From contig NZ_VSLG01000018.1 in assembly GCF_008919445.1 (NCBI RefSeq), positions 1-52,208 on the forward strand: a DNA stretch of 52,208 nucleotides, in the 5' to 3' direction. The position numbers were made by a program, and so were the translations under genes. The DNA is from Serinicoccus kebangsaanensis. GTDB lineage: Bacteria > Actinomycetota > Actinomycetes > Actinomycetales > Dermatophilaceae. Under the pieces are notes generated by a model. The model ran no database searches and had not been told where the DNA came from. It saw only the letters and a list, made by a program, of their open reading frames with translations. Shown one piece after another: positions 1 to 52,208 of this stretch. Within the stretch, counting starts at the first letter, position 1, and every line of letters begins with the position of its first letter.

Positions 1-82
1 GATGCCCCACCCGCGCTGACCGCCTGACAACCCCTGCCGAAGGAGCACAGCGCTACACCACTACCCGGGACTTGACCCCCCG

Positions 83-247
83 GTGGGCTCCATCCACGTC
101 GCGTCCGAACCGCTCAGCGAGGATGAGGCATACCCCAAGGGCTTCTACCTGCGGGTGGTCGACGACGAACCCTGGTTGAGGGGATACCGCTGCGACGACT
201 CCTACGAATGGGGCCCAGAGCAGCGGCTCGCCTTGACCAAGCCGTGA
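83..247 (+). CDS. small ORF or 3' fragment of an unrecognised gene
   Basis: The frame ending in TGA at 245-247 is open from position 20 and reads like real protein at its 3' end (about 75 codons, acidic and aromatic, ending DDSYEWGPEQRLALTKP). It has no ATG, and GTG at 83 is only the first usable start. The upstream codons (YPGLDPP) also look coding, so this may be the remnant of a longer gene whose 5' end is lost at a TGA at 17-19. I do not recognise the family. It overlaps the tail of the decayed vapC frame on the other strand. Confidence 0.35.
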   Translation: MGSIHVASEPLSEDEAYPKGFYLRVVDDEPWLRGYRCDDSYEWGPEQRLALTKP

Positions 248-266
248 AAGCTGCCCACTGCTGCAA

Positions 267-491
267 TTAGTGCGCTGTCCGTGAAGGTGGATGACCGCGT
301 TGTGACCGCCGCTGCCGAGTTTGGCGTCGCACGTATGTAGCGGCGCTGCTAGCGCCTCGGCCATGGCGATGTAGGCGGCGTCGTAGCTCGTGTACTGATG
401 CCGAAGGTCCCAGATCCGCATCGACATCGCGACCCAGTAGGGCCTCGACCATGGCCGAAGCGTCGACGACGATCACCAATCGACTTTGCAT
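267..491 (-). pseudogene. decayed VapC-type PIN-domain toxin
   Basis: The start at 491 encodes MQSRLVIVVDASAMVEALLG, the classic first strand of a VapC PIN nuclease with its first catalytic Asp. About 24 codons in, the frame drifts. A second minus-strand frame from 427 carries a typical PIN C-terminus (RIWDLRHQYTSYDAAYIAMAEAL, then TCDAKL) with the later acidic residues. The 50-60 residues that normally lie between are missing, so an internal deletion plus a frame change has destroyed the gene. No VapB antitoxin precedes it: only 39 bp separate its start from the stop of pnkp. VapC proteins are RNases, so such a gene beside an RNA-repair pair is suggestive, but this copy cannot be active. Confidence 0.7.
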
Positions 492-530
492 GTGGTCCGG
501 CCGCCCTTTACAGCTCGTGGTTGCCCCTTC

Positions 531-3053
531 TCATAGTCTAGGATCGACGGGCTCGGATTCCAGCGCGAGGACGCTGAATACCGCTTGATGCACTTTCCAG
601 AGTGGGGCGTGTTCGACGAAGGCTGTCAGGGCTTCGAGTCCGAGGCTGTGCTCGCGTCGGGCCAGCTGCCGCTTTTTCCCCAGGTTCCGGTCGCGCAGGA
701 GTGAGAGCGAGTCGGTGTAGTCGGGTCCGTAGATGATGCGCAAGTACTCGCGCCCTCGGACCTTGATGCCGGGTTGCACCGAGGCGTCGGTGAGGTGAGC
801 CGGTTTCACGACCACTCCTTCTCCGCCGCCGACGGTCAGGTCGTTCCACCATTGGGTCGCTTCTCCACGCTCCTGGATGGAGGCGAGGTCGACGAACTGG
901 TGGCGGGTCGGGGTGATGAGGTCGCCCTCCATCTTGGACAGTTCGGCGAGGTGCCACTCGTGCGGTTCGGTCAGCGCCAGGGCGCGGCCCTCTGCGGCGA
1001 GAATCTGGAAGGGAGCAAGCGTCACACCGTCCAGGCCCTGCGTCGGTCGTACGTAGGCGGCATAAGCCTCCCGGAACCTCTTGGCGTTGGCGAGGCGGCG
1101 CTCCGACTGTTGCGTGAGTGCCCGGACGTCAAGGCCGCGTGCTGCGGCTTGCTCGAGGACAGTGAGGGCCTCCGGCAGGGCGTGGGTGGCGGCCGCCCCG
1201 ACGGAGGCGTACTGCGTCTTGATGAGGTCGAGCGCTTTGGCTGACCAGGGAAGGAGTTCGCAGTCGAGAGCGAGCCAGTCCGTGTCCAGTGACTTGAACA
1301 GCGGCGCGGCCGAAAGGCGGAGGCGTTCGAGGAGCTCGGTGGTGTCCGCGAAGAACGGCCGTCCGGTGCGGGTGTACAGGGCGCCGATGGTGCCGTCGCT
1401 GACGCCGAAACGCCGCTCAGCGGCCTGCGCGTCCTGGGCCATGACGGCGATGGCGCGTGAGCCCATGTGCTTCTCCTCGCACACGACGCGCGTGACGCCC
1501 CAACCTGCGTACTCCTCGAACGCTTGCTCGGGGTGCTCCAGGAACCCCTCCGTTGTGGAGGTGGCGACCGGTGACATGGTGGGGGGCAGGTAGATCAGCC
1601 AGCGCGGGTCGACGGCGAACCGGCTCATGACCTCCAGGGCGGCGGCGGCGTTCTCCTCGGGGATCTTGATCTTGCCGGCGTGGATGGTCTCCAGCCAGCG
1701 GGTGCCGACGACGTCGCCGATCCGCAGCACCTTGGGCTCGCGGTCACCGACCGCGGGTGTAAGCGGTCGGACCGGTTCGTACCACTGCTGCTCGGCCGGT
1801 ACGGACACGATCTGGCGCTCGGGGTACCGCAGCGCGGTGAGCGCGCCGCCGAAGACGACGCCGGTGTCCAGGCAGATGGTGTTGTTCACCCATTCCGCCT
1901 CCGGGACCGGCGTGTGACCGTAGACCACCATGGCTTCGCCGCGGTATTCCTGCGCCCAGGGGTAGCGCACGGGCAGCCCGTACTCGTCGGTCTCGCCAGT
2001 GGTGTCGCCATACAGCGCGAAGGCGCGGACCCGCCCCGAGGACCGGCCGTGGTAGGCCTCCTTCAGCCCGGCGTGGGCGACGACGAGCTTGCCGTCGTCG
2101 AGGACGTAGTGGCCGATGAGTCCATCCAAGAAGCTCCGCGTCCCTGCTCGAAAGTCGTCAGACTCCTTCTCAAGCTGGGTGAGGGTTTCGGCCAGGCCGT
2201 GGGAGATCGTCACCTTCGACCCGCGGAGGGCACGCAGCAGCTTGGCCTCGTGGTTGCCGGACACACAGAGCGCGTCGCCGGAGGCGACCATGCCCATGAC
2301 CAAGCGCAGCACACCAGCGCTATCCGGGCCACGGTCGACCAGATCTCCGACGAAGACGGCCTGCCTGCCCTCCGGGTGAGAGGCTCCGACCGCGGCGCCG
2401 GTGTCGCTCAGCCTGACGGTCCAGCCCAGCTTGGTGAGCAGGCTCCGCAGCTCCGAGGCACACCCGTGGACGTCGCCGACGATGTCGAAGGGGCCGTGCG
2501 CGTCCGTGCGGTCGTTCCACGGGCGCTCACGCACGATCCGCGCCGCGTCGACCTGGCCGGTGCCATTCAGCACGTGGACCCGCCGGAACCCTTCCTTCTT
2601 GAGCTTCCCCAGGGACCGCTGCAGGTCTCGGCGCTGGCGGGCGATGACGTGGCGGCCGAAGTCGCGGTCTGGCCGTGCCGTGGTGCGCTCGACCGCGACC
2701 GCCTCAGGCACGTCCAGCACGATGGCGTCCACGAGGACGTCATGACTCTTGGCGAGCCTGACCAAGGACGCCCGGGCGGCCCGTTGCACGTTGGTGGCGT
2801 CGACTACGGTCAGCAGCCCGCGCCGCAACCGTGTGCCGACGATGTAGTGCAGCACGTCGAACGCATCTGGAGTGGCTGACTGGTCATTCTCGTCGTCGGC
2901 GACCAAGCCGCGGCAGAAGTCGCTGGAGAGGACCTCGGTCGGCTTGAAGTGGGTCCGGGCGAACGTCGACTTCCCGCTCCCTGACACGCCGATCAGCACG
3001 ACCAGACCCATGGCCGGCACGGTGACCGAGAGTTCCTGCGAGTCATCGCTCAT
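531..3053 (-). CDS. pnkp: polynucleotide kinase-phosphatase (RNA repair)
   Basis: 840 residues from ATG 3053, close to characterised bacterial Pnkp (about 870). Three modules are visible. An N-terminal 5'-OH kinase has P-loop GVSGSGKST at 22-30, DATN near 90 and an RPDRDFGRH lid. A binuclear metallophosphoesterase carries GDVHG (193), GDLVDRGPD (236), GNHE, VAHAGL and YGHTP. A C-terminal adenylyltransferase has nucleotidyl-Lys in EEKHMGSRA (Lys528) and GGEGVVVKP near the end. In this family the enzyme heals the 5'-OH and 2',3'-cyclic phosphate ends of ribotoxin-cleaved RNA and ligates them with Hen1. ATG 3053 is chosen over the upstream in-frame ATG at 3161 because it overlaps the hen1 stop by 11 bp and removes a non-conserved Arg-rich leader. 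Confidence 0.95.
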   Translation of the reverse strand: MSDDSQELSVTVPAMGLVVLIGVSGSGKSTFARTHFKPTEVLSSDFCRGLVADDENDQSATPDAFDVLHYIVGTRLRRGLLTVVDATNVQRAARASLVRLAKSHDVLVDAIVLDVPEAVAVERTTARPDRDFGRHVIARQRRDLQRSLGKLKKEGFRRVHVLNGTGQVDAARIVRERPWNDRTDAHGPFDIVGDVHGCASELRSLLTKLGWTVRLSDTGAAVGASHPEGRQAVFVGDLVDRGPDSAGVLRLVMGMVASGDALCVSGNHEAKLLRALRGSKVTISHGLAETLTQLEKESDDFRAGTRSFLDGLIGHYVLDDGKLVVAHAGLKEAYHGRSSGRVRAFALYGDTTGETDEYGLPVRYPWAQEYRGEAMVVYGHTPVPEAEWVNNTICLDTGVVFGGALTALRYPERQIVSVPAEQQWYEPVRPLTPAVGDREPKVLRIGDVVGTRWLETIHAGKIKIPEENAAAALEVMSRFAVDPRWLIYLPPTMSPVATSTTEGFLEHPEQAFEEYAGWGVTRVVCEEKHMGSRAIAVMAQDAQAAERRFGVSDGTIGALYTRTGRPFFADTTELLERLRLSAAPLFKSLDTDWLALDCELLPWSAKALDLIKTQYASVGAAATHALPEALTVLEQAAARGLDVRALTQQSERRLANAKRFREAYAAYVRPTQGLDGVTLAPFQILAAEGRALALTEPHEWHLAELSKMEGDLITPTRHQFVDLASIQERGEATQWWNDLTVGGGEGVVVKPAHLTDASVQPGIKVRGREYLRIIYGPDYTDSLSLLRDRNLGKKRQLARREHSLGLEALTAFVEHAPLWKVHQAVFSVLALESEPVDPRL

Positions 3054-4458
3054 CTCGGCCCTCCTGCCAGGTGAAGATGGCCATCTGCGTGGGCGCCCCG
3101 AGTGTCTCGTCGACCTCTCCGACGCCGCGCCGCTGCACCGTGTAGCCATAGGCGGCGGCAACGTGCTCGGACCACTCAGCGAACTCCGAGCGGGTCCACT
3201 CGAACCGGTGGTCAGGGTGCCGCATCCCCGTCAACCCCTCGTACATGACGTTGTACTCGCTGTTCGGGGTCGTCACCACGACAACCCGTGGCCGGGCTGC
3301 GCCCCACACAACACGTTCAAGCGCCTCCAGGCGAGAGGGGTCGATGTGCTCGACGACCTCCATCAGCACCGCGGCATCGAAACCGGCGAACCGGTCGTCC
3401 TCATAGGTCAAGGCGCTGTGGAACAGCTGGACCCGGTCAGCCTGCCGCTCGCTCATCTGTTCAAGCCGCAGGCGTGCGGCAGCATGCTGCAACGACCGTG
3501 CCGACACGTCCGACCCAGCGACCCGGGAGAAGGCCGCCGTCTTGACCAACCGGTCGAGCAACTGCCCCGAACCGCACCCCAGATCGATGACCGACTGCGC
3601 ACCCGCACCGAGCAGCACCTGGTACACCGCTGCGTGCCGCTGAGCGTTTAACGGCAGCCGCTTCTCCACGGGCTGCTGCACCTCCTCGTCCTCGACCGGG
3701 GCCACCTCATCAGCAAGGTCGTCCCCGAGCTCAGCCAGACGAGCCAGGGCCTCACGCCGAAGGGTGCCGGCGCGACCGAGGTACCGGTGCGTGATGAACT
3801 CTCGCTCCGGGTGCGTCGGTAGCCAGGCGTCGCCCGAGCGCATCAGCTTGTCCACCTCGTCTGGACCCTGCCAGTAGTGCTTCGACTCATCCAGCACCGG
3901 CAACAAGACGTGCAACTGATTGAGCGCGTCGGCCAGGCGCACCTGGCCAGCAAGGCGAAGCCGGACATACCTGGAACCTCCCCACTCAGGGAACCCCTCA
4001 TCCAGCGGGACAGGGAGCGCGTCCACGGTCCAGCCCAGTGGCTCGAAGAGGCGGTGCGCGATGGGAGGCCCGCCGCGGCACGGCAGAACCGGGATGTTGA
4101 CCTCCAACGGGATGGGCCGGTCCGCTAGTTCCTGTCGGGAGCCCCCACGCCCGCTACGGGCGGTGCTGAAGACCTTCGCCAATGCGACGGCAAGCAACGA
4201 GGACGCCGCATACGGACGGTCGTTCACATACTGCGCCAGGCTGAAGTCGGGAGAGCCCTTTCCGCGGGAACGTGCCAACCGGACAGGGTCGACATCCAGC
4301 ATGAGGGCGACCGTGCACCTCTCATTGCTCGCTTCGGGATAGAAGACCGTAGCGGTGCCGAACGACTGCTCGAAGTGCTGCACCCGGTCAGGGTGCTTAT
4401 GCAACAGGTAACCCAGATCAGTCGCCGGCTGGTGCGTCGTCGCCACGGTCAAGAGCAT
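3043..4458 (-). CDS. hen1: 3'-terminal RNA ribose 2'-O-methyltransferase Hen1
   Basis: 471 residues from ATG 4458 (MLLTVATTHQPATDLGYLLH, the usual Hen1 beginning). The N-terminal half is the bacterial Hen1-specific domain that partners Pnkp. The C-terminal half is a SAM methyltransferase with VIDLGCGSGQLL at 290-300, the metal-binding EVVEH at 367-371, TTPNSEYN near 396-403 and RHPDHRFEW at 413-421. In the known Pnkp/Hen1 complex it methylates the 2'-OH at the 3' end of cleaved RNA before ligation, protecting the repaired site. It is the first gene of a two-gene minus-strand operon and its TGA overlaps the pnkp start by 11 bp. The 234 bp upstream separate it from a divergent P-loop gene. Confidence 0.95.
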   Translation of the reverse strand: MLLTVATTHQPATDLGYLLHKHPDRVQHFEQSFGTATVFYPEASNERCTVALMLDVDPVRLARSRGKGSPDFSLAQYVNDRPYAASSLLAVALAKVFSTARSGRGGSRQELADRPIPLEVNIPVLPCRGGPPIAHRLFEPLGWTVDALPVPLDEGFPEWGGSRYVRLRLAGQVRLADALNQLHVLLPVLDESKHYWQGPDEVDKLMRSGDAWLPTHPEREFITHRYLGRAGTLRREALARLAELGDDLADEVAPVEDEEVQQPVEKRLPLNAQRHAAVYQVLLGAGAQSVIDLGCGSGQLLDRLVKTAAFSRVAGSDVSARSLQHAAARLRLEQMSERQADRVQLFHSALTYEDDRFAGFDAAVLMEVVEHIDPSRLEALERVVWGAARPRVVVVTTPNSEYNVMYEGLTGMRHPDHRFEWTRSEFAEWSEHVAAAYGYTVQRRGVGEVDETLGAPTQMAIFTWQEGRDER

Positions 4459-4692
4459 CCACTCAGTCTGCCCGAGCACCGACGTCACGGGTCGACAGGC
4501 CACGCGGGCGCAATTCTACGAGTGGCTGAAACAAGGCACCCGGTTGCGTGCGCCGACCGGACTGGCTCTCACGTTGAGCGACACGCGGCAGATGAGTGCG
4601 TGTGTGTCCTGGTGGAGATGGTCCGGGGGCCGATGGGAACGCGGATGCCGGAGCGAGGCACAGCGCAGGCCGCGGTCTGCTGGGTGAGTGTC

Positions 4693-5286
4693 ATGCTGTG
4701 GCGCATGCTTCTCTTGCTGTTCGGGCCTCCGGCTGTCGGGAAAATGACGGTGGGCCGCGCGGTCGCCGAGAACAGTTCCTTTCGCTTGTTCCACAACCAC
4801 ATGACGATCGAACCGCTCCTCGAGACCTTCGGCTACGGCACCCCGCCCTTCAACACTCTCAATGCAGAGTTCCGACGTCGCGTGTTGGAGGAAGCCGCCG
4901 AGCATGGCGTCGATCTCATCTTCTCCGTCGTCTGGGCACTCGACTCGCAGGGCGATCTGGCGGAGATGGCCTCTTATGTCAGCATCTTCGAGAGCGTCGC
5001 TTTCGTTGAGCTGCGAGCCGACCTGAGCACGCGGTTGGCTCGGAACCGCACGGAAGAGCGACTCCTGCACAAGGCATCGAAGCGGGACGTCGAGTGGTCG
5101 GACGAGAACGTGAGACAGATGGAGACCGAGTGGCAGATGACGTCTATCGACGGGGATGGCGTGGCCAGCGAGCTCCTCGCTCAGCACCCACATCTGGTTC
5201 TGGACACGGTTGAGGTACCGCCAGCGAAGTCCGCGGCAAGGATCATCCAGTGGGTCGACGCCTCGCGCGGGACCCCCACTCACTGA
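4693..5286 (+). CDS. AAA/shikimate-kinase-like P-loop protein
   Basis: 197 residues. A P-loop GPPAVGKMT lies at residues 11-19, right after a hydrophobic strand, so the protein begins with the nucleotide-binding fold. The rest (HNHMTIEPLLETF, a central VVWALDS strand, an Arg-rich lid RLARNRTEERLLHK) fits small kinase-like ATPases often annotated as shikimate-kinase-like. The substrate is unknown. The start could be ATG 4693 or ATG 4705; neither has a good ribosome site. It is divergent from hen1 and sits in the lower-GC accessory block. Because such small P-loop proteins can act on RNA, nucleotides or antibiotics, a role beside RNA repair is possible but is inference only. Confidence 0.75.
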   Translation: MLWRMLLLLFGPPAVGKMTVGRAVAENSSFRLFHNHMTIEPLLETFGYGTPPFNTLNAEFRRRVLEEAAEHGVDLIFSVVWALDSQGDLAEMASYVSIFESVAFVELRADLSTRLARNRTEERLLHKASKRDVEWSDENVRQMETEWQMTSIDGDGVASELLAQHPHLVLDTVEVPPAKSAARIIQWVDASRGTPTH

Positions 5287-5479
5287 CTTCCGACGCCCAA
5301 CACCGCACGGTGGCCGAGCGCGTCACGCGGCAGAACAGTGCTGCTGTTCGTGAGGACCTGTCGCAGAGCCAGCCACGTGTTGTGACCTCGCGCGTGATGG
5401 GGCAGGGTGTCGGGCTCACGCAACTTGTGCCTGATTTGGGAACGGTCAGGGGCACTCCCGAGGTCGGGTGGAGAAGTCC

Positions 5480-5938
5480 ATGGAGAAGAGGTTCCAAGCG
5501 GTGCAGCTAGCCCGGGTGCCCGTGTTGATGCTTTTGCTTTGGACTACCGGGTGGACGGCCCAAGCCAAGGTGGAGGCGAGGGCCGAGGTTTCGATGGCAG
5601 ATTATTGGGGCCCTTGGGCAGTTTCGCTTCTCCTGTCCTTGGTGTTCGTGGTCCTGGCGCTGCTCGGTCGGCTTCGGTGGCATTCGTGGCTCGTGCTGGC
5701 TATCGAAGCCGTGGTCGCTGGTGTCGTCGCGATCGTGCCGCCCCTGTCCTGGGTCCTGTGGCTGGGTGTAGGTGGTTCATGGGTCACGGCGATGACCGGC
5801 GGGCTCGCGCAGCCCTTGGGGTTGACCTGGCTGACCGTCGTCGGCTTCTGTGCAGTCCGCCAGATGCGCACTAGCCTGACTGGCAGGCAGCACCACCACA
5901 CCGGGACAGCGCCCCCACACACATCAGACGCAACCTGA
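5480..5938 (+). CDS. small hypothetical membrane protein
   Basis: 152 residues. GGAG sits 7 bp before ATG 5480, which favours this start over the in-frame GTG at 5468. Hydrophobic segments lie near 8-27 (may act as an uncleaved signal), 43-62, 69-90 and 95-115, followed by a polar, His-rich tail. No family is recognised. It stands alone between two P-loop genes in the accessory block; 193 bp upstream hold no gene I can support. Confidence 0.6.
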   Translation: MEKRFQAVQLARVPVLMLLLWTTGWTAQAKVEARAEVSMADYWGPWAVSLLLSLVFVVLALLGRLRWHSWLVLAIEAVVAGVVAIVPPLSWVLWLGVGGSWVTAMTGGLAQPLGLTWLTVVGFCAVRQMRTSLTGRQHHHTGTAPPHTSDAT

Positions 5939-6052
5939 CCGAGCTCTGCCCGAGGCTCGACAACAACGGGCCCTCCGCGGCAATAGCGGATGTCTTGGTG
6001 ACGTGGCTGAGCGCTGAGATGAGTCTCGCTTGCCACTGGATATGTTGGCTGG

Positions 6053-6610
6053 ATGTTCCGGGTGCAACGCGTGTTGATCTACGGGGTCACGGGGTCGGGC
6101 AAGACGACTCTCGCCCGGACCCTGGGGGCGAGGACCGGGTTGCCTTGGCACTCAGCGGATGACGAGATCGGGTGGTTGCCCTCGTGGCGTGAGCGCCCGG
6201 CCGACGAGCAGCGGGCATTAGCGCAAGCGATCGCGGACCAGCCCGCGTGGATCCTGGATACGGCCTACGGACAGTGGAAGGACGTCATCGTCGCGCAGGC
6301 GCAGCTGGTCGTGGCTCTCGACTACCCCCGGCGTGTGTCGTTGTTGCGGCTCCTCAGGCGGACCCTCGCACGGACTTTGACCCGTGAACGCGTGTGTAAC
6401 GGCAACGTCGAGTCGATCCGCCAAGCACTGTCTCGGGACTCCATCATCCTGTGGCACTTCCGCAGCTTCGAACGCAAGCGGACTCGGATAGCAGAGATGC
6501 TGGACGATCCTGCGGGCCCTACGGTGGTCCGCCTGACATCACCGGAACAGACCCGACAGTGGGTCGCTGACGTCGAACGCCAAGGTCTCCCTCTGGTCCG
6601 TAGGGGGTAG
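6053..6610 (+). CDS. adenylate-kinase-like P-loop ATPase
   Basis: 185 residues starting MFRVQRVLIYGVTGSGKTTLA, with the P-loop GVTGSGKTT at 11-19. The next conserved stretches (LPWHSADDEIGWLPSW, WILDTAYGQW, LVVALDYPRRVSLLRLLRRTL) match the small NMP-kinase-like ATPases annotated as AAA ATPase or topology-modulation (FlaR-like) proteins. The late basic stretch RSFERKRTRIAEML resembles a lid/C-terminal helix. Substrate unknown. It is the second P-loop protein of the accessory block and is not obviously in an operon. Confidence 0.75.
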   Translation: MFRVQRVLIYGVTGSGKTTLARTLGARTGLPWHSADDEIGWLPSWRERPADEQRALAQAIADQPAWILDTAYGQWKDVIVAQAQLVVALDYPRRVSLLRLLRRTLARTLTRERVCNGNVESIRQALSRDSIILWHFRSFERKRTRIAEMLDDPAGPTVVRLTSPEQTRQWVADVERQGLPLVRRG

Positions 6611-6758
6611 CGGGACTCAGACAGGACCTCGAACTCCACAGCGTCTCCACGGATGGTCGGAGGTCTGCAGCTGTTCCATGTGCGTGTGGATGCGGTTCTT
6701 CGACAGGTGCTGGAGCCGACTGTGCTTGACCCCAAACGCGGCGGCAGCCATCGCCGTC

Positions 6759-7412
6759 TCAGAGCGTTCGGACCCACTCGTGGTCGGGATCGATGCGGGC
6801 GACTGCGTCGCGCAGCCATCGTCGCGCCGCGGAATCCAGGCGCGGGAGTGCCACTGCGGCGTCGTGGCGGTCCTTGTCCCTGACTTGGGCAGCCTTGAAC
6901 ATCACTGTCACTTCTGGCCGGGCGTAGCGCAGCCCGTCCGACGCGACCCAGGTGACGTCCTCGAGGTCCTCGGTGTGGGCAAGGTGGCGCTTGTTGGTCC
7001 AGCGGCCCCCGGTGTCCGGGGTGAACGGAACATCGAGAACCCAGGGCGAATGTGCGTCACGGCGCACCCACACCTGACTGCCCGCTCGGACATCGGTGAA
7101 CCGATGGTCGAACGGCCGGAACCAGCTGTCGTCGACATTCCATGGCGTCCAGCGGTCGCCGAGGAAGAGCCTGAAAGCCTCGGCATCACTCGACAGGATC
7201 GAGATGTCCATGTCCTCGTGGTCGCGTGCGACGCCGGTGAAGGCCTCAATACTCCAGCCGCCGATGATCCACCAGGGGCGGTCGAAGCCCTCCATGAACG
7301 CGGCGATCGTTGTGGGGTCGAGTGGGTCCCAGTCGCCGTACCAGCGGTGGAACTCCTTCAGCCCGAGAGGGCCGACAGCGCGAGGTTGGGCACTGGGAGG
7401 TTGCGGCGGCAC
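6759..7412 (-). CDS. nucleotidyltransferase-fold protein (aminoglycoside/lincosamide type)
   Basis: 217 residues from GTG 7412; the start is uncertain because no ribosome site is visible. The core WWIIGGWSIEAFTG followed by DHEDMDISI (residues about 47-72) is the G-G/S...D-x-D nucleotidyltransferase motif of ANT/LinB-like enzymes, here GGWS with DMD. A later WVLDVPFTPDTGGRW and a C-terminal helical region (RDKDRHDAAVALPRL) fit the same superfamily, which includes resistance enzymes and MNT-type antitoxins. The substrate cannot be read from sequence. It lies 22 bp downstream of parC in the same direction and marks the edge of the accessory block. About 150 bp beyond its stop hold no recognisable gene. 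Confidence 0.7.
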   Translation of the reverse strand: MPPQPPSAQPRAVGPLGLKEFHRWYGDWDPLDPTTIAAFMEGFDRPWWIIGGWSIEAFTGVARDHEDMDISILSSDAEAFRLFLGDRWTPWNVDDSWFRPFDHRFTDVRAGSQVWVRRDAHSPWVLDVPFTPDTGGRWTNKRHLAHTEDLEDVTWVASDGLRYARPEVTVMFKAAQVRDKDRHDAAVALPRLDSAARRWLRDAVARIDPDHEWVRTL

Positions 7413-7434
7413 GATCAGGCAGACTCGCCGCGCC

Positions 7435-9909
7435 TCAGCCCACGGCCGCGATCGGCGCTGGGGCGGGCATACCGGAGCCGTCGCGCTTGTCGCCGGTCTC
7501 CGGCAGGTCGACCGCGACCCCGTTGGCTGAGGCCGCCCGGGGAGGAGCGGCGCCGGCCCAGGCCAGGATCAGCTGGTCCTCGCCCTTGAGCAGGCGATGG
7601 CACCGCACCCCGCCGGTCGCCCGCCCCTTCGTGGGGTATGCCCACAGGTCGGTGACCTTGACCGTGCCGGTCTGGGTGCCTGGCAGGGCACCGGCGGCAC
7701 CGGCCACGGTGACGACGGCGTTCTCGACACCGGTGTCGACAGCCCCGAAGCTGACGACGCGTGCGCCGCTGCCCAGCTTGACCCCGGCGATGCCGCCACC
7801 GGAGCGCCCCTGCGGCCGCACCAGCGACGCGGCGAAGCGCAGCAGCTGGGCGTCCGAGGTGACGAAGACGAACTCCTCCTCGCCCGTCACCAGCTCGCGG
7901 GCGCCGACCACCGCGTCGCCCTCCTTGAGCGAGATCACCTCGAAGGAGTCACGGTTGACGGGGTAGTCCGGGTTCACCCGCTTCACCACGCCGTCGCGGG
8001 TGCCGAGCGCCAGGCCCATGCCCTCGCCGGTCAGCGAGCACAGCCCCAGGACCTGCTCGCCCGGGGGCAGGTCGACGAAGGCCGACACGGGCGCGCCACC
8101 GGACAGGTTCGGAGCCCCCGCCGACGGCGGCAGCGCCGGCAGCTCGACGACCGACAGCTTCACCACCCGGCCGGCGCTGGTCAGCAGCCCGATCTCCCCC
8201 CGAGCCGTCGTGCTCACCTGCGAGGTGATGACGTCGTGCTTGGCCCGGTTGCCGCCCACGCCGGGCTCGTCGGCCCCGGCGCGCGCCAGCAGCCCGGTGG
8301 AGGAGAGCAGCACCCGGCACGGGTCGTCCGCGACCTCCAGGTCCATCCCGGAGGCCTTGGACCCGGTCGCCGCGCCAGCAGCAGCGGCCGAGGAGGCCCC
8401 GGTTCCGTCGCTCTCCAGCAGCACGGTGCGTCGCGGGGTGCCGTGCTGCTGCGCCACCTCGGCCAGCTCGTCGGACACGACCTTGAGCAGCAGCTGCTCG
8501 TCCGCCAGGATCGCCTCCAGCGCCTCGATCTCGCGCTCGAGCTCGTCTCGCTCGCTCTCCAGCTCGATCCGGGAGAACTTCGTCAGCTGCCGCAGCGGGA
8601 TCCCGAGGATGTCGTCCGCCTGCGTGGTGGAGAGGTCGAAGACCTGCATCAGCCGGGTCTTGGCCGCGGCGGCGTCGTCGCTGGCCCGGATGAGCTGGAT
8701 GACCTCGTCGATGTCGAGGATCGCCAGCAGCCGGCCCTCGACGATGTGCAGCCGGTCCTTCTTCCTCCCCAACCGGTGCTCGGTCCGGCGCCGGACCACC
8801 TCGGTGCGGAAGTCGACATACACCCCCAGCAGCTCCTTGAGCCCCAGCGTCCGCGGCTGCCCCTCCACCAGCGCCACGTTGTTGATGCCGAAGGACTCCT
8901 CCATCGGCGTCAGCTTGTAGAGCTGCTCCAGCACCGCCTCAGGGTTGAAGCCGGTCTTGATCTCGATGACCAGGTGCAGCCCCTTGGTCCGGTCGGTGAG
9001 GTCGATGATGTCGGAGATGCCCTGCAGCTTCTTGCTCTGCGCCAGCTGCTTGACCTTCTCGATCACCTTCTCCGGCCCGACGAGGTAGGGCAGGTCGGTG
9101 ACGACGATCCCCTTCTTGCGCGGCGTGACGTTCTCGATCCGCGCGGTCGCCCGGGTGCGGAACGACCCACGCCCCGTCTCGTAGGCCTCACGGATGCCGT
9201 CCAGCCCCACGATCCGCCCGCCCAGCGGCAGGTCGGGGCCGGGCACGAAGCGCATCAGCGCCTCCAGGTCCGCCTGAGGGTTCGCGATGAGGTGCCGGGC
9301 CGCGCCGATGACCTCGACCAGGTTGTGCGGCGGCATGTTCGTCGCCATCCCGACCGCGATGCCGGTGGCACCGTTGACCAGCAGGTTCGGGAAGGCCGCG
9401 GGCAGCACGTCGGGCTGGAAGAGCTGGTCGTCGTAGTTCGGGACGTAGTCGACCGTGCTCTCGTCCAGGCTGCCGGTCATGAGCAGCGCGGCCGGCGCCA
9501 TCCGCGCCTCGGTGTAGCGGCTGGCCGCCGGGCCGTCGTCCAGCGACCCGAAGTTGCCGTGCCCGTCCACCAGCGGCAGCCGCATCGTGAACGGCTGCGC
9601 CATCCGCACCATCGCGTCGTAGATCGCCTGGTCCCCGTGCGGGTGGTACTTGCCCATCACCTCACCGACGACGCGCGAGCACTTCACGTGCGCCTTGTCC
9701 GGCCGCAGCCCCAGCTCGTGCATCCCGAAGAGGATGCGCCGCTGCACCGGCTTCAGCCCGTCCCGCGCGTCCGGCAGCGCCCGCGAGTAGATGACCGAGT
9801 AGGCATACTCGAGGAACGCGCCCTCCATCTCCTCGACCGCGTCGACCTCGAGGATCTTCTCCTCGACGTCGAAGAGGTCCTCGCTCTGCGAACGCTTGCG
9901 GCGGGCCAT
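7435..9909 (-). CDS. parC: DNA topoisomerase IV subunit A (ParC-type)
   Basis: 824 residues from ATG 9909 ([14 protein letters not shown]) with AGGAG upstream; a longer in-frame extension to 10032 lacks support. The breakage-reunion domain is complete: [18 protein letters not shown] at 43-60, [12 protein letters not shown] at 87-98, and the catalytic Tyr132 in [10 protein letters not shown]. The long coiled-coil helix ([22 protein letters not shown]) and a C-terminal beta-pinwheel follow. [15 protein letters not shown], rather than the GyrA-type DGDSAAAMRY, argues for ParC. A Gln (93) occupies the position of the quinolone-determining Ser83 of E. coli GyrA. It decatenates chromosomes with ParE, which is not in this window. 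Confidence 0.9.
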
Positions 9910-10047
9910 GGGTCGGTGCTGCTCCTGGTGTCTCGGTGGGGGACAGCGCTCAGGGTATGCCGCCCCGCACCGCCCTCGGAGGAGGCGCGGCGAGATCTGT
10001 GGACACGCGGAGAGGTGGAGAAGCGCTACCACTACCTGGCATCACCC

Positions 10048-10070
10048 GCTACCATGCCATGCATGGTAGC
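10048..10070. promoter_or_regulatory. perfect inverted repeat over the padR start (probable operator)
   Basis: GCTACCATGC at 10048-10057 and GCATGGTAGC at 10061-10070 are exact reverse complements separated by CAT. The second arm contains the padR ATG at 10063. PadR proteins are dimeric winged-helix repressors that commonly bind such repeats in their own promoters, so autorepression is likely (inference). Confidence 0.7.
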
Positions 10071-10401
10071 GAGCCAGGCGGTCACCCAGTTGCGCAAGGG
10101 CGCGCTGCAGCACTGCGTCCTGGCGCTGCTCGAGGACGAGGAGCGCTACGGCTACGAGCTGGTGACCGCGCTGTCCGAGGCCGGTCTCGTGGCCAGCGAG
10201 GGCACGGTCTACCCACTGCTGCGCAGGCTGCGCCAGGTCGAGCTCGTCACCACGGCCTGGCGAGACTCGGCGTCGGGTCCGCCTCGCCGCTACTACACGC
10301 TGACCGACCAGGGCAGGCGGGCGCTGGCGGACTTCCGTCAGGCCTGGGCGGACTTCACCACGACAGTCGACGCGATCCTGCGACGAACGGAGAACTCATG
10401 A
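10063..10401 (+). CDS. PadR family transcriptional regulator
   Basis: 112 residues. The winged helix reads QLRKGALQHCVLALLEDEERYGYELVTALSEAGLVASEGTVYPLLRRLRQVELVTT, with the wing PPRRYYTLTDQGRRAL, the standard PadR N-terminal domain; the short C-terminal helix (FRQAWADFTTTVDAILRR) serves for dimerisation. ATG 10063 has no Shine-Dalgarno sequence and lies inside a perfect palindrome, as does the alternative ATG 10054. The stop overlaps the next start (ATGA at 10398-10401), so it forms a coupled pair with the HAAS-domain membrane protein, the usual partner. Divergent from parC. Confidence 0.9.
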   Translation: MVASQAVTQLRKGALQHCVLALLEDEERYGYELVTALSEAGLVASEGTVYPLLRRLRQVELVTTAWRDSASGPPRRYYTLTDQGRRALADFRQAWADFTTTVDAILRRTENS

Positions 10402-11048
10402 ACGAGATCCAGCAGCAACCGCTCGTGCGGGACTATCTCGCGAGCCTCGACGCCGCATCGACTGGCAGGCTGAGCGCGGTCGACGCGGCTGACCTGCGAG
10501 GTGACATCGAGGCCCATCTCGCGGATGCGCTCCCGGAGGGTGCGAGCGAGGCGCAGGTCCGGCAGGTGCTGGACCGGCTCGGGGAGCCGGAGACGGTGGT
10601 GAGCGCCGCGTCGGTCGAGGAAGAGGACTCAGGCACGAGAGGCGGTGCTGACCCGCGGACGTCGGGCAGGCTCGAGACCGCATCGCTGGTATGCCTGCTG
10701 CTCGCCATCCCGCTGTTCTTCCTCTTCCCGGTGAACCTGCTGCTCTGGGTGGGCGGGCTCGGGCTGCTGCTGTGGTCCCGGCTGTGGGGTGTGGGCGACA
10801 AGGTGTGGGGTGCAGTGGTGCTGGGCGCAGCCCCGTCTGTGGTGGTGTTCGCCTTCGGGGTGAGCTGGGGCTACGGTGCGCAGGAGTGCTCGCAGACCTC
10901 GGGCGGCCCGGTCGAATGCACCTCCTCGGTTTCCTGGATCGCGCCTGCCATCAACGTCGCGCTGATTCTCTACCTGTGCCTGGTCGTCTACACGGTGTTC
11001 CGACTGGTCCGCTCCCTGCGCCGGGCCCGGGTGCAGGTGAGGGTCTGA
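10398..11048 (+). CDS. HAAS-domain integral membrane protein
   Basis: 216 residues. The N-terminal 75 residues (VRDYLASLDAAS...LRGDIEAHLADAL...VRQVLDRLGEPETVV) match the HAAS signalling domain found beside PadR regulators. Then come transmembrane segments near 95-130 and 137-158 and a last one near 178-203, ending in a basic tail. The start overlaps the padR stop by 4 bp, so the two are co-translated. The family probably relays an envelope or antibiotic signal to PadR (inference). Its TGA lies one base from the stop of the convergent deacetylase gene. Confidence 0.8.
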   Translation: MNEIQQQPLVRDYLASLDAASTGRLSAVDAADLRGDIEAHLADALPEGASEAQVRQVLDRLGEPETVVSAASVEEEDSGTRGGADPRTSGRLETASLVCLLLAIPLFFLFPVNLLLWVGGLGLLLWSRLWGVGDKVWGAVVLGAAPSVVVFAFGVSWGYGAQECSQTSGGPVECTSSVSWIAPAINVALILYLCLVVYTVFRLVRSLRRARVQVRV

Positions 11049-11049
11049 C

Positions 11050-12780
11050 TCACCCGTCCCGCATGTCCGAGATGGTCGTCATCGTGTAGCCGTTGTTGCG
11101 CATCGTCCGGACGATCTGCGGCAGCGCCTCGGCGGTGTGGTAGCCCCCGATGTGCGCCAGGACGATGCTGCCGCTGGCCGGCAGCGGGCTGGTCGTCCGG
11201 GCCACGATCTCCGCCGCAGACGTGTCCGGGCTCCAGTCGATGGTGTCCCTGGCCCACATCGCGGTGACCGGGAATCCCTCGCTCGCGGCGATGCCGCGCA
11301 CCCGCGCGTCCTGCGAGCCGTAGGGCGGCCGCCACATCGGGGTCACCGGCATACCCGTCAGGTCGCGCAGCACCGGGGTGGCGTCGGCGATCTCGGCGCG
11401 CACCACGGCGTCGGTCATCGTGCGCCGGCACGGCTCGCCGCTCGGTGAGCCGCCGCCGCCACGGACCAGGTCGCAGTGGTGCACCGTGTGGTTGCCGACC
11501 TCGAACAGCTCCGGGTGCGCCGCGATCCGCGCCATCACCGCGCGACCCTCGCTGGTGTTGGCCATCTGGCTGGTCGAGAAGAAGGTGGTGCACACCTGCT
11601 CCTCGACGAGGTAGTCGACCAGCCCGCGGGCACCCTCAAGCCGCCCACCCATGTCGAGGGTGAAGGCCATCTTCTTGCTGTCCGTGCCACCGACGGTGGA
11701 CAGGATCTTCTGGCTCTCCCGGGCGGAGAAGGTGGGTCCGGCCCAGCAGATGCCCCGAGCGCGCTGCACGTCGCGGGCGACGTCGATGGATAGCGCGCTG
11801 GTCCCGCCCATGAGGTATGCCGTGCCCGGGGTCAGCCGGTCGAGGTCGCCCCCGACGCCGCTCGGGATCCCGCCGTGGCGGGCGAGCAGCACCGGTCCGC
11901 GGGTGGTGGCGGTCGCCGGGACCGCGGCCAGGGCGTCGGGGAACGCGGTGCCGGTCGCGATGACGACCCCCGGGCGGCTCGGGCCGAAGACCCGGCGGGA
12001 CACCGCCAGGGCGGTGCCGTAGCGGTTGGTGCCGCTGACCCGCTCGGTCACGGCATACCCCTCCAGCTGGCGACGGACGGACTCGGCGACGGCGGCGCTG
12101 CCACCGACGAGCAGGATCCGCCCCGGGTCGAGCCGGTCGATCTCCGCCGCGACCGCCGGAGGGAGGGAGCCCGGCTCGGTCAGGAGCACCGGCGCGTCCT
12201 GGACGGCGGCGGCCGCACCGGCGGCGAGCGCGTCCGGCCAGTCGGCACCGGTCGAGACGTAGACGACGTCGCTGCCGTCCGGGAAGGCATGCCGGCTGAC
12301 CGCGAGCGCGGTGTCGTAGCGGGTGGTCCCCGACACCCGCTGCACCGACCCCGTGGTGTAGCCGCGCAGCGCCTCGACGACGCGGTTGTCCACGACCCCG
12401 CTGCCCCCGACGACCACGATGCTGCGCGGTTGCAGCCGACGCAGCTCCTGGGCCGTGGAGCCGGGGATGTCCGTGCGCCGGACGAAGAGCACCGGCCCGC
12501 CCTGCCGGTCGGCGGCCGGACCCGCGGAGAGGGCGTCCGGGAAGGTGGCGCCGGCCGCGACGTAGACCACCGGCACGCGTGGGGAGTGGAAGCGCGCGCT
12601 GACCCGCGCGGCGGTGGCGTAGCGGTCGCTGCCGGACAACCGCTCCACCCGGAAGTCGGGATCACCGGCGGTGGGCGCGGCGGAGGGCTGCGGCGTGGTC
12701 GTCGCGGCCGGCGCGGCGAGCGGACCGGCGGCCACCAGGGCCGCGGCGAGCAGGCTGCTGAGCAGGCGGATCGGTCGCAT
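11050..12780 (-). CDS. secreted polysaccharide deacetylase with three cell-wall-binding repeats
   Basis: 576 residues with a Sec signal peptide (MRPIRLLSSLLAAALVAAGPLAAPA). Three CWB2 (cell wall binding repeat 2) units follow, each opening with RxSGxxRYxTAxxVS (near 47, 147, 247) and containing FPDAL/WPDALA and a VVGGS/MGGT strand; they anchor proteins to the wall by binding polymer. The last ~220 residues are a NodB deacetylase: AFTLDMGG with the first Asp, NHTVHH metal ligands, RPPYG, and LAHIGGYHT. The expected role is N- or O-deacetylation of peptidoglycan or a wall glycan. GAGGAG precedes ATG 12780. Confidence 0.9.
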   Translation of the reverse strand: MRPIRLLSSLLAAALVAAGPLAAPAATTTPQPSAAPTAGDPDFRVERLSGSDRYATAARVSARFHSPRVPVVYVAAGATFPDALSAGPAADRQGGPVLFVRRTDIPGSTAQELRRLQPRSIVVVGGSGVVDNRVVEALRGYTTGSVQRVSGTTRYDTALAVSRHAFPDGSDVVYVSTGADWPDALAAGAAAAVQDAPVLLTEPGSLPPAVAAEIDRLDPGRILLVGGSAAVAESVRRQLEGYAVTERVSGTNRYGTALAVSRRVFGPSRPGVVIATGTAFPDALAAVPATATTRGPVLLARHGGIPSGVGGDLDRLTPGTAYLMGGTSALSIDVARDVQRARGICWAGPTFSARESQKILSTVGGTDSKKMAFTLDMGGRLEGARGLVDYLVEEQVCTTFFSTSQMANTSEGRAVMARIAAHPELFEVGNHTVHHCDLVRGGGGSPSGEPCRRTMTDAVVRAEIADATPVLRDLTGMPVTPMWRPPYGSQDARVRGIAASEGFPVTAMWARDTIDWSPDTSAAEIVARTTSPLPASGSIVLAHIGGYHTAEALPQIVRTMRNNGYTMTTISDMRDG

Positions 12781-12891
12781 CTCGGGCTCCTCACGGGATG
12801 GGCACCACGGTGTGCCACACCGCTATGTCGCCGGTGGTGCGCGAAAGGTTGCCCCGCGCCGCGTGCTGATGTGCGTGTCGGCGCGGGCGGG

Positions 12892-12897
12892 TAGCCT
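12892..12897 (+). promoter_or_regulatory. -10 element of a leaderless amidohydrolase transcript
   Basis: TAGCCT (TANNNT) lies 8 bp before ATG 12906, which has no Shine-Dalgarno sequence, the geometry of a leaderless actinobacterial transcript. Confidence 0.5.
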
Positions 12898-12905
12898 CGC
12901 CAGCT

Positions 12906-14135
12906 ATGACCAGCACACTGTTCACCGGCGGGACGGTGGTCGACGGGACCCTGGCCCAGCCGTCCGTGGCGGACGTCCTCGTCGTGGACGGGCGGGTGGA
13001 GCAGGTCGGGCCCGGCCTGGGGGTGGAGGCCGACCGCGTCGTCGACTGCACCGGCCAGACCGTGACGCCGGGCCTCTTCGACTGCCACGTCCACGTCATG
13101 TTCGAGCAGCCCAGCATGGTGCGGATCCTGCAGACGCCGTTCAGCCTGCCGTTCTTCGAGGCGGCCGGGCGGCTGCGGCGCACGCTGGCCACCGGCATCA
13201 CCTGGGTCCGCGACGCGGGCGGCGCCGACCTGGGCGTGGCCGAGGCGGTGCGTCGCGGGCTCACCCCCGGGCCGAGGATGCAGATCGCCATCAACCTCAT
13301 CAGCCAGACCGGGGGGCACGGCGACGACTGGCAGCTGTGCGGTGCCCACGTCGGCCTCATGCCCGAGCACCCGGGATGCCCCTCGGCCGTCGTCGACGGA
13401 CCGGTCGAGATGCGCAAGAAGGTGCGCGAGCTGATCCGGGCCGGGGCGGACGTGCTCAAGGTCGCGACCAGCGGGGGAGTGCTCTCGCCACGGAGCAACC
13501 CGCTGCACGGGCACCTGCGCGACGACGAGATCGACGCGCTGGTGAGCGAGGCCAGCGCCGCCGGGCTGCACGTCATGGCGCACGCCCAGGCCACCGACGG
13601 GATCAAGGCCGCCGTCCGCGGCGGCATCCGCTCCATCGAGCACGGCATCTACCTCGACGACGAGGCGATCGAGATGATGCTCGACCGCGGCACCTGGCTG
13701 GTGCCGACCCTCCTCGCGCCGCGCGCCGTGCTCGCCCAGGCGGATGCGGGCATACCTCTCCCGGACGCGGTCGTGGCCAAGGCGCGGATGGTGTCCGAGG
13801 CGCACGACGACTCCGTCCGGCGCGCGATCGAGGCCGGCGTGAAGGTGGCGATGGGCACCGACTCCGGGGTCGGCGAGCACGGCACGAACCTCGACGAGCT
13901 GGCGATCATGCGTGACCTGGGGATGAGCGAGATCGAGGCCTGGCACGCGACCACCAGGGTCGCCGCGGAGCTGCTCGGCGTGGAGGAGGACTACGGCACG
14001 CTGGAGCCGGGCAAGGTCGGCGACGTCGTCGTCCTGGACGGGGCGTATGACGACCTCGCCGGGCTGGGCGACCGTGTCCGGTCGGTCTGGCTGGCGGGGG
14101 AGCCGACGCCGGAGCGCGAGCCCGTCGTCACGTGA
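12906..14135 (+). CDS. metal-dependent amidohydrolase (imidazolonepropionase/Xaa-Pro dipeptidase-like)
   Basis: 409 residues. Diagnostic amidohydrolase motifs appear in order: PGLFDCHVHV (metal ligands HxH), ADVLKVATSGG with the Lys that is carboxylated in the binuclear centre, HVMAHAQ, SIEHGIYL and MGTDSGVGEHG with the last Asp ligand, then LEPGKVGDVVVLDG closing the beta-sandwich. No signal peptide, so cytosolic. The closest families hydrolyse cyclic amides or Xaa-Pro dipeptides; the substrate is unknown. Its stop overlaps the next start (GTGA at 14132-14135), so it is coupled to an ornithine-cyclodeaminase-family gene. That partner hints at imino- or amino-acid catabolism (inference). Confidence 0.85.
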   Translation: MTSTLFTGGTVVDGTLAQPSVADVLVVDGRVEQVGPGLGVEADRVVDCTGQTVTPGLFDCHVHVMFEQPSMVRILQTPFSLPFFEAAGRLRRTLATGITWVRDAGGADLGVAEAVRRGLTPGPRMQIAINLISQTGGHGDDWQLCGAHVGLMPEHPGCPSAVVDGPVEMRKKVRELIRAGADVLKVATSGGVLSPRSNPLHGHLRDDEIDALVSEASAAGLHVMAHAQATDGIKAAVRGGIRSIEHGIYLDDEAIEMMLDRGTWLVPTLLAPRAVLAQADAGIPLPDAVVAKARMVSEAHDDSVRRAIEAGVKVAMGTDSGVGEHGTNLDELAIMRDLGMSEIEAWHATTRVAAELLGVEEDYGTLEPGKVGDVVVLDGAYDDLAGLGDRVRSVWLAGEPTPEREPVVT

Positions 14136-15075
14136 CCGGCGTCGAGGTCCTCGATGCCGCCGAGGTCCGGGCGGCCATCGATCCTGGGGCACTGGTCGAG
14201 GCGCTGCGGGAGGTCTTCGCGGAGGGTGGCGTCGAGGCGCCGGAGCGCAGCCACGTCCCCCTCGACGACCGGCACGCGGCGACACTGCTGCTCATGCCGG
14301 CGTGGCGCAGCGGCGACCTCCTCGGGGTGAAGGTCGCGACCCACCACCCCGGCAACGGGGATCGTGGTCTGCCCGCGATCCACGGCACCTACCTGCTGCT
14401 CGACCACGCCACGGGCGTGCCGCGCGCGATCCTCGACGGTACCGAGCTCACCCGGTGGCGCACCGCCGCGGCCAGCGCCCTGGCCGCCGACCACCTCGCC
14501 CCGGCCGCGGTCGGCGAGCACCTGGTCGTCGGTGCCGGCAACGTTGCGGCCGCCGTGCCGGCCTGCTACGCCGCGGTCCGGGAGGTCGGGCACACGAGCG
14601 TGTGGGCGCGCGACCGCGGCCGGGCTGCGCGACTGGTCGAGCAGCTGCGCGGTCAGGGGTATGCCGCGGACGTCGCCGACGACCTGCGGGCCGCGGTGCG
14701 GCGGGCCGACGTCATCACCACCGCCACCTCGGCGACAAACCCGTTGGTGCTGGGCGAGGACGTGTCGCCAGGGACCCACGTCGACCTCGTCGGCTCGTTC
14801 AGCCCGCAGATGGTCGAGGCGGACGAGGCCCTCATGACCCGCGCCCGGATCGTCGTCGACGTGCCCGAGGCACGGCATACCGCGGGCGAGCTGACCGGTC
14901 CGCTGGGCCGCGGGGTGCTCGACGACGGCGACGTCCGGGTGACCCTCGCCGACGTGGTGAGCGGGCGGGAGGCGGGCCGCCAGAGCGAGGAGCAGGTCAC
15001 CGCCTTCGTGTCGGTCGCACGGCCGCGGAGGACCTTGCCACTGCGGCGCTGGTGCTGCGCTCACGCGAGGGCTGA
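14132..15075 (+). pseudogene. ornithine cyclodeaminase / mu-crystallin family gene, frameshifted near its 3' end
   Basis: From GTG 14132, overlapping the amidohydrolase stop, the frame encodes a full OCD/mu-crystallin fold: LLLMPAWRSGDLLGVKVATHHPGN, GTYLLLDHATGVPRAILDG, TRWRTAAASALAADHLA, the NAD(P) loop VGAGNVAAAVPA, and ITTATSATNPLV. The expected last residues (VGTAAEDLATAALVLRSREG, then TGA at 15073-15075) are present but in another frame. At about 15018-15021 the sequence needs one more G. Uncorrected, the frame runs on into the downstream HNH gene and makes a false 883-residue fusion. The family makes or reduces cyclic imino acids with NAD(P)H. A single-base sequencing error is as likely as real inactivation, since the rest is intact. 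Confidence 0.8.
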
Positions 15076-15274
15076 CCGCGTCGACCGTCGGGACGGGTCT
15101 CGGCCATCCCATGGAGGTCATGGCGCCCACCTCCCGGCGTCGGCTCGGCTGGGGCGAAGGCGTGAGGGATCCGGCCGTCCCGGCCCATCAGTCCCGCCCG
15201 TCGTCACCACCGTCTCTGACCGCGCATCTGTGCAGGTCAGCGGGTATGTCGGTGGTAGGTGGTTGTGTGTGTCC

Positions 15275-16783
15275 ATGGAGAGAGCAGGGGGCGGCCAGGC
15301 GGCCGGGGCGGACGTGTGGTCCGCGTCGGTGGTGGCTGCTGCCGACCCGCCCGTGTGGGTCGGGGCACCGGACTGGGAGTCGCTGGCGGCCGAGCGGGCC
15401 GCGGACCGGGCAGACGAGGATGCTCGCGGCGGTGAGGGCGCAGGTGTGGTCGACGAGGTCGGGTGGGGGAGCGAGACGGACCTGCTCGACGCGGGGGACT
15501 ATCAGGCGTTCATGGACGAGGTGTTCGACGCGCTGGACGGGGAGCAGCCCGACCTGCCGGTGCGGGAGCTGCAGTCGGGTCTGGACGGCGCGCGCCGGTC
15601 CTTAGCGCGGGCGGGGCTGACCGCGCAGGAGGCGGTCACGGTGCTGGACGAGCCGTTGACGGCGGCGATCGAGGCGGTGGGCAGGTTGGCGACGCAGCTG
15701 CACGCCGTGGGTTACACCCTGGCGCGGGAGGCCGCGTCGCGCGGGCTGCACCAGGACGTGGCGTTGTCGTTGGTGGACTGGTTGCGGGTGCGCTGCCCGT
15801 GGTTGCCGGTCGAGGACGCCGCCCGGATCAAGGACGTCGTGGCGGTGGCGGACTCACCGGCGACCGCCCAGATCGGCGAGGCGGTGGCCGCGGGCACGGT
15901 GCCGTTGCACCGCGGCGCGATGGTGGCCCGCACGATGAAGCGGCTGCGGGGATCGTTGGACCCGGACCAGGCGCAGGCGTATGCCGACATCGCCACTGCG
16001 GCCGCGGCCCGGACCGACCTGTCCGACCGGGACCTGGCCCGGGTGTGCCACCAGCTGGTGGAGGACCTGCTGCACGAGAAGAAGCCGAACGAGCGGGAGC
16101 GCGCCGCGCACGAGCTGCGGCGGGTCACCCGGCGCCGGATCGGTGCGGGCCTGACCCGGTTCACCATCGATGCCCCGGACGGGGCTGCCGCCACGATCAA
16201 CGGCGTGCTCACCGGTGCCCTGGCCGCGCCGGCACCGGTCACGGACGAGCGGGGCCAGATCGTCGAGCCCGACACCAGGTCCGCGCGGCAGCGAGGCTTC
16301 GACGCCCTGCAGACCGTGATCACCCGCGGGGTCGGCAACCCTGGGGCGGGGCCGTCCACGGCCCGTGCCTCGGTGATGCTGGTGATCCCGTTCGACCCCG
16401 ACCGTGGTGTGCCGACCGGTCCGGCGACGACGGCGGTGGGGGACTACGTGCCGCCCCGGCAGGCCGAGGAGCTCGGGTGCAGCGGCGATCTGACCCCGGT
16501 CTGGTTGTCCGCCGACGGGGCACCTCTGGCGCTGGGCCGCACCGCGAGGTTCGCGAGCCCGGCCCAGTGGAAGGCCCTGGCCGTCCGGGACGGCGGCTGC
16601 TCCTTCCCCGGGTGCACCGCCCCACCGCAGTGGTGCGACAGCCACCACCTGGACCACTGGGCCCGCGGCGGCCACACCGACACCGACCGGATGGCCCTGC
16701 TCTGCGGGCGCCACCACACCCACGTCCACCAGCACGACCTGACCGCCACCCTCCGCGGCGGCACCGTCACCTGGCACCTCTGA
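15275..16783 (+). CDS. DUF222 / HNH endonuclease domain protein (13E12 family)
   Basis: 502 residues from ATG 15275; the start is uncertain because no clear ribosome site exists and the frame is open further upstream. The N-terminal two thirds are the helical DUF222 region (DALDGEQPDLPVRELQSGL ... LHQDVALSLVDWLRVRCPWL ... VCHQLVEDLLHEKKPNERERAA). The C-terminus is a complete HNH nuclease: DGGCSFPGCTAPPQWCDSHHLDHWARGGHTDTDRMALLCGRHHTHVH, with paired Cys for structural zinc and the HH/N/H catalytic set. These proteins occur in many copies in actinobacteria; their role is unsettled and a mobile or repeat-associated origin has been proposed. A strong hairpin follows its stop. Confidence 0.85.
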   Translation: MERAGGGQAAGADVWSASVVAAADPPVWVGAPDWESLAAERAADRADEDARGGEGAGVVDEVGWGSETDLLDAGDYQAFMDEVFDALDGEQPDLPVRELQSGLDGARRSLARAGLTAQEAVTVLDEPLTAAIEAVGRLATQLHAVGYTLAREAASRGLHQDVALSLVDWLRVRCPWLPVEDAARIKDVVAVADSPATAQIGEAVAAGTVPLHRGAMVARTMKRLRGSLDPDQAQAYADIATAAAARTDLSDRDLARVCHQLVEDLLHEKKPNERERAAHELRRVTRRRIGAGLTRFTIDAPDGAAATINGVLTGALAAPAPVTDERGQIVEPDTRSARQRGFDALQTVITRGVGNPGAGPSTARASVMLVIPFDPDRGVPTGPATTAVGDYVPPRQAEELGCSGDLTPVWLSADGAPLALGRTARFASPAQWKALAVRDGGCSFPGCTAPPQWCDSHHLDHWARGGHTDTDRMALLCGRHHTHVHQHDLTATLRGGTVTWHL

Positions 16784-16795
16784 CCGCCCCGCCCC

Positions 16796-16821
16796 GCAGC
16801 CGGCCCCGGCGGGCCGGCTGC
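16796..16821. terminator. strong GC hairpin between convergent genes
   Basis: GCAGCCGGCCC and GGGCCGGCTGC form a perfect 11-bp stem around a 4-base loop, 12 bp after the HNH gene stop and upstream of the convergent ABC permease stop. There is no T tract, as is common in actinobacteria. Confidence 0.7.
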
Positions 16822-16928
16822 TCAGGCACGCCCCAGGGGTGAACCTGGAGCAGCTTCGCGGCTCAGAACGGCGGGGCGAGTGCGGCCCGAGAGGCGGCGA
16901 CCCTCGTGCGCGGCCCGAGCGGCTGCCG

Positions 16929-17777
16929 TCAGCGCGAGGAGGCCTGACGGAAGCGGTTCACCGCCAGGGGCACGAAGATCACCATGAGCAGGATCGACCC
17001 GACGATGACGGTGACCACCGGGTTCTGCATCGGCCAGGTGTCGGGTGTCGGGGCGTCCCCGGTGTTGCCGAAGAGCTCCCGGGCGGCCTGGACCAGCGCG
17101 GAGATCGGGTTCCAGTTGGCGATGACCTCCAGCACCCGCGGCAGCGTGTCGGTCTGCACGAACGCGTTGGAGATGAAGGTCAGCGGGAAGAGGATCATGA
17201 ACGACGCGTTGTTGATGACCTCGGGGGTCGGCACGATGATCCCGAGCAGCGTCATCACCCAGCTGAAGGCATAGCTGAAGACCAGCAGGATCGCCACGCC
17301 GCCGAGGAAGGACACCCAGCCGTCGGTGAAACGCCACCCGACGGCGAGCCCGGTGAGCATCATGATCACCATCGAGATCGCGTTGAGGGCCAGGTCGGCG
17401 TTCGTCCGGCCGAAGAGCACCGCGGAGTCGTGCATCGGCAGCGTCCGGAAGCGGTCGATCATTCCCTCCTTAAGGTCCTGCGCCATCTGGAAGCCGGAGA
17501 AGGTCGAGCCGAAGAGCACCGTCTGACCGAAGATCCCCGCCATGAGGTAGTTGGTGTAGTCGCCGCCCTCGATCTGGATCGAGCCGGCGTAGACCTGGCT
17601 GAACAGCAGGACGAACATGATCGGCTGCAGGACCGCGAAGAGGAGCATCTCCGGGTTGCGGCGAAACTTGATGAGGTTGCGCCAGGTCACGGTCCACACG
17701 TCGGAGGCCCACGTGCCCATCCCCGAGCCGGGCGCCGTGGGCCGGGCGGCCGGGGCAGGTGCGGTCTGGGTGCTCAT
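16929..17777 (-). CDS. ABC-2 type transporter permease (DrrB-like)
   Basis: 282 residues with a cytosolic N-terminus, about six hydrophobic segments (from about residue 45: LLFAVLQPIMFVLLF) and the ABC-2 signature around LKEGMIDRFRTLPM. The region VLEVIANWNPISALVQAARELFG is conserved in DrrB-type permeases. It pairs with the ATPase immediately upstream: ATG 17777 overlaps that gene's stop (ATGA), so subunits are made in balance. The expected role is drug or lipid export at the cytoplasmic membrane; the substrate is unknown. Confidence 0.9.
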   Translation of the reverse strand: MSTQTAPAPAARPTAPGSGMGTWASDVWTVTWRNLIKFRRNPEMLLFAVLQPIMFVLLFSQVYAGSIQIEGGDYTNYLMAGIFGQTVLFGSTFSGFQMAQDLKEGMIDRFRTLPMHDSAVLFGRTNADLALNAISMVIMMLTGLAVGWRFTDGWVSFLGGVAILLVFSYAFSWVMTLLGIIVPTPEVINNASFMILFPLTFISNAFVQTDTLPRVLEVIANWNPISALVQAARELFGNTGDAPTPDTWPMQNPVVTVIVGSILLMVIFVPLAVNRFRQASSR

Positions 17778-18757
17778 GCGCTCTCCTTGACGTCGACGTC
17801 GGTGTCGTCGGCCTGCTCGCGGCCGGTGAGGGTGAGGAAGACGTCGTCGAGCGTCGGGCGTCGCATCCCGGCGTCGTGCAGCTCGACCCCGGCCTCACCG
17901 AGGGCGGCCAGCACCTGCTGCAACGTCTGAGGGCCACCGTCCACCGGCACCGAGAGGGTGCGCCCGGCGGAGTCGGCCTGCACGTCGTCGGTCCCGTGCC
18001 GACGCAGCACCTCACGTGCGGCGCCGGACTGCCCGGCGTCGACGAGCGTGACCACGACGCGGTGCCCACCGACCTGCGCCTTGAGCTCGTCCGCGGTGCC
18101 GTCCGCGATGACCGTCCCGTGGTCGATCACGCTGATGTCGTCCGCGAGGTAGTCCGCCTCCTCGAGGTACTGCGTCGTGAGCAGCACCGTCGTGCCCTCG
18201 CCCACGAGGGTCTTGATGACCTCCCACAGCCCGAGCCGGCTGCGCGGGTCCAGCCCGGTCGTGGGCTCGTCCAGGAAGAGGATCTGCGGGTTGTTCACGA
18301 GCGCGCAGGCGAGGTCGATGCGACGACGCATACCCCCGGAGAAGCCCTTGACCGGCCGGTCGCCGGCGTCCACGAGGTCGAACTGCTCCAGCAGCTCCTG
18401 CGCCCGCCCCTTCGCGGTGCTCCCGCCGAGGTGGTAGAGCCGACCCACCATCTCGAGGTTCTCCCGGCCGGTGAGGTGCTCGTCGACCGCGGCATACTGC
18501 CCGCTCGCGCCGATCACCCGGCGCACCCCCTCTGGGTCGCGGAGCACGTCGACGCCGGCGACGGTCGCGGTGCCCGAGTCGGGCCGCAGCAGGGTGTTGA
18601 GCACCTTGACCGCCGTCGTCTTCCCGGCGCCGTTGGGTCCCAGCAACCCCTTGACGGTGCCCTCGGGCACGCTGAGCGACAGCCCGTCCAGGGCGTGCAC
18701 GTCGCCGGAGCGCGAGCGATAGGTCTTGCGCAGGTCCTGCGCCTCGATGATGGTCAC
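17774..18757 (-). CDS. ABC transporter ATP-binding protein (DrrA-like)
   Basis: 327 residues from GTG 18757 with a GAGGTG ribosome site; the longer frame to 18898 has no support. Walker A GPNGAGKTT, signature FSGGMRRRIDLA, Walker B ILFLDEPTTGLD and switch TTQYLEEADYLADDI are all present. The Gln in place of the switch His and the C-terminal domain (VDGGPQTLQQVLAALGEAGVELHDAGMRRPTLDDVFLTLTG) are typical of DrrA-type exporters for daunorubicin and similar compounds. It is first in a two-gene operon with the permease. A TACGAT -10 candidate lies about 31 bp upstream. Confidence 0.9.
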   Translation of the reverse strand: MTIIEAQDLRKTYRSRSGDVHALDGLSLSVPEGTVKGLLGPNGAGKTTAVKVLNTLLRPDSGTATVAGVDVLRDPEGVRRVIGASGQYAAVDEHLTGRENLEMVGRLYHLGGSTAKGRAQELLEQFDLVDAGDRPVKGFSGGMRRRIDLACALVNNPQILFLDEPTTGLDPRSRLGLWEVIKTLVGEGTTVLLTTQYLEEADYLADDISVIDHGTVIADGTADELKAQVGGHRVVVTLVDAGQSGAAREVLRRHGTDDVQADSAGRTLSVPVDGGPQTLQQVLAALGEAGVELHDAGMRRPTLDDVFLTLTGREQADDTDVDVKESA

Positions 18758-18788
18758 GGATGCACCTCGGTGGTCGTCACGATGGACG

Positions 18789-18794
18789 ATCGTA
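18789..18794 (-). promoter_or_regulatory. candidate -10 of the ABC exporter operon
   Basis: On the minus strand TACGAT lies 31 bp before GTG 18757, inside a short palindrome (ACGATCGT). No convincing -35 is seen. Confidence 0.35.
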
Positions 18795-18845
18795 GGCCCA
18801 TCCACCGACATCCCGGTGTCGGTCGGGCGAGGTCCCGCCCCGTGC

Positions 18846-20374
18846 TCAGTCGGGGTAGGCCGCCACCACCTCGGGCCCGACCACCACCCGCGCCTCACCG
18901 ATCGTCTTGGCGAAGGTGTCGATGCCCTCCTGGGTGGGCACCTCGGCCTGGCCGCCCCGCGCGTCGCACGGGAACCAGAAGCGGTCGGTCCGACGCTCCG
19001 AGCCGTCCTCGGGGTTCGCAGGCACGTCCCACGGGACCGCCCAGGAGCAGGCGAAGCCCTCGGTCACCACCGCGTCCGCTGCCGGAGCGAGGTCGCCCGC
19101 GGCCAGGTCCACCACCATCCGCTCGCCGTCCACCACGACGAGGGACTGCTCCAGGTCCAGCGCAATCGGCAGCTCCCCGTGCAGCGCCGTCCAGTCCTCA
19201 GCGGTGATCTCGTGGCTCCACACCTGCTCGCCGTCCGCGACGCCCAGGCCGCTCAGCACCACGTCGTCCGCCTCCGCGCTCGTGTCGTCGAAACCGTTGC
19301 TGCGGAGCTCGCCCTCACCGGAGCACACGACGACCACCGGTGCGTCGTCCCCGACGGTGGCGCACAGGCTGGCGCCCTCCCGGCGCCACAGCTCGGCACC
19401 GTCCTCCCGGTCCAGGGCCAGCAGGACGTGCTCGTCCAGCGGGAACGACTCCGGTTCGTTGTTCAGCGGCTCGGTGCCGTAGAACGCGTCGTGCAGGTAG
19501 ACGCGACCGACCTGCTGGGACAGTCCGAGCACGCCCGCGTCGTCGGGTCCGGAGCGCAGCCCCGCCTCGTCGACCGAGACCGACCAGACGACCTCGTCAC
19601 CGCGCCAGCCCTCGATCCGCTCCTCACCGGTCTCCCAGTCCCGCTCGACGTCCACCTCGGGCAGGTCCTCGACCTCCCCCTCCGACTCCTCGCCCGACGT
19701 CCCGGCCGGGTCGCCCTCGTCACCGGACGCGATCGGCCGGCCCTCCACGACCTGCAGCACGTCCCCCTCGAGCCGAAGGTGACCGAAGGACACCTCGTCC
19801 GCGCCCGGCAGCCGGTAGGCCAGGCATACCTCGGTCTCGCCGCAGGCGTCGGGCATCTCGTAGCCGCGCAGCTCCTGCCCGGACCGTGCGACCTCGTCCC
19901 CGGTGGCGGCGTCGAGCGCCACGACGAACGCCTGCTCGTCCTGGCCGGTGTCGTCGTAGACGTAGACGACGTCGTCCTGCAGCGAGGGCGGACCGGCCGA
20001 GAAGATGCCGGAGTGGCCGACCGGGCGGCGCCAGTTCTCCTCGCCGGTCGCGGCGTCCAGCGAGACCAGGGCGATCCGGTCCTCGCCGTCGGGGTCGACG
20101 TGCAGCAGCAGGTCGCCGTCGTGAGCGACGGGATCGGACAGGATCGTCCCCTCGAAGGTCCATGCAGGCTCGGGCGGTGGCGGTGCCTCCGGAGCCGACG
20201 TCGTGGCCGAGGACTCTCCGGGTGGAGCGGCGGACGGTGCCGCGGTCCGCGACCCGGTCGGTGCCGTGCCCCCGAGTCGTCCGCCGACTCCTCGACCCCG
20301 GTGCAGGCGGACAGGGCGAGCGCGAGCAGGGCGACCGCCCCGATGCCGGCGCGAGCGTGCTGGTTTCCCCTCAT
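18846..20374 (-). pseudogene. PQQ-like beta-propeller lipoprotein, frameshifted after the signal peptide
   Basis: ATG 20374 opens a lipoprotein signal (MRGNQHARAGIGAVALLALALSACTG) whose frame fails after ESADDSG. The mature part is in the next frame: a Pro/Ala/Ser linker, then repeated propeller blades (DLLLHVDPDGEDRIALVSLDAATGEENWRRPV, FVVALDAATGDEVA, VLLALDREDGAELWRREGA, GLGVADGEQVWSHE) to the stop at 18846. One extra G in the G5 run (C5 at 20269-20273 on the plus strand) would join both parts into about 509 residues. Such PQQ-like lipoproteins are extracytoplasmic, often of unknown role. The intact mature region favours a sequencing slip or phase-variable tract over old decay. Confidence 0.75.
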
Positions 20375-20380
20375 CCCCGG

Positions 20381-20386
20381 ACGGTA
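20381..20386 (-). promoter_or_regulatory. -10 element, leaderless start of the lipoprotein gene
   Basis: TACCGT on the minus strand lies 6 bp before ATG 20374 and overlaps one copy of the GTATGCC/GGCATAC motif (20384-20390). Confidence 0.45.
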
Positions 20387-20455
20387 TGCCGGATCGCGCC
20401 TGCCCCGCTGAGCCCGCGGCAGCGCCTGTGGATAACGTGGTGACCGGTGCCGGTG

Positions 20456-21724
20456 CTACCGCCCGATCCACGCCATCGCCGCGGCCACCATCGCCCGGAC
20501 CCCGGTGTCCAGCATCGGCTGCAGCACCGGTGCGAAGTGCGGCGAGTGGTTGTCCGGGAAGTCCTGGCGCTCGGTGCCGCGCTCGCGCGCCGCTGCCCAG
20601 GCGTCGGCGTCGAAGGCGCCGAAGCCCCAGTAGCAGGAGGGGATGCCCCACGCTCCCGGCAGCGCGCCGAAGTCCTCCGAGCCCATCTCCGGGGTGAAGT
20701 CGCCGACCCGGTCCGCGCCGAGCTCGACCTCCAGGGCCCCGCGCACACGCTCGGTGGCCCCGGGCTCGTTGTCGGTCACCGGCAGGTGGTCGAAGGTCTC
20801 GAAGCCGGGCTCGGGAGCACCCCACGCGAGTGCCTCGGCGCGGGCGCTCCGCTCGATCACCTCCAGGCAGTGCGCCGCGACGGCCGCGTCGTAGGTCCGC
20901 ACCGTCCCCTCCAGCACGGCGTGCTCGGGGATGATGTTGGTCTTCGTGCCCGCGCTGATCCGCCCCACCGTGAGCACCGCGGTCGCCTGGGGCGACACCT
21001 GCCGGGCGACCACGGTCTGCAGCCGCAGCACCAGCGAGGCGGCCATGACCACCGGGTCGATGGCGGTGTGCGGGGCCGAGCCGTGGCCGCCCCTGCCGTG
21101 CAGGGTGATCCGGAAGTCGTCGCAGCTGGCCATGATCGGCCCCGGAGCGACCTCCACCGACCCGGCGGCACCCGGCAGCACGTGCTGGCCCAGCGCGACG
21201 TCCGGCCTCGGCACCAGATCGGCGAGGCCGTCGGCCACCATCGCGTCCGCGCCGTTGAACTGCTCCTCGGCCGGCTGGAAGACGGCGACCACCGTCCCGC
21301 CCCAGTGGTCCCGGCCCTCCAGCAGCAGCCGCAGCGCGGCGAGCAGCGTCGCGACGTGGGTGTCGTGCCCGCAGGCGTGCATCACCGGGACCTGCTCGCC
21401 GGCCGCGTTGGTCGTGGTGACGGTCGAGGCGTAGTCGAGCCCGGTGTCCTCGGCCACCGGCAGCCCGTCCATGTCGGCGCGCAGGAGGACCGTCGGTCCC
21501 TCGCCGTTCCGGGCGACCACGGTCACCCCGGTCCCGCCGATCCCCGTGTGCACCTCGAGCGCCTCGGCCGAGGGCATACCGGAGATCTCCTGGACCACCC
21601 GCGCGGCCGTCTCGTGCTCGGCCATCGACAGCTCGGGGTGGGCGTGCAGGTGGCGGTAGAGGTCCTCCACCCACGGCCGAAGGTCGGGGAGGGGAGCGAG
21701 GACGGCGGCGGTGGACGAGCTCAT
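20456..21724 (-). CDS. M20 family amidohydrolase (amino-acylase/hippurate hydrolase type)
   Basis: 422 residues from ATG 21724. Metal ligands and catalytic residues of the M20D group are in place: VLLRADMDGLPV, VMHACGHDTHVATLL, FQPAEEQFNGADAM, GQHV, and the C-terminal MGSEDFG. The dimerisation domain sits between (ITLHGRGGHGSAPHTAIDPV). Relatives remove acyl groups from amino acids (hippurate, IAA-amino acid conjugates); the substrate is not clear here. No signal peptide. It is divergent from the PfkB gene, with 43 bp between starts, and its -10 lies 6 bp upstream. Confidence 0.9.
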   Translation of the reverse strand: MSSSTAAVLAPLPDLRPWVEDLYRHLHAHPELSMAEHETAARVVQEISGMPSAEALEVHTGIGGTGVTVVARNGEGPTVLLRADMDGLPVAEDTGLDYASTVTTTNAAGEQVPVMHACGHDTHVATLLAALRLLLEGRDHWGGTVVAVFQPAEEQFNGADAMVADGLADLVPRPDVALGQHVLPGAAGSVEVAPGPIMASCDDFRITLHGRGGHGSAPHTAIDPVVMAASLVLRLQTVVARQVSPQATAVLTVGRISAGTKTNIIPEHAVLEGTVRTYDAAVAAHCLEVIERSARAEALAWGAPEPGFETFDHLPVTDNEPGATERVRGALEVELGADRVGDFTPEMGSEDFGALPGAWGIPSCYWGFGAFDADAWAAARERGTERQDFPDNHSPHFAPVLQPMLDTGVRAMVAAAMAWIGR

Positions 21725-21730
21725 GCGGTG

Positions 21731-21736
21731 AGGGTA
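21731..21736 (-). promoter_or_regulatory. -10 element, leaderless start of the M20 gene
   Basis: TACCCT on the minus strand ends 6 bp before ATG 21724, and no Shine-Dalgarno sequence is present. Confidence 0.5.
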
Positions 21737-21767
21737 TGCGCTCGCCCGCCGTGGCAGGGTACGACCC

Positions 21768-22811
21768 ATGACGCAGACGCCGCGCAGGGTCGTCCACACC
21801 GGTCAGGCCATGGTCGACCTCGTGCTGGAGGTGGGCTCGTTGCCGCCGCGGGGTGGCAACGTCATGGCCGAGCGCGCCACCCGGTATGCCGGTGGTGCCG
21901 TCACCATCGTGGTCGCCGCCGCGCGGTCCGGTGCACCGGCGGTGCTGGCCGGCGCGGTCGGCACCGGGCCGAACGGCGACCTGGTGCGGGAGGTGCTGGC
22001 GAGCGAGGGGGTGGAGGCCAGCGCGCCGCCGGTGCAGGACCTGGACACCGGCGTCTGCGTGGTGCTGGTCGAGCCGAGCGCGGAGCGCACCTTCGTCACG
22101 ACCCGCGCGGCGGAGCGTCGGATCACCACAGCCTCCCTCGCGACCAGCGCACCGGTGCCGGGAGACCTGGTCTGCCTGTCCGGCTACACCCTCTTCGAGC
22201 CGACGCGCGACCCGTTGCTGGCGTGGCTCGAGGGCCTGCCGGAGGGGGTGGACGTGGTGCTGGACCCGGGGGCGCCCTTCGCGACCTTCGACGCGGACCT
22301 CGTGCAGCGGGTGCTCGCCCGCACGACCGTCTGGACCTCCAACGCGGCCGAGGCACGTGACCTCGTCGGTGCCAGTGACCTCGTCAGGGCCCGTGACCTA
22401 GCGAATTCGACTACGCCTTCCGCTGCCATGGCAGACAAAGCAGAGGTCGAATTCCGGCAGGAGGCCACTGAGGGCGCCGAGCTCGCGGAGCTCTGCGAGG
22501 CGGTCGCCGCGCGCCTGGAGCCGGGCACGGTGGTGGTGGTGCGCGACGGTCCGCAGGGGTGCGTGGTGCACGCGGACGGCGCCACGACCGTCGTCCCCGG
22601 CTATCCGCAGACCGCGATCGACACCAACGGGGCGGGCGACACGCATACCGGCGTGCTGTGCGCCGAGGTGGCGTGCGGCCGCGACTGGGTCGAGGCGGCG
22701 CGCCGCGCGAATGCCGCCGCGGCGATCAAGGTGACCCGTCGGGGGCCGGCGACGGCACCCACCTCGGCCGAGGTCGACGCCTTCCTCGAGCGGGTGGGTC
22801 AGGTGCCCTAG
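21768..22811 (+). CDS. PfkB-family carbohydrate kinase carrying a palindromic insertion
   Basis: 347 residues. The ribokinase fold is clear: VDLVLEVGSLPPRGGNVMAERATRYAGGAVTIVVAAARSGAPAVLAGAVGTGPNG at the N-terminus, VVVVRDGPQGC, and the ATP/anion-hole signature DTNGAGDTHTGV with the catalytic Asp near 293. The sugar substrate cannot be assigned. Residues about 203-240, between TVWTSNAAEAR and AELCEAVAARL, are not kinase-like. They contain three GTGACCT repeats and a 52-bp palindrome (22403-22454) translated in frame as NSTTPSAAMADKAEVEF. This falls where relatives have a short loop, so activity may survive. Confidence 0.85.
   Translation: MTQTPRRVVHTGQAMVDLVLEVGSLPPRGGNVMAERATRYAGGAVTIVVAAARSGAPAVLAGAVGTGPNGDLVREVLASEGVEASAPPVQDLDTGVCVVLVEPSAERTFVTTRAAERRITTASLATSAPVPGDLVCLSGYTLFEPTRDPLLAWLEGLPEGVDVVLDPGAPFATFDADLVQRVLARTTVWTSNAAEARDLVGASDLVRARDLANSTTPSAAMADKAEVEFRQEATEGAELAELCEAVAARLEPGTVVVVRDGPQGCVVHADGATTVVPGYPQTAIDTNGAGDTHTGVLCAEVACGRDWVEAARRANAAAAIKVTRRGPATAPTSAEVDAFLERVGQVP
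22403..22454. repeat. 52-bp imperfect palindrome inserted in the PfkB gene
   Basis: The outer arms GAATTCGAC and GTCGAATTC (9 bp, exact) and the central CTGCCATGGCAG (12-bp perfect palindrome) share one symmetry axis. The 11 positions between them on each side pair only partly. The element is AT-richer than its surroundings. It contains two GAATTC sites, and I noticed no other in the window. Confidence 0.7.
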
Positions 22812-22881
22812 GTCACGATCCGGTCACGATCTGTCCCGATGACGCAACGTCAGGCGGCAGGCTGGGCATCGAGGTGAGGAG

Positions 22882-22908
22882 AGGACGGCGCGCAGGGGGC
22901 GCCGTCCT
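22882..22908. terminator. hairpin between PfkB gene and convergent nitroreductase
   Basis: AGGACGGCGC and GCGCCGTCCT form a perfect 10-bp stem around a 7-base loop in the 138-bp gap between the two stops. Its symmetry allows use from both sides. Confidence 0.7.
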
Positions 22909-22949
22909 TCACTGCTGCTGCGGCGGGTTCGCACCGCCGGGAGTGAGGC

Positions 22950-23573
22950 TCAGCCGCTCCAGGGTCGGCCGAACCGGCCCCGGTGCGCCACCTCGCCGAC
23001 CGGCCGGCGGCCGCGTCGGAGGGAGGGGGAGCGCCGGTCCGGCGCGGCATACCCCAGGGCCACCACGCCGACGATCCGCCGGTCCGGCGGCGCCTCCAGC
23101 GCGGCCAGCGTCCTCTCCCGGCGCTCCGGCGGCACCCCGAAGAACAACCCCGCCAGCCCTTCGTCCACGGCGGTCAGCAGCATGAGCAGCGCGGCCATGC
23201 CGGTGTCGACGTCCCAGTAGGGCACCGGCCACCGCGCCTCGGACCGGTCGCTGAAGCCCTTGTCCGGCTCGGCATACCGGTCCAGGTATGCCTCCTTGTC
23301 CGACAGGCAGACGACGAGGCAGGGTGCGGTGCGCACCCCCCGCAGCCAGGAGTCCATCCGCTCCTGCTCCTCGGCACCGGTCGCGGCGGACCAGAAGCCG
23401 TCGCGTTCGTCGGCGGAGGTCAGCACGACGAAGTCCCAGCCCTGCGAGAACCCGGCGCTGGGCGCCCGTACCGCGTGGTCCAGCGCCCGGGTGATCACCT
23501 CGGTGGGCACGGGTCGCTCCGGGTCGTAGGCACGGACCATCCGCCGCCGTCGGACCACGTCGCGGAACTCCAT
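22950..23573 (-). CDS. nitroreductase family FMN oxidoreductase
   Basis: 207 residues from ATG 23573. MEFRDVVRRRRMVRAYDPERPVP opens with the Arg-rich FMN-phosphate motif; HAVRAPSAGFSQGWDFVVLTS, DTGMAALLMLLTAVDEGLAGLFFGV and IVGVVALGYAAPD are the other family landmarks. Enzymes of this type are FMN-dependent dimers using NAD(P)H to reduce nitro groups, quinones or enones. An Arg-rich tail (RRSPSLRRGRRPVGEVAHRGRFGRPW) is common in actinobacterial members. It lies 37 bp downstream of the sugar dehydrogenase gene's stop in the same direction. Confidence 0.85.
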   Translation of the reverse strand: MEFRDVVRRRRMVRAYDPERPVPTEVITRALDHAVRAPSAGFSQGWDFVVLTSADERDGFWSAATGAEEQERMDSWLRGVRTAPCLVVCLSDKEAYLDRYAEPDKGFSDRSEARWPVPYWDVDTGMAALLMLLTAVDEGLAGLFFGVPPERRERTLAALEAPPDRRIVGVVALGYAAPDRRSPSLRRGRRPVGEVAHRGRFGRPWSG

Positions 23574-23610
23574 GGGCGCCGATCCTGTCACGGGCAGCGG
23601 CCCGGCCGCC

Positions 23611-24876
23611 TCAGGCCTCCTCGGGGGTAAGCCGCAGCAGGCGGCCGGCCCCCTCGTCCTCCAGCAGCCACAGCGCACCGTCCGGCCCCTGCTCGACCGC
23701 CCGGATGCGCTCGCCGAGGTCGAAGACCTCCGTCCCCTGCGCGGCACCGTCCTCGAGGTCGACCCGCACCAGCGCCTGGCCGGAGAGCGCCCCGAGGAAG
23801 GCGTCGCCCTGCCACTGAGGGAAGAGGTCGCCGGAGTAGATGAGCAGGCTGCCGGGCGAGATGCTCGGGTTCCACGACCGCACGGGTGCGGCGTAGCCGT
23901 CGCCCTCGGCGTGGTCCGGGATGTCAGCCCCGCCGTAGTGGCTCCCGTCCGAGACCTCGGGCCAGCCGTAGTTCTCACCCGCCTCGACGAGGTTCAGCTC
24001 GTCGCCGCCCTCCGGGCCCATCTCCGAGGACCATAGGGTGCCGTCGGGGGCGAACTCCAGACCCAGCGGGTTGCGGTGGCCCCAGCTCCAGATCTGCGCC
24101 GACACCCCGCCCTGGTCGGCCAGCGGGTTGCCTGGCGCCGGGGTGCCGTCCAGCTGCAGCCGGACGATGCTGCCCAGCGTGTTCGTGGTGTCCTGCGCGG
24201 GGTCCATCTGCTGCCGGTCGCCGGAACTGACGAAGAGGTGCTCGCCGTCCGGGTCAATCGCGAGCCGGTGCGAGAAGTGCCCGGTGCCGCCCGTCTTCGG
24301 GGTCTGCCGCCAGATCACCTCGAGGTCCGCCAGGGAGGCCATGCCCTCGCCGGTCTCCAGCCGCGCGCGCCCGACCGCGGCCCCCACGCCGCCGTCGCCC
24401 TGCTCCGCCCAGCTGAGGTAGATCACCTGGTCCTCCTCGAAGGTCGGGCCGGGCAGCACGTCGCCCAGCCCGCCCTGGCCGTCGTCCACGACGTCGGGCA
24501 GACCCTCGACCGGGATCCGCTCGCCCTCGTCGGCCGGGCGCAGGTGCATGGCCCCGCTGCGCTCGGTGACCAGCAGGTCCCCGTCGGGCAGGAAGGCCAT
24601 GGCCCACGGCTCGTCGAACTGGTCGACCTCCTCGATCGCGAGCGTCGGCGATGGGCCCTCCGACGTGGACTCGGACTCCGCCTCGGACCCCGACGCGGGC
24701 TCCTGCTCCGAGCCGGCGGAGTCCGCCGCCTCCGCCGCCGCGTCCTGGCTCTGCGGGGACGCGGTGACCGTGGGCTCGGACGTCGCGCACCCCCCGACCA
24801 GCACGGCGAGGCAGCCGCCGGCCGCGAGGAGGCGCAGTGCTCGGCCGTCCGGACGGTGCCTGGGGCGATGTCGCAC
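23611..24876 (-). CDS. PQQ-dependent sugar/aldose dehydrogenase lipoprotein (GSDH family)
   Basis: 421 residues from GTG 24876 with a strong AGGAGGA site. The lipobox LAVLVGGC ends the signal peptide near residue 29, so the protein is anchored outside the membrane. A Glu/Ser/Ala-rich linker (31-70) precedes the soluble glucose/sorbosone dehydrogenase propeller: LDQPW-like DEPWAMAFLPDGDLLVTERSG, GGTGHFSHRLAIDPDGEHLFVSSGDR with the catalytic His region, WSWGHRNPLGLEFAPDGTLWSSEMGPEGGDELNLVEAGENYGWP. Relatives oxidise aldoses with PQQ and calcium. No cytochrome or PQQ synthesis gene is near. Confidence 0.9.
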   Translation of the reverse strand: MRHRPRHRPDGRALRLLAAGGCLAVLVGGCATSEPTVTASPQSQDAAAEAADSAGSEQEPASGSEAESESTSEGPSPTLAIEEVDQFDEPWAMAFLPDGDLLVTERSGAMHLRPADEGERIPVEGLPDVVDDGQGGLGDVLPGPTFEEDQVIYLSWAEQGDGGVGAAVGRARLETGEGMASLADLEVIWRQTPKTGGTGHFSHRLAIDPDGEHLFVSSGDRQQMDPAQDTTNTLGSIVRLQLDGTPAPGNPLADQGGVSAQIWSWGHRNPLGLEFAPDGTLWSSEMGPEGGDELNLVEAGENYGWPEVSDGSHYGGADIPDHAEGDGYAAPVRSWNPSISPGSLLIYSGDLFPQWQGDAFLGALSGQALVRVDLEDGAAQGTEVFDLGERIRAVEQGPDGALWLLEDEGAGRLLRLTPEEA

Positions 24877-24921
24877 TGTGTGTCCTCCTGGTCGGTCCGG
24901 CGGCGATGGGATAGTGGGGTC

Positions 24922-27588
24922 ATGAGCGAGACCGAGGCGCCGCCTCCGGGCTACCCGCGCGAGTGGGAGGCCGACGTGGTGCTCTCCGACGGCATGGTCG
25001 CCCATGTGCGACCGATTCTCCCAGAGGACACCGAGGCGATCCACCGCTTCCACTCCGCCCAGTCCGAGCAGTCGATCTACCTGCGCTTCTTCGCGCCGAT
25101 CAAACGCCTCTCGGACAAGGACGTCCACCGGTTCACCCACGTGGACCACCACGACCGCGTCGCGCTGGTGATGTCGGTCCGGGACGACCTGGTCGGCATC
25201 GGCCGGTTCGACCGGATCGAGGCGGGCGGGACCGTCGCCGAGGTGGCGTTCAACGTCTCCGACCACCACCAGGGGCGGGGCATCGGCTCGGTCCTTCTGG
25301 AGCACCTGGCAGACATCGGGCGGGAGTCGGGCGTCACCCGGTTCGTCGCCGACGTGCTGCCGCAGAACCGCAAGATGATCGGCGTCTTCCGCGACGCCGG
25401 CTTCGAGGTGTCGCACGAGTTCGACGACGGCGTGATCGCGGTGGCCTTCGACATCGAGCCGACCGAGGCCTCCCGGGCGGTCCGGATGTCGCGGGAGCAC
25501 CGGTCGGAGGTGCGCTCGATGAATGCCGTGCTGCACCCCGGGTCGGTCGCGGTGGTCGGCGTGAGCCGGCGTCCCGCCACGATCGGGAGGGCCTTCTTCG
25601 AGCACATCGCCGCCGGCGGCTTCACCGGGCGGGTGCACGCGGTCAACAACCGCGCCGAGGCGGGCACCATGATCGACGGTCACCCGACGGTGCGGTCGAT
25701 CAGCGACGTCGAGGGCGGGGTGGACCTCGCGGTCCTCGCGGTGCCCGCGGAGGACGTGCTCGAGATCCTGGACGAGTGCGCGGACGCGGGGGTCAAGGCC
25801 CTGGTGGTGGCCTCGGAGGGCTTCGCCGAGACCGGGACCGAGGGCCGCGCGCTGCAGCGGCAGCTGCTGGTCCGCGCGCGCCACCTCGGGATGCGGGTGC
25901 TCGGCCCCACCAGCTTCGGGCTGATCAACAACCACCCCGAGATCCGGCTGAACGCCTCGATCGCCGCGGCCGACCAGCTCCCGCCGTTCGGGCGGCTCGG
26001 CCTGTTCAGCCAGTCCGGCGGCCTGGGGATCGCGCTGCTGGCCTCCGCCCGGCGCCGCGGCCTGGGCATCTCGACCTTCGCCTCGGCCGGCAACCGGGTG
26101 GACATCTCCGGCAACGACCTCATGCAGTACTGGACCGACGACGACAGCACCACCGTCGTCGGGCTCTACCTCGAGTCGATGGGCAACCCGCGCAAGTTCA
26201 CCCGCATCGCCCGCAAGCTGGCCATGACCAAGCCGGTGATCGTGGTGAAGTCGGGAGCCGGGCAGCACGCGATCCCGCAGGGCCACCGGGTCCGGCTGAC
26301 CCAGGAGCGTCCCGAGACCTTCGGGCAGATGCTGCGGCAGTCCGGCGTGATCCGGGTCGACAACGCCCGGCAGCTCTTCGACGTCGCCCAGCTGGTCCTC
26401 AACCAGCCGTTGCCCCAGGGGGACCGGGTCGCGGTGGTGAGCAACAACGAGGCGCTGGGGTCGCTGGCCGCCGACGCCGCCACGGCCCGCGGCCTGCAGG
26501 TCACCCGGGAGCCCGTCACGGTGTCCGCGGAGGCGCTCACCGAGCAGTTCCGCGAGGTGGTGGAGGAGGCGCTCGGGGACGAGTCCGTCGACGCGCTCAT
26601 CGCCTGCTTCGTGCCGCCGATCGCCGACATCGACCCCGAGGTGGTCGACGCCGTCCGCGCGGCCGTCGACGGGCACGACAAGCCGTGCGTGGCGACCTTC
26701 GTGGGCATGCGCGGCGTCACCCCCGGGGAGGGCGTGCCGACCTACCCGATGCCGGAGGACGCGGTGCGGGCGCTGACGGCCGCGGTCCGGTATGCCCAGT
26801 GGCGCCGCCGCGACCACGGCGAGCGGGTGCGCCCGGACGGCGTGACCCGGGCAGCGGCCGGGGAGATCGTCGAGGCCGCGCTGGCCCGGTCCCCCCGGGG
26901 CACCGAGCTGGAGCCGGACGAGGCCACCGCGGTGCTGGCGGCCTACGGCATACCGGTGTGGCCGCGCGTGCCGGTGCACTCCGACGCCGAGGCGGTCGAG
27001 GTCTACAAGAAGCTCGGCGGCACGGTGGTGCTCAAGGCGACCTCGCCCATGCTCCAGCACCAGCCCGGCCAGGGGTGGATCCGGACCGGGCTGCGGCACC
27101 CCAAGGCGGTGGGCGCCGCCTACCGCGACCTCGAGGCGCTGCTCGCACCGCTGGGGGCGCAGGGGATCGCGGTCCAGCAGATGGGCCCCTCCGGGGTGAG
27201 CGTGGAGGTCAACTCCGCCGAGGACCCCCTCTTCGGGCCGGTCGTCGGCTTCGGTGTCGCGGGGCTGCCGATCGACCTGCTGGGCGACGAGGCGCTCGCC
27301 TTCCCGCCCCTCACCGACGTCGACATCGCCGAGATGGTGACCTCCATCAAGGCCGCGCCCATGCTCGACGGCTACCGCGGCGCGATGCCCGTCGACCACG
27401 CCGCCCTGCACGACCTGGTGGCCCGGGTGAGCGTGCTCGCCGACGACCACCCGGAGCTGGCGCACGTCCGGCTCAACCCGGTGCTGGCGCACCAGGAGGG
27501 CGTCGAGGTGCTCGGGGCGAGCATCCGGGTCGCCCCGGCACCGACGCGGACCGACGCCGAGCGCAGGACCCTGCTCGCCGACGTCTGA
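24922..27588 (+). CDS. GNAT acetyltransferase fused to ADP-forming acyl-CoA synthetase (PatA-like)
   Basis: 888 residues from ATG 24922. Residues about 20-185 are a GNAT domain with acetyl-CoA loop DHHQGRGIGSVLL. Then come a CoA-binding Rossmann domain (MNAVLHPGSVAVVGVSRRPATIGRAFFEH), a flavodoxin-like ligase domain (LGLFSQSGGLGIALL) and an ATP-grasp domain to the end (VPVHSDAEAVEVYKKLGGTVVLKATS). This is the architecture of actinobacterial protein acetyltransferases of the Pat type. The loop that carries the phospho-His in active synthetases (usually SSHTGA) reads PQGHRVRL, so the ligase part may be a sensor rather than an enzyme. It is divergent from the sugar dehydrogenase gene, 45 bp away. 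Confidence 0.9.
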   Translation: MSETEAPPPGYPREWEADVVLSDGMVAHVRPILPEDTEAIHRFHSAQSEQSIYLRFFAPIKRLSDKDVHRFTHVDHHDRVALVMSVRDDLVGIGRFDRIEAGGTVAEVAFNVSDHHQGRGIGSVLLEHLADIGRESGVTRFVADVLPQNRKMIGVFRDAGFEVSHEFDDGVIAVAFDIEPTEASRAVRMSREHRSEVRSMNAVLHPGSVAVVGVSRRPATIGRAFFEHIAAGGFTGRVHAVNNRAEAGTMIDGHPTVRSISDVEGGVDLAVLAVPAEDVLEILDECADAGVKALVVASEGFAETGTEGRALQRQLLVRARHLGMRVLGPTSFGLINNHPEIRLNASIAAADQLPPFGRLGLFSQSGGLGIALLASARRRGLGISTFASAGNRVDISGNDLMQYWTDDDSTTVVGLYLESMGNPRKFTRIARKLAMTKPVIVVKSGAGQHAIPQGHRVRLTQERPETFGQMLRQSGVIRVDNARQLFDVAQLVLNQPLPQGDRVAVVSNNEALGSLAADAATARGLQVTREPVTVSAEALTEQFREVVEEALGDESVDALIACFVPPIADIDPEVVDAVRAAVDGHDKPCVATFVGMRGVTPGEGVPTYPMPEDAVRALTAAVRYAQWRRRDHGERVRPDGVTRAAAGEIVEAALARSPRGTELEPDEATAVLAAYGIPVWPRVPVHSDAEAVEVYKKLGGTVVLKATSPMLQHQPGQGWIRTGLRHPKAVGAAYRDLEALLAPLGAQGIAVQQMGPSGVSVEVNSAEDPLFGPVVGFGVAGLPIDLLGDEALAFPPLTDVDIAEMVTSIKAAPMLDGYRGAMPVDHAALHDLVARVSVLADDHPELAHVRLNPVLAHQEGVEVLGASIRVAPAPTRTDAERRTLLADV

Positions 27589-27600
27589 GACGATGGGGTC

Positions 27601-28179
27601 ATGGTCCGTCGCACGAGGTCGCCCCTGCCCGACACGTTGGTCGCCGACATCGAGGCGGCCGGCTACCTCCCGGCGGTTGTCCACGACGTCATCGTGACCG
27701 CGCTCGGCCGGGACGCCGTGGTGGCGCACCTGGTGCACGACGAGACCACCTTCGACGAGATGGCGGTGCGCAACCACCTCACCGTCCTGGTGCTGACCAA
27801 CCGGCGGCTGGTCATCGCGCACGCCGACGACCACGAGAGCCCGGAGGGCGGCCGGATGGCCACCGCGACGAGCGAGACGGTGCCGCTGCGGTCGGTGCGC
27901 GGGGTGATGCTGACGCACACCGTCCCGGACCCGGAGAGGTATGACGGTGGTCTCGCCGGCCGCGGCGTCACGCTCACGCTGGGCTGGGGGGCGGTGGCCC
28001 GGCTGGACCTGCTGCCCGCGGTCTGCGAGGACCCGCAGTGCGAGGGCGACCACGGCTACGAGGGGACGGTGTCCGGGGACGACATCTCGTTGCGGGTCGC
28101 GGCGGAGACGCACGGGGTGGAGCGGCTGGAGCAGACGCTGGTCTTCGCGAGCGAGCTGTCCGCACGCCTGGGGCAGTGA
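27601..28179 (+). CDS. DUF5998 family protein
   Basis: 192 residues. MVRRTRSPLPDTLVADIEAAGYLPAVVHDVIVTALGRDAVVAHLVHDETTFD and the central RNHLTVLVLTNRRLVIAHADDH define this conserved actinobacterial family, which has a PH-like beta core; function unknown. No membrane segment. It starts 12 bp after the acetyltransferase stop, and its TGA overlaps the next GTG (28176-28179), so three genes are read together. Confidence 0.8.
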   Translation: MVRRTRSPLPDTLVADIEAAGYLPAVVHDVIVTALGRDAVVAHLVHDETTFDEMAVRNHLTVLVLTNRRLVIAHADDHESPEGGRMATATSETVPLRSVRGVMLTHTVPDPERYDGGLAGRGVTLTLGWGAVARLDLLPAVCEDPQCEGDHGYEGTVSGDDISLRVAAETHGVERLEQTLVFASELSARLGQ

Positions 28180-29378
28180 CCTCCGCACCCGACGCCGCCG
28201 GGCGGCCGGCGAGCGGCACGACCGCGGGCGCCGCACGGGCCTACCAGCCACCGGCGCCGGGGACCGGGCTGGCGTCACTGCTGCCCGGTGCGCTGCGAGC
28301 CCTCGGGGTGGAGGACCTCCCAGAGGGTGTCGCGCCGGCGACCTGGTCGGTGCCGGAGACGCGTCGGGTGGTCGTGGTGCTCGCCGACGGGCTCGGCGCG
28401 CACCAGCTGCAGCGGCGCAGCGGGCACGCCCGGACGCTGCGGGAGCTGTCCGCGCCCGTGGGTGCCGAGTCCTTCGCCTGCGGTTTCCCTTCCACGACCG
28501 CCTCCAGCCTGACCAGCCTGGGCACCGGTCGCGGAGTGGGGGAGCACGGCATCGTGGGCTGGCAGACCAGCTACCGCGGCCGCCTGCTGAACCACCTGTC
28601 GTGGAAGGACGGCCCGGACCCGCACTCGCACCAGCCGCTCCCGACGCTGCTGCAGCACGCGGGGCGGCGGGACGTCTCGATGAGCACCGTGTCCTGGCCG
28701 GCCTACTCCGGGTCGGGGCTGACCCGTGCCTCGCTCCGCGGCGGCGCCTTCCTGGGGGCCACCAGCCACGCGGAGCGGACGCTCGGGGTCCTGCAGGGGC
28801 TGTCGCAGGCGGGCCGGCTCGGCCGGGCGCTGGTGTATGCCTACTGGGACGAGATCGACAAGGCCGGCCACGTGCACGGCCCGGGCTCGCTGGAGTGGGG
28901 TGAGGCGGTGGAGGCCTTCGACGCCTGGATCGCCGGGCTGGTGGAGCGGGTGCCCGAGGGCACGACGATCCTCGTGAGCGCCGACCACGGCATGATCGAG
29001 GCACCGCACGAGCAGCGGCGCGACCTGGCGCTGGAGCCGGTGCTGTCCGAGGGGGTGCAGCTGCTGGCGGGCGAGCCGCGGGCGCCGCAGGCCTGGTGCC
29101 GGGCCGGGGCGGTCGACGACGTCGTCGCCACCTGGCGCGCGGAGCTGGGCGAGTCGGCGATCGTGCTGACCCGGGAGGAGGCGGTCGACGCGGGCTGGTT
29201 CGGACCGGTGCGCGAGGGGTATGCCGGCCGCATCGGGGAGGTCGTCGCCGCCATGCTGGGCAGCGCCACCGTGCTCGACTCCCGTGACCTGCGGCCCGAG
29301 GTGCTGCGGCTGCGCGGCCACCACGGCTCGATCACCGACGCCGAGACCGCCGTCCCGCTGCTCGTCGCCACCACCTGA
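28176..29378 (+). CDS. alkaline phosphatase / nucleotide pyrophosphatase superfamily protein
   Basis: 400 residues from GTG 28176, overlapping the DUF5998 stop (GTGA). The alkaline-phosphatase-like core is present: VVVVLADGLGAHQL with the first metal Asp, the nucleophile Thr/Ser in ACGFPSTTASSLTSLGTG, VYAYWDEIDKAGHVHG, ILVSADHGMIE with Asp-His ligands, and a late RGHHGSITDAE His. Proteins of this set hydrolyse phosphodiesters or phosphomonoesters of nucleotides or lipids. No signal peptide is visible, so it seems cytosolic. The first ~25 residues are low-complexity. A hairpin follows at 29415-29433. Confidence 0.85.
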   Translation: MTSAPDAAGRPASGTTAGAARAYQPPAPGTGLASLLPGALRALGVEDLPEGVAPATWSVPETRRVVVVLADGLGAHQLQRRSGHARTLRELSAPVGAESFACGFPSTTASSLTSLGTGRGVGEHGIVGWQTSYRGRLLNHLSWKDGPDPHSHQPLPTLLQHAGRRDVSMSTVSWPAYSGSGLTRASLRGGAFLGATSHAERTLGVLQGLSQAGRLGRALVYAYWDEIDKAGHVHGPGSLEWGEAVEAFDAWIAGLVERVPEGTTILVSADHGMIEAPHEQRRDLALEPVLSEGVQLLAGEPRAPQAWCRAGAVDDVVATWRAELGESAIVLTREEAVDAGWFGPVREGYAGRIGEVVAAMLGSATVLDSRDLRPEVLRLRGHHGSITDAETAVPLLVATT

Positions 29379-29414
29379 CCTGCCCGCGGACACCGCCCGC
29401 CGGGCCTTGGTCCG

Positions 29415-29433
29415 GCCACGAGCGGGCCGTGGC
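29415..29433 (+). terminator. short hairpin after the phosphatase gene
   Basis: GCCACG and CGTGGC form a 6-bp stem with a 7-base loop, 36 bp after the stop and just upstream of the tdk promoter. Confidence 0.4.
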
Positions 29434-29440
29434 GGGTCCG

Positions 29441-29446
29441 TAGACT
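29441..29446 (+). promoter_or_regulatory. -10 element of a leaderless tdk transcript
   Basis: TAGACT ends 6 bp before GTG 29453 with no Shine-Dalgarno sequence between, so transcription should begin at or next to the start codon. Confidence 0.55.
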
Positions 29447-29452
29447 GGCCCG

Positions 29453-30169
29453 GTGGCCGAGCTCGTCTTCTTCACCGGAACGATGGACTGCGGCAAGTCG
29501 ACCCTCGCGCTGCAGATGGACCACACCCACCACCAGCGAGGTCGCGGCGGTCTGCTCTTCACCCAGCACGACCGCTCGGGCGGCGCGGTCATCACCTCGC
29601 GCCTCGGCCTGAGCAAGGGGGCGCTCGTGGTGGGCGACGACCTCGACTTCTGGGAGCTGGTCGTGGAGCAGCGCACCAACGGTCGCCGGGTCGACTACCT
29701 CATCTGCGACGAGGCGCAGTTCTACCTCCCCGAGCAGGTCGACCAGCTGGCCCGGCTCGTCGACGAGATGGCGGTCGACGTGTATGCCTTCGGCATTACC
29801 GCCGACTTCCGCACCGAGCTGTTCCCCGGGTCGCGGCGACTGATCGAGCTCGCGGACCGGACCGAGCAGCTGCAGGTGCGTGCCCTGTGCTGGTGCGGGA
29901 AGCCCGCCACCGTCAACGCCCGCGTGGTCGACGGTCACATGGTGGTGGAGGGTGAGCAGATCGTCGTGGGCGACGTCGGTGGCGCTGGTGAGGCCGACGC
30001 GGGCAGCGCCAGTGTCCCGGTGGTGGAGTACGAGGTGCTCTGCCGCCGGCACTACATGCGTCGGATGAACTCGGCGGCCGCCCGCGCGGCGTCCCTGTCC
30101 CCGGAGCTGCTGCCCTTCGACCTGGACCTGTGCCCGCTGCCGGTGTCTCCGGAGGGGCCGTCCGCCTGA
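29453..30169 (+). CDS. tdk: thymidine kinase (type II)
   Basis: 238 residues from GTG 29453. Walker A FFTGTMDCGKSTLALQ begins at residue 6; Walker B LICDEAQFYLPEQVDQLARLVDEM is the type II signature; GITADFRTELFPGS is the lasso/substrate region; CWCGKPATVNARVVDG and VLCRRHY supply the zinc-site Cys. It phosphorylates thymidine to dTMP with ATP in pyrimidine salvage. It is slightly longer than E. coli Tdk because of a short Gly/Ala insert (GDVGGAGEADAGS) and an extended C-terminus. Convergent with sepH; the two stop codons lie in one shared hairpin. Confidence 0.95.
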   Translation: MAELVFFTGTMDCGKSTLALQMDHTHHQRGRGGLLFTQHDRSGGAVITSRLGLSKGALVVGDDLDFWELVVEQRTNGRRVDYLICDEAQFYLPEQVDQLARLVDEMAVDVYAFGITADFRTELFPGSRRLIELADRTEQLQVRALCWCGKPATVNARVVDGHMVVEGEQIVVGDVGGAGEADAGSASVPVVEYEVLCRRHYMRRMNSAAARAASLSPELLPFDLDLCPLPVSPEGPSA

Positions 30170-30185
30170 CCGGTCGCCCGGTCAG
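30166..30185. terminator. bidirectional hairpin containing both stop codons of tdk and sepH
   Basis: CTGACCGG and CCGGTCAG form a perfect 8-bp stem with loop TCGC. TGA of tdk (30167-30169) is in the left arm and TCA, the sepH stop on the other strand (30182-30184), in the right. Confidence 0.6.
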
Positions 30186-31693
30186 CCGCGGTTCGGCCGG
30201 GATCCGAACATGATGTCGTCCCAGCTCGGGACGCTGGTGCGGCCCTTGCGGGTCGGGGCGGGGCGGGCCTCGTCCTCCGCTGCTTCCTCGTCCGGCTCGG
30301 GGATGTCCGGCTCGGCGTCCGCGACGGGTTCACCGGGCTCGTCCGGCGCGTCGTCGACCTCGTCCGGGGCGTCGTCGACCTCGTCCACGTCGACCTCGTC
30401 CGCCACGTCGAGCTCGTCCGCGGAGGGCCCGTCCTCGGCCGGCACGTCGACCTCGACCTCGTCCTCGACCGGCTCGAGCAGGTCCTCCTGCTGCTCCGGC
30501 AGCGGCTCCTCGTCCTCGTCCTCGACGCCGAAGAACTCGTCGAAGGTGACCTCCTGCGGGTCGTGCCGGGTCCGGGCGAAGGTGCCCTCCGCCTCGTCGT
30601 GCTCGTCCGAGGCCGGTGCCACCGACGGGAGGCGGAGCCGGCGGCGCTTGCGGCCCCGGCTCTTCCCGACGGCGCGCTGGGCCTCCTCGGGTGACGGGCG
30701 CTCGGGCTCGACGAGGGGCTCCGCGACCTGCTCCTCCGACGGGGGCTCCTCCGGCGCCTCCTGGTGCTCGGCGGTGACGTCGGCCTCGGCGGCGACGTCG
30801 GCCTCGGCCACGAGCTCGTCCTCCTCCGGCTCGACCGGCGAGACCGACTCGGGCGCGGACCCTCGCGGGTGCGCCGGGGGAGGGTCGCCCATGGTGTCGG
30901 GGTCGTAGGGCAGGTCCTCCAGCGGGAGCACCTCGTCCGGCATCTCTGTGCGCCCCGGCAGGTGCCCGGGGTCGTCGCTGCCCTGGCGGGCCGCGCCGCC
31001 CTGCCCCCGGCGGCCGCGTCGCTGCCGCCGCTCCCGCATGGTCGCCATGAGGTCTGCGGCAGCCTCGTCCTCGCCGTGCACCCGACCCAGCAGAGGGTGG
31101 CCGGCCAGCCCTCCCGGCAGCGCCTGCTCGTCCTCGCTGAGCCAGCGCGCCTCGTCGTCCAGGGCCTCCACGGCGCGGGCACGCACGTCGTAGTGCCAGG
31201 CGGCCCGACGCTCCCGACCTCCTGCGCCGAAGGCCACGATGATGGTCCACGGGCCGTGCGGCTCACCCCGCGCGGCGTCCCAGGACACCGCGGTGAGATC
31301 GACCCCGCGGCTCTGCAGCCGCTCGCGCACCCGGCGGTCCAGGGTGTGCGACCCGTCGGAGCGTCCGCTGGCGCGCACGGGCGCGCGCTGCGCCAGGCCG
31401 ACGACGTGCTCGCGCTCGGCGATCACCGGACCCTCGAAGCGCCGTACCCGGTCCAGCTCCCACCCGGTCGAGGCCGCGACGTCCTCCGCGCTCTGCCCGC
31501 CCCGGATCATCGCCTGGACGTCGCGCGGGCTGATCGACCGCCCGTGGGCCGACTCCCCCTCGGAGGCCTGCCGCCGCGGCCGGAGCGCGGCGCGGAGCCG
31601 GTCGTCGATCCTCACGGCATACTGCGAACCGTCGTCGTCGGCGAGGACCAGACGACCACCCTCGTCGAGCTCGACGAACTGGAGCTGCTGCAT
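30182..31693 (-). CDS. sepH: septation protein SepH (DUF3071)
   Basis: 503 residues from ATG 31693. The N-terminal DUF3071 core (MQQLQFVELDEGGRLVLADDDGSQYAVRIDDRLRAAL) includes a helix-turn-helix-like segment SISPRDVQAMIRGGQSAEDVAASTGWELDRVRRFEGPVIAEREHVV. A long acidic, disordered region follows, with 7-residue repeats DEVDDAP encoded by two adjacent 21-bp units at 30341-30382. The C-terminus TRKGRTSVPSWDDIMFGS is the conserved tail of the family. SepH of Streptomyces binds FtsZ and promotes Z-ring assembly at division sites. It is convergent with tdk and divergent from the TRIC gene. Confidence 0.9.
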   Translation of the reverse strand: MQQLQFVELDEGGRLVLADDDGSQYAVRIDDRLRAALRPRRQASEGESAHGRSISPRDVQAMIRGGQSAEDVAASTGWELDRVRRFEGPVIAEREHVVGLAQRAPVRASGRSDGSHTLDRRVRERLQSRGVDLTAVSWDAARGEPHGPWTIIVAFGAGGRERRAAWHYDVRARAVEALDDEARWLSEDEQALPGGLAGHPLLGRVHGEDEAAADLMATMRERRQRRGRRGQGGAARQGSDDPGHLPGRTEMPDEVLPLEDLPYDPDTMGDPPPAHPRGSAPESVSPVEPEEDELVAEADVAAEADVTAEHQEAPEEPPSEEQVAEPLVEPERPSPEEAQRAVGKSRGRKRRRLRLPSVAPASDEHDEAEGTFARTRHDPQEVTFDEFFGVEDEDEEPLPEQQEDLLEPVEDEVEVDVPAEDGPSADELDVADEVDVDEVDDAPDEVDDAPDEPGEPVADAEPDIPEPDEEAAEDEARPAPTRKGRTSVPSWDDIMFGSRPNRG

Positions 31694-31750
31694 GGTCCAC
31701 CACTGTGCCACCCCGCCCGCACCGCGCGCTGCAGGGCGCGCCGCGCGGGA

Positions 31751-31756
31751 TACCCT
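31751..31756 (+). promoter_or_regulatory. -10 element, leaderless TRIC-ferrochelatase operon
   Basis: TACCCT ends 9 bp before ATG 31766, and no ribosome site precedes the ATG. Confidence 0.5.
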
Positions 31757-31765
31757 GATCGGGCC

Positions 31766-32440
31766 ATGATCGCCGCTTCCGCCGATGTGCGTCTCGCCCT
31801 GGACCTCGTCGGGATCTTCGTCTTCGCGCTCTCCGGCGGGCTGGTCGCGGTCCGCGCCCGGCTGGACCTCTTCGGGGTCGCCGTGCTCGCCTGGGTCAGC
31901 GGTCTGGGCGGGGGCATCATCCGTGACGTCTTCCTCGGCGACGTCCCGCCGGACGGCATCAGCAACCCGTGGTACGTCGTCACCGTGGTCGCCGCCGGGC
32001 TCGTCGTCTTCGCCTTCCACGGTCTCTACGTCGACCTGTCCCGCCACCGCCCGAAGCTGCGGCTGGACCGGATCAGCGCCTCGGTGAAGTATCTCGACGC
32101 CGTCGGCCTGGCCACCTTCGCGGTCGCCGGCGCGCTCAAGGCCGTGGCCCTGGACGCGCCCCCGCTCGCCGCGGTCTTCGTCGGCGGCATCACGGCCGTC
32201 GGTGGCGGCGTGATCCGCGACGTCCTCGTGGGTCAGGTGCCCGAGGTGCTCCGCCGCGAGCTGTATGCCGTCCCCGCCCTGCTCGGCGCGACCGCCGTGG
32301 TCGTCGCGGCCGAGGTGGGGCAGCTGTCCTTCCTGGTCATCTGGTCCACCCTGGCGCTCGTCCTGGGGATCCGGATCGCCGCCATCGTCTTCGACCTGCA
32401 CGCCCCGACTCCCAGCCCCTCCCGAGGAGACGCAGCATGA
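31766..32440 (+). CDS. TRIC cation channel family (UPF0126) membrane protein
   Basis: 224 residues with about seven hydrophobic segments. The internal duplication typical of the family is visible: LALDLVGIFVFALSGGLVAVRARLDLFGVAVLAWVSGLGGGIIRDVFLGDVPP in the first half and LDAVGLATFAVAGALKAVALDAPPLAAVFVGGITAVGGGVIRDVLVGQVPEVL in the second, each with GGGxIRDVxxGxVP. Prokaryotic TRIC proteins are trimeric monovalent-cation channels. ATGA couples it to the ferrochelatase gene. Confidence 0.9.
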   Translation: MIAASADVRLALDLVGIFVFALSGGLVAVRARLDLFGVAVLAWVSGLGGGIIRDVFLGDVPPDGISNPWYVVTVVAAGLVVFAFHGLYVDLSRHRPKLRLDRISASVKYLDAVGLATFAVAGALKAVALDAPPLAAVFVGGITAVGGGVIRDVLVGQVPEVLRRELYAVPALLGATAVVVAAEVGQLSFLVIWSTLALVLGIRIAAIVFDLHAPTPSPSRGDAA

Positions 32441-33693
32441 GCAACCCCCTGGCAGAACCCACCGACCCCGCCGACCCGGTCACCACGCAGCCCGCCGACG
32501 GCGATCTCGGTGCCGACCCCGGCTCGAGCGTCGAGGACGAGGTCGTCGCCGAGCTCGAGGAGACCCTGGAGGAGACCGAGGAGCAGGACACCTTCCCCTA
32601 CCACGCGATCGTGCTGACCTCGTTCGGCGGGCCAGAGGGTCCGGACGAGGTGATGCCCTTCCTGCGGCGGGTCACCGGCGGCCGAGGCATCCCCGACGAG
32701 CGGCTGGAGGAGGTGGCCGAGCACTACCTGCACTTCGGCGGCAGGAGCCCGATCAACGACCAGAACCGCGCGCTCATCGAGGCGATCCAGGCCGAGCTGG
32801 CGCGCCGGGAGCTGTCCATCCCGGTGCTCTTCGGCAACCGCAACGCCGAGCCCTTCCTCGTCGACGCCTTCCGGGAGGCCCACGCCGAGGGGATGACCAG
32901 GCTGGTGTCGGTGACCACCAGCGCCTACTCGTGCTACTCCTCCTGCCGGCAGTACCGCGAGGACATCGCGGCGGCCCAGCTCGAGCTGCGCGAGGAGGGC
33001 AAGGAGGTGCACGTGGACAAGGTCCGGCAGTACTGGAACCACCCCGGCTTCTCCGGCACCAACGCGCGGATCGTGACCGAGGCGGTGCGGCAGCGGATGG
33101 AGCGGGACGGGGGCGACGGGGCAGCGCCCCCGCACGTGGTCTTCGTGACCCACTCCCTGCCGGACTCCATGGACGACACCTCCGGCCCGGGGGACGACGA
33201 GGGCAACCTCTACTCGAGCCAGCACGCGGAGCTGGCGGCGGCCATCGCCGCGGAGGCGTCGGCGACCCTCGGCACCGACGTCGAGCACGACCTCACCTAC
33301 TGCTCCCGGTCGGGTCCACCGAGCCAGCCCTGGCTGGTCCCGGACGTCAACGACCACCTGCGGGCGCTCGCCGAGCGGGGCGTGCGGAGCGTCGTCCTGG
33401 CCCCCATCGGCTTCGTCTCCGACCACATGGAGGTCGTCTTCGACCTCGACACCGAGGCCGCCGAGACCGCGCAGGAGCTGGGCCTGGACCTGCTCCGCGT
33501 GCCGACCGTGGGCACGGACACCGAGTTCGTCATGGGGTTGGTCGACCTGGTGCTGGAGCGGGCCGCGCAGGCCCGCGGCGAGGACGTCCCGATGCCGACC
33601 TGGCCGGGCAGCGACCCGCGCCCGGCGCTCTGCCTGCCCGGGTGCTGCCCCAACCTGCGGGTGGCCCGGCCGGCTGCCTGCGGGAGCGACTGA
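32437..33693 (+). CDS. hemH: ferrochelatase (coproporphyrin-type, Fe-S containing)
   Basis: 418 residues from ATG 32437 with GAGGAGA upstream. A ~50-residue acidic extension precedes the core AIVLTSFGGPEGPDEVMPFLRRVTGGRGIP. HFGGRSPIND, TTSAYSCYSSCRQYREDI, VFVTHSLP with the catalytic His region, and LAPIGFVSDHMEVVFDLDTEA with the catalytic Glu are all present. The C-terminal CLPGCC, with a Cys in SCYSSC, fits the [2Fe-2S]-ligating Cys of actinobacterial enzymes. These insert iron into coproporphyrin III in the actinobacterial haem route. The stop overlaps the next start (TGATG). Confidence 0.95.
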   Translation: MSNPLAEPTDPADPVTTQPADGDLGADPGSSVEDEVVAELEETLEETEEQDTFPYHAIVLTSFGGPEGPDEVMPFLRRVTGGRGIPDERLEEVAEHYLHFGGRSPINDQNRALIEAIQAELARRELSIPVLFGNRNAEPFLVDAFREAHAEGMTRLVSVTTSAYSCYSSCRQYREDIAAAQLELREEGKEVHVDKVRQYWNHPGFSGTNARIVTEAVRQRMERDGGDGAAPPHVVFVTHSLPDSMDDTSGPGDDEGNLYSSQHAELAAAIAAEASATLGTDVEHDLTYCSRSGPPSQPWLVPDVNDHLRALAERGVRSVVLAPIGFVSDHMEVVFDLDTEAAETAQELGLDLLRVPTVGTDTEFVMGLVDLVLERAAQARGEDVPMPTWPGSDPRPALCLPGCCPNLRVARPAACGSD

Positions 33694-34577
33694 TGGTGGG
33701 CACAGGGCCCGGGGACGGGCCGCAGGCCCCCGACCCGACGCAGGTGCCCGCCGACGAGCGGGTGGCGCTGGAGGAGCTGGCCGTCGCCCTGGTCGCCGAG
33801 ACGGGGGCGCTCATCCGGGACGAGCGGCCGGACGGCCTGGGCGTGGCGCACACCAAGAGCACCGACCTCGACGTGGTCACCGAGATGGACACCCGGGCCG
33901 AGTCGCTGCTGCGCGAGCGCCTCGCGACCGCCCGGCCCGGCGACGGCGTGCTCGGGGAGGAGGACGGCCTGACCGCAGGCCGCACCGGGCTGAGCTGGGT
34001 GGTGGACCCCATCGACGGCACCGTCAACTACCTCTACGACCTGCCCGCGTATGCCGTGTCCGTCGCCGTCGTGGTCGGTGACCCCACGACGCCCGGCGCC
34101 TGGACCCCGGTCGCCGGGGCCGTGATCAACCCGCGCACCGACGAGATCTTCCACGGCCGCGTCGGGGCGGGCTCCCGGGTCACGGCACGTGGCGTGACCC
34201 GCGCGCTGTCCGTCGGCGGGCAGACCGAGCTGGAGGGCGCGCTGCTGGCCACCGGGTTCTCCTACGACCGGCAGATCCGTCGCGGGCAGGCGAGCATCGT
34301 CGCCGACCTCGTGCCCCGCGTGCGGGACGTGCGCCGGATGGGCGCCGCCGCCCTGGACCTGTGCCACGTCGCGGCCGGGAGGGTGGACGGATACTGGGAG
34401 CGGGGGCTGCAGGCGTGGGACCTCGCCGCCGGCCTGCTCATCCTGGCCGAGGCGGGCGGGGTCGCCTCCGGGCAGACTGCCGGGAGCCCGGCGTCGGCGG
34501 ACCTCGTCGTGGCCGCCAACCCGGTGCTGCAGCCCGTGCTGCGCGGCGAGATCGAGCGGCTGGGCCACCGGCTCTGA
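33693..34577 (+). CDS. inositol monophosphatase family protein
   Basis: 294 residues from ATG 33693 (one base shared with the ferrochelatase TGA). The lithium-sensitive phosphatase motifs are complete: DVVTEMDTRAE, GDGVLGEED with the metal Glu, WVVDPIDGTVNYLYDLPAYAVSVA, and QAWDLAAGLLILAEAGG with the last Asp. It hydrolyses inositol-1-phosphate or a related sugar phosphate with magnesium; actinobacteria use such enzymes for inositol lipids and mycothiol. Downstream a weak C5/G5 hairpin precedes the DUF4193 gene. Confidence 0.9.
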   Translation: MVGTGPGDGPQAPDPTQVPADERVALEELAVALVAETGALIRDERPDGLGVAHTKSTDLDVVTEMDTRAESLLRERLATARPGDGVLGEEDGLTAGRTGLSWVVDPIDGTVNYLYDLPAYAVSVAVVVGDPTTPGAWTPVAGAVINPRTDEIFHGRVGAGSRVTARGVTRALSVGGQTELEGALLATGFSYDRQIRRGQASIVADLVPRVRDVRRMGAAALDLCHVAAGRVDGYWERGLQAWDLAAGLLILAEAGGVASGQTAGSPASADLVVAANPVLQPVLRGEIERLGHRL

Positions 34578-34728
34578 GGGCCGCCCGGGAACCCCCTCGC
34601 GCGGCCGGGGGTGGATAGGGCATACTCCCGCGCGGCGGACGTGCACCGGCGAGCGGCGACGGGCACAAAATCGGCGGTCTCAGCGTTCAGGGACGACGAG
34701 AGACCACGGCAGAGGCAAGAGAGGCGAG

Positions 34729-35028
34729 ATGGCGACCGACTACGACGCACCACGCAAGAACGACGACGAGCTCAACGAGGACTCCATCGAGGAGCTGAAG
34801 GCTCGTCGCAACGACAAGTCCTCCGGCAGCGTCGACGTCGACGAGACCGAGCAGGCGGAGGGCTTCGAGCTCCCGGGGGCGGACCTGTCCAACGAGGAGC
34901 TGTCGGTGCACGTGCTGCCCCGGCAGCAGGACGAGTTCACCTGCTCGCGCTGCTTCCTCGTGCACCACCGCAGCCAGCTGGCCAAGGAAGTCGGGGGCAT
35001 GCCGGTGTGCACGGAGTGCGCGGCCTGA
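34729..35028 (+). CDS. DUF4193 family zinc-ribbon-like protein
   Basis: 99 residues. An acidic N-terminal half (DELNEDSIEELKARRNDKSSGSVDVDETEQAEGFELPGADLSNEELSV) is followed by two paired cysteines: FTCSRCFLVHHRSQLA and MPVCTECA. The CxxC...CxxC arrangement suggests a zinc knuckle. The family is confined to Actinobacteria; function unknown. GAGGCGAG stands before ATG 34729. The 151 bp upstream hold a probable promoter and one GGCATAC motif (34619) in non-coding DNA. Confidence 0.85.
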   Translation: MATDYDAPRKNDDELNEDSIEELKARRNDKSSGSVDVDETEQAEGFELPGADLSNEELSVHVLPRQQDEFTCSRCFLVHHRSQLAKEVGGMPVCTECAA

Positions 35029-35086
35029 CCCGCACCCGGTGACGATGACGACCACGACCGTGACCCGGCCCGGACGGGAGGGCGGC

Positions 35087-35092
35087 TACCCT
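35087..35092 (+). promoter_or_regulatory. -10 element of the dut operon
   Basis: TACCCT lies 8 bp before ATG 35101 and only 2 bp before ATG 35095. This geometry favours 35101 as the start of a leaderless mRNA. Confidence 0.45.
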
Positions 35093-35100
35093 CGATGACG

Positions 35101-35595
35101 ATGCCGCCCCAGTCCCAGACCGTGCCCGTCGCGCTGCGACGGCTCGACCCCGACCTGCCCGTGCCCACGCAGGCCCGACCCGGCGACGCCGGCGTGGATC
35201 TGCACGCGCGCGAGGAGCTCCACCTCGCGCCCGGCGAGCGCGCGCTGGTCGGGACCGGCGTCGCGATCGCCGTGCCCGAGGGCTATGCCGCCTTCGTGCA
35301 CCCCCGCTCGGGTCTCGCCGCCCGGCACGGTCTGACCATCGTCAACGCGCCCGGCACCGTCGACTCCGGCTACCGGGGGGAGATCCTGGTCAACCTGCTC
35401 AACACCGACCCGCGCGAGGGCGTGGACGTGCAGCGGGGGGACCGGATCGCCCAGCTGGTGCTGCAGCAGGTGGCCCGACCGGTGTTCACCGAGGTGGACG
35501 ACCTCGGTGCGTCCGCCCGCGGGGACGGCGGGCACGGGCATACCGGCATCTCCACACCCGTCCCGGCGCCCGCCGGACCGACCCGGAAGGGCTGA
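35101..35595 (+). CDS. dut: deoxyuridine 5'-triphosphate nucleotidohydrolase
   Basis: 164 residues from ATG 35101 (ATG 35095 is in frame two codons earlier). All five dUTPase motifs appear: [38 protein letters not shown] with the catalytic Asp, [10 protein letters not shown], and the C-terminal [14 protein letters not shown], the Gly-rich flap that closes over dUTP. The trimeric enzyme splits dUTP to dUMP and pyrophosphate, keeping uracil out of DNA and feeding dTMP synthesis. It is followed 7 bp later by the DUF3710 gene, as commonly seen in Actinobacteria. Confidence 0.95.
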
Positions 35596-35602
35596 GCCAC
35601 CA

Positions 35603-36511
35603 GTGGCACTCTTTGGCCGACGCAAGTCCCAGCGCCTCAGCGACGAGGAGCTCCTCGACCTCGAGGAGGACGAGGCCGCCGCTGTGCGCCCCGACCCCGC
35701 CGAGGGCGAGCCCGGCGTCGACCGGGACTGGGTGCGGGCCGAGGACGGCCCCTACGACGTCACCGAGTGGCCGGAGGTGGACGGCCGGATCGACCTCGGC
35801 GCCATCCGGATCCCCTCGGTCAAGGGGATGCAGCTGCGGCTGGACGTCGAGCAGTCCTCCGGCCGGGTCATCGGTGCCACGCTCGGGTTCGGGGCCTCGC
35901 AGGCACAGGTCCAGGTCTTCGCCGCTCCGCGCAGCGAGGGCATCTGGGACGAGCTGCGGGCCGAGATCGCCCGCGGGCTGGTGGACGCGGGGGGCGCCGC
36001 CGAGACCGTCGAGGGGCGGATGGGCAAGGAGCTGCGCGCCCGGATGCCCGGGCGGGCACCCGACGGCCGGGTGGCCTACCAGCCGGCCCGGTTCGTGGGG
36101 GTCGACGGTCCACGCTGGTTCCTGCGGGTCGTCGTCGGCGGTCCGGCGGCCTCCGACGACAACCAGGCACGGGGCATCCTGGCCTTCGTGCGCCGCATCG
36201 TCATCGACCGGGGCGACGAGCCCCGCCCCCCGCGCGAGGTCCTGACCCTCACCCCGCCCCGGGGCTTCGCCGAGGCGATGGCCAAGGAGGCCGAGGCGCG
36301 GCGTGAGCAGCAGGCCCAGGCCCGGCAGCAGGCGGCGGCCGACGCCGTGCGCCGGGCTCCGTCCGCGGCCGGGTCCACGGACGCCACCGCGGTCGCGGGC
36401 GTGGGTCTCACCGCGCCGGGCGAGGGTGAGCAGCCCCCTGCCGACCGGCCGCTGCCCGAGCCGGCTCCGACGGACGCGCCGAAGGCACCCCGCAACCCCG
36501 ACTTCACATGA
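35603..36511 (+). CDS. DUF3710 family protein
   Basis: 302 residues from GTG 35603 (VALFGRRKSQRLSDEELLDLEEDE). The conserved core is RIDLGAIRIPSVKGMQLRLDVEQSSGRVIGATL ... GIWDELRAEIARGLVDAGG ... GPRWFLRVVVGGPAA ... VVIDRGDEPRPPREVLTLTPP. The Ala/Gln-rich C-terminus looks disordered. Function unknown; the family sits beside dut and DUF3159 genes across Actinobacteria. Its stop overlaps the next ATG (ATGA at 36508-36511). Confidence 0.85.
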   Translation: MALFGRRKSQRLSDEELLDLEEDEAAAVRPDPAEGEPGVDRDWVRAEDGPYDVTEWPEVDGRIDLGAIRIPSVKGMQLRLDVEQSSGRVIGATLGFGASQAQVQVFAAPRSEGIWDELRAEIARGLVDAGGAAETVEGRMGKELRARMPGRAPDGRVAYQPARFVGVDGPRWFLRVVVGGPAASDDNQARGILAFVRRIVIDRGDEPRPPREVLTLTPPRGFAEAMAKEAEARREQQAQARQQAAADAVRRAPSAAGSTDATAVAGVGLTAPGEGEQPPADRPLPEPAPTDAPKAPRNPDFT

Positions 36512-37239
36512 GCTCGCCGGACCCGCGACCAGAGGCGGCAGGCGCCGCCTCGGCGAGCGCCGAGGAGACGGTCGAGCAGGTCATCCGGAGGCGGATCAGC
36601 GACGCCCTCGGCGGCTGGTACGGCTCGCTCGAGACGGCCCTGCCCACCGTGGCCTTCGTCGCGACCTGGCTGATCGCCGACGCCGTGCGGCCGGCGGTCG
36701 TCGCCGCGGCCGGCCTGCTCGTGGTGCTGACGGTGGTCCGCGGCTTCGTCGGTGGCTCCTGGCGCTTCCTCGGGTCGGCCATCTTCGCCACGGCGATCGC
36801 GGCCTTCTTCGCGCTGCGCTCGGGCCAGGCCGAGGACGCCTTCCTCCCGGGCATCCTCGTCAGCGGTGCCTACGGCATCGGCGCGCTGGTCTCGATCCTG
36901 GCCCGCTGGCCGCTGGTGGGCTTCATCGTGGCGATCGGGGACCCGGACTTCGCCGAGCGTCCCAGCGCCTGGCGACGCGACCGCGGCCTGGTGGCGGTCT
37001 GCGCGCGGCTCACCTGGGTGCTCGTCGCCCTCTTCGCGCTGCGGGTGGCGATCATGCTGCCCCTCTACCTCGCCGGTGAGGTGGCCTGGCTGGGTGTGGC
37101 CAAGATCGCCCTCAGCTGGCCGGCCTACCTGCTCGCCGTCGTCGTCATGGGCTGGATGCTCGCGACCGGGCGCACCGCCCCGGAGCCCCAGGACGCGTCG
37201 AGCGGCACGTCGGCGATCGACCCGTCCAGGAACCACTGA
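36508..37239 (+). CDS. DUF3159 family membrane protein
   Basis: 243 residues with a short polar N-terminus (SAEETVEQVIRRRISDALGGWYGSLETALPTVAF) and then five to six hydrophobic helices, including ADAVRPAVVAAAGLLVVLTVVRGFV, FATAIAAFFAL and YLLAVVVMGWMLAT. Asp/Glu- and Arg-containing loops (FLGSAIF, IGDPDFAERPSAWRRDRGLV) are conserved in the family. Function unknown. It is coupled to DUF3710 upstream; the methyltransferase GTG lies 1 bp after its stop. Confidence 0.85.
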   Translation: MSSPDPRPEAAGAASASAEETVEQVIRRRISDALGGWYGSLETALPTVAFVATWLIADAVRPAVVAAAGLLVVLTVVRGFVGGSWRFLGSAIFATAIAAFFALRSGQAEDAFLPGILVSGAYGIGALVSILARWPLVGFIVAIGDPDFAERPSAWRRDRGLVAVCARLTWVLVALFALRVAIMLPLYLAGEVAWLGVAKIALSWPAYLLAVVVMGWMLATGRTAPEPQDASSGTSAIDPSRNH

Positions 37240-37240
37240 G

Positions 37241-38641
37241 GTGGCCTCGGCCGCCGACCCCGACCTCCCTGCCGCGGGCGACGAGCTCGACCTCACCGTC
37301 GGCCCGGTCGCCCACGGCGGGCACTGCGTGGCTCGGGTCGGGGACGCCGCGGACGGTCTCGTCGTCTTCGTCCGGCACGCGCTCCCGGGCGAGTGGGTGC
37401 GGGCCAGGGTCACCGGGAGCGGAGGTGGCGGCCGGTTCCTGCGGGCCGACGCCGTCCAGGTGCTCCGGGCCTCCCGGGACCGCGTGCACCCGCCGTGCCC
37501 CTTCTCCGGGCCGGGCCGGTGCGGCGGCTGCGACTGGCAGCACGCGGAGCTGGGGGCGCAGCGCCGGCTCAAGGCGCAGGTCGTCACCGAGCAGCTGGTC
37601 CGGGTCGGCGGCCTGACCACCGACGAGGTCGCCGGCCTGGCCGGTCCGACCGGGTTGGAGTGCGAGCCCGTGCCGGGCGACGAGGACGGGCTGCGGTGGC
37701 GCACCCGGGTGGAGGTGGCCGTCGGCGGCACGGCGTCGGCCGGGTCCGGCGGGCCCGTGGTCGCGGGGTTGCGGGCGCACCGCTCGCACCACCTCGTCGG
37801 CGTCGACGACTGCCGCATCGCCCACCCGGGCGTGACCGGGACGGGCGTCTTCACCGACCCCGGCGCCGTGCTGCATGGTCGCGGCGAGGGCGGCGTGCCG
37901 GTGACCGGGATCGACGTGGTCGCGCCGTCCGTCGGCGAGCCGGTCCTCGTGCCGCTCGCGGCGCCGCCGGAGCGTCCCCGTCGCGGGCGGCGGGGTCGTG
38001 GCCGCGGGAGTGCCCGGCGCGGTGGTGGGCGTCCTGTCCCCGCACCCACCCGTGCCGTGCCGGAGGTGACCGAGCGCGTCGGCCGCCACGAGTTCACCCT
38101 CTCGGCCCGCGGCTTCTGGCAGGTCCACCCCGGGGCCGCCACGACGTTCACCGAGCAGGTCCTGGACTGGCTGGACCCGCAGCCGGGGGAGTCCGCCCTG
38201 GACCTGTATGCCGGTGTCGGGCTGTTCGCCGTCCCGCTCGCCGAGGCGGTGGGGAAGTCCGGCTCGGTGCTCGCCGTCGAGGCCGACCCGGAGGCGAGCC
38301 GGTCCGCGCGGCGCCATCTGTCGGCATACCCCTGGGCCGGTGCCGTGGCCGAGCCGACCGAGACCGCGGTCACGCGGCTCGCGGAGTCCGGTGAGCGGGT
38401 CGACGTCGTGGTCCTCGACCCGCCCCGCACCGGGGCCGGGGCCGCCGTGATGGACGGGCTGGCGGCGGTGCGACCCCGCGCCGTGGTCTACGTCGCCTGC
38501 GACCCGGCGGCGCTGGCCCGGGACGTGGCCGTGGCCCGTGGCCACGGGATGCGGCTCACCGCCCTGCGCGTCCTCGACGCCTTCCCGATGACCCACCACG
38601 TGGAGTGCCTGGCGTTGCTGCGCCCGGGCGACCCGCACTGA
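37241..38641 (+). CDS. TRAM-domain class I SAM-dependent RNA methyltransferase (TrmA/RlmD family)
   Basis: 466 residues from GTG 37241. An N-terminal TRAM OB-fold (LTVGPVAHGGHCVARVGDAADGLVVFVRHALPGEWVRARVTG) is followed by an Fe-S Cys set PPCPFSGPGRCGGCDWQH, the SAM loop ALDLYAGVGLFAVPLAEAVG, DVVVLDPPRTGAGAAV, and the catalytic nucleophile YVACDPAALARD. This family makes 5-methyluridine in tRNA or 23S rRNA. A basic low-complexity insert (PRRGRRGRGRGSARRGGG) near residue 247 could add RNA affinity. Which uridine it modifies cannot be told from sequence. Confidence 0.9.
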   Translation: MASAADPDLPAAGDELDLTVGPVAHGGHCVARVGDAADGLVVFVRHALPGEWVRARVTGSGGGGRFLRADAVQVLRASRDRVHPPCPFSGPGRCGGCDWQHAELGAQRRLKAQVVTEQLVRVGGLTTDEVAGLAGPTGLECEPVPGDEDGLRWRTRVEVAVGGTASAGSGGPVVAGLRAHRSHHLVGVDDCRIAHPGVTGTGVFTDPGAVLHGRGEGGVPVTGIDVVAPSVGEPVLVPLAAPPERPRRGRRGRGRGSARRGGGRPVPAPTRAVPEVTERVGRHEFTLSARGFWQVHPGAATTFTEQVLDWLDPQPGESALDLYAGVGLFAVPLAEAVGKSGSVLAVEADPEASRSARRHLSAYPWAGAVAEPTETAVTRLAESGERVDVVVLDPPRTGAGAAVMDGLAAVRPRAVVYVACDPAALARDVAVARGHGMRLTALRVLDAFPMTHHVECLALLRPGDPH

Positions 38642-38659
38642 GCGAGCGAGGAGCACGAC

Positions 38660-40258
38660 GTGCCCGACCTGGACCAGCAGCTCGAGTTCGGCATCTTCCC
38701 GACGCCGGACGCCCGCCGCATCCCCGACCTGCTCTCGCTGGTGAGCCTGGCCGAGGTCGAGGGCATCGACCTGGTCTCGGTGCAGGACCACCCCTACCAG
38801 GACGCCTTCCTCGACACCTGGACCCTGCTCTCGGTGCTGGGGGCGCGCACCACCACGATCCGGCTGGCCCCCAACGTGGCCAGCCTGCCGCTGCGGCCGC
38901 CGGTGCTGCTGGCGAAGGCGGCGGCATCGCTGGACCTGCTGACCGACGGCAGGGTCGAGCTCGGACTCGGCGCGGGCGCCTTCTGGGACGCCATCGTCGC
39001 CGCGGGCGGGCCGCGCCGCACGCCCGGTGAGGCGGTCGGCGCGCTGGCGGAGGCGGTCGAGCTGATCAAGGCCTTCTGGGCCGGCGGCACGCTCCGGTTC
39101 GAGGGGGAGCACTACCGGGCCACCGGGCTGCACGCCGGGCCGGTCCCGGCGCACGACATCCCGATCTGGCTCGGTGCCTACAAGCCGAGAATGCTGCGGC
39201 TGACCGGACGGCTCGCGGACGGCTGGGTCCCGAGCATGGGGTATGCCGACCCGCCCGCCCTTCCCGGGCTCGCCGCGGTCGTCGACGAGGCGGCGCTGGA
39301 GGCCGGTCGCCCGCCCGCCGCGGTGCGCCGGATCTACAACGTCTTCGGGTCGTTCGGGACCGGGAGCGGCTTCCTCCGGGGCCGCCCGCAGGACTGGGCC
39401 GAGCAGCTCGCGGAGCTGACCCTGGACGTCGGCATGAGCTGCTACGTCCTCGGCACCGACGACCCGGACACGGTGCGCCGGTATGCCGCCGAGGTCGCCC
39501 CCGCGACCCGCGAGCTGGTGGAGGCCGAGCGGGCCCGGCGCGCGGCGGGCGACGACCGTGGTGCCGCCGCCACCCCGCCCGACCCCGCGGAGCGGGACCC
39601 GGGCGGTCCGGTCGTGACCGGGGGCGGGGCCGGAGCGCCGCGCGGTGCCGGCGGCGGGCATACCGTCACCGCGACACCGGACGACGGGACCCGGCTCTCG
39701 CCGTCCATGCCGTGGGACGAGCCCGCGCGGCCCAGCGTCGCGGCGGGGGAGCCCGGTGGACACCCGGAGCAGGCGCAGCACCTGGTCGACATCCACGACG
39801 GGCTGCGCTCGGAGCTGGCCCAGGTGCGGGACGTGCTCGAGCAGGTGCGGCGGGGTCACGTCACGGTCGGGTCGGCGCGCTCGGTCGTCAACACCATGAC
39901 GATGCGGCAGAACAACTGGACGCTGGGGGCCTACTGCGAGTCCTACTGCCGGATCGTCACCGGGCACCACACCCTGGAGGACCGCAGCGTCTTTCCGCAC
40001 CTGCGGCGCAGCGAGCCCGGGCTGGGGCCGGTGCTGGACCGGCTGGAGGAGGAGCACGTCGTCATCCACGACGTGCTGGAGCAGTTCGACCGCGCGCTGG
40101 TGCGGCTGGTCAGCGAGGACGGCACCGGCCGCGCCGGGCAGGAGGTGCTCGAGGAGGTGCAGCGGTCGGTCGACCTGCTCACCGACACCCTCCTGTCGCA
40201 CCTGGCCTACGAGGAGCGGGAGCTGATCGGACCGCTCAGCCGCAACGGGCTGAGCTGA
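38660..40258 (+). CDS. luciferase-like flavin monooxygenase fused to a hemerythrin domain
   Basis: 532 residues from GTG 38660 with GAGGAG upstream. Residues 1-285 are an LLM-class TIM barrel (LEFGIFPTPDARRIPDLLSLVSLAE, VQDHPYQDAFLDTWTLLSVLGARTTTIRLAPNV, LTDGRVELGLGAGAFWDAI, DIPIWLGAYKPRMLRLTGRLADGWVPSM), which usually binds FMN or F420. A Gly/Pro-rich linker (about 295-370) leads to a hemerythrin-like HHE bundle with iron ligands in HLVDIHDGL, GHHTLEDRSVFPHL, EEEHVVIHD and SHLAYEE. The fusion joins a flavin oxidoreductase to an oxygen- or NO-sensing di-iron site in one chain. Substrate unknown. Confidence 0.85.
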   Translation: MPDLDQQLEFGIFPTPDARRIPDLLSLVSLAEVEGIDLVSVQDHPYQDAFLDTWTLLSVLGARTTTIRLAPNVASLPLRPPVLLAKAAASLDLLTDGRVELGLGAGAFWDAIVAAGGPRRTPGEAVGALAEAVELIKAFWAGGTLRFEGEHYRATGLHAGPVPAHDIPIWLGAYKPRMLRLTGRLADGWVPSMGYADPPALPGLAAVVDEAALEAGRPPAAVRRIYNVFGSFGTGSGFLRGRPQDWAEQLAELTLDVGMSCYVLGTDDPDTVRRYAAEVAPATRELVEAERARRAAGDDRGAAATPPDPAERDPGGPVVTGGGAGAPRGAGGGHTVTATPDDGTRLSPSMPWDEPARPSVAAGEPGGHPEQAQHLVDIHDGLRSELAQVRDVLEQVRRGHVTVGSARSVVNTMTMRQNNWTLGAYCESYCRIVTGHHTLEDRSVFPHLRRSEPGLGPVLDRLEEEHVVIHDVLEQFDRALVRLVSEDGTGRAGQEVLEEVQRSVDLLTDTLLSHLAYEERELIGPLSRNGLS

Positions 40259-40372
40259 TCGTCGAGGCGCTCCCGCACGGGCAGGCAAGCCTCACCTGAC
40301 GCCACGGCCAGGTTGCGGCAGGATGGGCAGCAGCAGGGTGCGTCGCGGTTGCGGCGGGCACCCTCGGTGAGA

Positions 40373-40390
40373 TATCTTGATGTCAAGATA
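40373..40390. promoter_or_regulatory. 18-bp perfect palindrome upstream of aconitase (probable operator)
   Basis: TATCTTGATGTCAAGATA has 8-bp exact arms around TG and ends 30 bp before the aconitase TTG start. It overlaps TTGATG, and the AT-rich GATAAAT that follows could be the -10. A repressor or activator of a TCA-cycle gene could bind here; which one is unknown. Confidence 0.6.
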
Positions 40391-40420
40391 AATAGCCAGT
40401 GAGCGAAGGAGCGACCCACG

Positions 40421-43246
<2,826 letters not shown>

Positions 43247-43248
43247 GG

Positions 43249-44826
43249 TCAGAGCTCGCCGGTGCGGAGCAGCTCGCGGACGTGGTCCGCCTGCCGCATC
43301 GCGAGCGCCACGATGGTGAGCGTCGGGTTCGCGGCGCCCCCGGTGGTCATCACCGACCCGTCGGCGACGAACAGGTTGGGCACGTCGTGCGCCTGGCCCC
43401 ACTCGTTGAGCGGGCCGTCGGCGGCGTCCGCCGCCATCCGGCAGGTGCCCAGGTTGTGGGTCGCCGGGTAGGGCGGCGTGTGGTGCACGCCGACGGCCCC
43501 GGCGGCACGGTAGACCGTGTCCGCGGCGCGGTAGGCGTGCCGCCGCATGGCGATGTCGTTGGGGTGGTCGTCGAAGTGGACGTGCGGGGCCGGTAGGCCC
43601 CACTGGTCCGTGACGTCGGGGTCCAGCGTGATCCGGTTGGACTCCTGCGGCATGTCCTCACCGACCAGCCACATGCCCGCCGTGTTGGCGTAGGCGTCCA
43701 TCAGCCGGGTGAACTCGCGGCCCCAGCTGCCCGGTTCGATGAAGCTGGCGAGGAAGGCGGGGCCCAGCGAGAGGGTCTCCATGTAGTAGCCACCGACGAA
43801 CCCTCGCGAGGGGTCGTGCACCGCCTCGTCCGCGATGATGCCCGCCATGGTCTCGCCGCGGTACATCCGCACCGGCTGCTCGAAGCGCGCGTAGGCGGAC
43901 CCGGTCAGGTGCCGCATGTAGTTGCGGCCGACCTGGCCGGAGGAGTTGGCCAGCCCGTCCGGGTGCGAGGGCGAGTCGCTCATGAGGAGCAGTCTCGGCG
44001 TCTCGATCGAGTTGCCGGCGACGCACACGGCGCGCGCCGCCTGCCGGTGCAGGTTGCCGTCGGCGTCGAGGTACTCCACCGCGTCGGCCCGTCCGTCGGA
44101 GCCGTGGGTGATCCCCACCGCCTGGCAGAGCGGGCGCAGCTCGGCGTTCCCGGACTCCAGGGCGCGGGGGATCTCCCGGACGAGGGTCGACCACTTGGCG
44201 CCGGACTTGTCGCCCTGGAAGTTGAAGCCGTCCTGCACCGTGGCGGGGCGGCCGTCGTAGGGCTCGGCGTTGGTGGCGTAGGGGCCGGTCGCGTAGTACC
44301 TGTAGCCGGCGCGCTCGGCGCCGTTCGCGAAGACCGTGTAGTTGTTGTTCGCCGGCATCGGCGGCCGGCCGTGCCGGTGCGAGGAGCCCATCGCCTTCTC
44401 CGCCCGGTCGTACCACGGCTCCAGGTCCTCGAGCGTGATCGGCCAGTCCAGCAGGTTCGCACCCTCGACCTCGCCGTAGGTGCTCCGGGCGGCGAACTCG
44501 TGGGCCATGAACCGCGGGGTCGCGCCGGCCCAGTGGGTGGTCGTGCCGCCCACCGCCTTGACGATCCAGGCCGGCAGGTTGGGGAAGTCCCGCGCGACGC
44601 GGTAGGAGCCGGAGGTCGTGCGCATGTCCAGCCAGGCCATCTGGTTGAAGGCGGGCCACTCGTCGTTCGTGTAGTCGTCCGCGGTCAGGTAGGGACCGGC
44701 CTCGAGGACGACGACCTTGACCCCCTCGGTCGCCAGGTCGTGGGCGACGGTGCCACCGCCGGCCCCCGAGCCGATGACGACGACGACCGGCTCGTCCAGC
44801 GGGATGGGGTTTCCGTGCGTGCTCAT
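43249..44826 (-). CDS. GMC-family oxidoreductase (sugar/alcohol dehydrogenase large subunit)
   Basis: 525 residues. The FAD-binding fold opens with VVVVIGSGAGGGTVAHDLATEGVKVVVLEAG. AVGGTTTHWAGATPRFM, NSIETPRLLLMS and the C-terminal HNLGTCRMAADAADGPLNEWGQAHDVPNLFVADGSVMTTGGAANPTLTIVALAMRQADHV belong to the gluconate/glucose-dehydrogenase branch. No signal peptide is visible. ATG 44826 overlaps the upstream small-subunit stop (ATGA). The pair probably oxidises a polyol or aldonate, but no cytochrome subunit is nearby to take the electrons. Confidence 0.9.
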   Translation of the reverse strand: MSTHGNPIPLDEPVVVVIGSGAGGGTVAHDLATEGVKVVVLEAGPYLTADDYTNDEWPAFNQMAWLDMRTTSGSYRVARDFPNLPAWIVKAVGGTTTHWAGATPRFMAHEFAARSTYGEVEGANLLDWPITLEDLEPWYDRAEKAMGSSHRHGRPPMPANNNYTVFANGAERAGYRYYATGPYATNAEPYDGRPATVQDGFNFQGDKSGAKWSTLVREIPRALESGNAELRPLCQAVGITHGSDGRADAVEYLDADGNLHRQAARAVCVAGNSIETPRLLLMSDSPSHPDGLANSSGQVGRNYMRHLTGSAYARFEQPVRMYRGETMAGIIADEAVHDPSRGFVGGYYMETLSLGPAFLASFIEPGSWGREFTRLMDAYANTAGMWLVGEDMPQESNRITLDPDVTDQWGLPAPHVHFDDHPNDIAMRRHAYRAADTVYRAAGAVGVHHTPPYPATHNLGTCRMAADAADGPLNEWGQAHDVPNLFVADGSVMTTGGAANPTLTIVALAMRQADHVRELLRTGEL

Positions 44827-45347
44827 CGCTGCTCCTCCACGTCGCGCAGTTCGGTTCGGGGCTCACCGTCGTACTCGGTGATCCGCGCCTCGGGCAGCCA
44901 GTCCAGGTCGTCGAAACCCCGGTGCAGGTAGCCGCCCTGGTCGAAGCTCGGCCCTTCGTAGCCGAGGAGCTCCCACACCTCGCGGTCGTCGTACAGCGCG
45001 ACCACCGCCACCCCGCGGATCTGTCGGAAGTAGGGCTCGTCGGCGTACTCCCGCAGCAGCAGCGTCGCCGTCTCGTCGGAGGCCCCGAGGAAGTCGCCGT
45101 CGCTGATCGTGTCGAGCATGTCCAGGTCGGGACCCAGGGTGGCGGCCAGACGCCGGTCGTCCGCGGTCGCCTCGACCACGGCGTCCGCGGTGCGCTCGTA
45201 GGGGCCGTCGGGGAAGCTGTCGTGCGGATAGGCCAGCCGGAGCACGCGCACCAGGATCTGGCGTTGACGTGGGGTGAGCGTGGCCGGGCCGCCCCGGAGC
45301 GCGGAGCTGGTGTCCCGCTTGATCGTCGCCGAGTCCTTGTCCGCCAT
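44823..45347 (-). CDS. gluconate 2-dehydrogenase subunit 3 family protein
   Basis: 174 residues from ATG 45347, preceded by GAGGAGG. LTPRQRQILVRVLRLAYPHDSFPDGPYERTADAVVEAT and FRQIRGVAVVALYDDREVWELLGYEGPSFDQGGYLHRGFDDLDWLPEARI fit the small subunit of membrane-bound GMC dehydrogenases. Most relatives carry a Tat signal; here the N-terminus (MADKDSATIKRDTSSALRGG) is polar with no twin Arg or hydrophobic core, so the complex may be cytosolic. It is translationally coupled to the GMC subunit; 86 bp separate it from the IclR gene upstream. Confidence 0.85.
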   Translation of the reverse strand: MADKDSATIKRDTSSALRGGPATLTPRQRQILVRVLRLAYPHDSFPDGPYERTADAVVEATADDRRLAATLGPDLDMLDTISDGDFLGASDETATLLLREYADEPYFRQIRGVAVVALYDDREVWELLGYEGPSFDQGGYLHRGFDDLDWLPEARITEYDGEPRTELRDVEEQR

Positions 45348-45433
45348 GTCGTGGCCCTCCTCGTGCCCGCCGCACCGCGTCGTGCGACGGCACCACGCTA
45401 GGTCCGCCCCGGCGGCGACGGCTACCGACGTTC

Positions 45434-46219
45434 TCAGTCGGTGAGAACGTCGGTGTCGACCCGGCGGAAGTACGCGGCGATGTCCCCCGAGGCCACCCGC
45501 AGCCGGTGCTCGACCCGCAGGTCGGGGCCGTCGAAACGACGGGCGTCGGCGGAGACGGCGACGCACCCGAGCAGGCCGCCGTCCGGTCGTCGGACCGCCA
45601 CGGCGGCGCAGCTGCTGCCCGGGAGGAACTCCTCGAACTCCCACGCGACGCCGCGCCGGGTGACCCTGGCCAGGTGGGCGTCGAGCACGCCCGGGTCGGT
45701 GATCGTCCGGGGCGTCAGCCCGGGCAGCCCGTAGCGCGCCAGCTCGACCTGGCGCTCGGTGTCGTCCAGGTCGGCCAGCAGGATCTTGCCGAAGGCGGTC
45801 GCGTGCGGTGCCTGGTGGAAGCCGAAGGTCATCGGCTCCAGCCGAGGGCACTCGGGCGAGTCGGCGACGAAGATGAGCGCCAGGGTGGCGCCCCGCCGCA
45901 CGGTGAGGTACGCCGCGCACCCGGTGGCGTGGTGCAGGTCGACGATCCGCTGCCGTACCTGGGCGGACAGGCCGATCTGCCGGTGCAGGGCCAGGCCCAG
46001 ACGGTGCGGCTTGTAGCCGAGCTCGTAGCGCCCCTCGCGGCGCAGGTGGACCAGGTAGTCCCGAGCCACCAGGTCACCGGCCAGCCGGTACACCGTGGAC
46101 AGCGGCAGGTCGAGGTCGTCCGCGAGCTCACGGGCCGAGGCACCGCCGCGGTCGGCCACCGACTCCAACAGGTCGAAGGTGCGCTCCACGGTGCGCGCAC
46201 CGGTGTGCGACGTGCTCAC
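45434..46219 (-). CDS. IclR family transcriptional regulator
   Basis: 261 residues from GTG 46219. A winged helix-turn-helix (TVERTFDLLESVADRGGASARELADDLDLPLSTVYRLAGDLVARDYLVHLRREGRYELG) is followed by the IclR GAF-like effector domain (ALIFVADSPECPRLEPMTFGFHQAPHATAFGKILLADLDD; FEEFLPGSSCAAVAVRRPDGGLLGCVAVSADARRF). It lies directly upstream of the dehydrogenase pair in the same direction and is divergent from a small monooxygenase gene, so it probably controls one or both. The ligand is likely a sugar acid or aromatic, which cannot be read here. Confidence 0.9.
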   Translation of the reverse strand: MSTSHTGARTVERTFDLLESVADRGGASARELADDLDLPLSTVYRLAGDLVARDYLVHLRREGRYELGYKPHRLGLALHRQIGLSAQVRQRIVDLHHATGCAAYLTVRRGATLALIFVADSPECPRLEPMTFGFHQAPHATAFGKILLADLDDTERQVELARYGLPGLTPRTITDPGVLDAHLARVTRRGVAWEFEEFLPGSSCAAVAVRRPDGGLLGCVAVSADARRFDGPDLRVEHRLRVASGDIAAYFRRVDTDVLTD

Positions 46220-46280
46220 CGTCCCATCATCGGCAGCGGCGGCGCTTGACGTCCACCCGGGAGCCCCCCACGATCGGGCC

Positions 46281-46601
46281 ATGTACTTCATCGTGGTCAA
46301 GTTCCCCGTCAAGCCCGAGTCCGCCGAGCGCTGGTCCGAGATCGTCGCCGACTACACCGCGGCCTGCCGCGCCGAGGAGGGCAACATCTCCTTCGAGTGG
46401 TCGCGCAGCCTGGAGGACCCGCTGCAGTACGTGCTCGTCGAGGCCTTCACCGACGACGGGGCCGCCGCCCACGTGGCCAGTCCTCACTTCTCCCAGGGCA
46501 TCGAGGCGATGCGCCCGCACCTCACCGCCACGCCGCAGATCGTCTCCCGCCAGGTCGACGGCGACGGGTGGGAGCCGATGGGGGAGCTGCAGATCGACTG
46601 A
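46281..46601 (+). CDS. antibiotic-biosynthesis-monooxygenase-fold protein
   Basis: 106 residues. MYFIVVKFPVKPESAERWSEIVADYTAACRAEEGNISFEWSRSLEDPLQYVLVEAFTDDGAAAHVASPHFSQGIEAM is a complete ABM ferredoxin-like fold, with the typical E-G-N/C-x-x-F/Y turn and the late HxxSPHF motif. Relatives such as YgiN act on quinols or are small heme or quinone monooxygenases. Only 61 bp separate it from the divergent IclR gene, so joint regulation is likely. Its stop is inside a hairpin shared with the convergent gene. Confidence 0.8.
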   Translation: MYFIVVKFPVKPESAERWSEIVADYTAACRAEEGNISFEWSRSLEDPLQYVLVEAFTDDGAAAHVASPHFSQGIEAMRPHLTATPQIVSRQVDGDGWEPMGELQID

Positions 46602-46622
46602 CCGACGGGGCTGCCCCGGTCA
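46599..46622. terminator. hairpin containing both stop codons of convergent genes
   Basis: TGACC and GGTCA plus GGGG and CCCC pair around CTG, with a small bulge on the left arm. The TGA (46599-46601) of the ABM gene and the TCA (46620-46622, minus-strand stop) are its ends. Confidence 0.5.
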
Positions 46623-47648
46623 CTGCGTGGCGGTGGGCTCCGCGACCTCGACGGTGCGCGACACCGGCTGGACGAGCACGAACCGCTCGTCCGCCCGGAA
46701 GCTGACGAACGGGCAGTCGGACCCGATCTCCGGGAGTGTCTGGACGACGTAGGGGGACTCCGCGGTGCCGTCTCCTGCCCCGAGCAGGACGGGTATGCCT
46801 CCGGCCGGTTGGGCCGGCGAGGCGTCGGGGTCCGCCGTCGCACGGCACGAGGCGAGGCCCACCGCGTCCCAGAACTCCGCCCCGTCCTCGGTCGCGGACA
46901 GCCACCCGACGACGGAGGTCGAGGGGGACGCCCCGCCCGCGGCCGGCGCGTCCTCCTCCGCCCCCGTGGCCGCGGCCAGGATGAGCTGGAAGAGGAGCGC
47001 GCTGACCAGCGCCATACCCGCCGTGACGTAGGTCGTCGACGTGAGCGACCGGGTGGCCTTCACCCGGTGGTAGCGCTCCATCTCCATCATGGTGGCGGTG
47101 AGCTGGTGGGCCTGACGCTGCTCCTCGACGAGGGTGTCCCGGGCGCGCGAGAGGGCCGCCCGGGCACCGCCTCCCGCGGTCCCCGGGGTCTGCTGCTGGG
47201 CGAGGATGGCCGCGTCCAGGTGGCCGAGGTCGGCGCGGTACGTCTTCAGCCGGGTCACCAGCTCGGCCTCGGGCCGCTCCTGCGGTGGCTCGTCCCGGAA
47301 GGCCAACCACCAGGACGAGCGGAGCGCCTTCCTCGTCTCGTCCGTGAGCTCCTCGATGGAGACCACCTCGGGTTTGAAGACGTCCGCCACCCTCCAGGCC
47401 ACCTCGCCGAGCGCGGCGATGCCGGTCACGCCGAACACGCCGGCGAGGAGCAGCAGCGGCACCGGCGCGTCCGCCAGCTCTGAGCGGGCGCCGAGCGTCC
47501 CGGCGCCGAAGAGGAAGGTCGCCACCGTCGCGACGACGATGACCAGCCACTTGGCGCTGTTGCGGACCGAGGCGATGGCCTCGTCCCAGGTGTCGACGAC
47601 GGGGTCGAGGACGTCCAGCGACGACCCGGATCCGAGCTCAGCGGCCAC
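46620..47648 (-). CDS. hypothetical membrane protein
   Basis: 342 residues. Hydrophobic helices near 34-53 (WLVIVVATVATFLFGAGTLG), 63-82 and 209-232 (TYVTAGMALVSALLFQLILAAATG) flank a charged, probably helical region (about 90-200: RPEAELVTRLKTYRADLGHLDAAILAQQQ...LVEEQRQAHQLTATMMEMERYHRVKATRSL). A Pro/Ala/Ser-rich C-terminus follows. No family is recognised. The start overlaps the small upstream ORF by 11 bp, which suggests co-expression. Confidence 0.65.
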   Translation of the reverse strand: MAAELGSGSSLDVLDPVVDTWDEAIASVRNSAKWLVIVVATVATFLFGAGTLGARSELADAPVPLLLLAGVFGVTGIAALGEVAWRVADVFKPEVVSIEELTDETRKALRSSWWLAFRDEPPQERPEAELVTRLKTYRADLGHLDAAILAQQQTPGTAGGGARAALSRARDTLVEEQRQAHQLTATMMEMERYHRVKATRSLTSTTYVTAGMALVSALLFQLILAAATGAEEDAPAAGGASPSTSVVGWLSATEDGAEFWDAVGLASCRATADPDASPAQPAGGIPVLLGAGDGTAESPYVVQTLPEIGSDCPFVSFRADERFVLVQPVSRTVEVAEPTATQ

Positions 47649-47880
47649 GGCCGTGCTGGATGGCGGCGGTGGGTGAGGCGACCTTCCACAGGTCCGGTGG
47701 CGGATCGGCCGACGTCCCGCCGCCGGCCTGCGGGGTGCCCGGGAGGTCCTGCCGCATCACGTGCCAGTGAGGCTCTGCGTCACGCCAGATCCAGACGACG
47801 CCGTCCTCGACGTGGACGCGGATCGGTGGGGGGTCTCCCGCAGGAGGATTCCGGGGTTGTCGCTCGCTGCTCACGGGCAC
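47638..47880 (-). CDS. small hypothetical protein
   Basis: 80 residues from GTG 47880 (a second GTG lies at 47874). The central stretch IRVHVEDGVVWIWRDAEPHWHVMRQDLPG looks like a folded beta-strand core; the flanks are Pro/Gly-rich. It overlaps the following membrane-protein gene by 11 bp in the same direction, which supports a real operon. No family recognised. Confidence 0.5.
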   Translation of the reverse strand: MPVSSERQPRNPPAGDPPPIRVHVEDGVVWIWRDAEPHWHVMRQDLPGTPQAGGGTSADPPPDLWKVASPTAAIQHGRGR

Positions 47881-47951
47881 TCCTCTCGTGCTGGCGACAT
47901 CGTCCTCCTCACCTGCGGACTCGGCAAGGGTGCACTGCCCCCCGCGTCAGG

Positions 47952-48845
47952 TCAGCTGAGGTCCTGCCTGGCTCGGCGCTGCACCGGCTTGCCCGCCGCC
48001 CGGCCGACGGCCGCGGCATGGTCGGGTACCGGCAGCTGCAGCCGCCGGTCCGTCCGCTGGTATCCCGTCGACGCGGGGCGGTCGGGCATCGTCAGCTCGG
48101 ACTGCTCGACCTCCTCGTAGGGGATCGTGGAGAGCAGGTGGGCGATCATGTTGATCCGGGCCGAGCGCTTGTCGTCGGACGGGACGACGTTCCACCGCGC
48201 CTCCGGGAGGTCCGTGTGGACGAACATCTCGTCCTTGGCCCGGCTGTAGTCCTCCCAGCGGGTGAGGGACTCCAGGTCCGTGGGGGACAGCTTCCACCGG
48301 CGCATCGGGTCCTCCATCCGCGAGCGGAAGCGGCGGACCTGCTCGTCGTCGGAGACGGAGAACCAGTACTTGCGCAGCAGGATGCCGTCGTCCATGAGCA
48401 TCCGCTCGAAGATCGGGGTCTGCTGCAGCCAGCGTCGGTGCTCCTCCGGCGTGCAGTAGCCCATGACCCGCTCCACCCCGCCGCGGTTGTACCAGGACCG
48501 GTCGAAGAGCCGGATCTCGCCGGCGGCGGGCAGGTGCTCGACGTAGCGCTGGAAGTACCACTGCGTCTTCTGCCGCTCGGTCGGCGTGGGCAGCGCCACG
48601 ATCTGCGCCTGCCTGGGGGAGAGGTACTCCGTGACGCGCTTGATCGCGCCACCCTTCCCCGCGGCGTCCCGGCCCTCGAAGACCACCACCAGGCGATGGC
48701 CGGTCTCCTTGATCCAGGTCTGCATCTCGACCAGCTGCTCCTGCAGACGGAGCAGCTCGTCCTCGTAGATCTTCTTGTTCAGCCGGGGGACCTTCGTCGA
48801 GTCCGGCGCCGTGGCCCCGGCGTCGGCTCCATCGCGTGTCGCCAT
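47952..48845 (-). CDS. ppk2: polyphosphate kinase 2 (PPK2)
   Basis: 297 residues from ATG 48845. Walker A VVVFEGRDAAGKGGAIKR and Walker B EIRLFDRSWYNRGGVERVMG are the PPK2 signatures. QAQIVALPTPTERQKTQWYFQRYVEHLP, the lid RRFRSRMEDPMRRWKLSPTDLESLTRWEDYSRAKDEMF and PWNVV-like RWNVVPSDDKRSARINMI complete the class I pattern. It transfers phosphate between polyphosphate and nucleoside diphosphates in the cytosol. A basic tail rich in Arg extends beyond the core. Confidence 0.95.
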   Translation of the reverse strand: MATRDGADAGATAPDSTKVPRLNKKIYEDELLRLQEQLVEMQTWIKETGHRLVVVFEGRDAAGKGGAIKRVTEYLSPRQAQIVALPTPTERQKTQWYFQRYVEHLPAAGEIRLFDRSWYNRGGVERVMGYCTPEEHRRWLQQTPIFERMLMDDGILLRKYWFSVSDDEQVRRFRSRMEDPMRRWKLSPTDLESLTRWEDYSRAKDEMFVHTDLPEARWNVVPSDDKRSARINMIAHLLSTIPYEEVEQSELTMPDRPASTGYQRTDRRLQLPVPDHAAAVGRAAGKPVQRRARQDLS

Positions 48846-48895
48846 CGGCACATCGTGCCAGCAGGTGCGGCCCGAGGGGAAGGCTTGCGCCTCGC

Positions 48896-49747
48896 TCAGC
48901 TCTCCAGCGGCTGGTGGTGGTCGCGCCCGGCGACGCCGCGCCGCCAGTAGCCGTCCACCTGCACGGCGCTGGGGGCGAGGGCCTCGCCACCGATCCCGAG
49001 CTCGGCCGCGGTCCGGCGGACCTGCACCATGGCGCCCGCCTCCCCGGCCGCCCAGACGTAGTCGCCGGGGGCCGGTGGCAGGGCCTGCAACGCCTGCGCC
49101 AGGGTGTCCGCCGCCTCGTCCATCAGCCAGGTCACCCGGGCACCGTCGCGCGGGGGGAGCGGCACGATGCCGGTGGCGTCGGGCACCTGGATCACCACCT
49201 CGAGGGGTATGCCCTCCGGCGCCTCCTCGAGCCAGCGGCCGATGGCCGGGATCGCGGTCTCGTCGGCGAGGCAGACGTAGCGCCGGGCGTCCCGCGGCTC
49301 GGTCATCGACCCCCGCGGGCCCAGCAGGCCCACCGTGTCGCCGGGGGAGGCCTGGCTCGCCCACGTGCTGGCCGGTCCCGTGCCGTGCACGACGAAGTCG
49401 ATGCTCACCCGCTGGGCGGCGGTCGCGTCCTCGCCCTCGTCGTCCCCGTCGCTGGTCGCCCGCACCGTGTAGTCGCGCGTCACCGGCCGCTGCGCCCCCT
49501 CCGGGAGCTGGGGGCGGTCGTCCACCACGGTCGGCAGCGTGAGCTGACCGGTCTCCGGGTGCGGGAAGGCGACCTTGACGTGGTCGCCGACGGCCAGGCG
49601 CACCCAGGGGATCGGTGGGGTGCCGTGCTCCAGCGCGAGCGTGATCCGCCGCATCCGCTCGCCCAGGTGCTCGACGGCACTGACGGTGGCGCGCCGGACG
49701 TGCAGCGGGTGCAGCTGGCGGTCGCGCTGCAGGGTGGCGGTGGTCAT
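48896..49747 (-). CDS. siderophore-interacting protein (ferric-siderophore reductase family)
   Basis: 283 residues. The FAD-binding barrel holds RPVTRDYTVRA (R-x-Y-T), VSIDFVVHGTGPASTWASQASPGDTVGLLGPRGSM; the NAD(P)-binding SIP domain holds YVCLADETAIPAIGRWLEEAP and DYVWAAGEAGAMVQVRRTAAELG, ending VDGYWRRGVAGRDHHQ. Such proteins reduce ferric siderophores in the cytosol to release iron. A short acidic insert (SDGDDEGEDATA) follows the FAD motif. No siderophore importer is beside it. About 98 bp separate it from the divergent small gene. Confidence 0.9.
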   Translation of the reverse strand: MTTATLQRDRQLHPLHVRRATVSAVEHLGERMRRITLALEHGTPPIPWVRLAVGDHVKVAFPHPETGQLTLPTVVDDRPQLPEGAQRPVTRDYTVRATSDGDDEGEDATAAQRVSIDFVVHGTGPASTWASQASPGDTVGLLGPRGSMTEPRDARRYVCLADETAIPAIGRWLEEAPEGIPLEVVIQVPDATGIVPLPPRDGARVTWLMDEAADTLAQALQALPPAPGDYVWAAGEAGAMVQVRRTAAELGIGGEALAPSAVQVDGYWRRGVAGRDHHQPLES

Positions 49748-49829
49748 GGCGCAGGTCCGATCGTCAAATAGGGAAGAGGTGCGTGCTCATAATAGAGGAG
49801 GCGTGCCCCACCCGGCACCGGACCAGGAG

Positions 49830-49845
49830 TCGTACACTTGTTCGC
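49830..49845 (+). promoter_or_regulatory. LexA-like SOS box touching the start codon
   Basis: TCGTACACTTGTTCGC resembles the actinobacterial LexA consensus (TCGAAC-N4-GTTCGA), with one mismatch in each half. It ends at the base before ATG 49846. Binding is inference. Confidence 0.5.
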
Positions 49846-50211
49846 ATGCATGGTGGACCTCCGGGCTGGCCCGACCGGGTGCCCCCGGCCGGCGTGGCCG
49901 GCTGGGAGCAGGCTGCCGTCGCGTGGCTGCTGGACCAGTGCCCGGCCGACTACCGGGCCTACTCCGCGTGGCGCCGCCACCCGGCGGCGCTGGCCTGGAT
50001 GGCGACCCGGCACCTGGAGGCACAGCTGGAGGCGATGCGGGGGGCGTGGCGGGACGTGCGTCCCGAGCTCGGGCCGGCGCTGCCGCCCGGGAGCATCGGC
50101 GACGTGCTGGAGTCGTTGGCGCGCGAGGGTCTGCGGCTGCGCGCCAACCACCGGGCGGCCGGCCTGCTGCTGGAGGCGTTGCGGCTCCGCGCGCCGATCG
50201 GTCCGGGATGA
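49846..50211 (+). CDS. conserved actinobacterial hypothetical protein, possibly SOS-regulated
   Basis: 121 residues from ATG 49846. The pattern PPAGVAGWEQAAVAWLLDQCPADYRAYSAWRRHPAALAWMATRHLEAQLEAMRGAWRDVRPEL, with a C-terminal amphipathic helix, recalls small helical proteins I know from other actinobacteria that have no assigned function. ATG 49846 directly follows a LexA-like box and no Shine-Dalgarno sequence is present, so the gene may be leaderless and damage-induced. Its last ~29 bp are repeated after the phzF gene. Confidence 0.65.
   Translation: MHGGPPGWPDRVPPAGVAGWEQAAVAWLLDQCPADYRAYSAWRRHPAALAWMATRHLEAQLEAMRGAWRDVRPELGPALPPGSIGDVLESLAREGLRLRANHRAAGLLLEALRLRAPIGPG
50172..50200 (+). 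repeat. 29-bp direct repeat, left copy (3' end of the 121-residue gene)
   Basis: Matches 51142-51170 at 27 of 29 positions; it encodes EALRLRAPI in the gene it belongs to. Confidence 0.65.
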
Positions 50212-50265
50212 GATCGGCGGTCTCCGCGCGGTGGCGTGGCAGCACAGCAGCACTACCGTGTCCGT

Positions 50266-51099
50266 ATGCCGCACCCGTTCCAGCAGCTCGATGTCTTCTC
50301 CAGCCGCCTCGGCGACGGCAACCCGTTGGCCGTCGTCCTCGGTGCGGACGACCTCACCGGCGAGGCGATGCAGCGCTTCGCGGCCTGGACCAACCTGTCG
50401 GAGACGACCTTCCTGCTGACCCCGAGCCGCGAGGAGGCCGACTACCGGGTGCGCATCTTCACCGCGGTCGAGGAGTTGTCGTTCGCTGGGCACCCGACGC
50501 TCGGCAGCTGCCGGGCATGGCTGAACGCGGGCGGCATGCCGCAGGGTCCGGAGGTGGTGCAGGAGTGCGGGGTCGGGCTGGTGCGGCTGCGCCGGGGCGA
50601 CGACAGCGACCTGGTCTCGTTCGCGGCGCCGCCGCTGCGCCGCTCCGGGCCGGTCGACCCGGAGCTGGCTCGACGGGTGGAGTCGGTCCTCGGTGGCCCG
50701 CCGGTCTCGCTGGCCTGGGGTGACAACGGACCGGGCTGGGTGGTCGCCGAGCTGGAGAGCGGCGCCGCGGTGCGCGAGCTGGTCCCGGTCTTCACGGCGG
50801 GGGAGCCGATCGAGCTGGGAGTCTTCGGCCGGGACGAGCAGGGGTATGAGGTGCGCGCCTTCTTCCGCGGTCCGACGGGCCAGTGCGAGGACCCGGTCAC
50901 CGGCAGCCTGAACGCCGCGATCGCGACGATCCTCGCCGCGCGGGGCGAGCTGCTCCCGGGGCAGCGCTACACCGCGACCCAGGGCACGGCGCTCGGGCGA
51001 CGCGGGCAGGTGGAGGTGGTGCGCGAGGACGACACCCTGTGGGTCGGCGGCCGGGTGGTCAGCGCGATCAGCGGCCAGGTGGACCTCGGCTCCCGGTGA
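50266..51099 (+). CDS. PhzF family isomerase/epimerase
   Basis: 277 residues from ATG 50266 (MPHPFQQLDVFSSRLGDGNPLAVVLGADDL). The PhzF fold has two similar halves. NLSETTFLLTP, with the catalytic Glu, and RIFTAVEELSFAGHPTLGSCRAWL mark the first; RAFFRGPTGQCEDPVTGSLNAAIATIL marks the second. Members isomerise or epimerise small hydroxy or amino acids; the phenazine pathway itself is absent. It lies between two copies of a 29-bp direct repeat. An in-frame extension to 50236 lacks conserved sequence. Confidence 0.9.
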   Translation: MPHPFQQLDVFSSRLGDGNPLAVVLGADDLTGEAMQRFAAWTNLSETTFLLTPSREEADYRVRIFTAVEELSFAGHPTLGSCRAWLNAGGMPQGPEVVQECGVGLVRLRRGDDSDLVSFAAPPLRRSGPVDPELARRVESVLGGPPVSLAWGDNGPGWVVAELESGAAVRELVPVFTAGEPIELGVFGRDEQGYEVRAFFRGPTGQCEDPVTGSLNAAIATILAARGELLPGQRYTATQGTALGRRGQVEVVREDDTLWVGGRVVSAISGQVDLGSR

Positions 51100-51141
51100 C
51101 GCTCCGCGGGAGAGGCGAGCGACCCACCTGGATCCGCAGCA

Positions 51142-51170
51142 GGAGGCGATGCGGCTCCGTGCGCCGATCG
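51142..51170 (+). repeat. 29-bp direct repeat, right copy (orphan gene end after phzF)
   Basis: 27 of 29 identical to 50172-50200. In the same frame, about 18 codons (RATHLDPQQEAMRLRAPIA, then TGA at 51172-51174) echo the end of the 121-residue protein (RANH...EALRLRAPIG), so it looks like a duplicated gene tail. Confidence 0.6.
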
Positions 51171-51175
51171 CCTGA

Positions 51176-51193
51176 GCTCACCGGCCGGTGAGC
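51176..51193. terminator. 18-bp perfect palindrome over the stop of the downstream paralogue
   Basis: GCTCACCGG and CCGGTGAGC abut with no loop and include the minus-strand stop (TCA at 51178-51180). It may act as a terminator for this gene and for phzF; with no spacer, a protein-binding site is also possible. Confidence 0.4.
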
Positions 51194-51642
51194 CGCCAGG
51201 TGAGCAGCTCGCCGAAGGCCGTGACGTCACCGGCCAGTCCGAACAGCTCGGTGCGGTCGATCAGCACCTGGTAGTCGTCCGGTGGGGCGGCTCCAGGCCC
51301 GTCCGGGCCGCCGGAGGACGGTGCCGTGGCTCCCAGCACAACCGGCAGGCCGCTGCCCCGGAGGACGGGCACCAGGTCGCGGGTCACCTCGTCCTGGCGC
51401 AGCATCCGCAGCGGCACCGGGAGCTCCGCGACCATCCGGCGCCAGGCGCGGCGCTGCCCGACGACGCTGTGCGAGGTCTCGAAGAGGGGACAGCGCGGGC
51501 CGCCGGTCCTCCGGTTCGCCGCGTGCTCCAGCTCGGCGAACGGACCGGTGGAGACGGCGTAGACCCCGATGGCGAGTCGGACGGGTGCGGCCACCACCTC
51601 AGCGTAGGCGGACTCTCCGTCCACTGACAGCCTCGATGTCAT
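51178..51642 (-). CDS. hypothetical protein, divergent paralogue of its upstream neighbour
   Basis: 154 residues from ATG 51642. LAIGVYAVSTGPFAELEHAANRRTGGPRCPLFETSHSVVGQRRAWRRMVAELPVPLRML and YQVLIDRTELFGLAGDVTAFGELLTWRL align along their length with the neighbour's IIGVYDAKGG...CSLCDITHSPVRRKKAWDQM and TVLLDRAELDELGGDVARFEEALRQRL. The second Cys of the neighbour's CxxC is replaced here by Phe. No known family is assigned and no signal or membrane segment is seen. It is 58 bp downstream of the paralogue in the same direction. Confidence 0.65.
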   Translation of the reverse strand: MTSRLSVDGESAYAEVVAAPVRLAIGVYAVSTGPFAELEHAANRRTGGPRCPLFETSHSVVGQRRAWRRMVAELPVPLRMLRQDEVTRDLVPVLRGSGLPVVLGATAPSSGGPDGPGAAPPDDYQVLIDRTELFGLAGDVTAFGELLTWRLTGR

Positions 51643-51700
51643 CTGGCAGCCCCCTCGAGCAGGCTGACAGGTGACGAACCGGCTGGCAGTCGGACATCGG

Positions 51701-52128
51701 TCAGGCCAGGTCGTGGTCCGCGAGGCGTTGGCGCAGCGCCTCCTCGAAGCGCGCGACGTCGCCCCCCAGCTCGTCCAGCTCCGCACGGTCGAGCAGCACG
51801 GTATGCCCGGTCGCGGTGTCGCTGCCGGTGCCGGTGTCGGCGGCGTCACCGGTGGTCCCGGCGAGCAGCACCACCGGAGCACCGGCCTGCTCGACCGCGG
51901 CCTCCTGCTCTGAGGTGAGCTCGTTGAGGTGCCGCAGCTCGATCGTGGCGTCCATCCTGGCCGCCATCTGGTCCCACGCCTTCTTGCGCCGGACCGGCGA
52001 GTGCGTGATGTCGCACAGCGAGCAGTGCGCCGTCCCCCGGATCTTCCCCCACGCGTAGGCGGCCTCACCGAGCACGCCCCCTTGGCGTCGTAGACGCCGA
52101 TGATCGTGGGACGTCGTCGCGTGCTCAT
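51701..52128 (-). pseudogene. hypothetical CxxC protein gene, frameshifted near its 5' end
   Basis: ATG 52128 begins MSTRRRPTIIGVYDAKG, then the frame turns to nonsense. The expected continuation GVLGEAAYAWGKIRGTAHCSLCDITHSPVRRKKAWDQMAARMD...HTVLLDRAELDELGGDVARFEEALRQRL is in the next frame down to the stop at 51701. One extra G in a G5 run (C5 at 52077-52081, plus strand) restores about 142 residues. The CSLCDITHS motif suggests a metal or redox site. Family function is unknown to me. The 80 bp before the window end hold no gene. Confidence 0.65.
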
Positions 52129-52208
52129 ACCCACCAGCCTAATGGGGGTGCAGGTCTCACTCTCGACTCGTGCGGGTTGGTGGGAGGCTTGTGGCCGAGC
52201 CGTCGGCC

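What the first reader, a model, noticed from the sequence alone, without database searches (positions are those of the whole stretch)
7466..51807. Genome-signature 7-mer GTATGCC/GGCATAC kept at the cost of rare codons
Copies start at 7466, 7636, 9802, 9955, 10689, 11348, 11815, 12052, 13749, 14659, 14874, 15979, 18491, 19823, 20384, 21573, 21884, 23046, 23271, 23286, 26790, 26947, 28835, 29219, 29782, 31616, 32263, 34049, 34619, 35537, 38206, 38323, 39241, 39481, 39657, 42826, 46793, 49207, 50264 and 51801. At 72% GC (assumed) about 4 would be expected on both strands. The motif appears in different reading frames as Tyr-Ala (TAT GCC), Gly-Ile-Pro (GGC ATA CC), Ala-Tyr (GCA TAC), His-Thr (CAT ACC), Gly-Met-Pro and Val-Cys. 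No single mutation type explains this, so selection on the DNA word (binding, recombination, segregation or uptake signal) is plausible. The alternative word GTACGCC/GGCGTAC was noticed only twice in the same span. The two orientations are nearly equal.
Basis: partly seen in the sequence, partly recalled or inferred. Interest (0 to 1): 0.75.

Follow-up and report, generated by a model that had tools for sequence, protein, structure and literature searches.

The report
Genome-wide DNA signature words with dialects
This actinobacterium carries thousands of copies of one short DNA word, its relatives carry the same word or single-letter "dialects" of it, and the pattern looks like the DNA-recognition words some other bacteria use to pick out their own kind's DNA.

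Summary
GTATGCC occurs 41 times in the window (1.8 expected) and 2,643 times in the 3.5 Mb genome, equally on both strands, against 124 for the reversed word. It is enriched in all six frames over a codon-preserving null (305 vs 40) and holds 145 of 291 TAT codons in the genes sampled. No leading/lagging bias was seen. Of 186 genomes of the family 96 carry it by my thresholds; others carry a one-letter variant, GTACGCCG (to 4,185 copies) or GGATGCCG (to 4,480), and two genomes of one genus carry two words. GGATGCCG also fills genomes of a second family and named Microbacterium, Cryobacterium and Herbiconiux genomes. Best explanation (0.5): a self-DNA recognition word for DNA uptake/recombination, working like Neisseria DNA uptake sequences, with dialects, in Gram-positive actinomycetes. 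No reader protein was found: ComEC and T2SSF pilus genes are near-universal, a type IVa pilus marker is rare, RecC does not track the word. Rivals: HIP1-like repair word, Chi-like site, nucleoid word. Ten literature searches found no description.

The parts
127..133 (-).
7466..7472 (-). GTATGCC copy, in gyrase/topo IV subunit A-like gene
7636..7642 (+). GTATGCC copy
9802..9808 (-). GTATGCC copy
9955..9961 (+). GTATGCC copy
10689..10695 (+). GTATGCC copy, outside called genes
11348..11354 (-). GTATGCC copy
11815..11821 (+). GTATGCC copy
12052..12058 (-). GTATGCC copy
13749..13755 (-). GTATGCC copy
14659..14665 (+). GTATGCC copy
14874..14880 (-). GTATGCC copy
15979..15985 (+). GTATGCC copy
18491..18497 (-). 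GTATGCC copy
19823..19829 (-). GTATGCC copy
20384..20390 (+). GTATGCC copy
21573..21579 (-). GTATGCC copy
21884..21890 (+). GTATGCC copy
23046..23052 (-). GTATGCC copy
23271..23277 (-). GTATGCC copy, forms an inverted pair with 23286-23292 (8 bases between)
23286..23292 (+). GTATGCC copy, partner of 23271-23277
26790..26796 (+). GTATGCC copy
26947..26953 (-). GTATGCC copy
28835..28841 (+). GTATGCC copy
29219..29225 (+). GTATGCC copy
29782..29788 (+). GTATGCC copy
31616..31622 (-). GTATGCC copy
32263..32269 (+). GTATGCC copy
34049..34055 (+). GTATGCC copy
34619..34625 (-). GTATGCC copy
35537..35543 (-). GTATGCC copy
38206..38212 (+). GTATGCC copy, outside called genes
38323..38329 (-). GTATGCC copy, outside called genes
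39241..39247 (+). GTATGCC copy
39481..39487 (+). GTATGCC copy
39657..39663 (-). GTATGCC copy
42826..42832 (+). GTATGCC copy, in aconitase gene
46793..46799 (+). GTATGCC copy
49207..49213 (+). GTATGCC copy
50264..50270 (+). GTATGCC copy
51801..51807 (+). GTATGCC copy
134..7465 (.). motif-free stretch of 66% GC with an RNA-repair Pnkp/Hen1 pair and other genes of low third-position GC, probably acquired
   Evidence: largest gap in the window, p 0.08 against random placement

Best explanation
GTATGCC (consensus GGTATGCCG in this genome, GTATGCCG in many relatives) is a genome-wide recognition word by which DNA of the same or a near species is told from foreign DNA at a step of gene exchange, most likely DNA uptake through the ComEA/ComEC-Tad route or the recombination that follows. 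A sequence-reading protein favours fragments that carry the word; because such fragments are taken up and recombined more often, the word accumulates everywhere that proteins tolerate it (molecular drive), in all frames and both orientations. Shown: the word, its enrichment in all frames, lack of strand bias in one genome, the dialects, a genus with two words at once, presence of ComEC/ComEA and pilus genes. Inferred: that uptake is the step, that a reader protein exists, and that drive rather than direct selection built it up.
For: 2,643 copies, one per 1.3 kb, equal on both strands. Six-frame enrichment over a codon null, 305 vs 40, 8.6- and 11.1-fold for GTATGCCG in two genomes. No leading-strand bias: 144 vs 135 in 400 kb around dnaA of a sister genome. 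Dialects: in 186 family genomes 93 labelled T (GTATGCC), 11 C (GTACGCCG), 5 G (GGATGCCG), 3 T+G, 74 none, by ad hoc thresholds. In eight sampled genomes the own word is 4.0 to 11.5 times its codon null and the other dialect words 0 to 1.5 times, except in genus g40, where G092 is enriched for both and G090 (G) also for GTATGCCG (9 vs 0.7). Genus g40: G090/G091 mainly GGATGCCG (4,480/3,619), G092/G093 both words (2,195/2,099 and 1,282/1,255). In genus g58, G140 lacks GTATGCC (40 copies) but has 1,463 GTACGCCG. ComEC in 180 of 186, a ComEA match in 44 of 44 ComEC loci examined, T2SSF genes in 183 of 186, taken as Tad type because PilM_2 is rare. Two stretches poor in the word look acquired: window 134-7465 with Pnkp/Hen1 genes (0 copies), and 40 kb of sister genome G007 (6 copies in L179-L180), with TniQ and Mu-type transposase genes in L179. 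Passages read on DUS: eight dialects, about 900-3,300 copies per genome, five genomes of the family without an abundant one; no orientation bias; one orientation commoner in genes, as here, 177 vs 119 and 146 vs 100.
Against: No reader found. ComEC/ComEA/T2SSF genes do not separate genomes with and without a word, because nearly all have them. Residues tracking T versus C dialect: ComEA 4 of 177 columns against 18 of 949 in the LeuS control; ComEC 46 of 771, but with only 4 C rows, so inconclusive. A marker of type IVa pili, whose minor pilin ComP reads DUS in Neisseria, is rare (PilM_2 in 7 of 186, not in this genome). Unlike DUS and USS the word is not enriched outside genes (0.58 vs 0.76 per kb; 50 vs 61.9 and 46 vs 49.1 expected), shows no gene-end bias and forms only 5 close pairs in 892 kb, 4 of them inverted. 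For DUS, words with few mismatches are reported over-represented; here 12 of 21 one-mismatch words are under 0.8 of expectation and 6 over 1.2. Low-GC3 genes are not consistently poorer in the word. The strand-bias test lacks a positive control: no 8-mer was clearly strand-biased in that sample (smallest p 9e-5 among 4,019 words). Nothing I read shows natural transformation in this family.
Confidence: 0.5

Rival explanations
1. A HIP1-like word made by biased repair or by a modification enzyme: a methyltransferase plus mismatch repair, or a sequence-specific repair bias, converts neighbouring words into this one on the chromosome, with no role in uptake.
For: HIP1 of cyanobacteria is likewise an over-represented 8-mer with exceptional genomes and replacement words, and a methyl-dependent repair ratchet was proposed for it (abstract and passages). 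The word is a near-palindrome (GGTATGCC against GGCATACC), one transition from the palindrome GGCATGCC, and GCATGCC is depleted (66 vs 135.7).
Against: The word itself is not palindromic. Gains come from several neighbours and mutation classes. Dialects change letters at positions 2 and 4. The sum of GCATGCC and GTATGCC (403) far exceeds the expected sum (156.5), so that one conversion cannot be the source.
Confidence: 0.2
2. A Chi-like site that steers a recombination nuclease (RecBCD, AddAB or AdnAB type) during repair.
For: Short non-palindromic word, genome-wide, differing between lineages, scarce in two acquired-looking stretches.
Against: RecC, the subunit that reads Chi in RecBCD (recalled), does not track the word: T with RecC 43, T without 53, no T with RecC 46, neither 44; 0 of 9 word-rich g55 genomes have RecC and 15 of 16 word-less g52 genomes do. 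No leading-strand bias (without a positive control). AdnAB/AddAB were not searched.
Confidence: 0.14
3. A chromosome-architecture word bound by a nucleoid, segregation or condensin-type protein.
For: Broad coverage of the chromosome, about one per 1.3 kb, near-random spacing.
Against: No strand polarity, which KOPS- and AIMS-type words show (KOPS recalled, AIMS seen only in a search listing). An architecture role does not predict fast one-letter dialects or absence in close relatives such as G023 of the same genus (43+44 copies).
Confidence: 0.1
4. An ordinary by-product of codon usage, amino-acid composition or repeats.
For: Most coding copies spell Tyr-Ala or Ala-Tyr.
Against: Within-gene synonymous shuffling leaves 40 of 305; all six frames enriched; TAT is used for Tyr in 93% of G_GCC contexts against 4% elsewhere; outside genes the word is also present at 0.58 per kb.
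Confidence: 0.02

Closest known systems
DNA uptake sequence (DUS) dialects of Neisseriaceae
   Same: Short non-palindromic word, thousands of copies, both orientations, no replication bias, one- or few-letter dialects between relatives, some relatives without one, competence genes present (passages).
   Different: High-GC Gram-positive hosts; type IVa pilus marker absent here and rare in the family, so a ComP-type reader is unlikely; not enriched outside genes, close pairs rare; uptake bias untested.
Uptake signal sequence (USS) of Pasteurellaceae
   Same: Genome-wide short core, two variants in one family, drive-like accumulation.
   Different: No long AT-rich flanking consensus; flanks here inform mainly positions -1 and +8; no gene-end bias.
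HIP1, highly iterated palindrome of cyanobacteria
   Same: Over-represented word of unknown function, low or replaced in some lineages.
   Different: Not palindromic; a link to orphan methyltransferases was not tested.
Chi sites
   Same: Short oriented words that differ between lineages (recalled).
   Different: No strand bias seen, no link to RecC, enrichment far above codon expectation.
Flp/Tad-dependent transformation of Micrococcus luteus
   Same: comEA, comEC and T2SSF (probably Tad) genes are present in this family.
   Different: The two M. luteus papers looked into hold no 'uptake sequence' (0 hits).

Membership tests
DUS/USS-type uptake word | Short non-palindromic word with hundreds to thousands of copies above chance | tested here: met
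   2,643 copies vs 124 reversed control
DUS/USS-type uptake word | Both orientations, no replication-strand bias | tested here: met
   1,323/1,320; 144 leading vs 135 lagging, 95% interval 0.46-0.58, in 400 kb of one sister genome, no positive control
DUS/USS-type uptake word | Dialects between relatives | tested here: met
   GTATGCCG, GTACGCCG, GGATGCCG
DUS/USS-type uptake word | Competence machinery in the same genomes | tested here: met
   ComEC 180 of 186, T2SSF 183 of 186, ComEA match in 44 of 44 loci; does not discriminate
DUS/USS-type uptake word | Scarce in mobile and foreign DNA | tested here: inconclusive
   Two poor stretches; five Microbacterium phages 31 GGATGCCG in 166 kb vs reversed control 9, host dialect not checked; low-GC3 genes not consistently poorer
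DUS/USS-type uptake word | Enriched outside genes, partly as inverted pairs | tested here: not met
   0.58 vs 0.76 per kb; 50 vs 61.9 and 46 vs 49.1 expected; 5 close pairs in 892 kb. A usual, not a defining, trait
Neisseria DUS proper | Read by the type IVa minor pilin ComP | tested here: not met
   Judged by the pilus marker PilM_2 only: 7 of 186, absent from this genome; ComP itself was not searched
DUS/USS-type uptake word | DNA with the word is taken up better | not testable with these tools
   Needs transformation assays
Chi site | Orientation biased toward the leading strand | tested here: not met
   one genome, no positive control
Chi site | Recognised by RecBCD/AddAB | tested here: inconclusive
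   RecC does not track the word; AddAB/AdnAB not tested
HIP1-type word | Palindrome | tested here: not met
   GTATGCC differs from its reverse complement GGCATAC (sequence itself)
HIP1-type word | Contains sites of orphan methyltransferases | not tested
   No methylation data, no methyltransferase search
KOPS/AIMS segregation words | Strong strand polarity from origin to terminus | tested here: not met
   one genome, no positive control

The most novel reading that the evidence does not exclude
Actinomycetes of at least two families have a self-recognition code for gene exchange: a genome-wide 8-letter word with one-letter dialects, read by a protein unlike the known pilin readers and working with Tad pili and ComEA/ComEC, so that who can exchange DNA with whom can be read from the genome. 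Further words seen in samples (CCCCTTCG, CGATGCGG, GGATGCGC, GGACGATG) suggest the code reaches further.
Probability: 0.4. Interest if true: 0.9.

Novelty: new variant of a known kind. Interest (0 to 1): 0.8.

Why it matters
Uptake words with dialects are known to me from two Gram-negative families only (recalled; the papers looked into treat Neisseriaceae and Pasteurellaceae). If this is one, it is an independent origin in Gram-positive bacteria that mostly lack type IVa pili, with over 100 genomes, three main dialects and a genus caught between two. That makes open questions testable: whether drive or selection builds such words, how a reader changes specificity, and whether dialects bound gene exchange. 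It would also tell which environmental actinomycetes are likely to be naturally transformable. If it is not an uptake word, it is a large unexplained force on codon choice: half of the TAT codons in the genes sampled sit in it.

Tried and rejected
Codon or composition artefact: rejected by the within-gene shuffle. Single mutation class (for example deamination of GCATGCC or GTACGCC): rejected, see counts. Transcription terminator: 5 close pairs in 892 kb. Even spacing as a hint of function: spacing is near random, CV 0.90-1.07 in three stretches and 1.51 in the stretch with an island. KOPS/AIMS and orientation-biased Chi: no bias; GC skew around that origin is nearly zero, so replication arms were set by dnaA alone, and no 8-mer gave a clear strand bias as a positive control. 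RecC as determinant: no link. ComEC, T2SSF or type IVa pili as determinant by presence: no; the three genomes without T2SSF (G080, G125, G127) are among those without a word, too few to weigh. ComEA/ComEC residues tracking T versus C dialect: ComEA like the LeuS control; ComEC has more differing columns (46 of 771 against 18 of 949) but only 4 C rows, one column standing out (V in 4 of 4 C, 1 of 16 T); my C rows there included G061 and my T rows G064, G087 and G097, some of which one search leaves unlabelled. One pilus gene cluster from each of four genomes: each has Tad-like genes, those of G023 (no word) and G090 less like this genome's than those of G145; nothing decisive. Low-GC3 genes poorer in the word: not seen in this genome, slight in a sister. 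Words beyond the three dialects in word-less genomes: CCCCTTCG, CGATGCGG, CGTACGTC, GTACGGCG stand out in samples but were not counted in whole genomes. Codon-null tops such as CGAGCAG recur in many genomes and were taken as generic; several word-less genomes (for example G023, G094) showed no clear word. The output was cut in the middle and I used only what was shown. Some T-type genera (g30, g39, g43) fall wholly or partly under 'none' because the reversed control word is also common there, so 93 is a low count; G033 (T+G) and G182 (C) are borderline. Literature: ten searches listed no paper on such a word in actinomycetes; only open-access PMC papers are held and no preprints. Papers seen: passages of PMC4322843, PMC3630211, PMC4390886, PMC1939737, PMC6370729; a term search without hits in PMC12849477; first part of three of PMC2346458; the others in search listings only.

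Full report
WHAT WAS CHECKED. Dinucleotide shuffles give 1.77 on average and at most 7 in 100 tries; by z-score it is the most over-represented 7-mer of the window. The window is one 52 kb contig of a 3.50 Mb, 37-contig genome. In that genome the word occurs 1,323 times forward and 1,320 times in reverse, against 67 and 57 for the word read backwards. The nearest named relative by the aconitase gene of the window is Ornithinimicrobium pekingense (84% amino-acid identity), followed by Janibacter, unnamed Intrasporangiaceae and Knoellia at 79-80%.

ANATOMY OF THE WORD. In 452 kb of this genome (20 stretches and the window) there are 337 copies against 20.8 expected; the preferred context is G before (70%) and G after (63%), while A after the word is nearly excluded (4 of 337). 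The consensus here is GGTATGCCG. In several other genera the last G is invariant in the sample (23 of 23 in G166, 20 of 20 in G188). Of the 21 one-mismatch words 12 are under 0.8 of expectation, of different mutation classes (GCATGCC 66 vs 135.7, GTCTGCC 70 vs 122.3, GTACGCC 20 vs 60.4), and 6 are over 1.2 (GTATGTC 31 vs 8.0, GTAGGCC 122 vs 54.5).

NOT A CODON EFFECT. With genes called in 472 kb, 305 copies are coding; shuffling synonymous codons within each gene leaves 40 on average and 62 at most in 200 tries; all six strand/phase combinations exceed their null 4 to 12 times. In these genes 145 of 291 TAT and 47 of 86 ATA codons lie in the word. Tyr is TAT in 142 of 153 cases between G and GCC, but in 65 of 1,519 where neither flank fits; the sister genome G007 shows the same (110 of 132 against 44 of 1,452). 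In an alignment of LeuS from 36 genomes the word appears at 11 distinct aligned sites, one of them in 13 genomes; the same sites in other genomes hold various other words and at several sites other amino acids.

DISTRIBUTION. Among 186 genomes of the family many hold 700 to 4,900 copies and others only background. Within genus g1, 30 of 31 have it by the thresholds; G023 does not. In the 22 genomes of other families of the order sampled it was near background; apart from one genome with 9 copies (control 3) the highest ratio was 210 vs 83.

DIALECTS. Sampling 20 to 100 kb of genomes without the word showed other over-represented words, some one letter away. Whole-genome counts confirmed two. 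GTACGCCG: 4,185 in G145, 3,903 in G146, 2,618 in G060, 2,529 in G069, 2,366 in G059, 2,216 in G071, 2,111 in G144, 1,463 in G140, then a tail (1,359 in G070, 1,125 in G068, 1,011 in G171, 870 in G198, 865 in G168) down to a background from about 30 upward. GGATGCCG: 4,480 in G090, 3,949 in G201, 3,838 in G074, 3,816 in G073, 3,619 in G091, with a background of about 240 to 1,340. G092 and G093, of the same genus as G090 and G091, hold both GGATGCCG (2,195; 2,099) and GTATGCC (1,282; 1,255). With ad hoc thresholds on forward counts over reversed control (T at least 3-fold and 300 copies, G at least 6-fold, C at least 5.5-fold) the 186 genomes fall into T 93, C 11, G 5, T+G 3 and none 74; the T count is low because in some genera the reversed control word is common, and G033 and G182 are borderline. 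Codon-shuffle tests on eight sampled genomes show the own word at 4.0 to 11.5 times its null, spread over most frames, and the other dialect words at 0 to 1.5 times; the exceptions lie in genus g40, G092 with both words and G090 with 9 GTATGCCG copies vs 0.7.

BEYOND THE FAMILY. In 297 genomes drawn across the order, GGATGCCG is at 7 times its reversed control or more in 15 of 22 genomes of family f19 (up to 4,831 copies); outside f1 and f19 one genome, G249 with 534 copies, reaches that ratio. Of 20 named genomes, three stand out (control in brackets): Microbacterium MAG 2,921 (177), Cryobacterium 1,776 (214), Herbiconiux solani 1,704 (334); the other 17, Microcella with 377 (146) among them, lie at 1.1 to 3.9 times control. 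So the same kind of word occurs in a second family.

POSITION AND ORIENTATION. In 400 kb on both sides of dnaA in the closed sister genome G007 there are 144 copies on the leading and 135 on the lagging strand (95% interval 0.46 to 0.58). No 8-mer was clearly strand-biased in that sample (smallest p 9e-5 among 4,019), so the test has no positive control. Spacing is close to random. Close pairs are rare: 5 in 892 kb. The word is slightly scarcer outside genes than inside, unlike DUS and USS. In genes GTATGCC is commoner than its complement, 177 vs 119 and 146 vs 100, without gene-end bias.

FOREIGN DNA. The first 7.3 kb after position 133 of the window lack the word; they hold a Pnkp/Hen1 RNA-repair pair and a small gene matching an aminoglycoside adenylyltransferase family, at 66% GC (gap p 0.08). 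Forty kb of G007 (L179, L180) hold 6 copies, and L179 carries TniQ and Mu-type transposase genes (largest gap of that region p 0.02). Five Microbacterium phages hold 31 GGATGCCG in 166 kb (reversed control 9), about 0.19 per kb, against about 0.77 per kb in the named Microbacterium genome; the dialect of their own hosts was not checked. Against this, genes of low GC3 are not consistently poorer in the word.

ComEC is in 180 of 186 genomes, ComEA matches lie in all 44 ComEC regions examined, T2SSF genes in 183 of 186, which I take as Tad type because PilM_2 of type IVa pili is in 7 of 186 and not here. RecC is in 89 of 186 and does not track the word. ComEA columns follow the dialect no more than a LeuS control does; ComEC is inconclusive with 4 C rows.

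COMPARISON AND VERDICT. In the passages read, DUS dialects in Neisseriaceae show eight variants, about 900 to 3,300 copies per genome, and five genomes of the family without an abundant one; DUS/USS have no orientation bias. Micrococcus luteus, an actinobacterium, transforms through Flp/Tad pili, and ComEA/ComEC occur with tad clusters frequently in the actinobacterial lineage. HIP1 is another known kind of word. Fast one-letter dialects, a genus with two dialects, tolerance of codon and amino-acid cost, and lack of strand bias fit a self-recognition word spread by biased exchange better than a Chi, segregation or nucleoid word. I therefore say it works like a DUS (0.5) and do not file it as one.

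Noticed in passing
window 531-4503 (-): Pnkp (kinase-phosphatase-ligase) and Hen1 methyltransferase genes side by side, a bacterial RNA-repair pair, in a motif-free stretch of lower GC.
   Followed up: partly
window 6759-7412 (-): Match to the aminoglycoside-2''-adenylyltransferase family, over the Pfam cut-off but modest (E 3e-6); described only.
   Followed up: no
L195, L196, L055 (G147); L048 (G120); L086 (Janibacter indicus): A different word, CCCCTTCG, stands out in genomes without GTATGCC: 45 vs 7.5 codon-null in G147, 11 vs 1.3 in G120, 11 vs reversed control 2 in 22.7 kb of Janibacter.
   Followed up: partly
L149 (Demequina soli): GGACGATG 18 copies in 22.8 kb, reversed control 0; possibly another genome word.
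   Followed up: no
L144 (Microcella), L164 (Herbiconiux): GGATGCGC 14 copies each in 22.8 kb, reversed control 1 and 2; close to the GGATGCCG dialect.
   Followed up: no
L122 (Kribbella antibiotica): GTACGGCG 26 and GTACGCCG 17 copies in 22.7 kb, reversed controls 1 and 0; in genes still 18 vs 3.4 and 15 vs 2.7 over a codon null.
   Followed up: no
L022, L039, L040 (G139): CGATGCGG 33 coding copies vs 6.9 codon-null, in a genome with none of the three dialects.
   Followed up: no
L179-L180 (G007 about 2.143-2.183 Mb): Stretch with TniQ and Mu-type transposase genes (in L179) holding only 6 copies of the word in 40 kb.
   Followed up: partly
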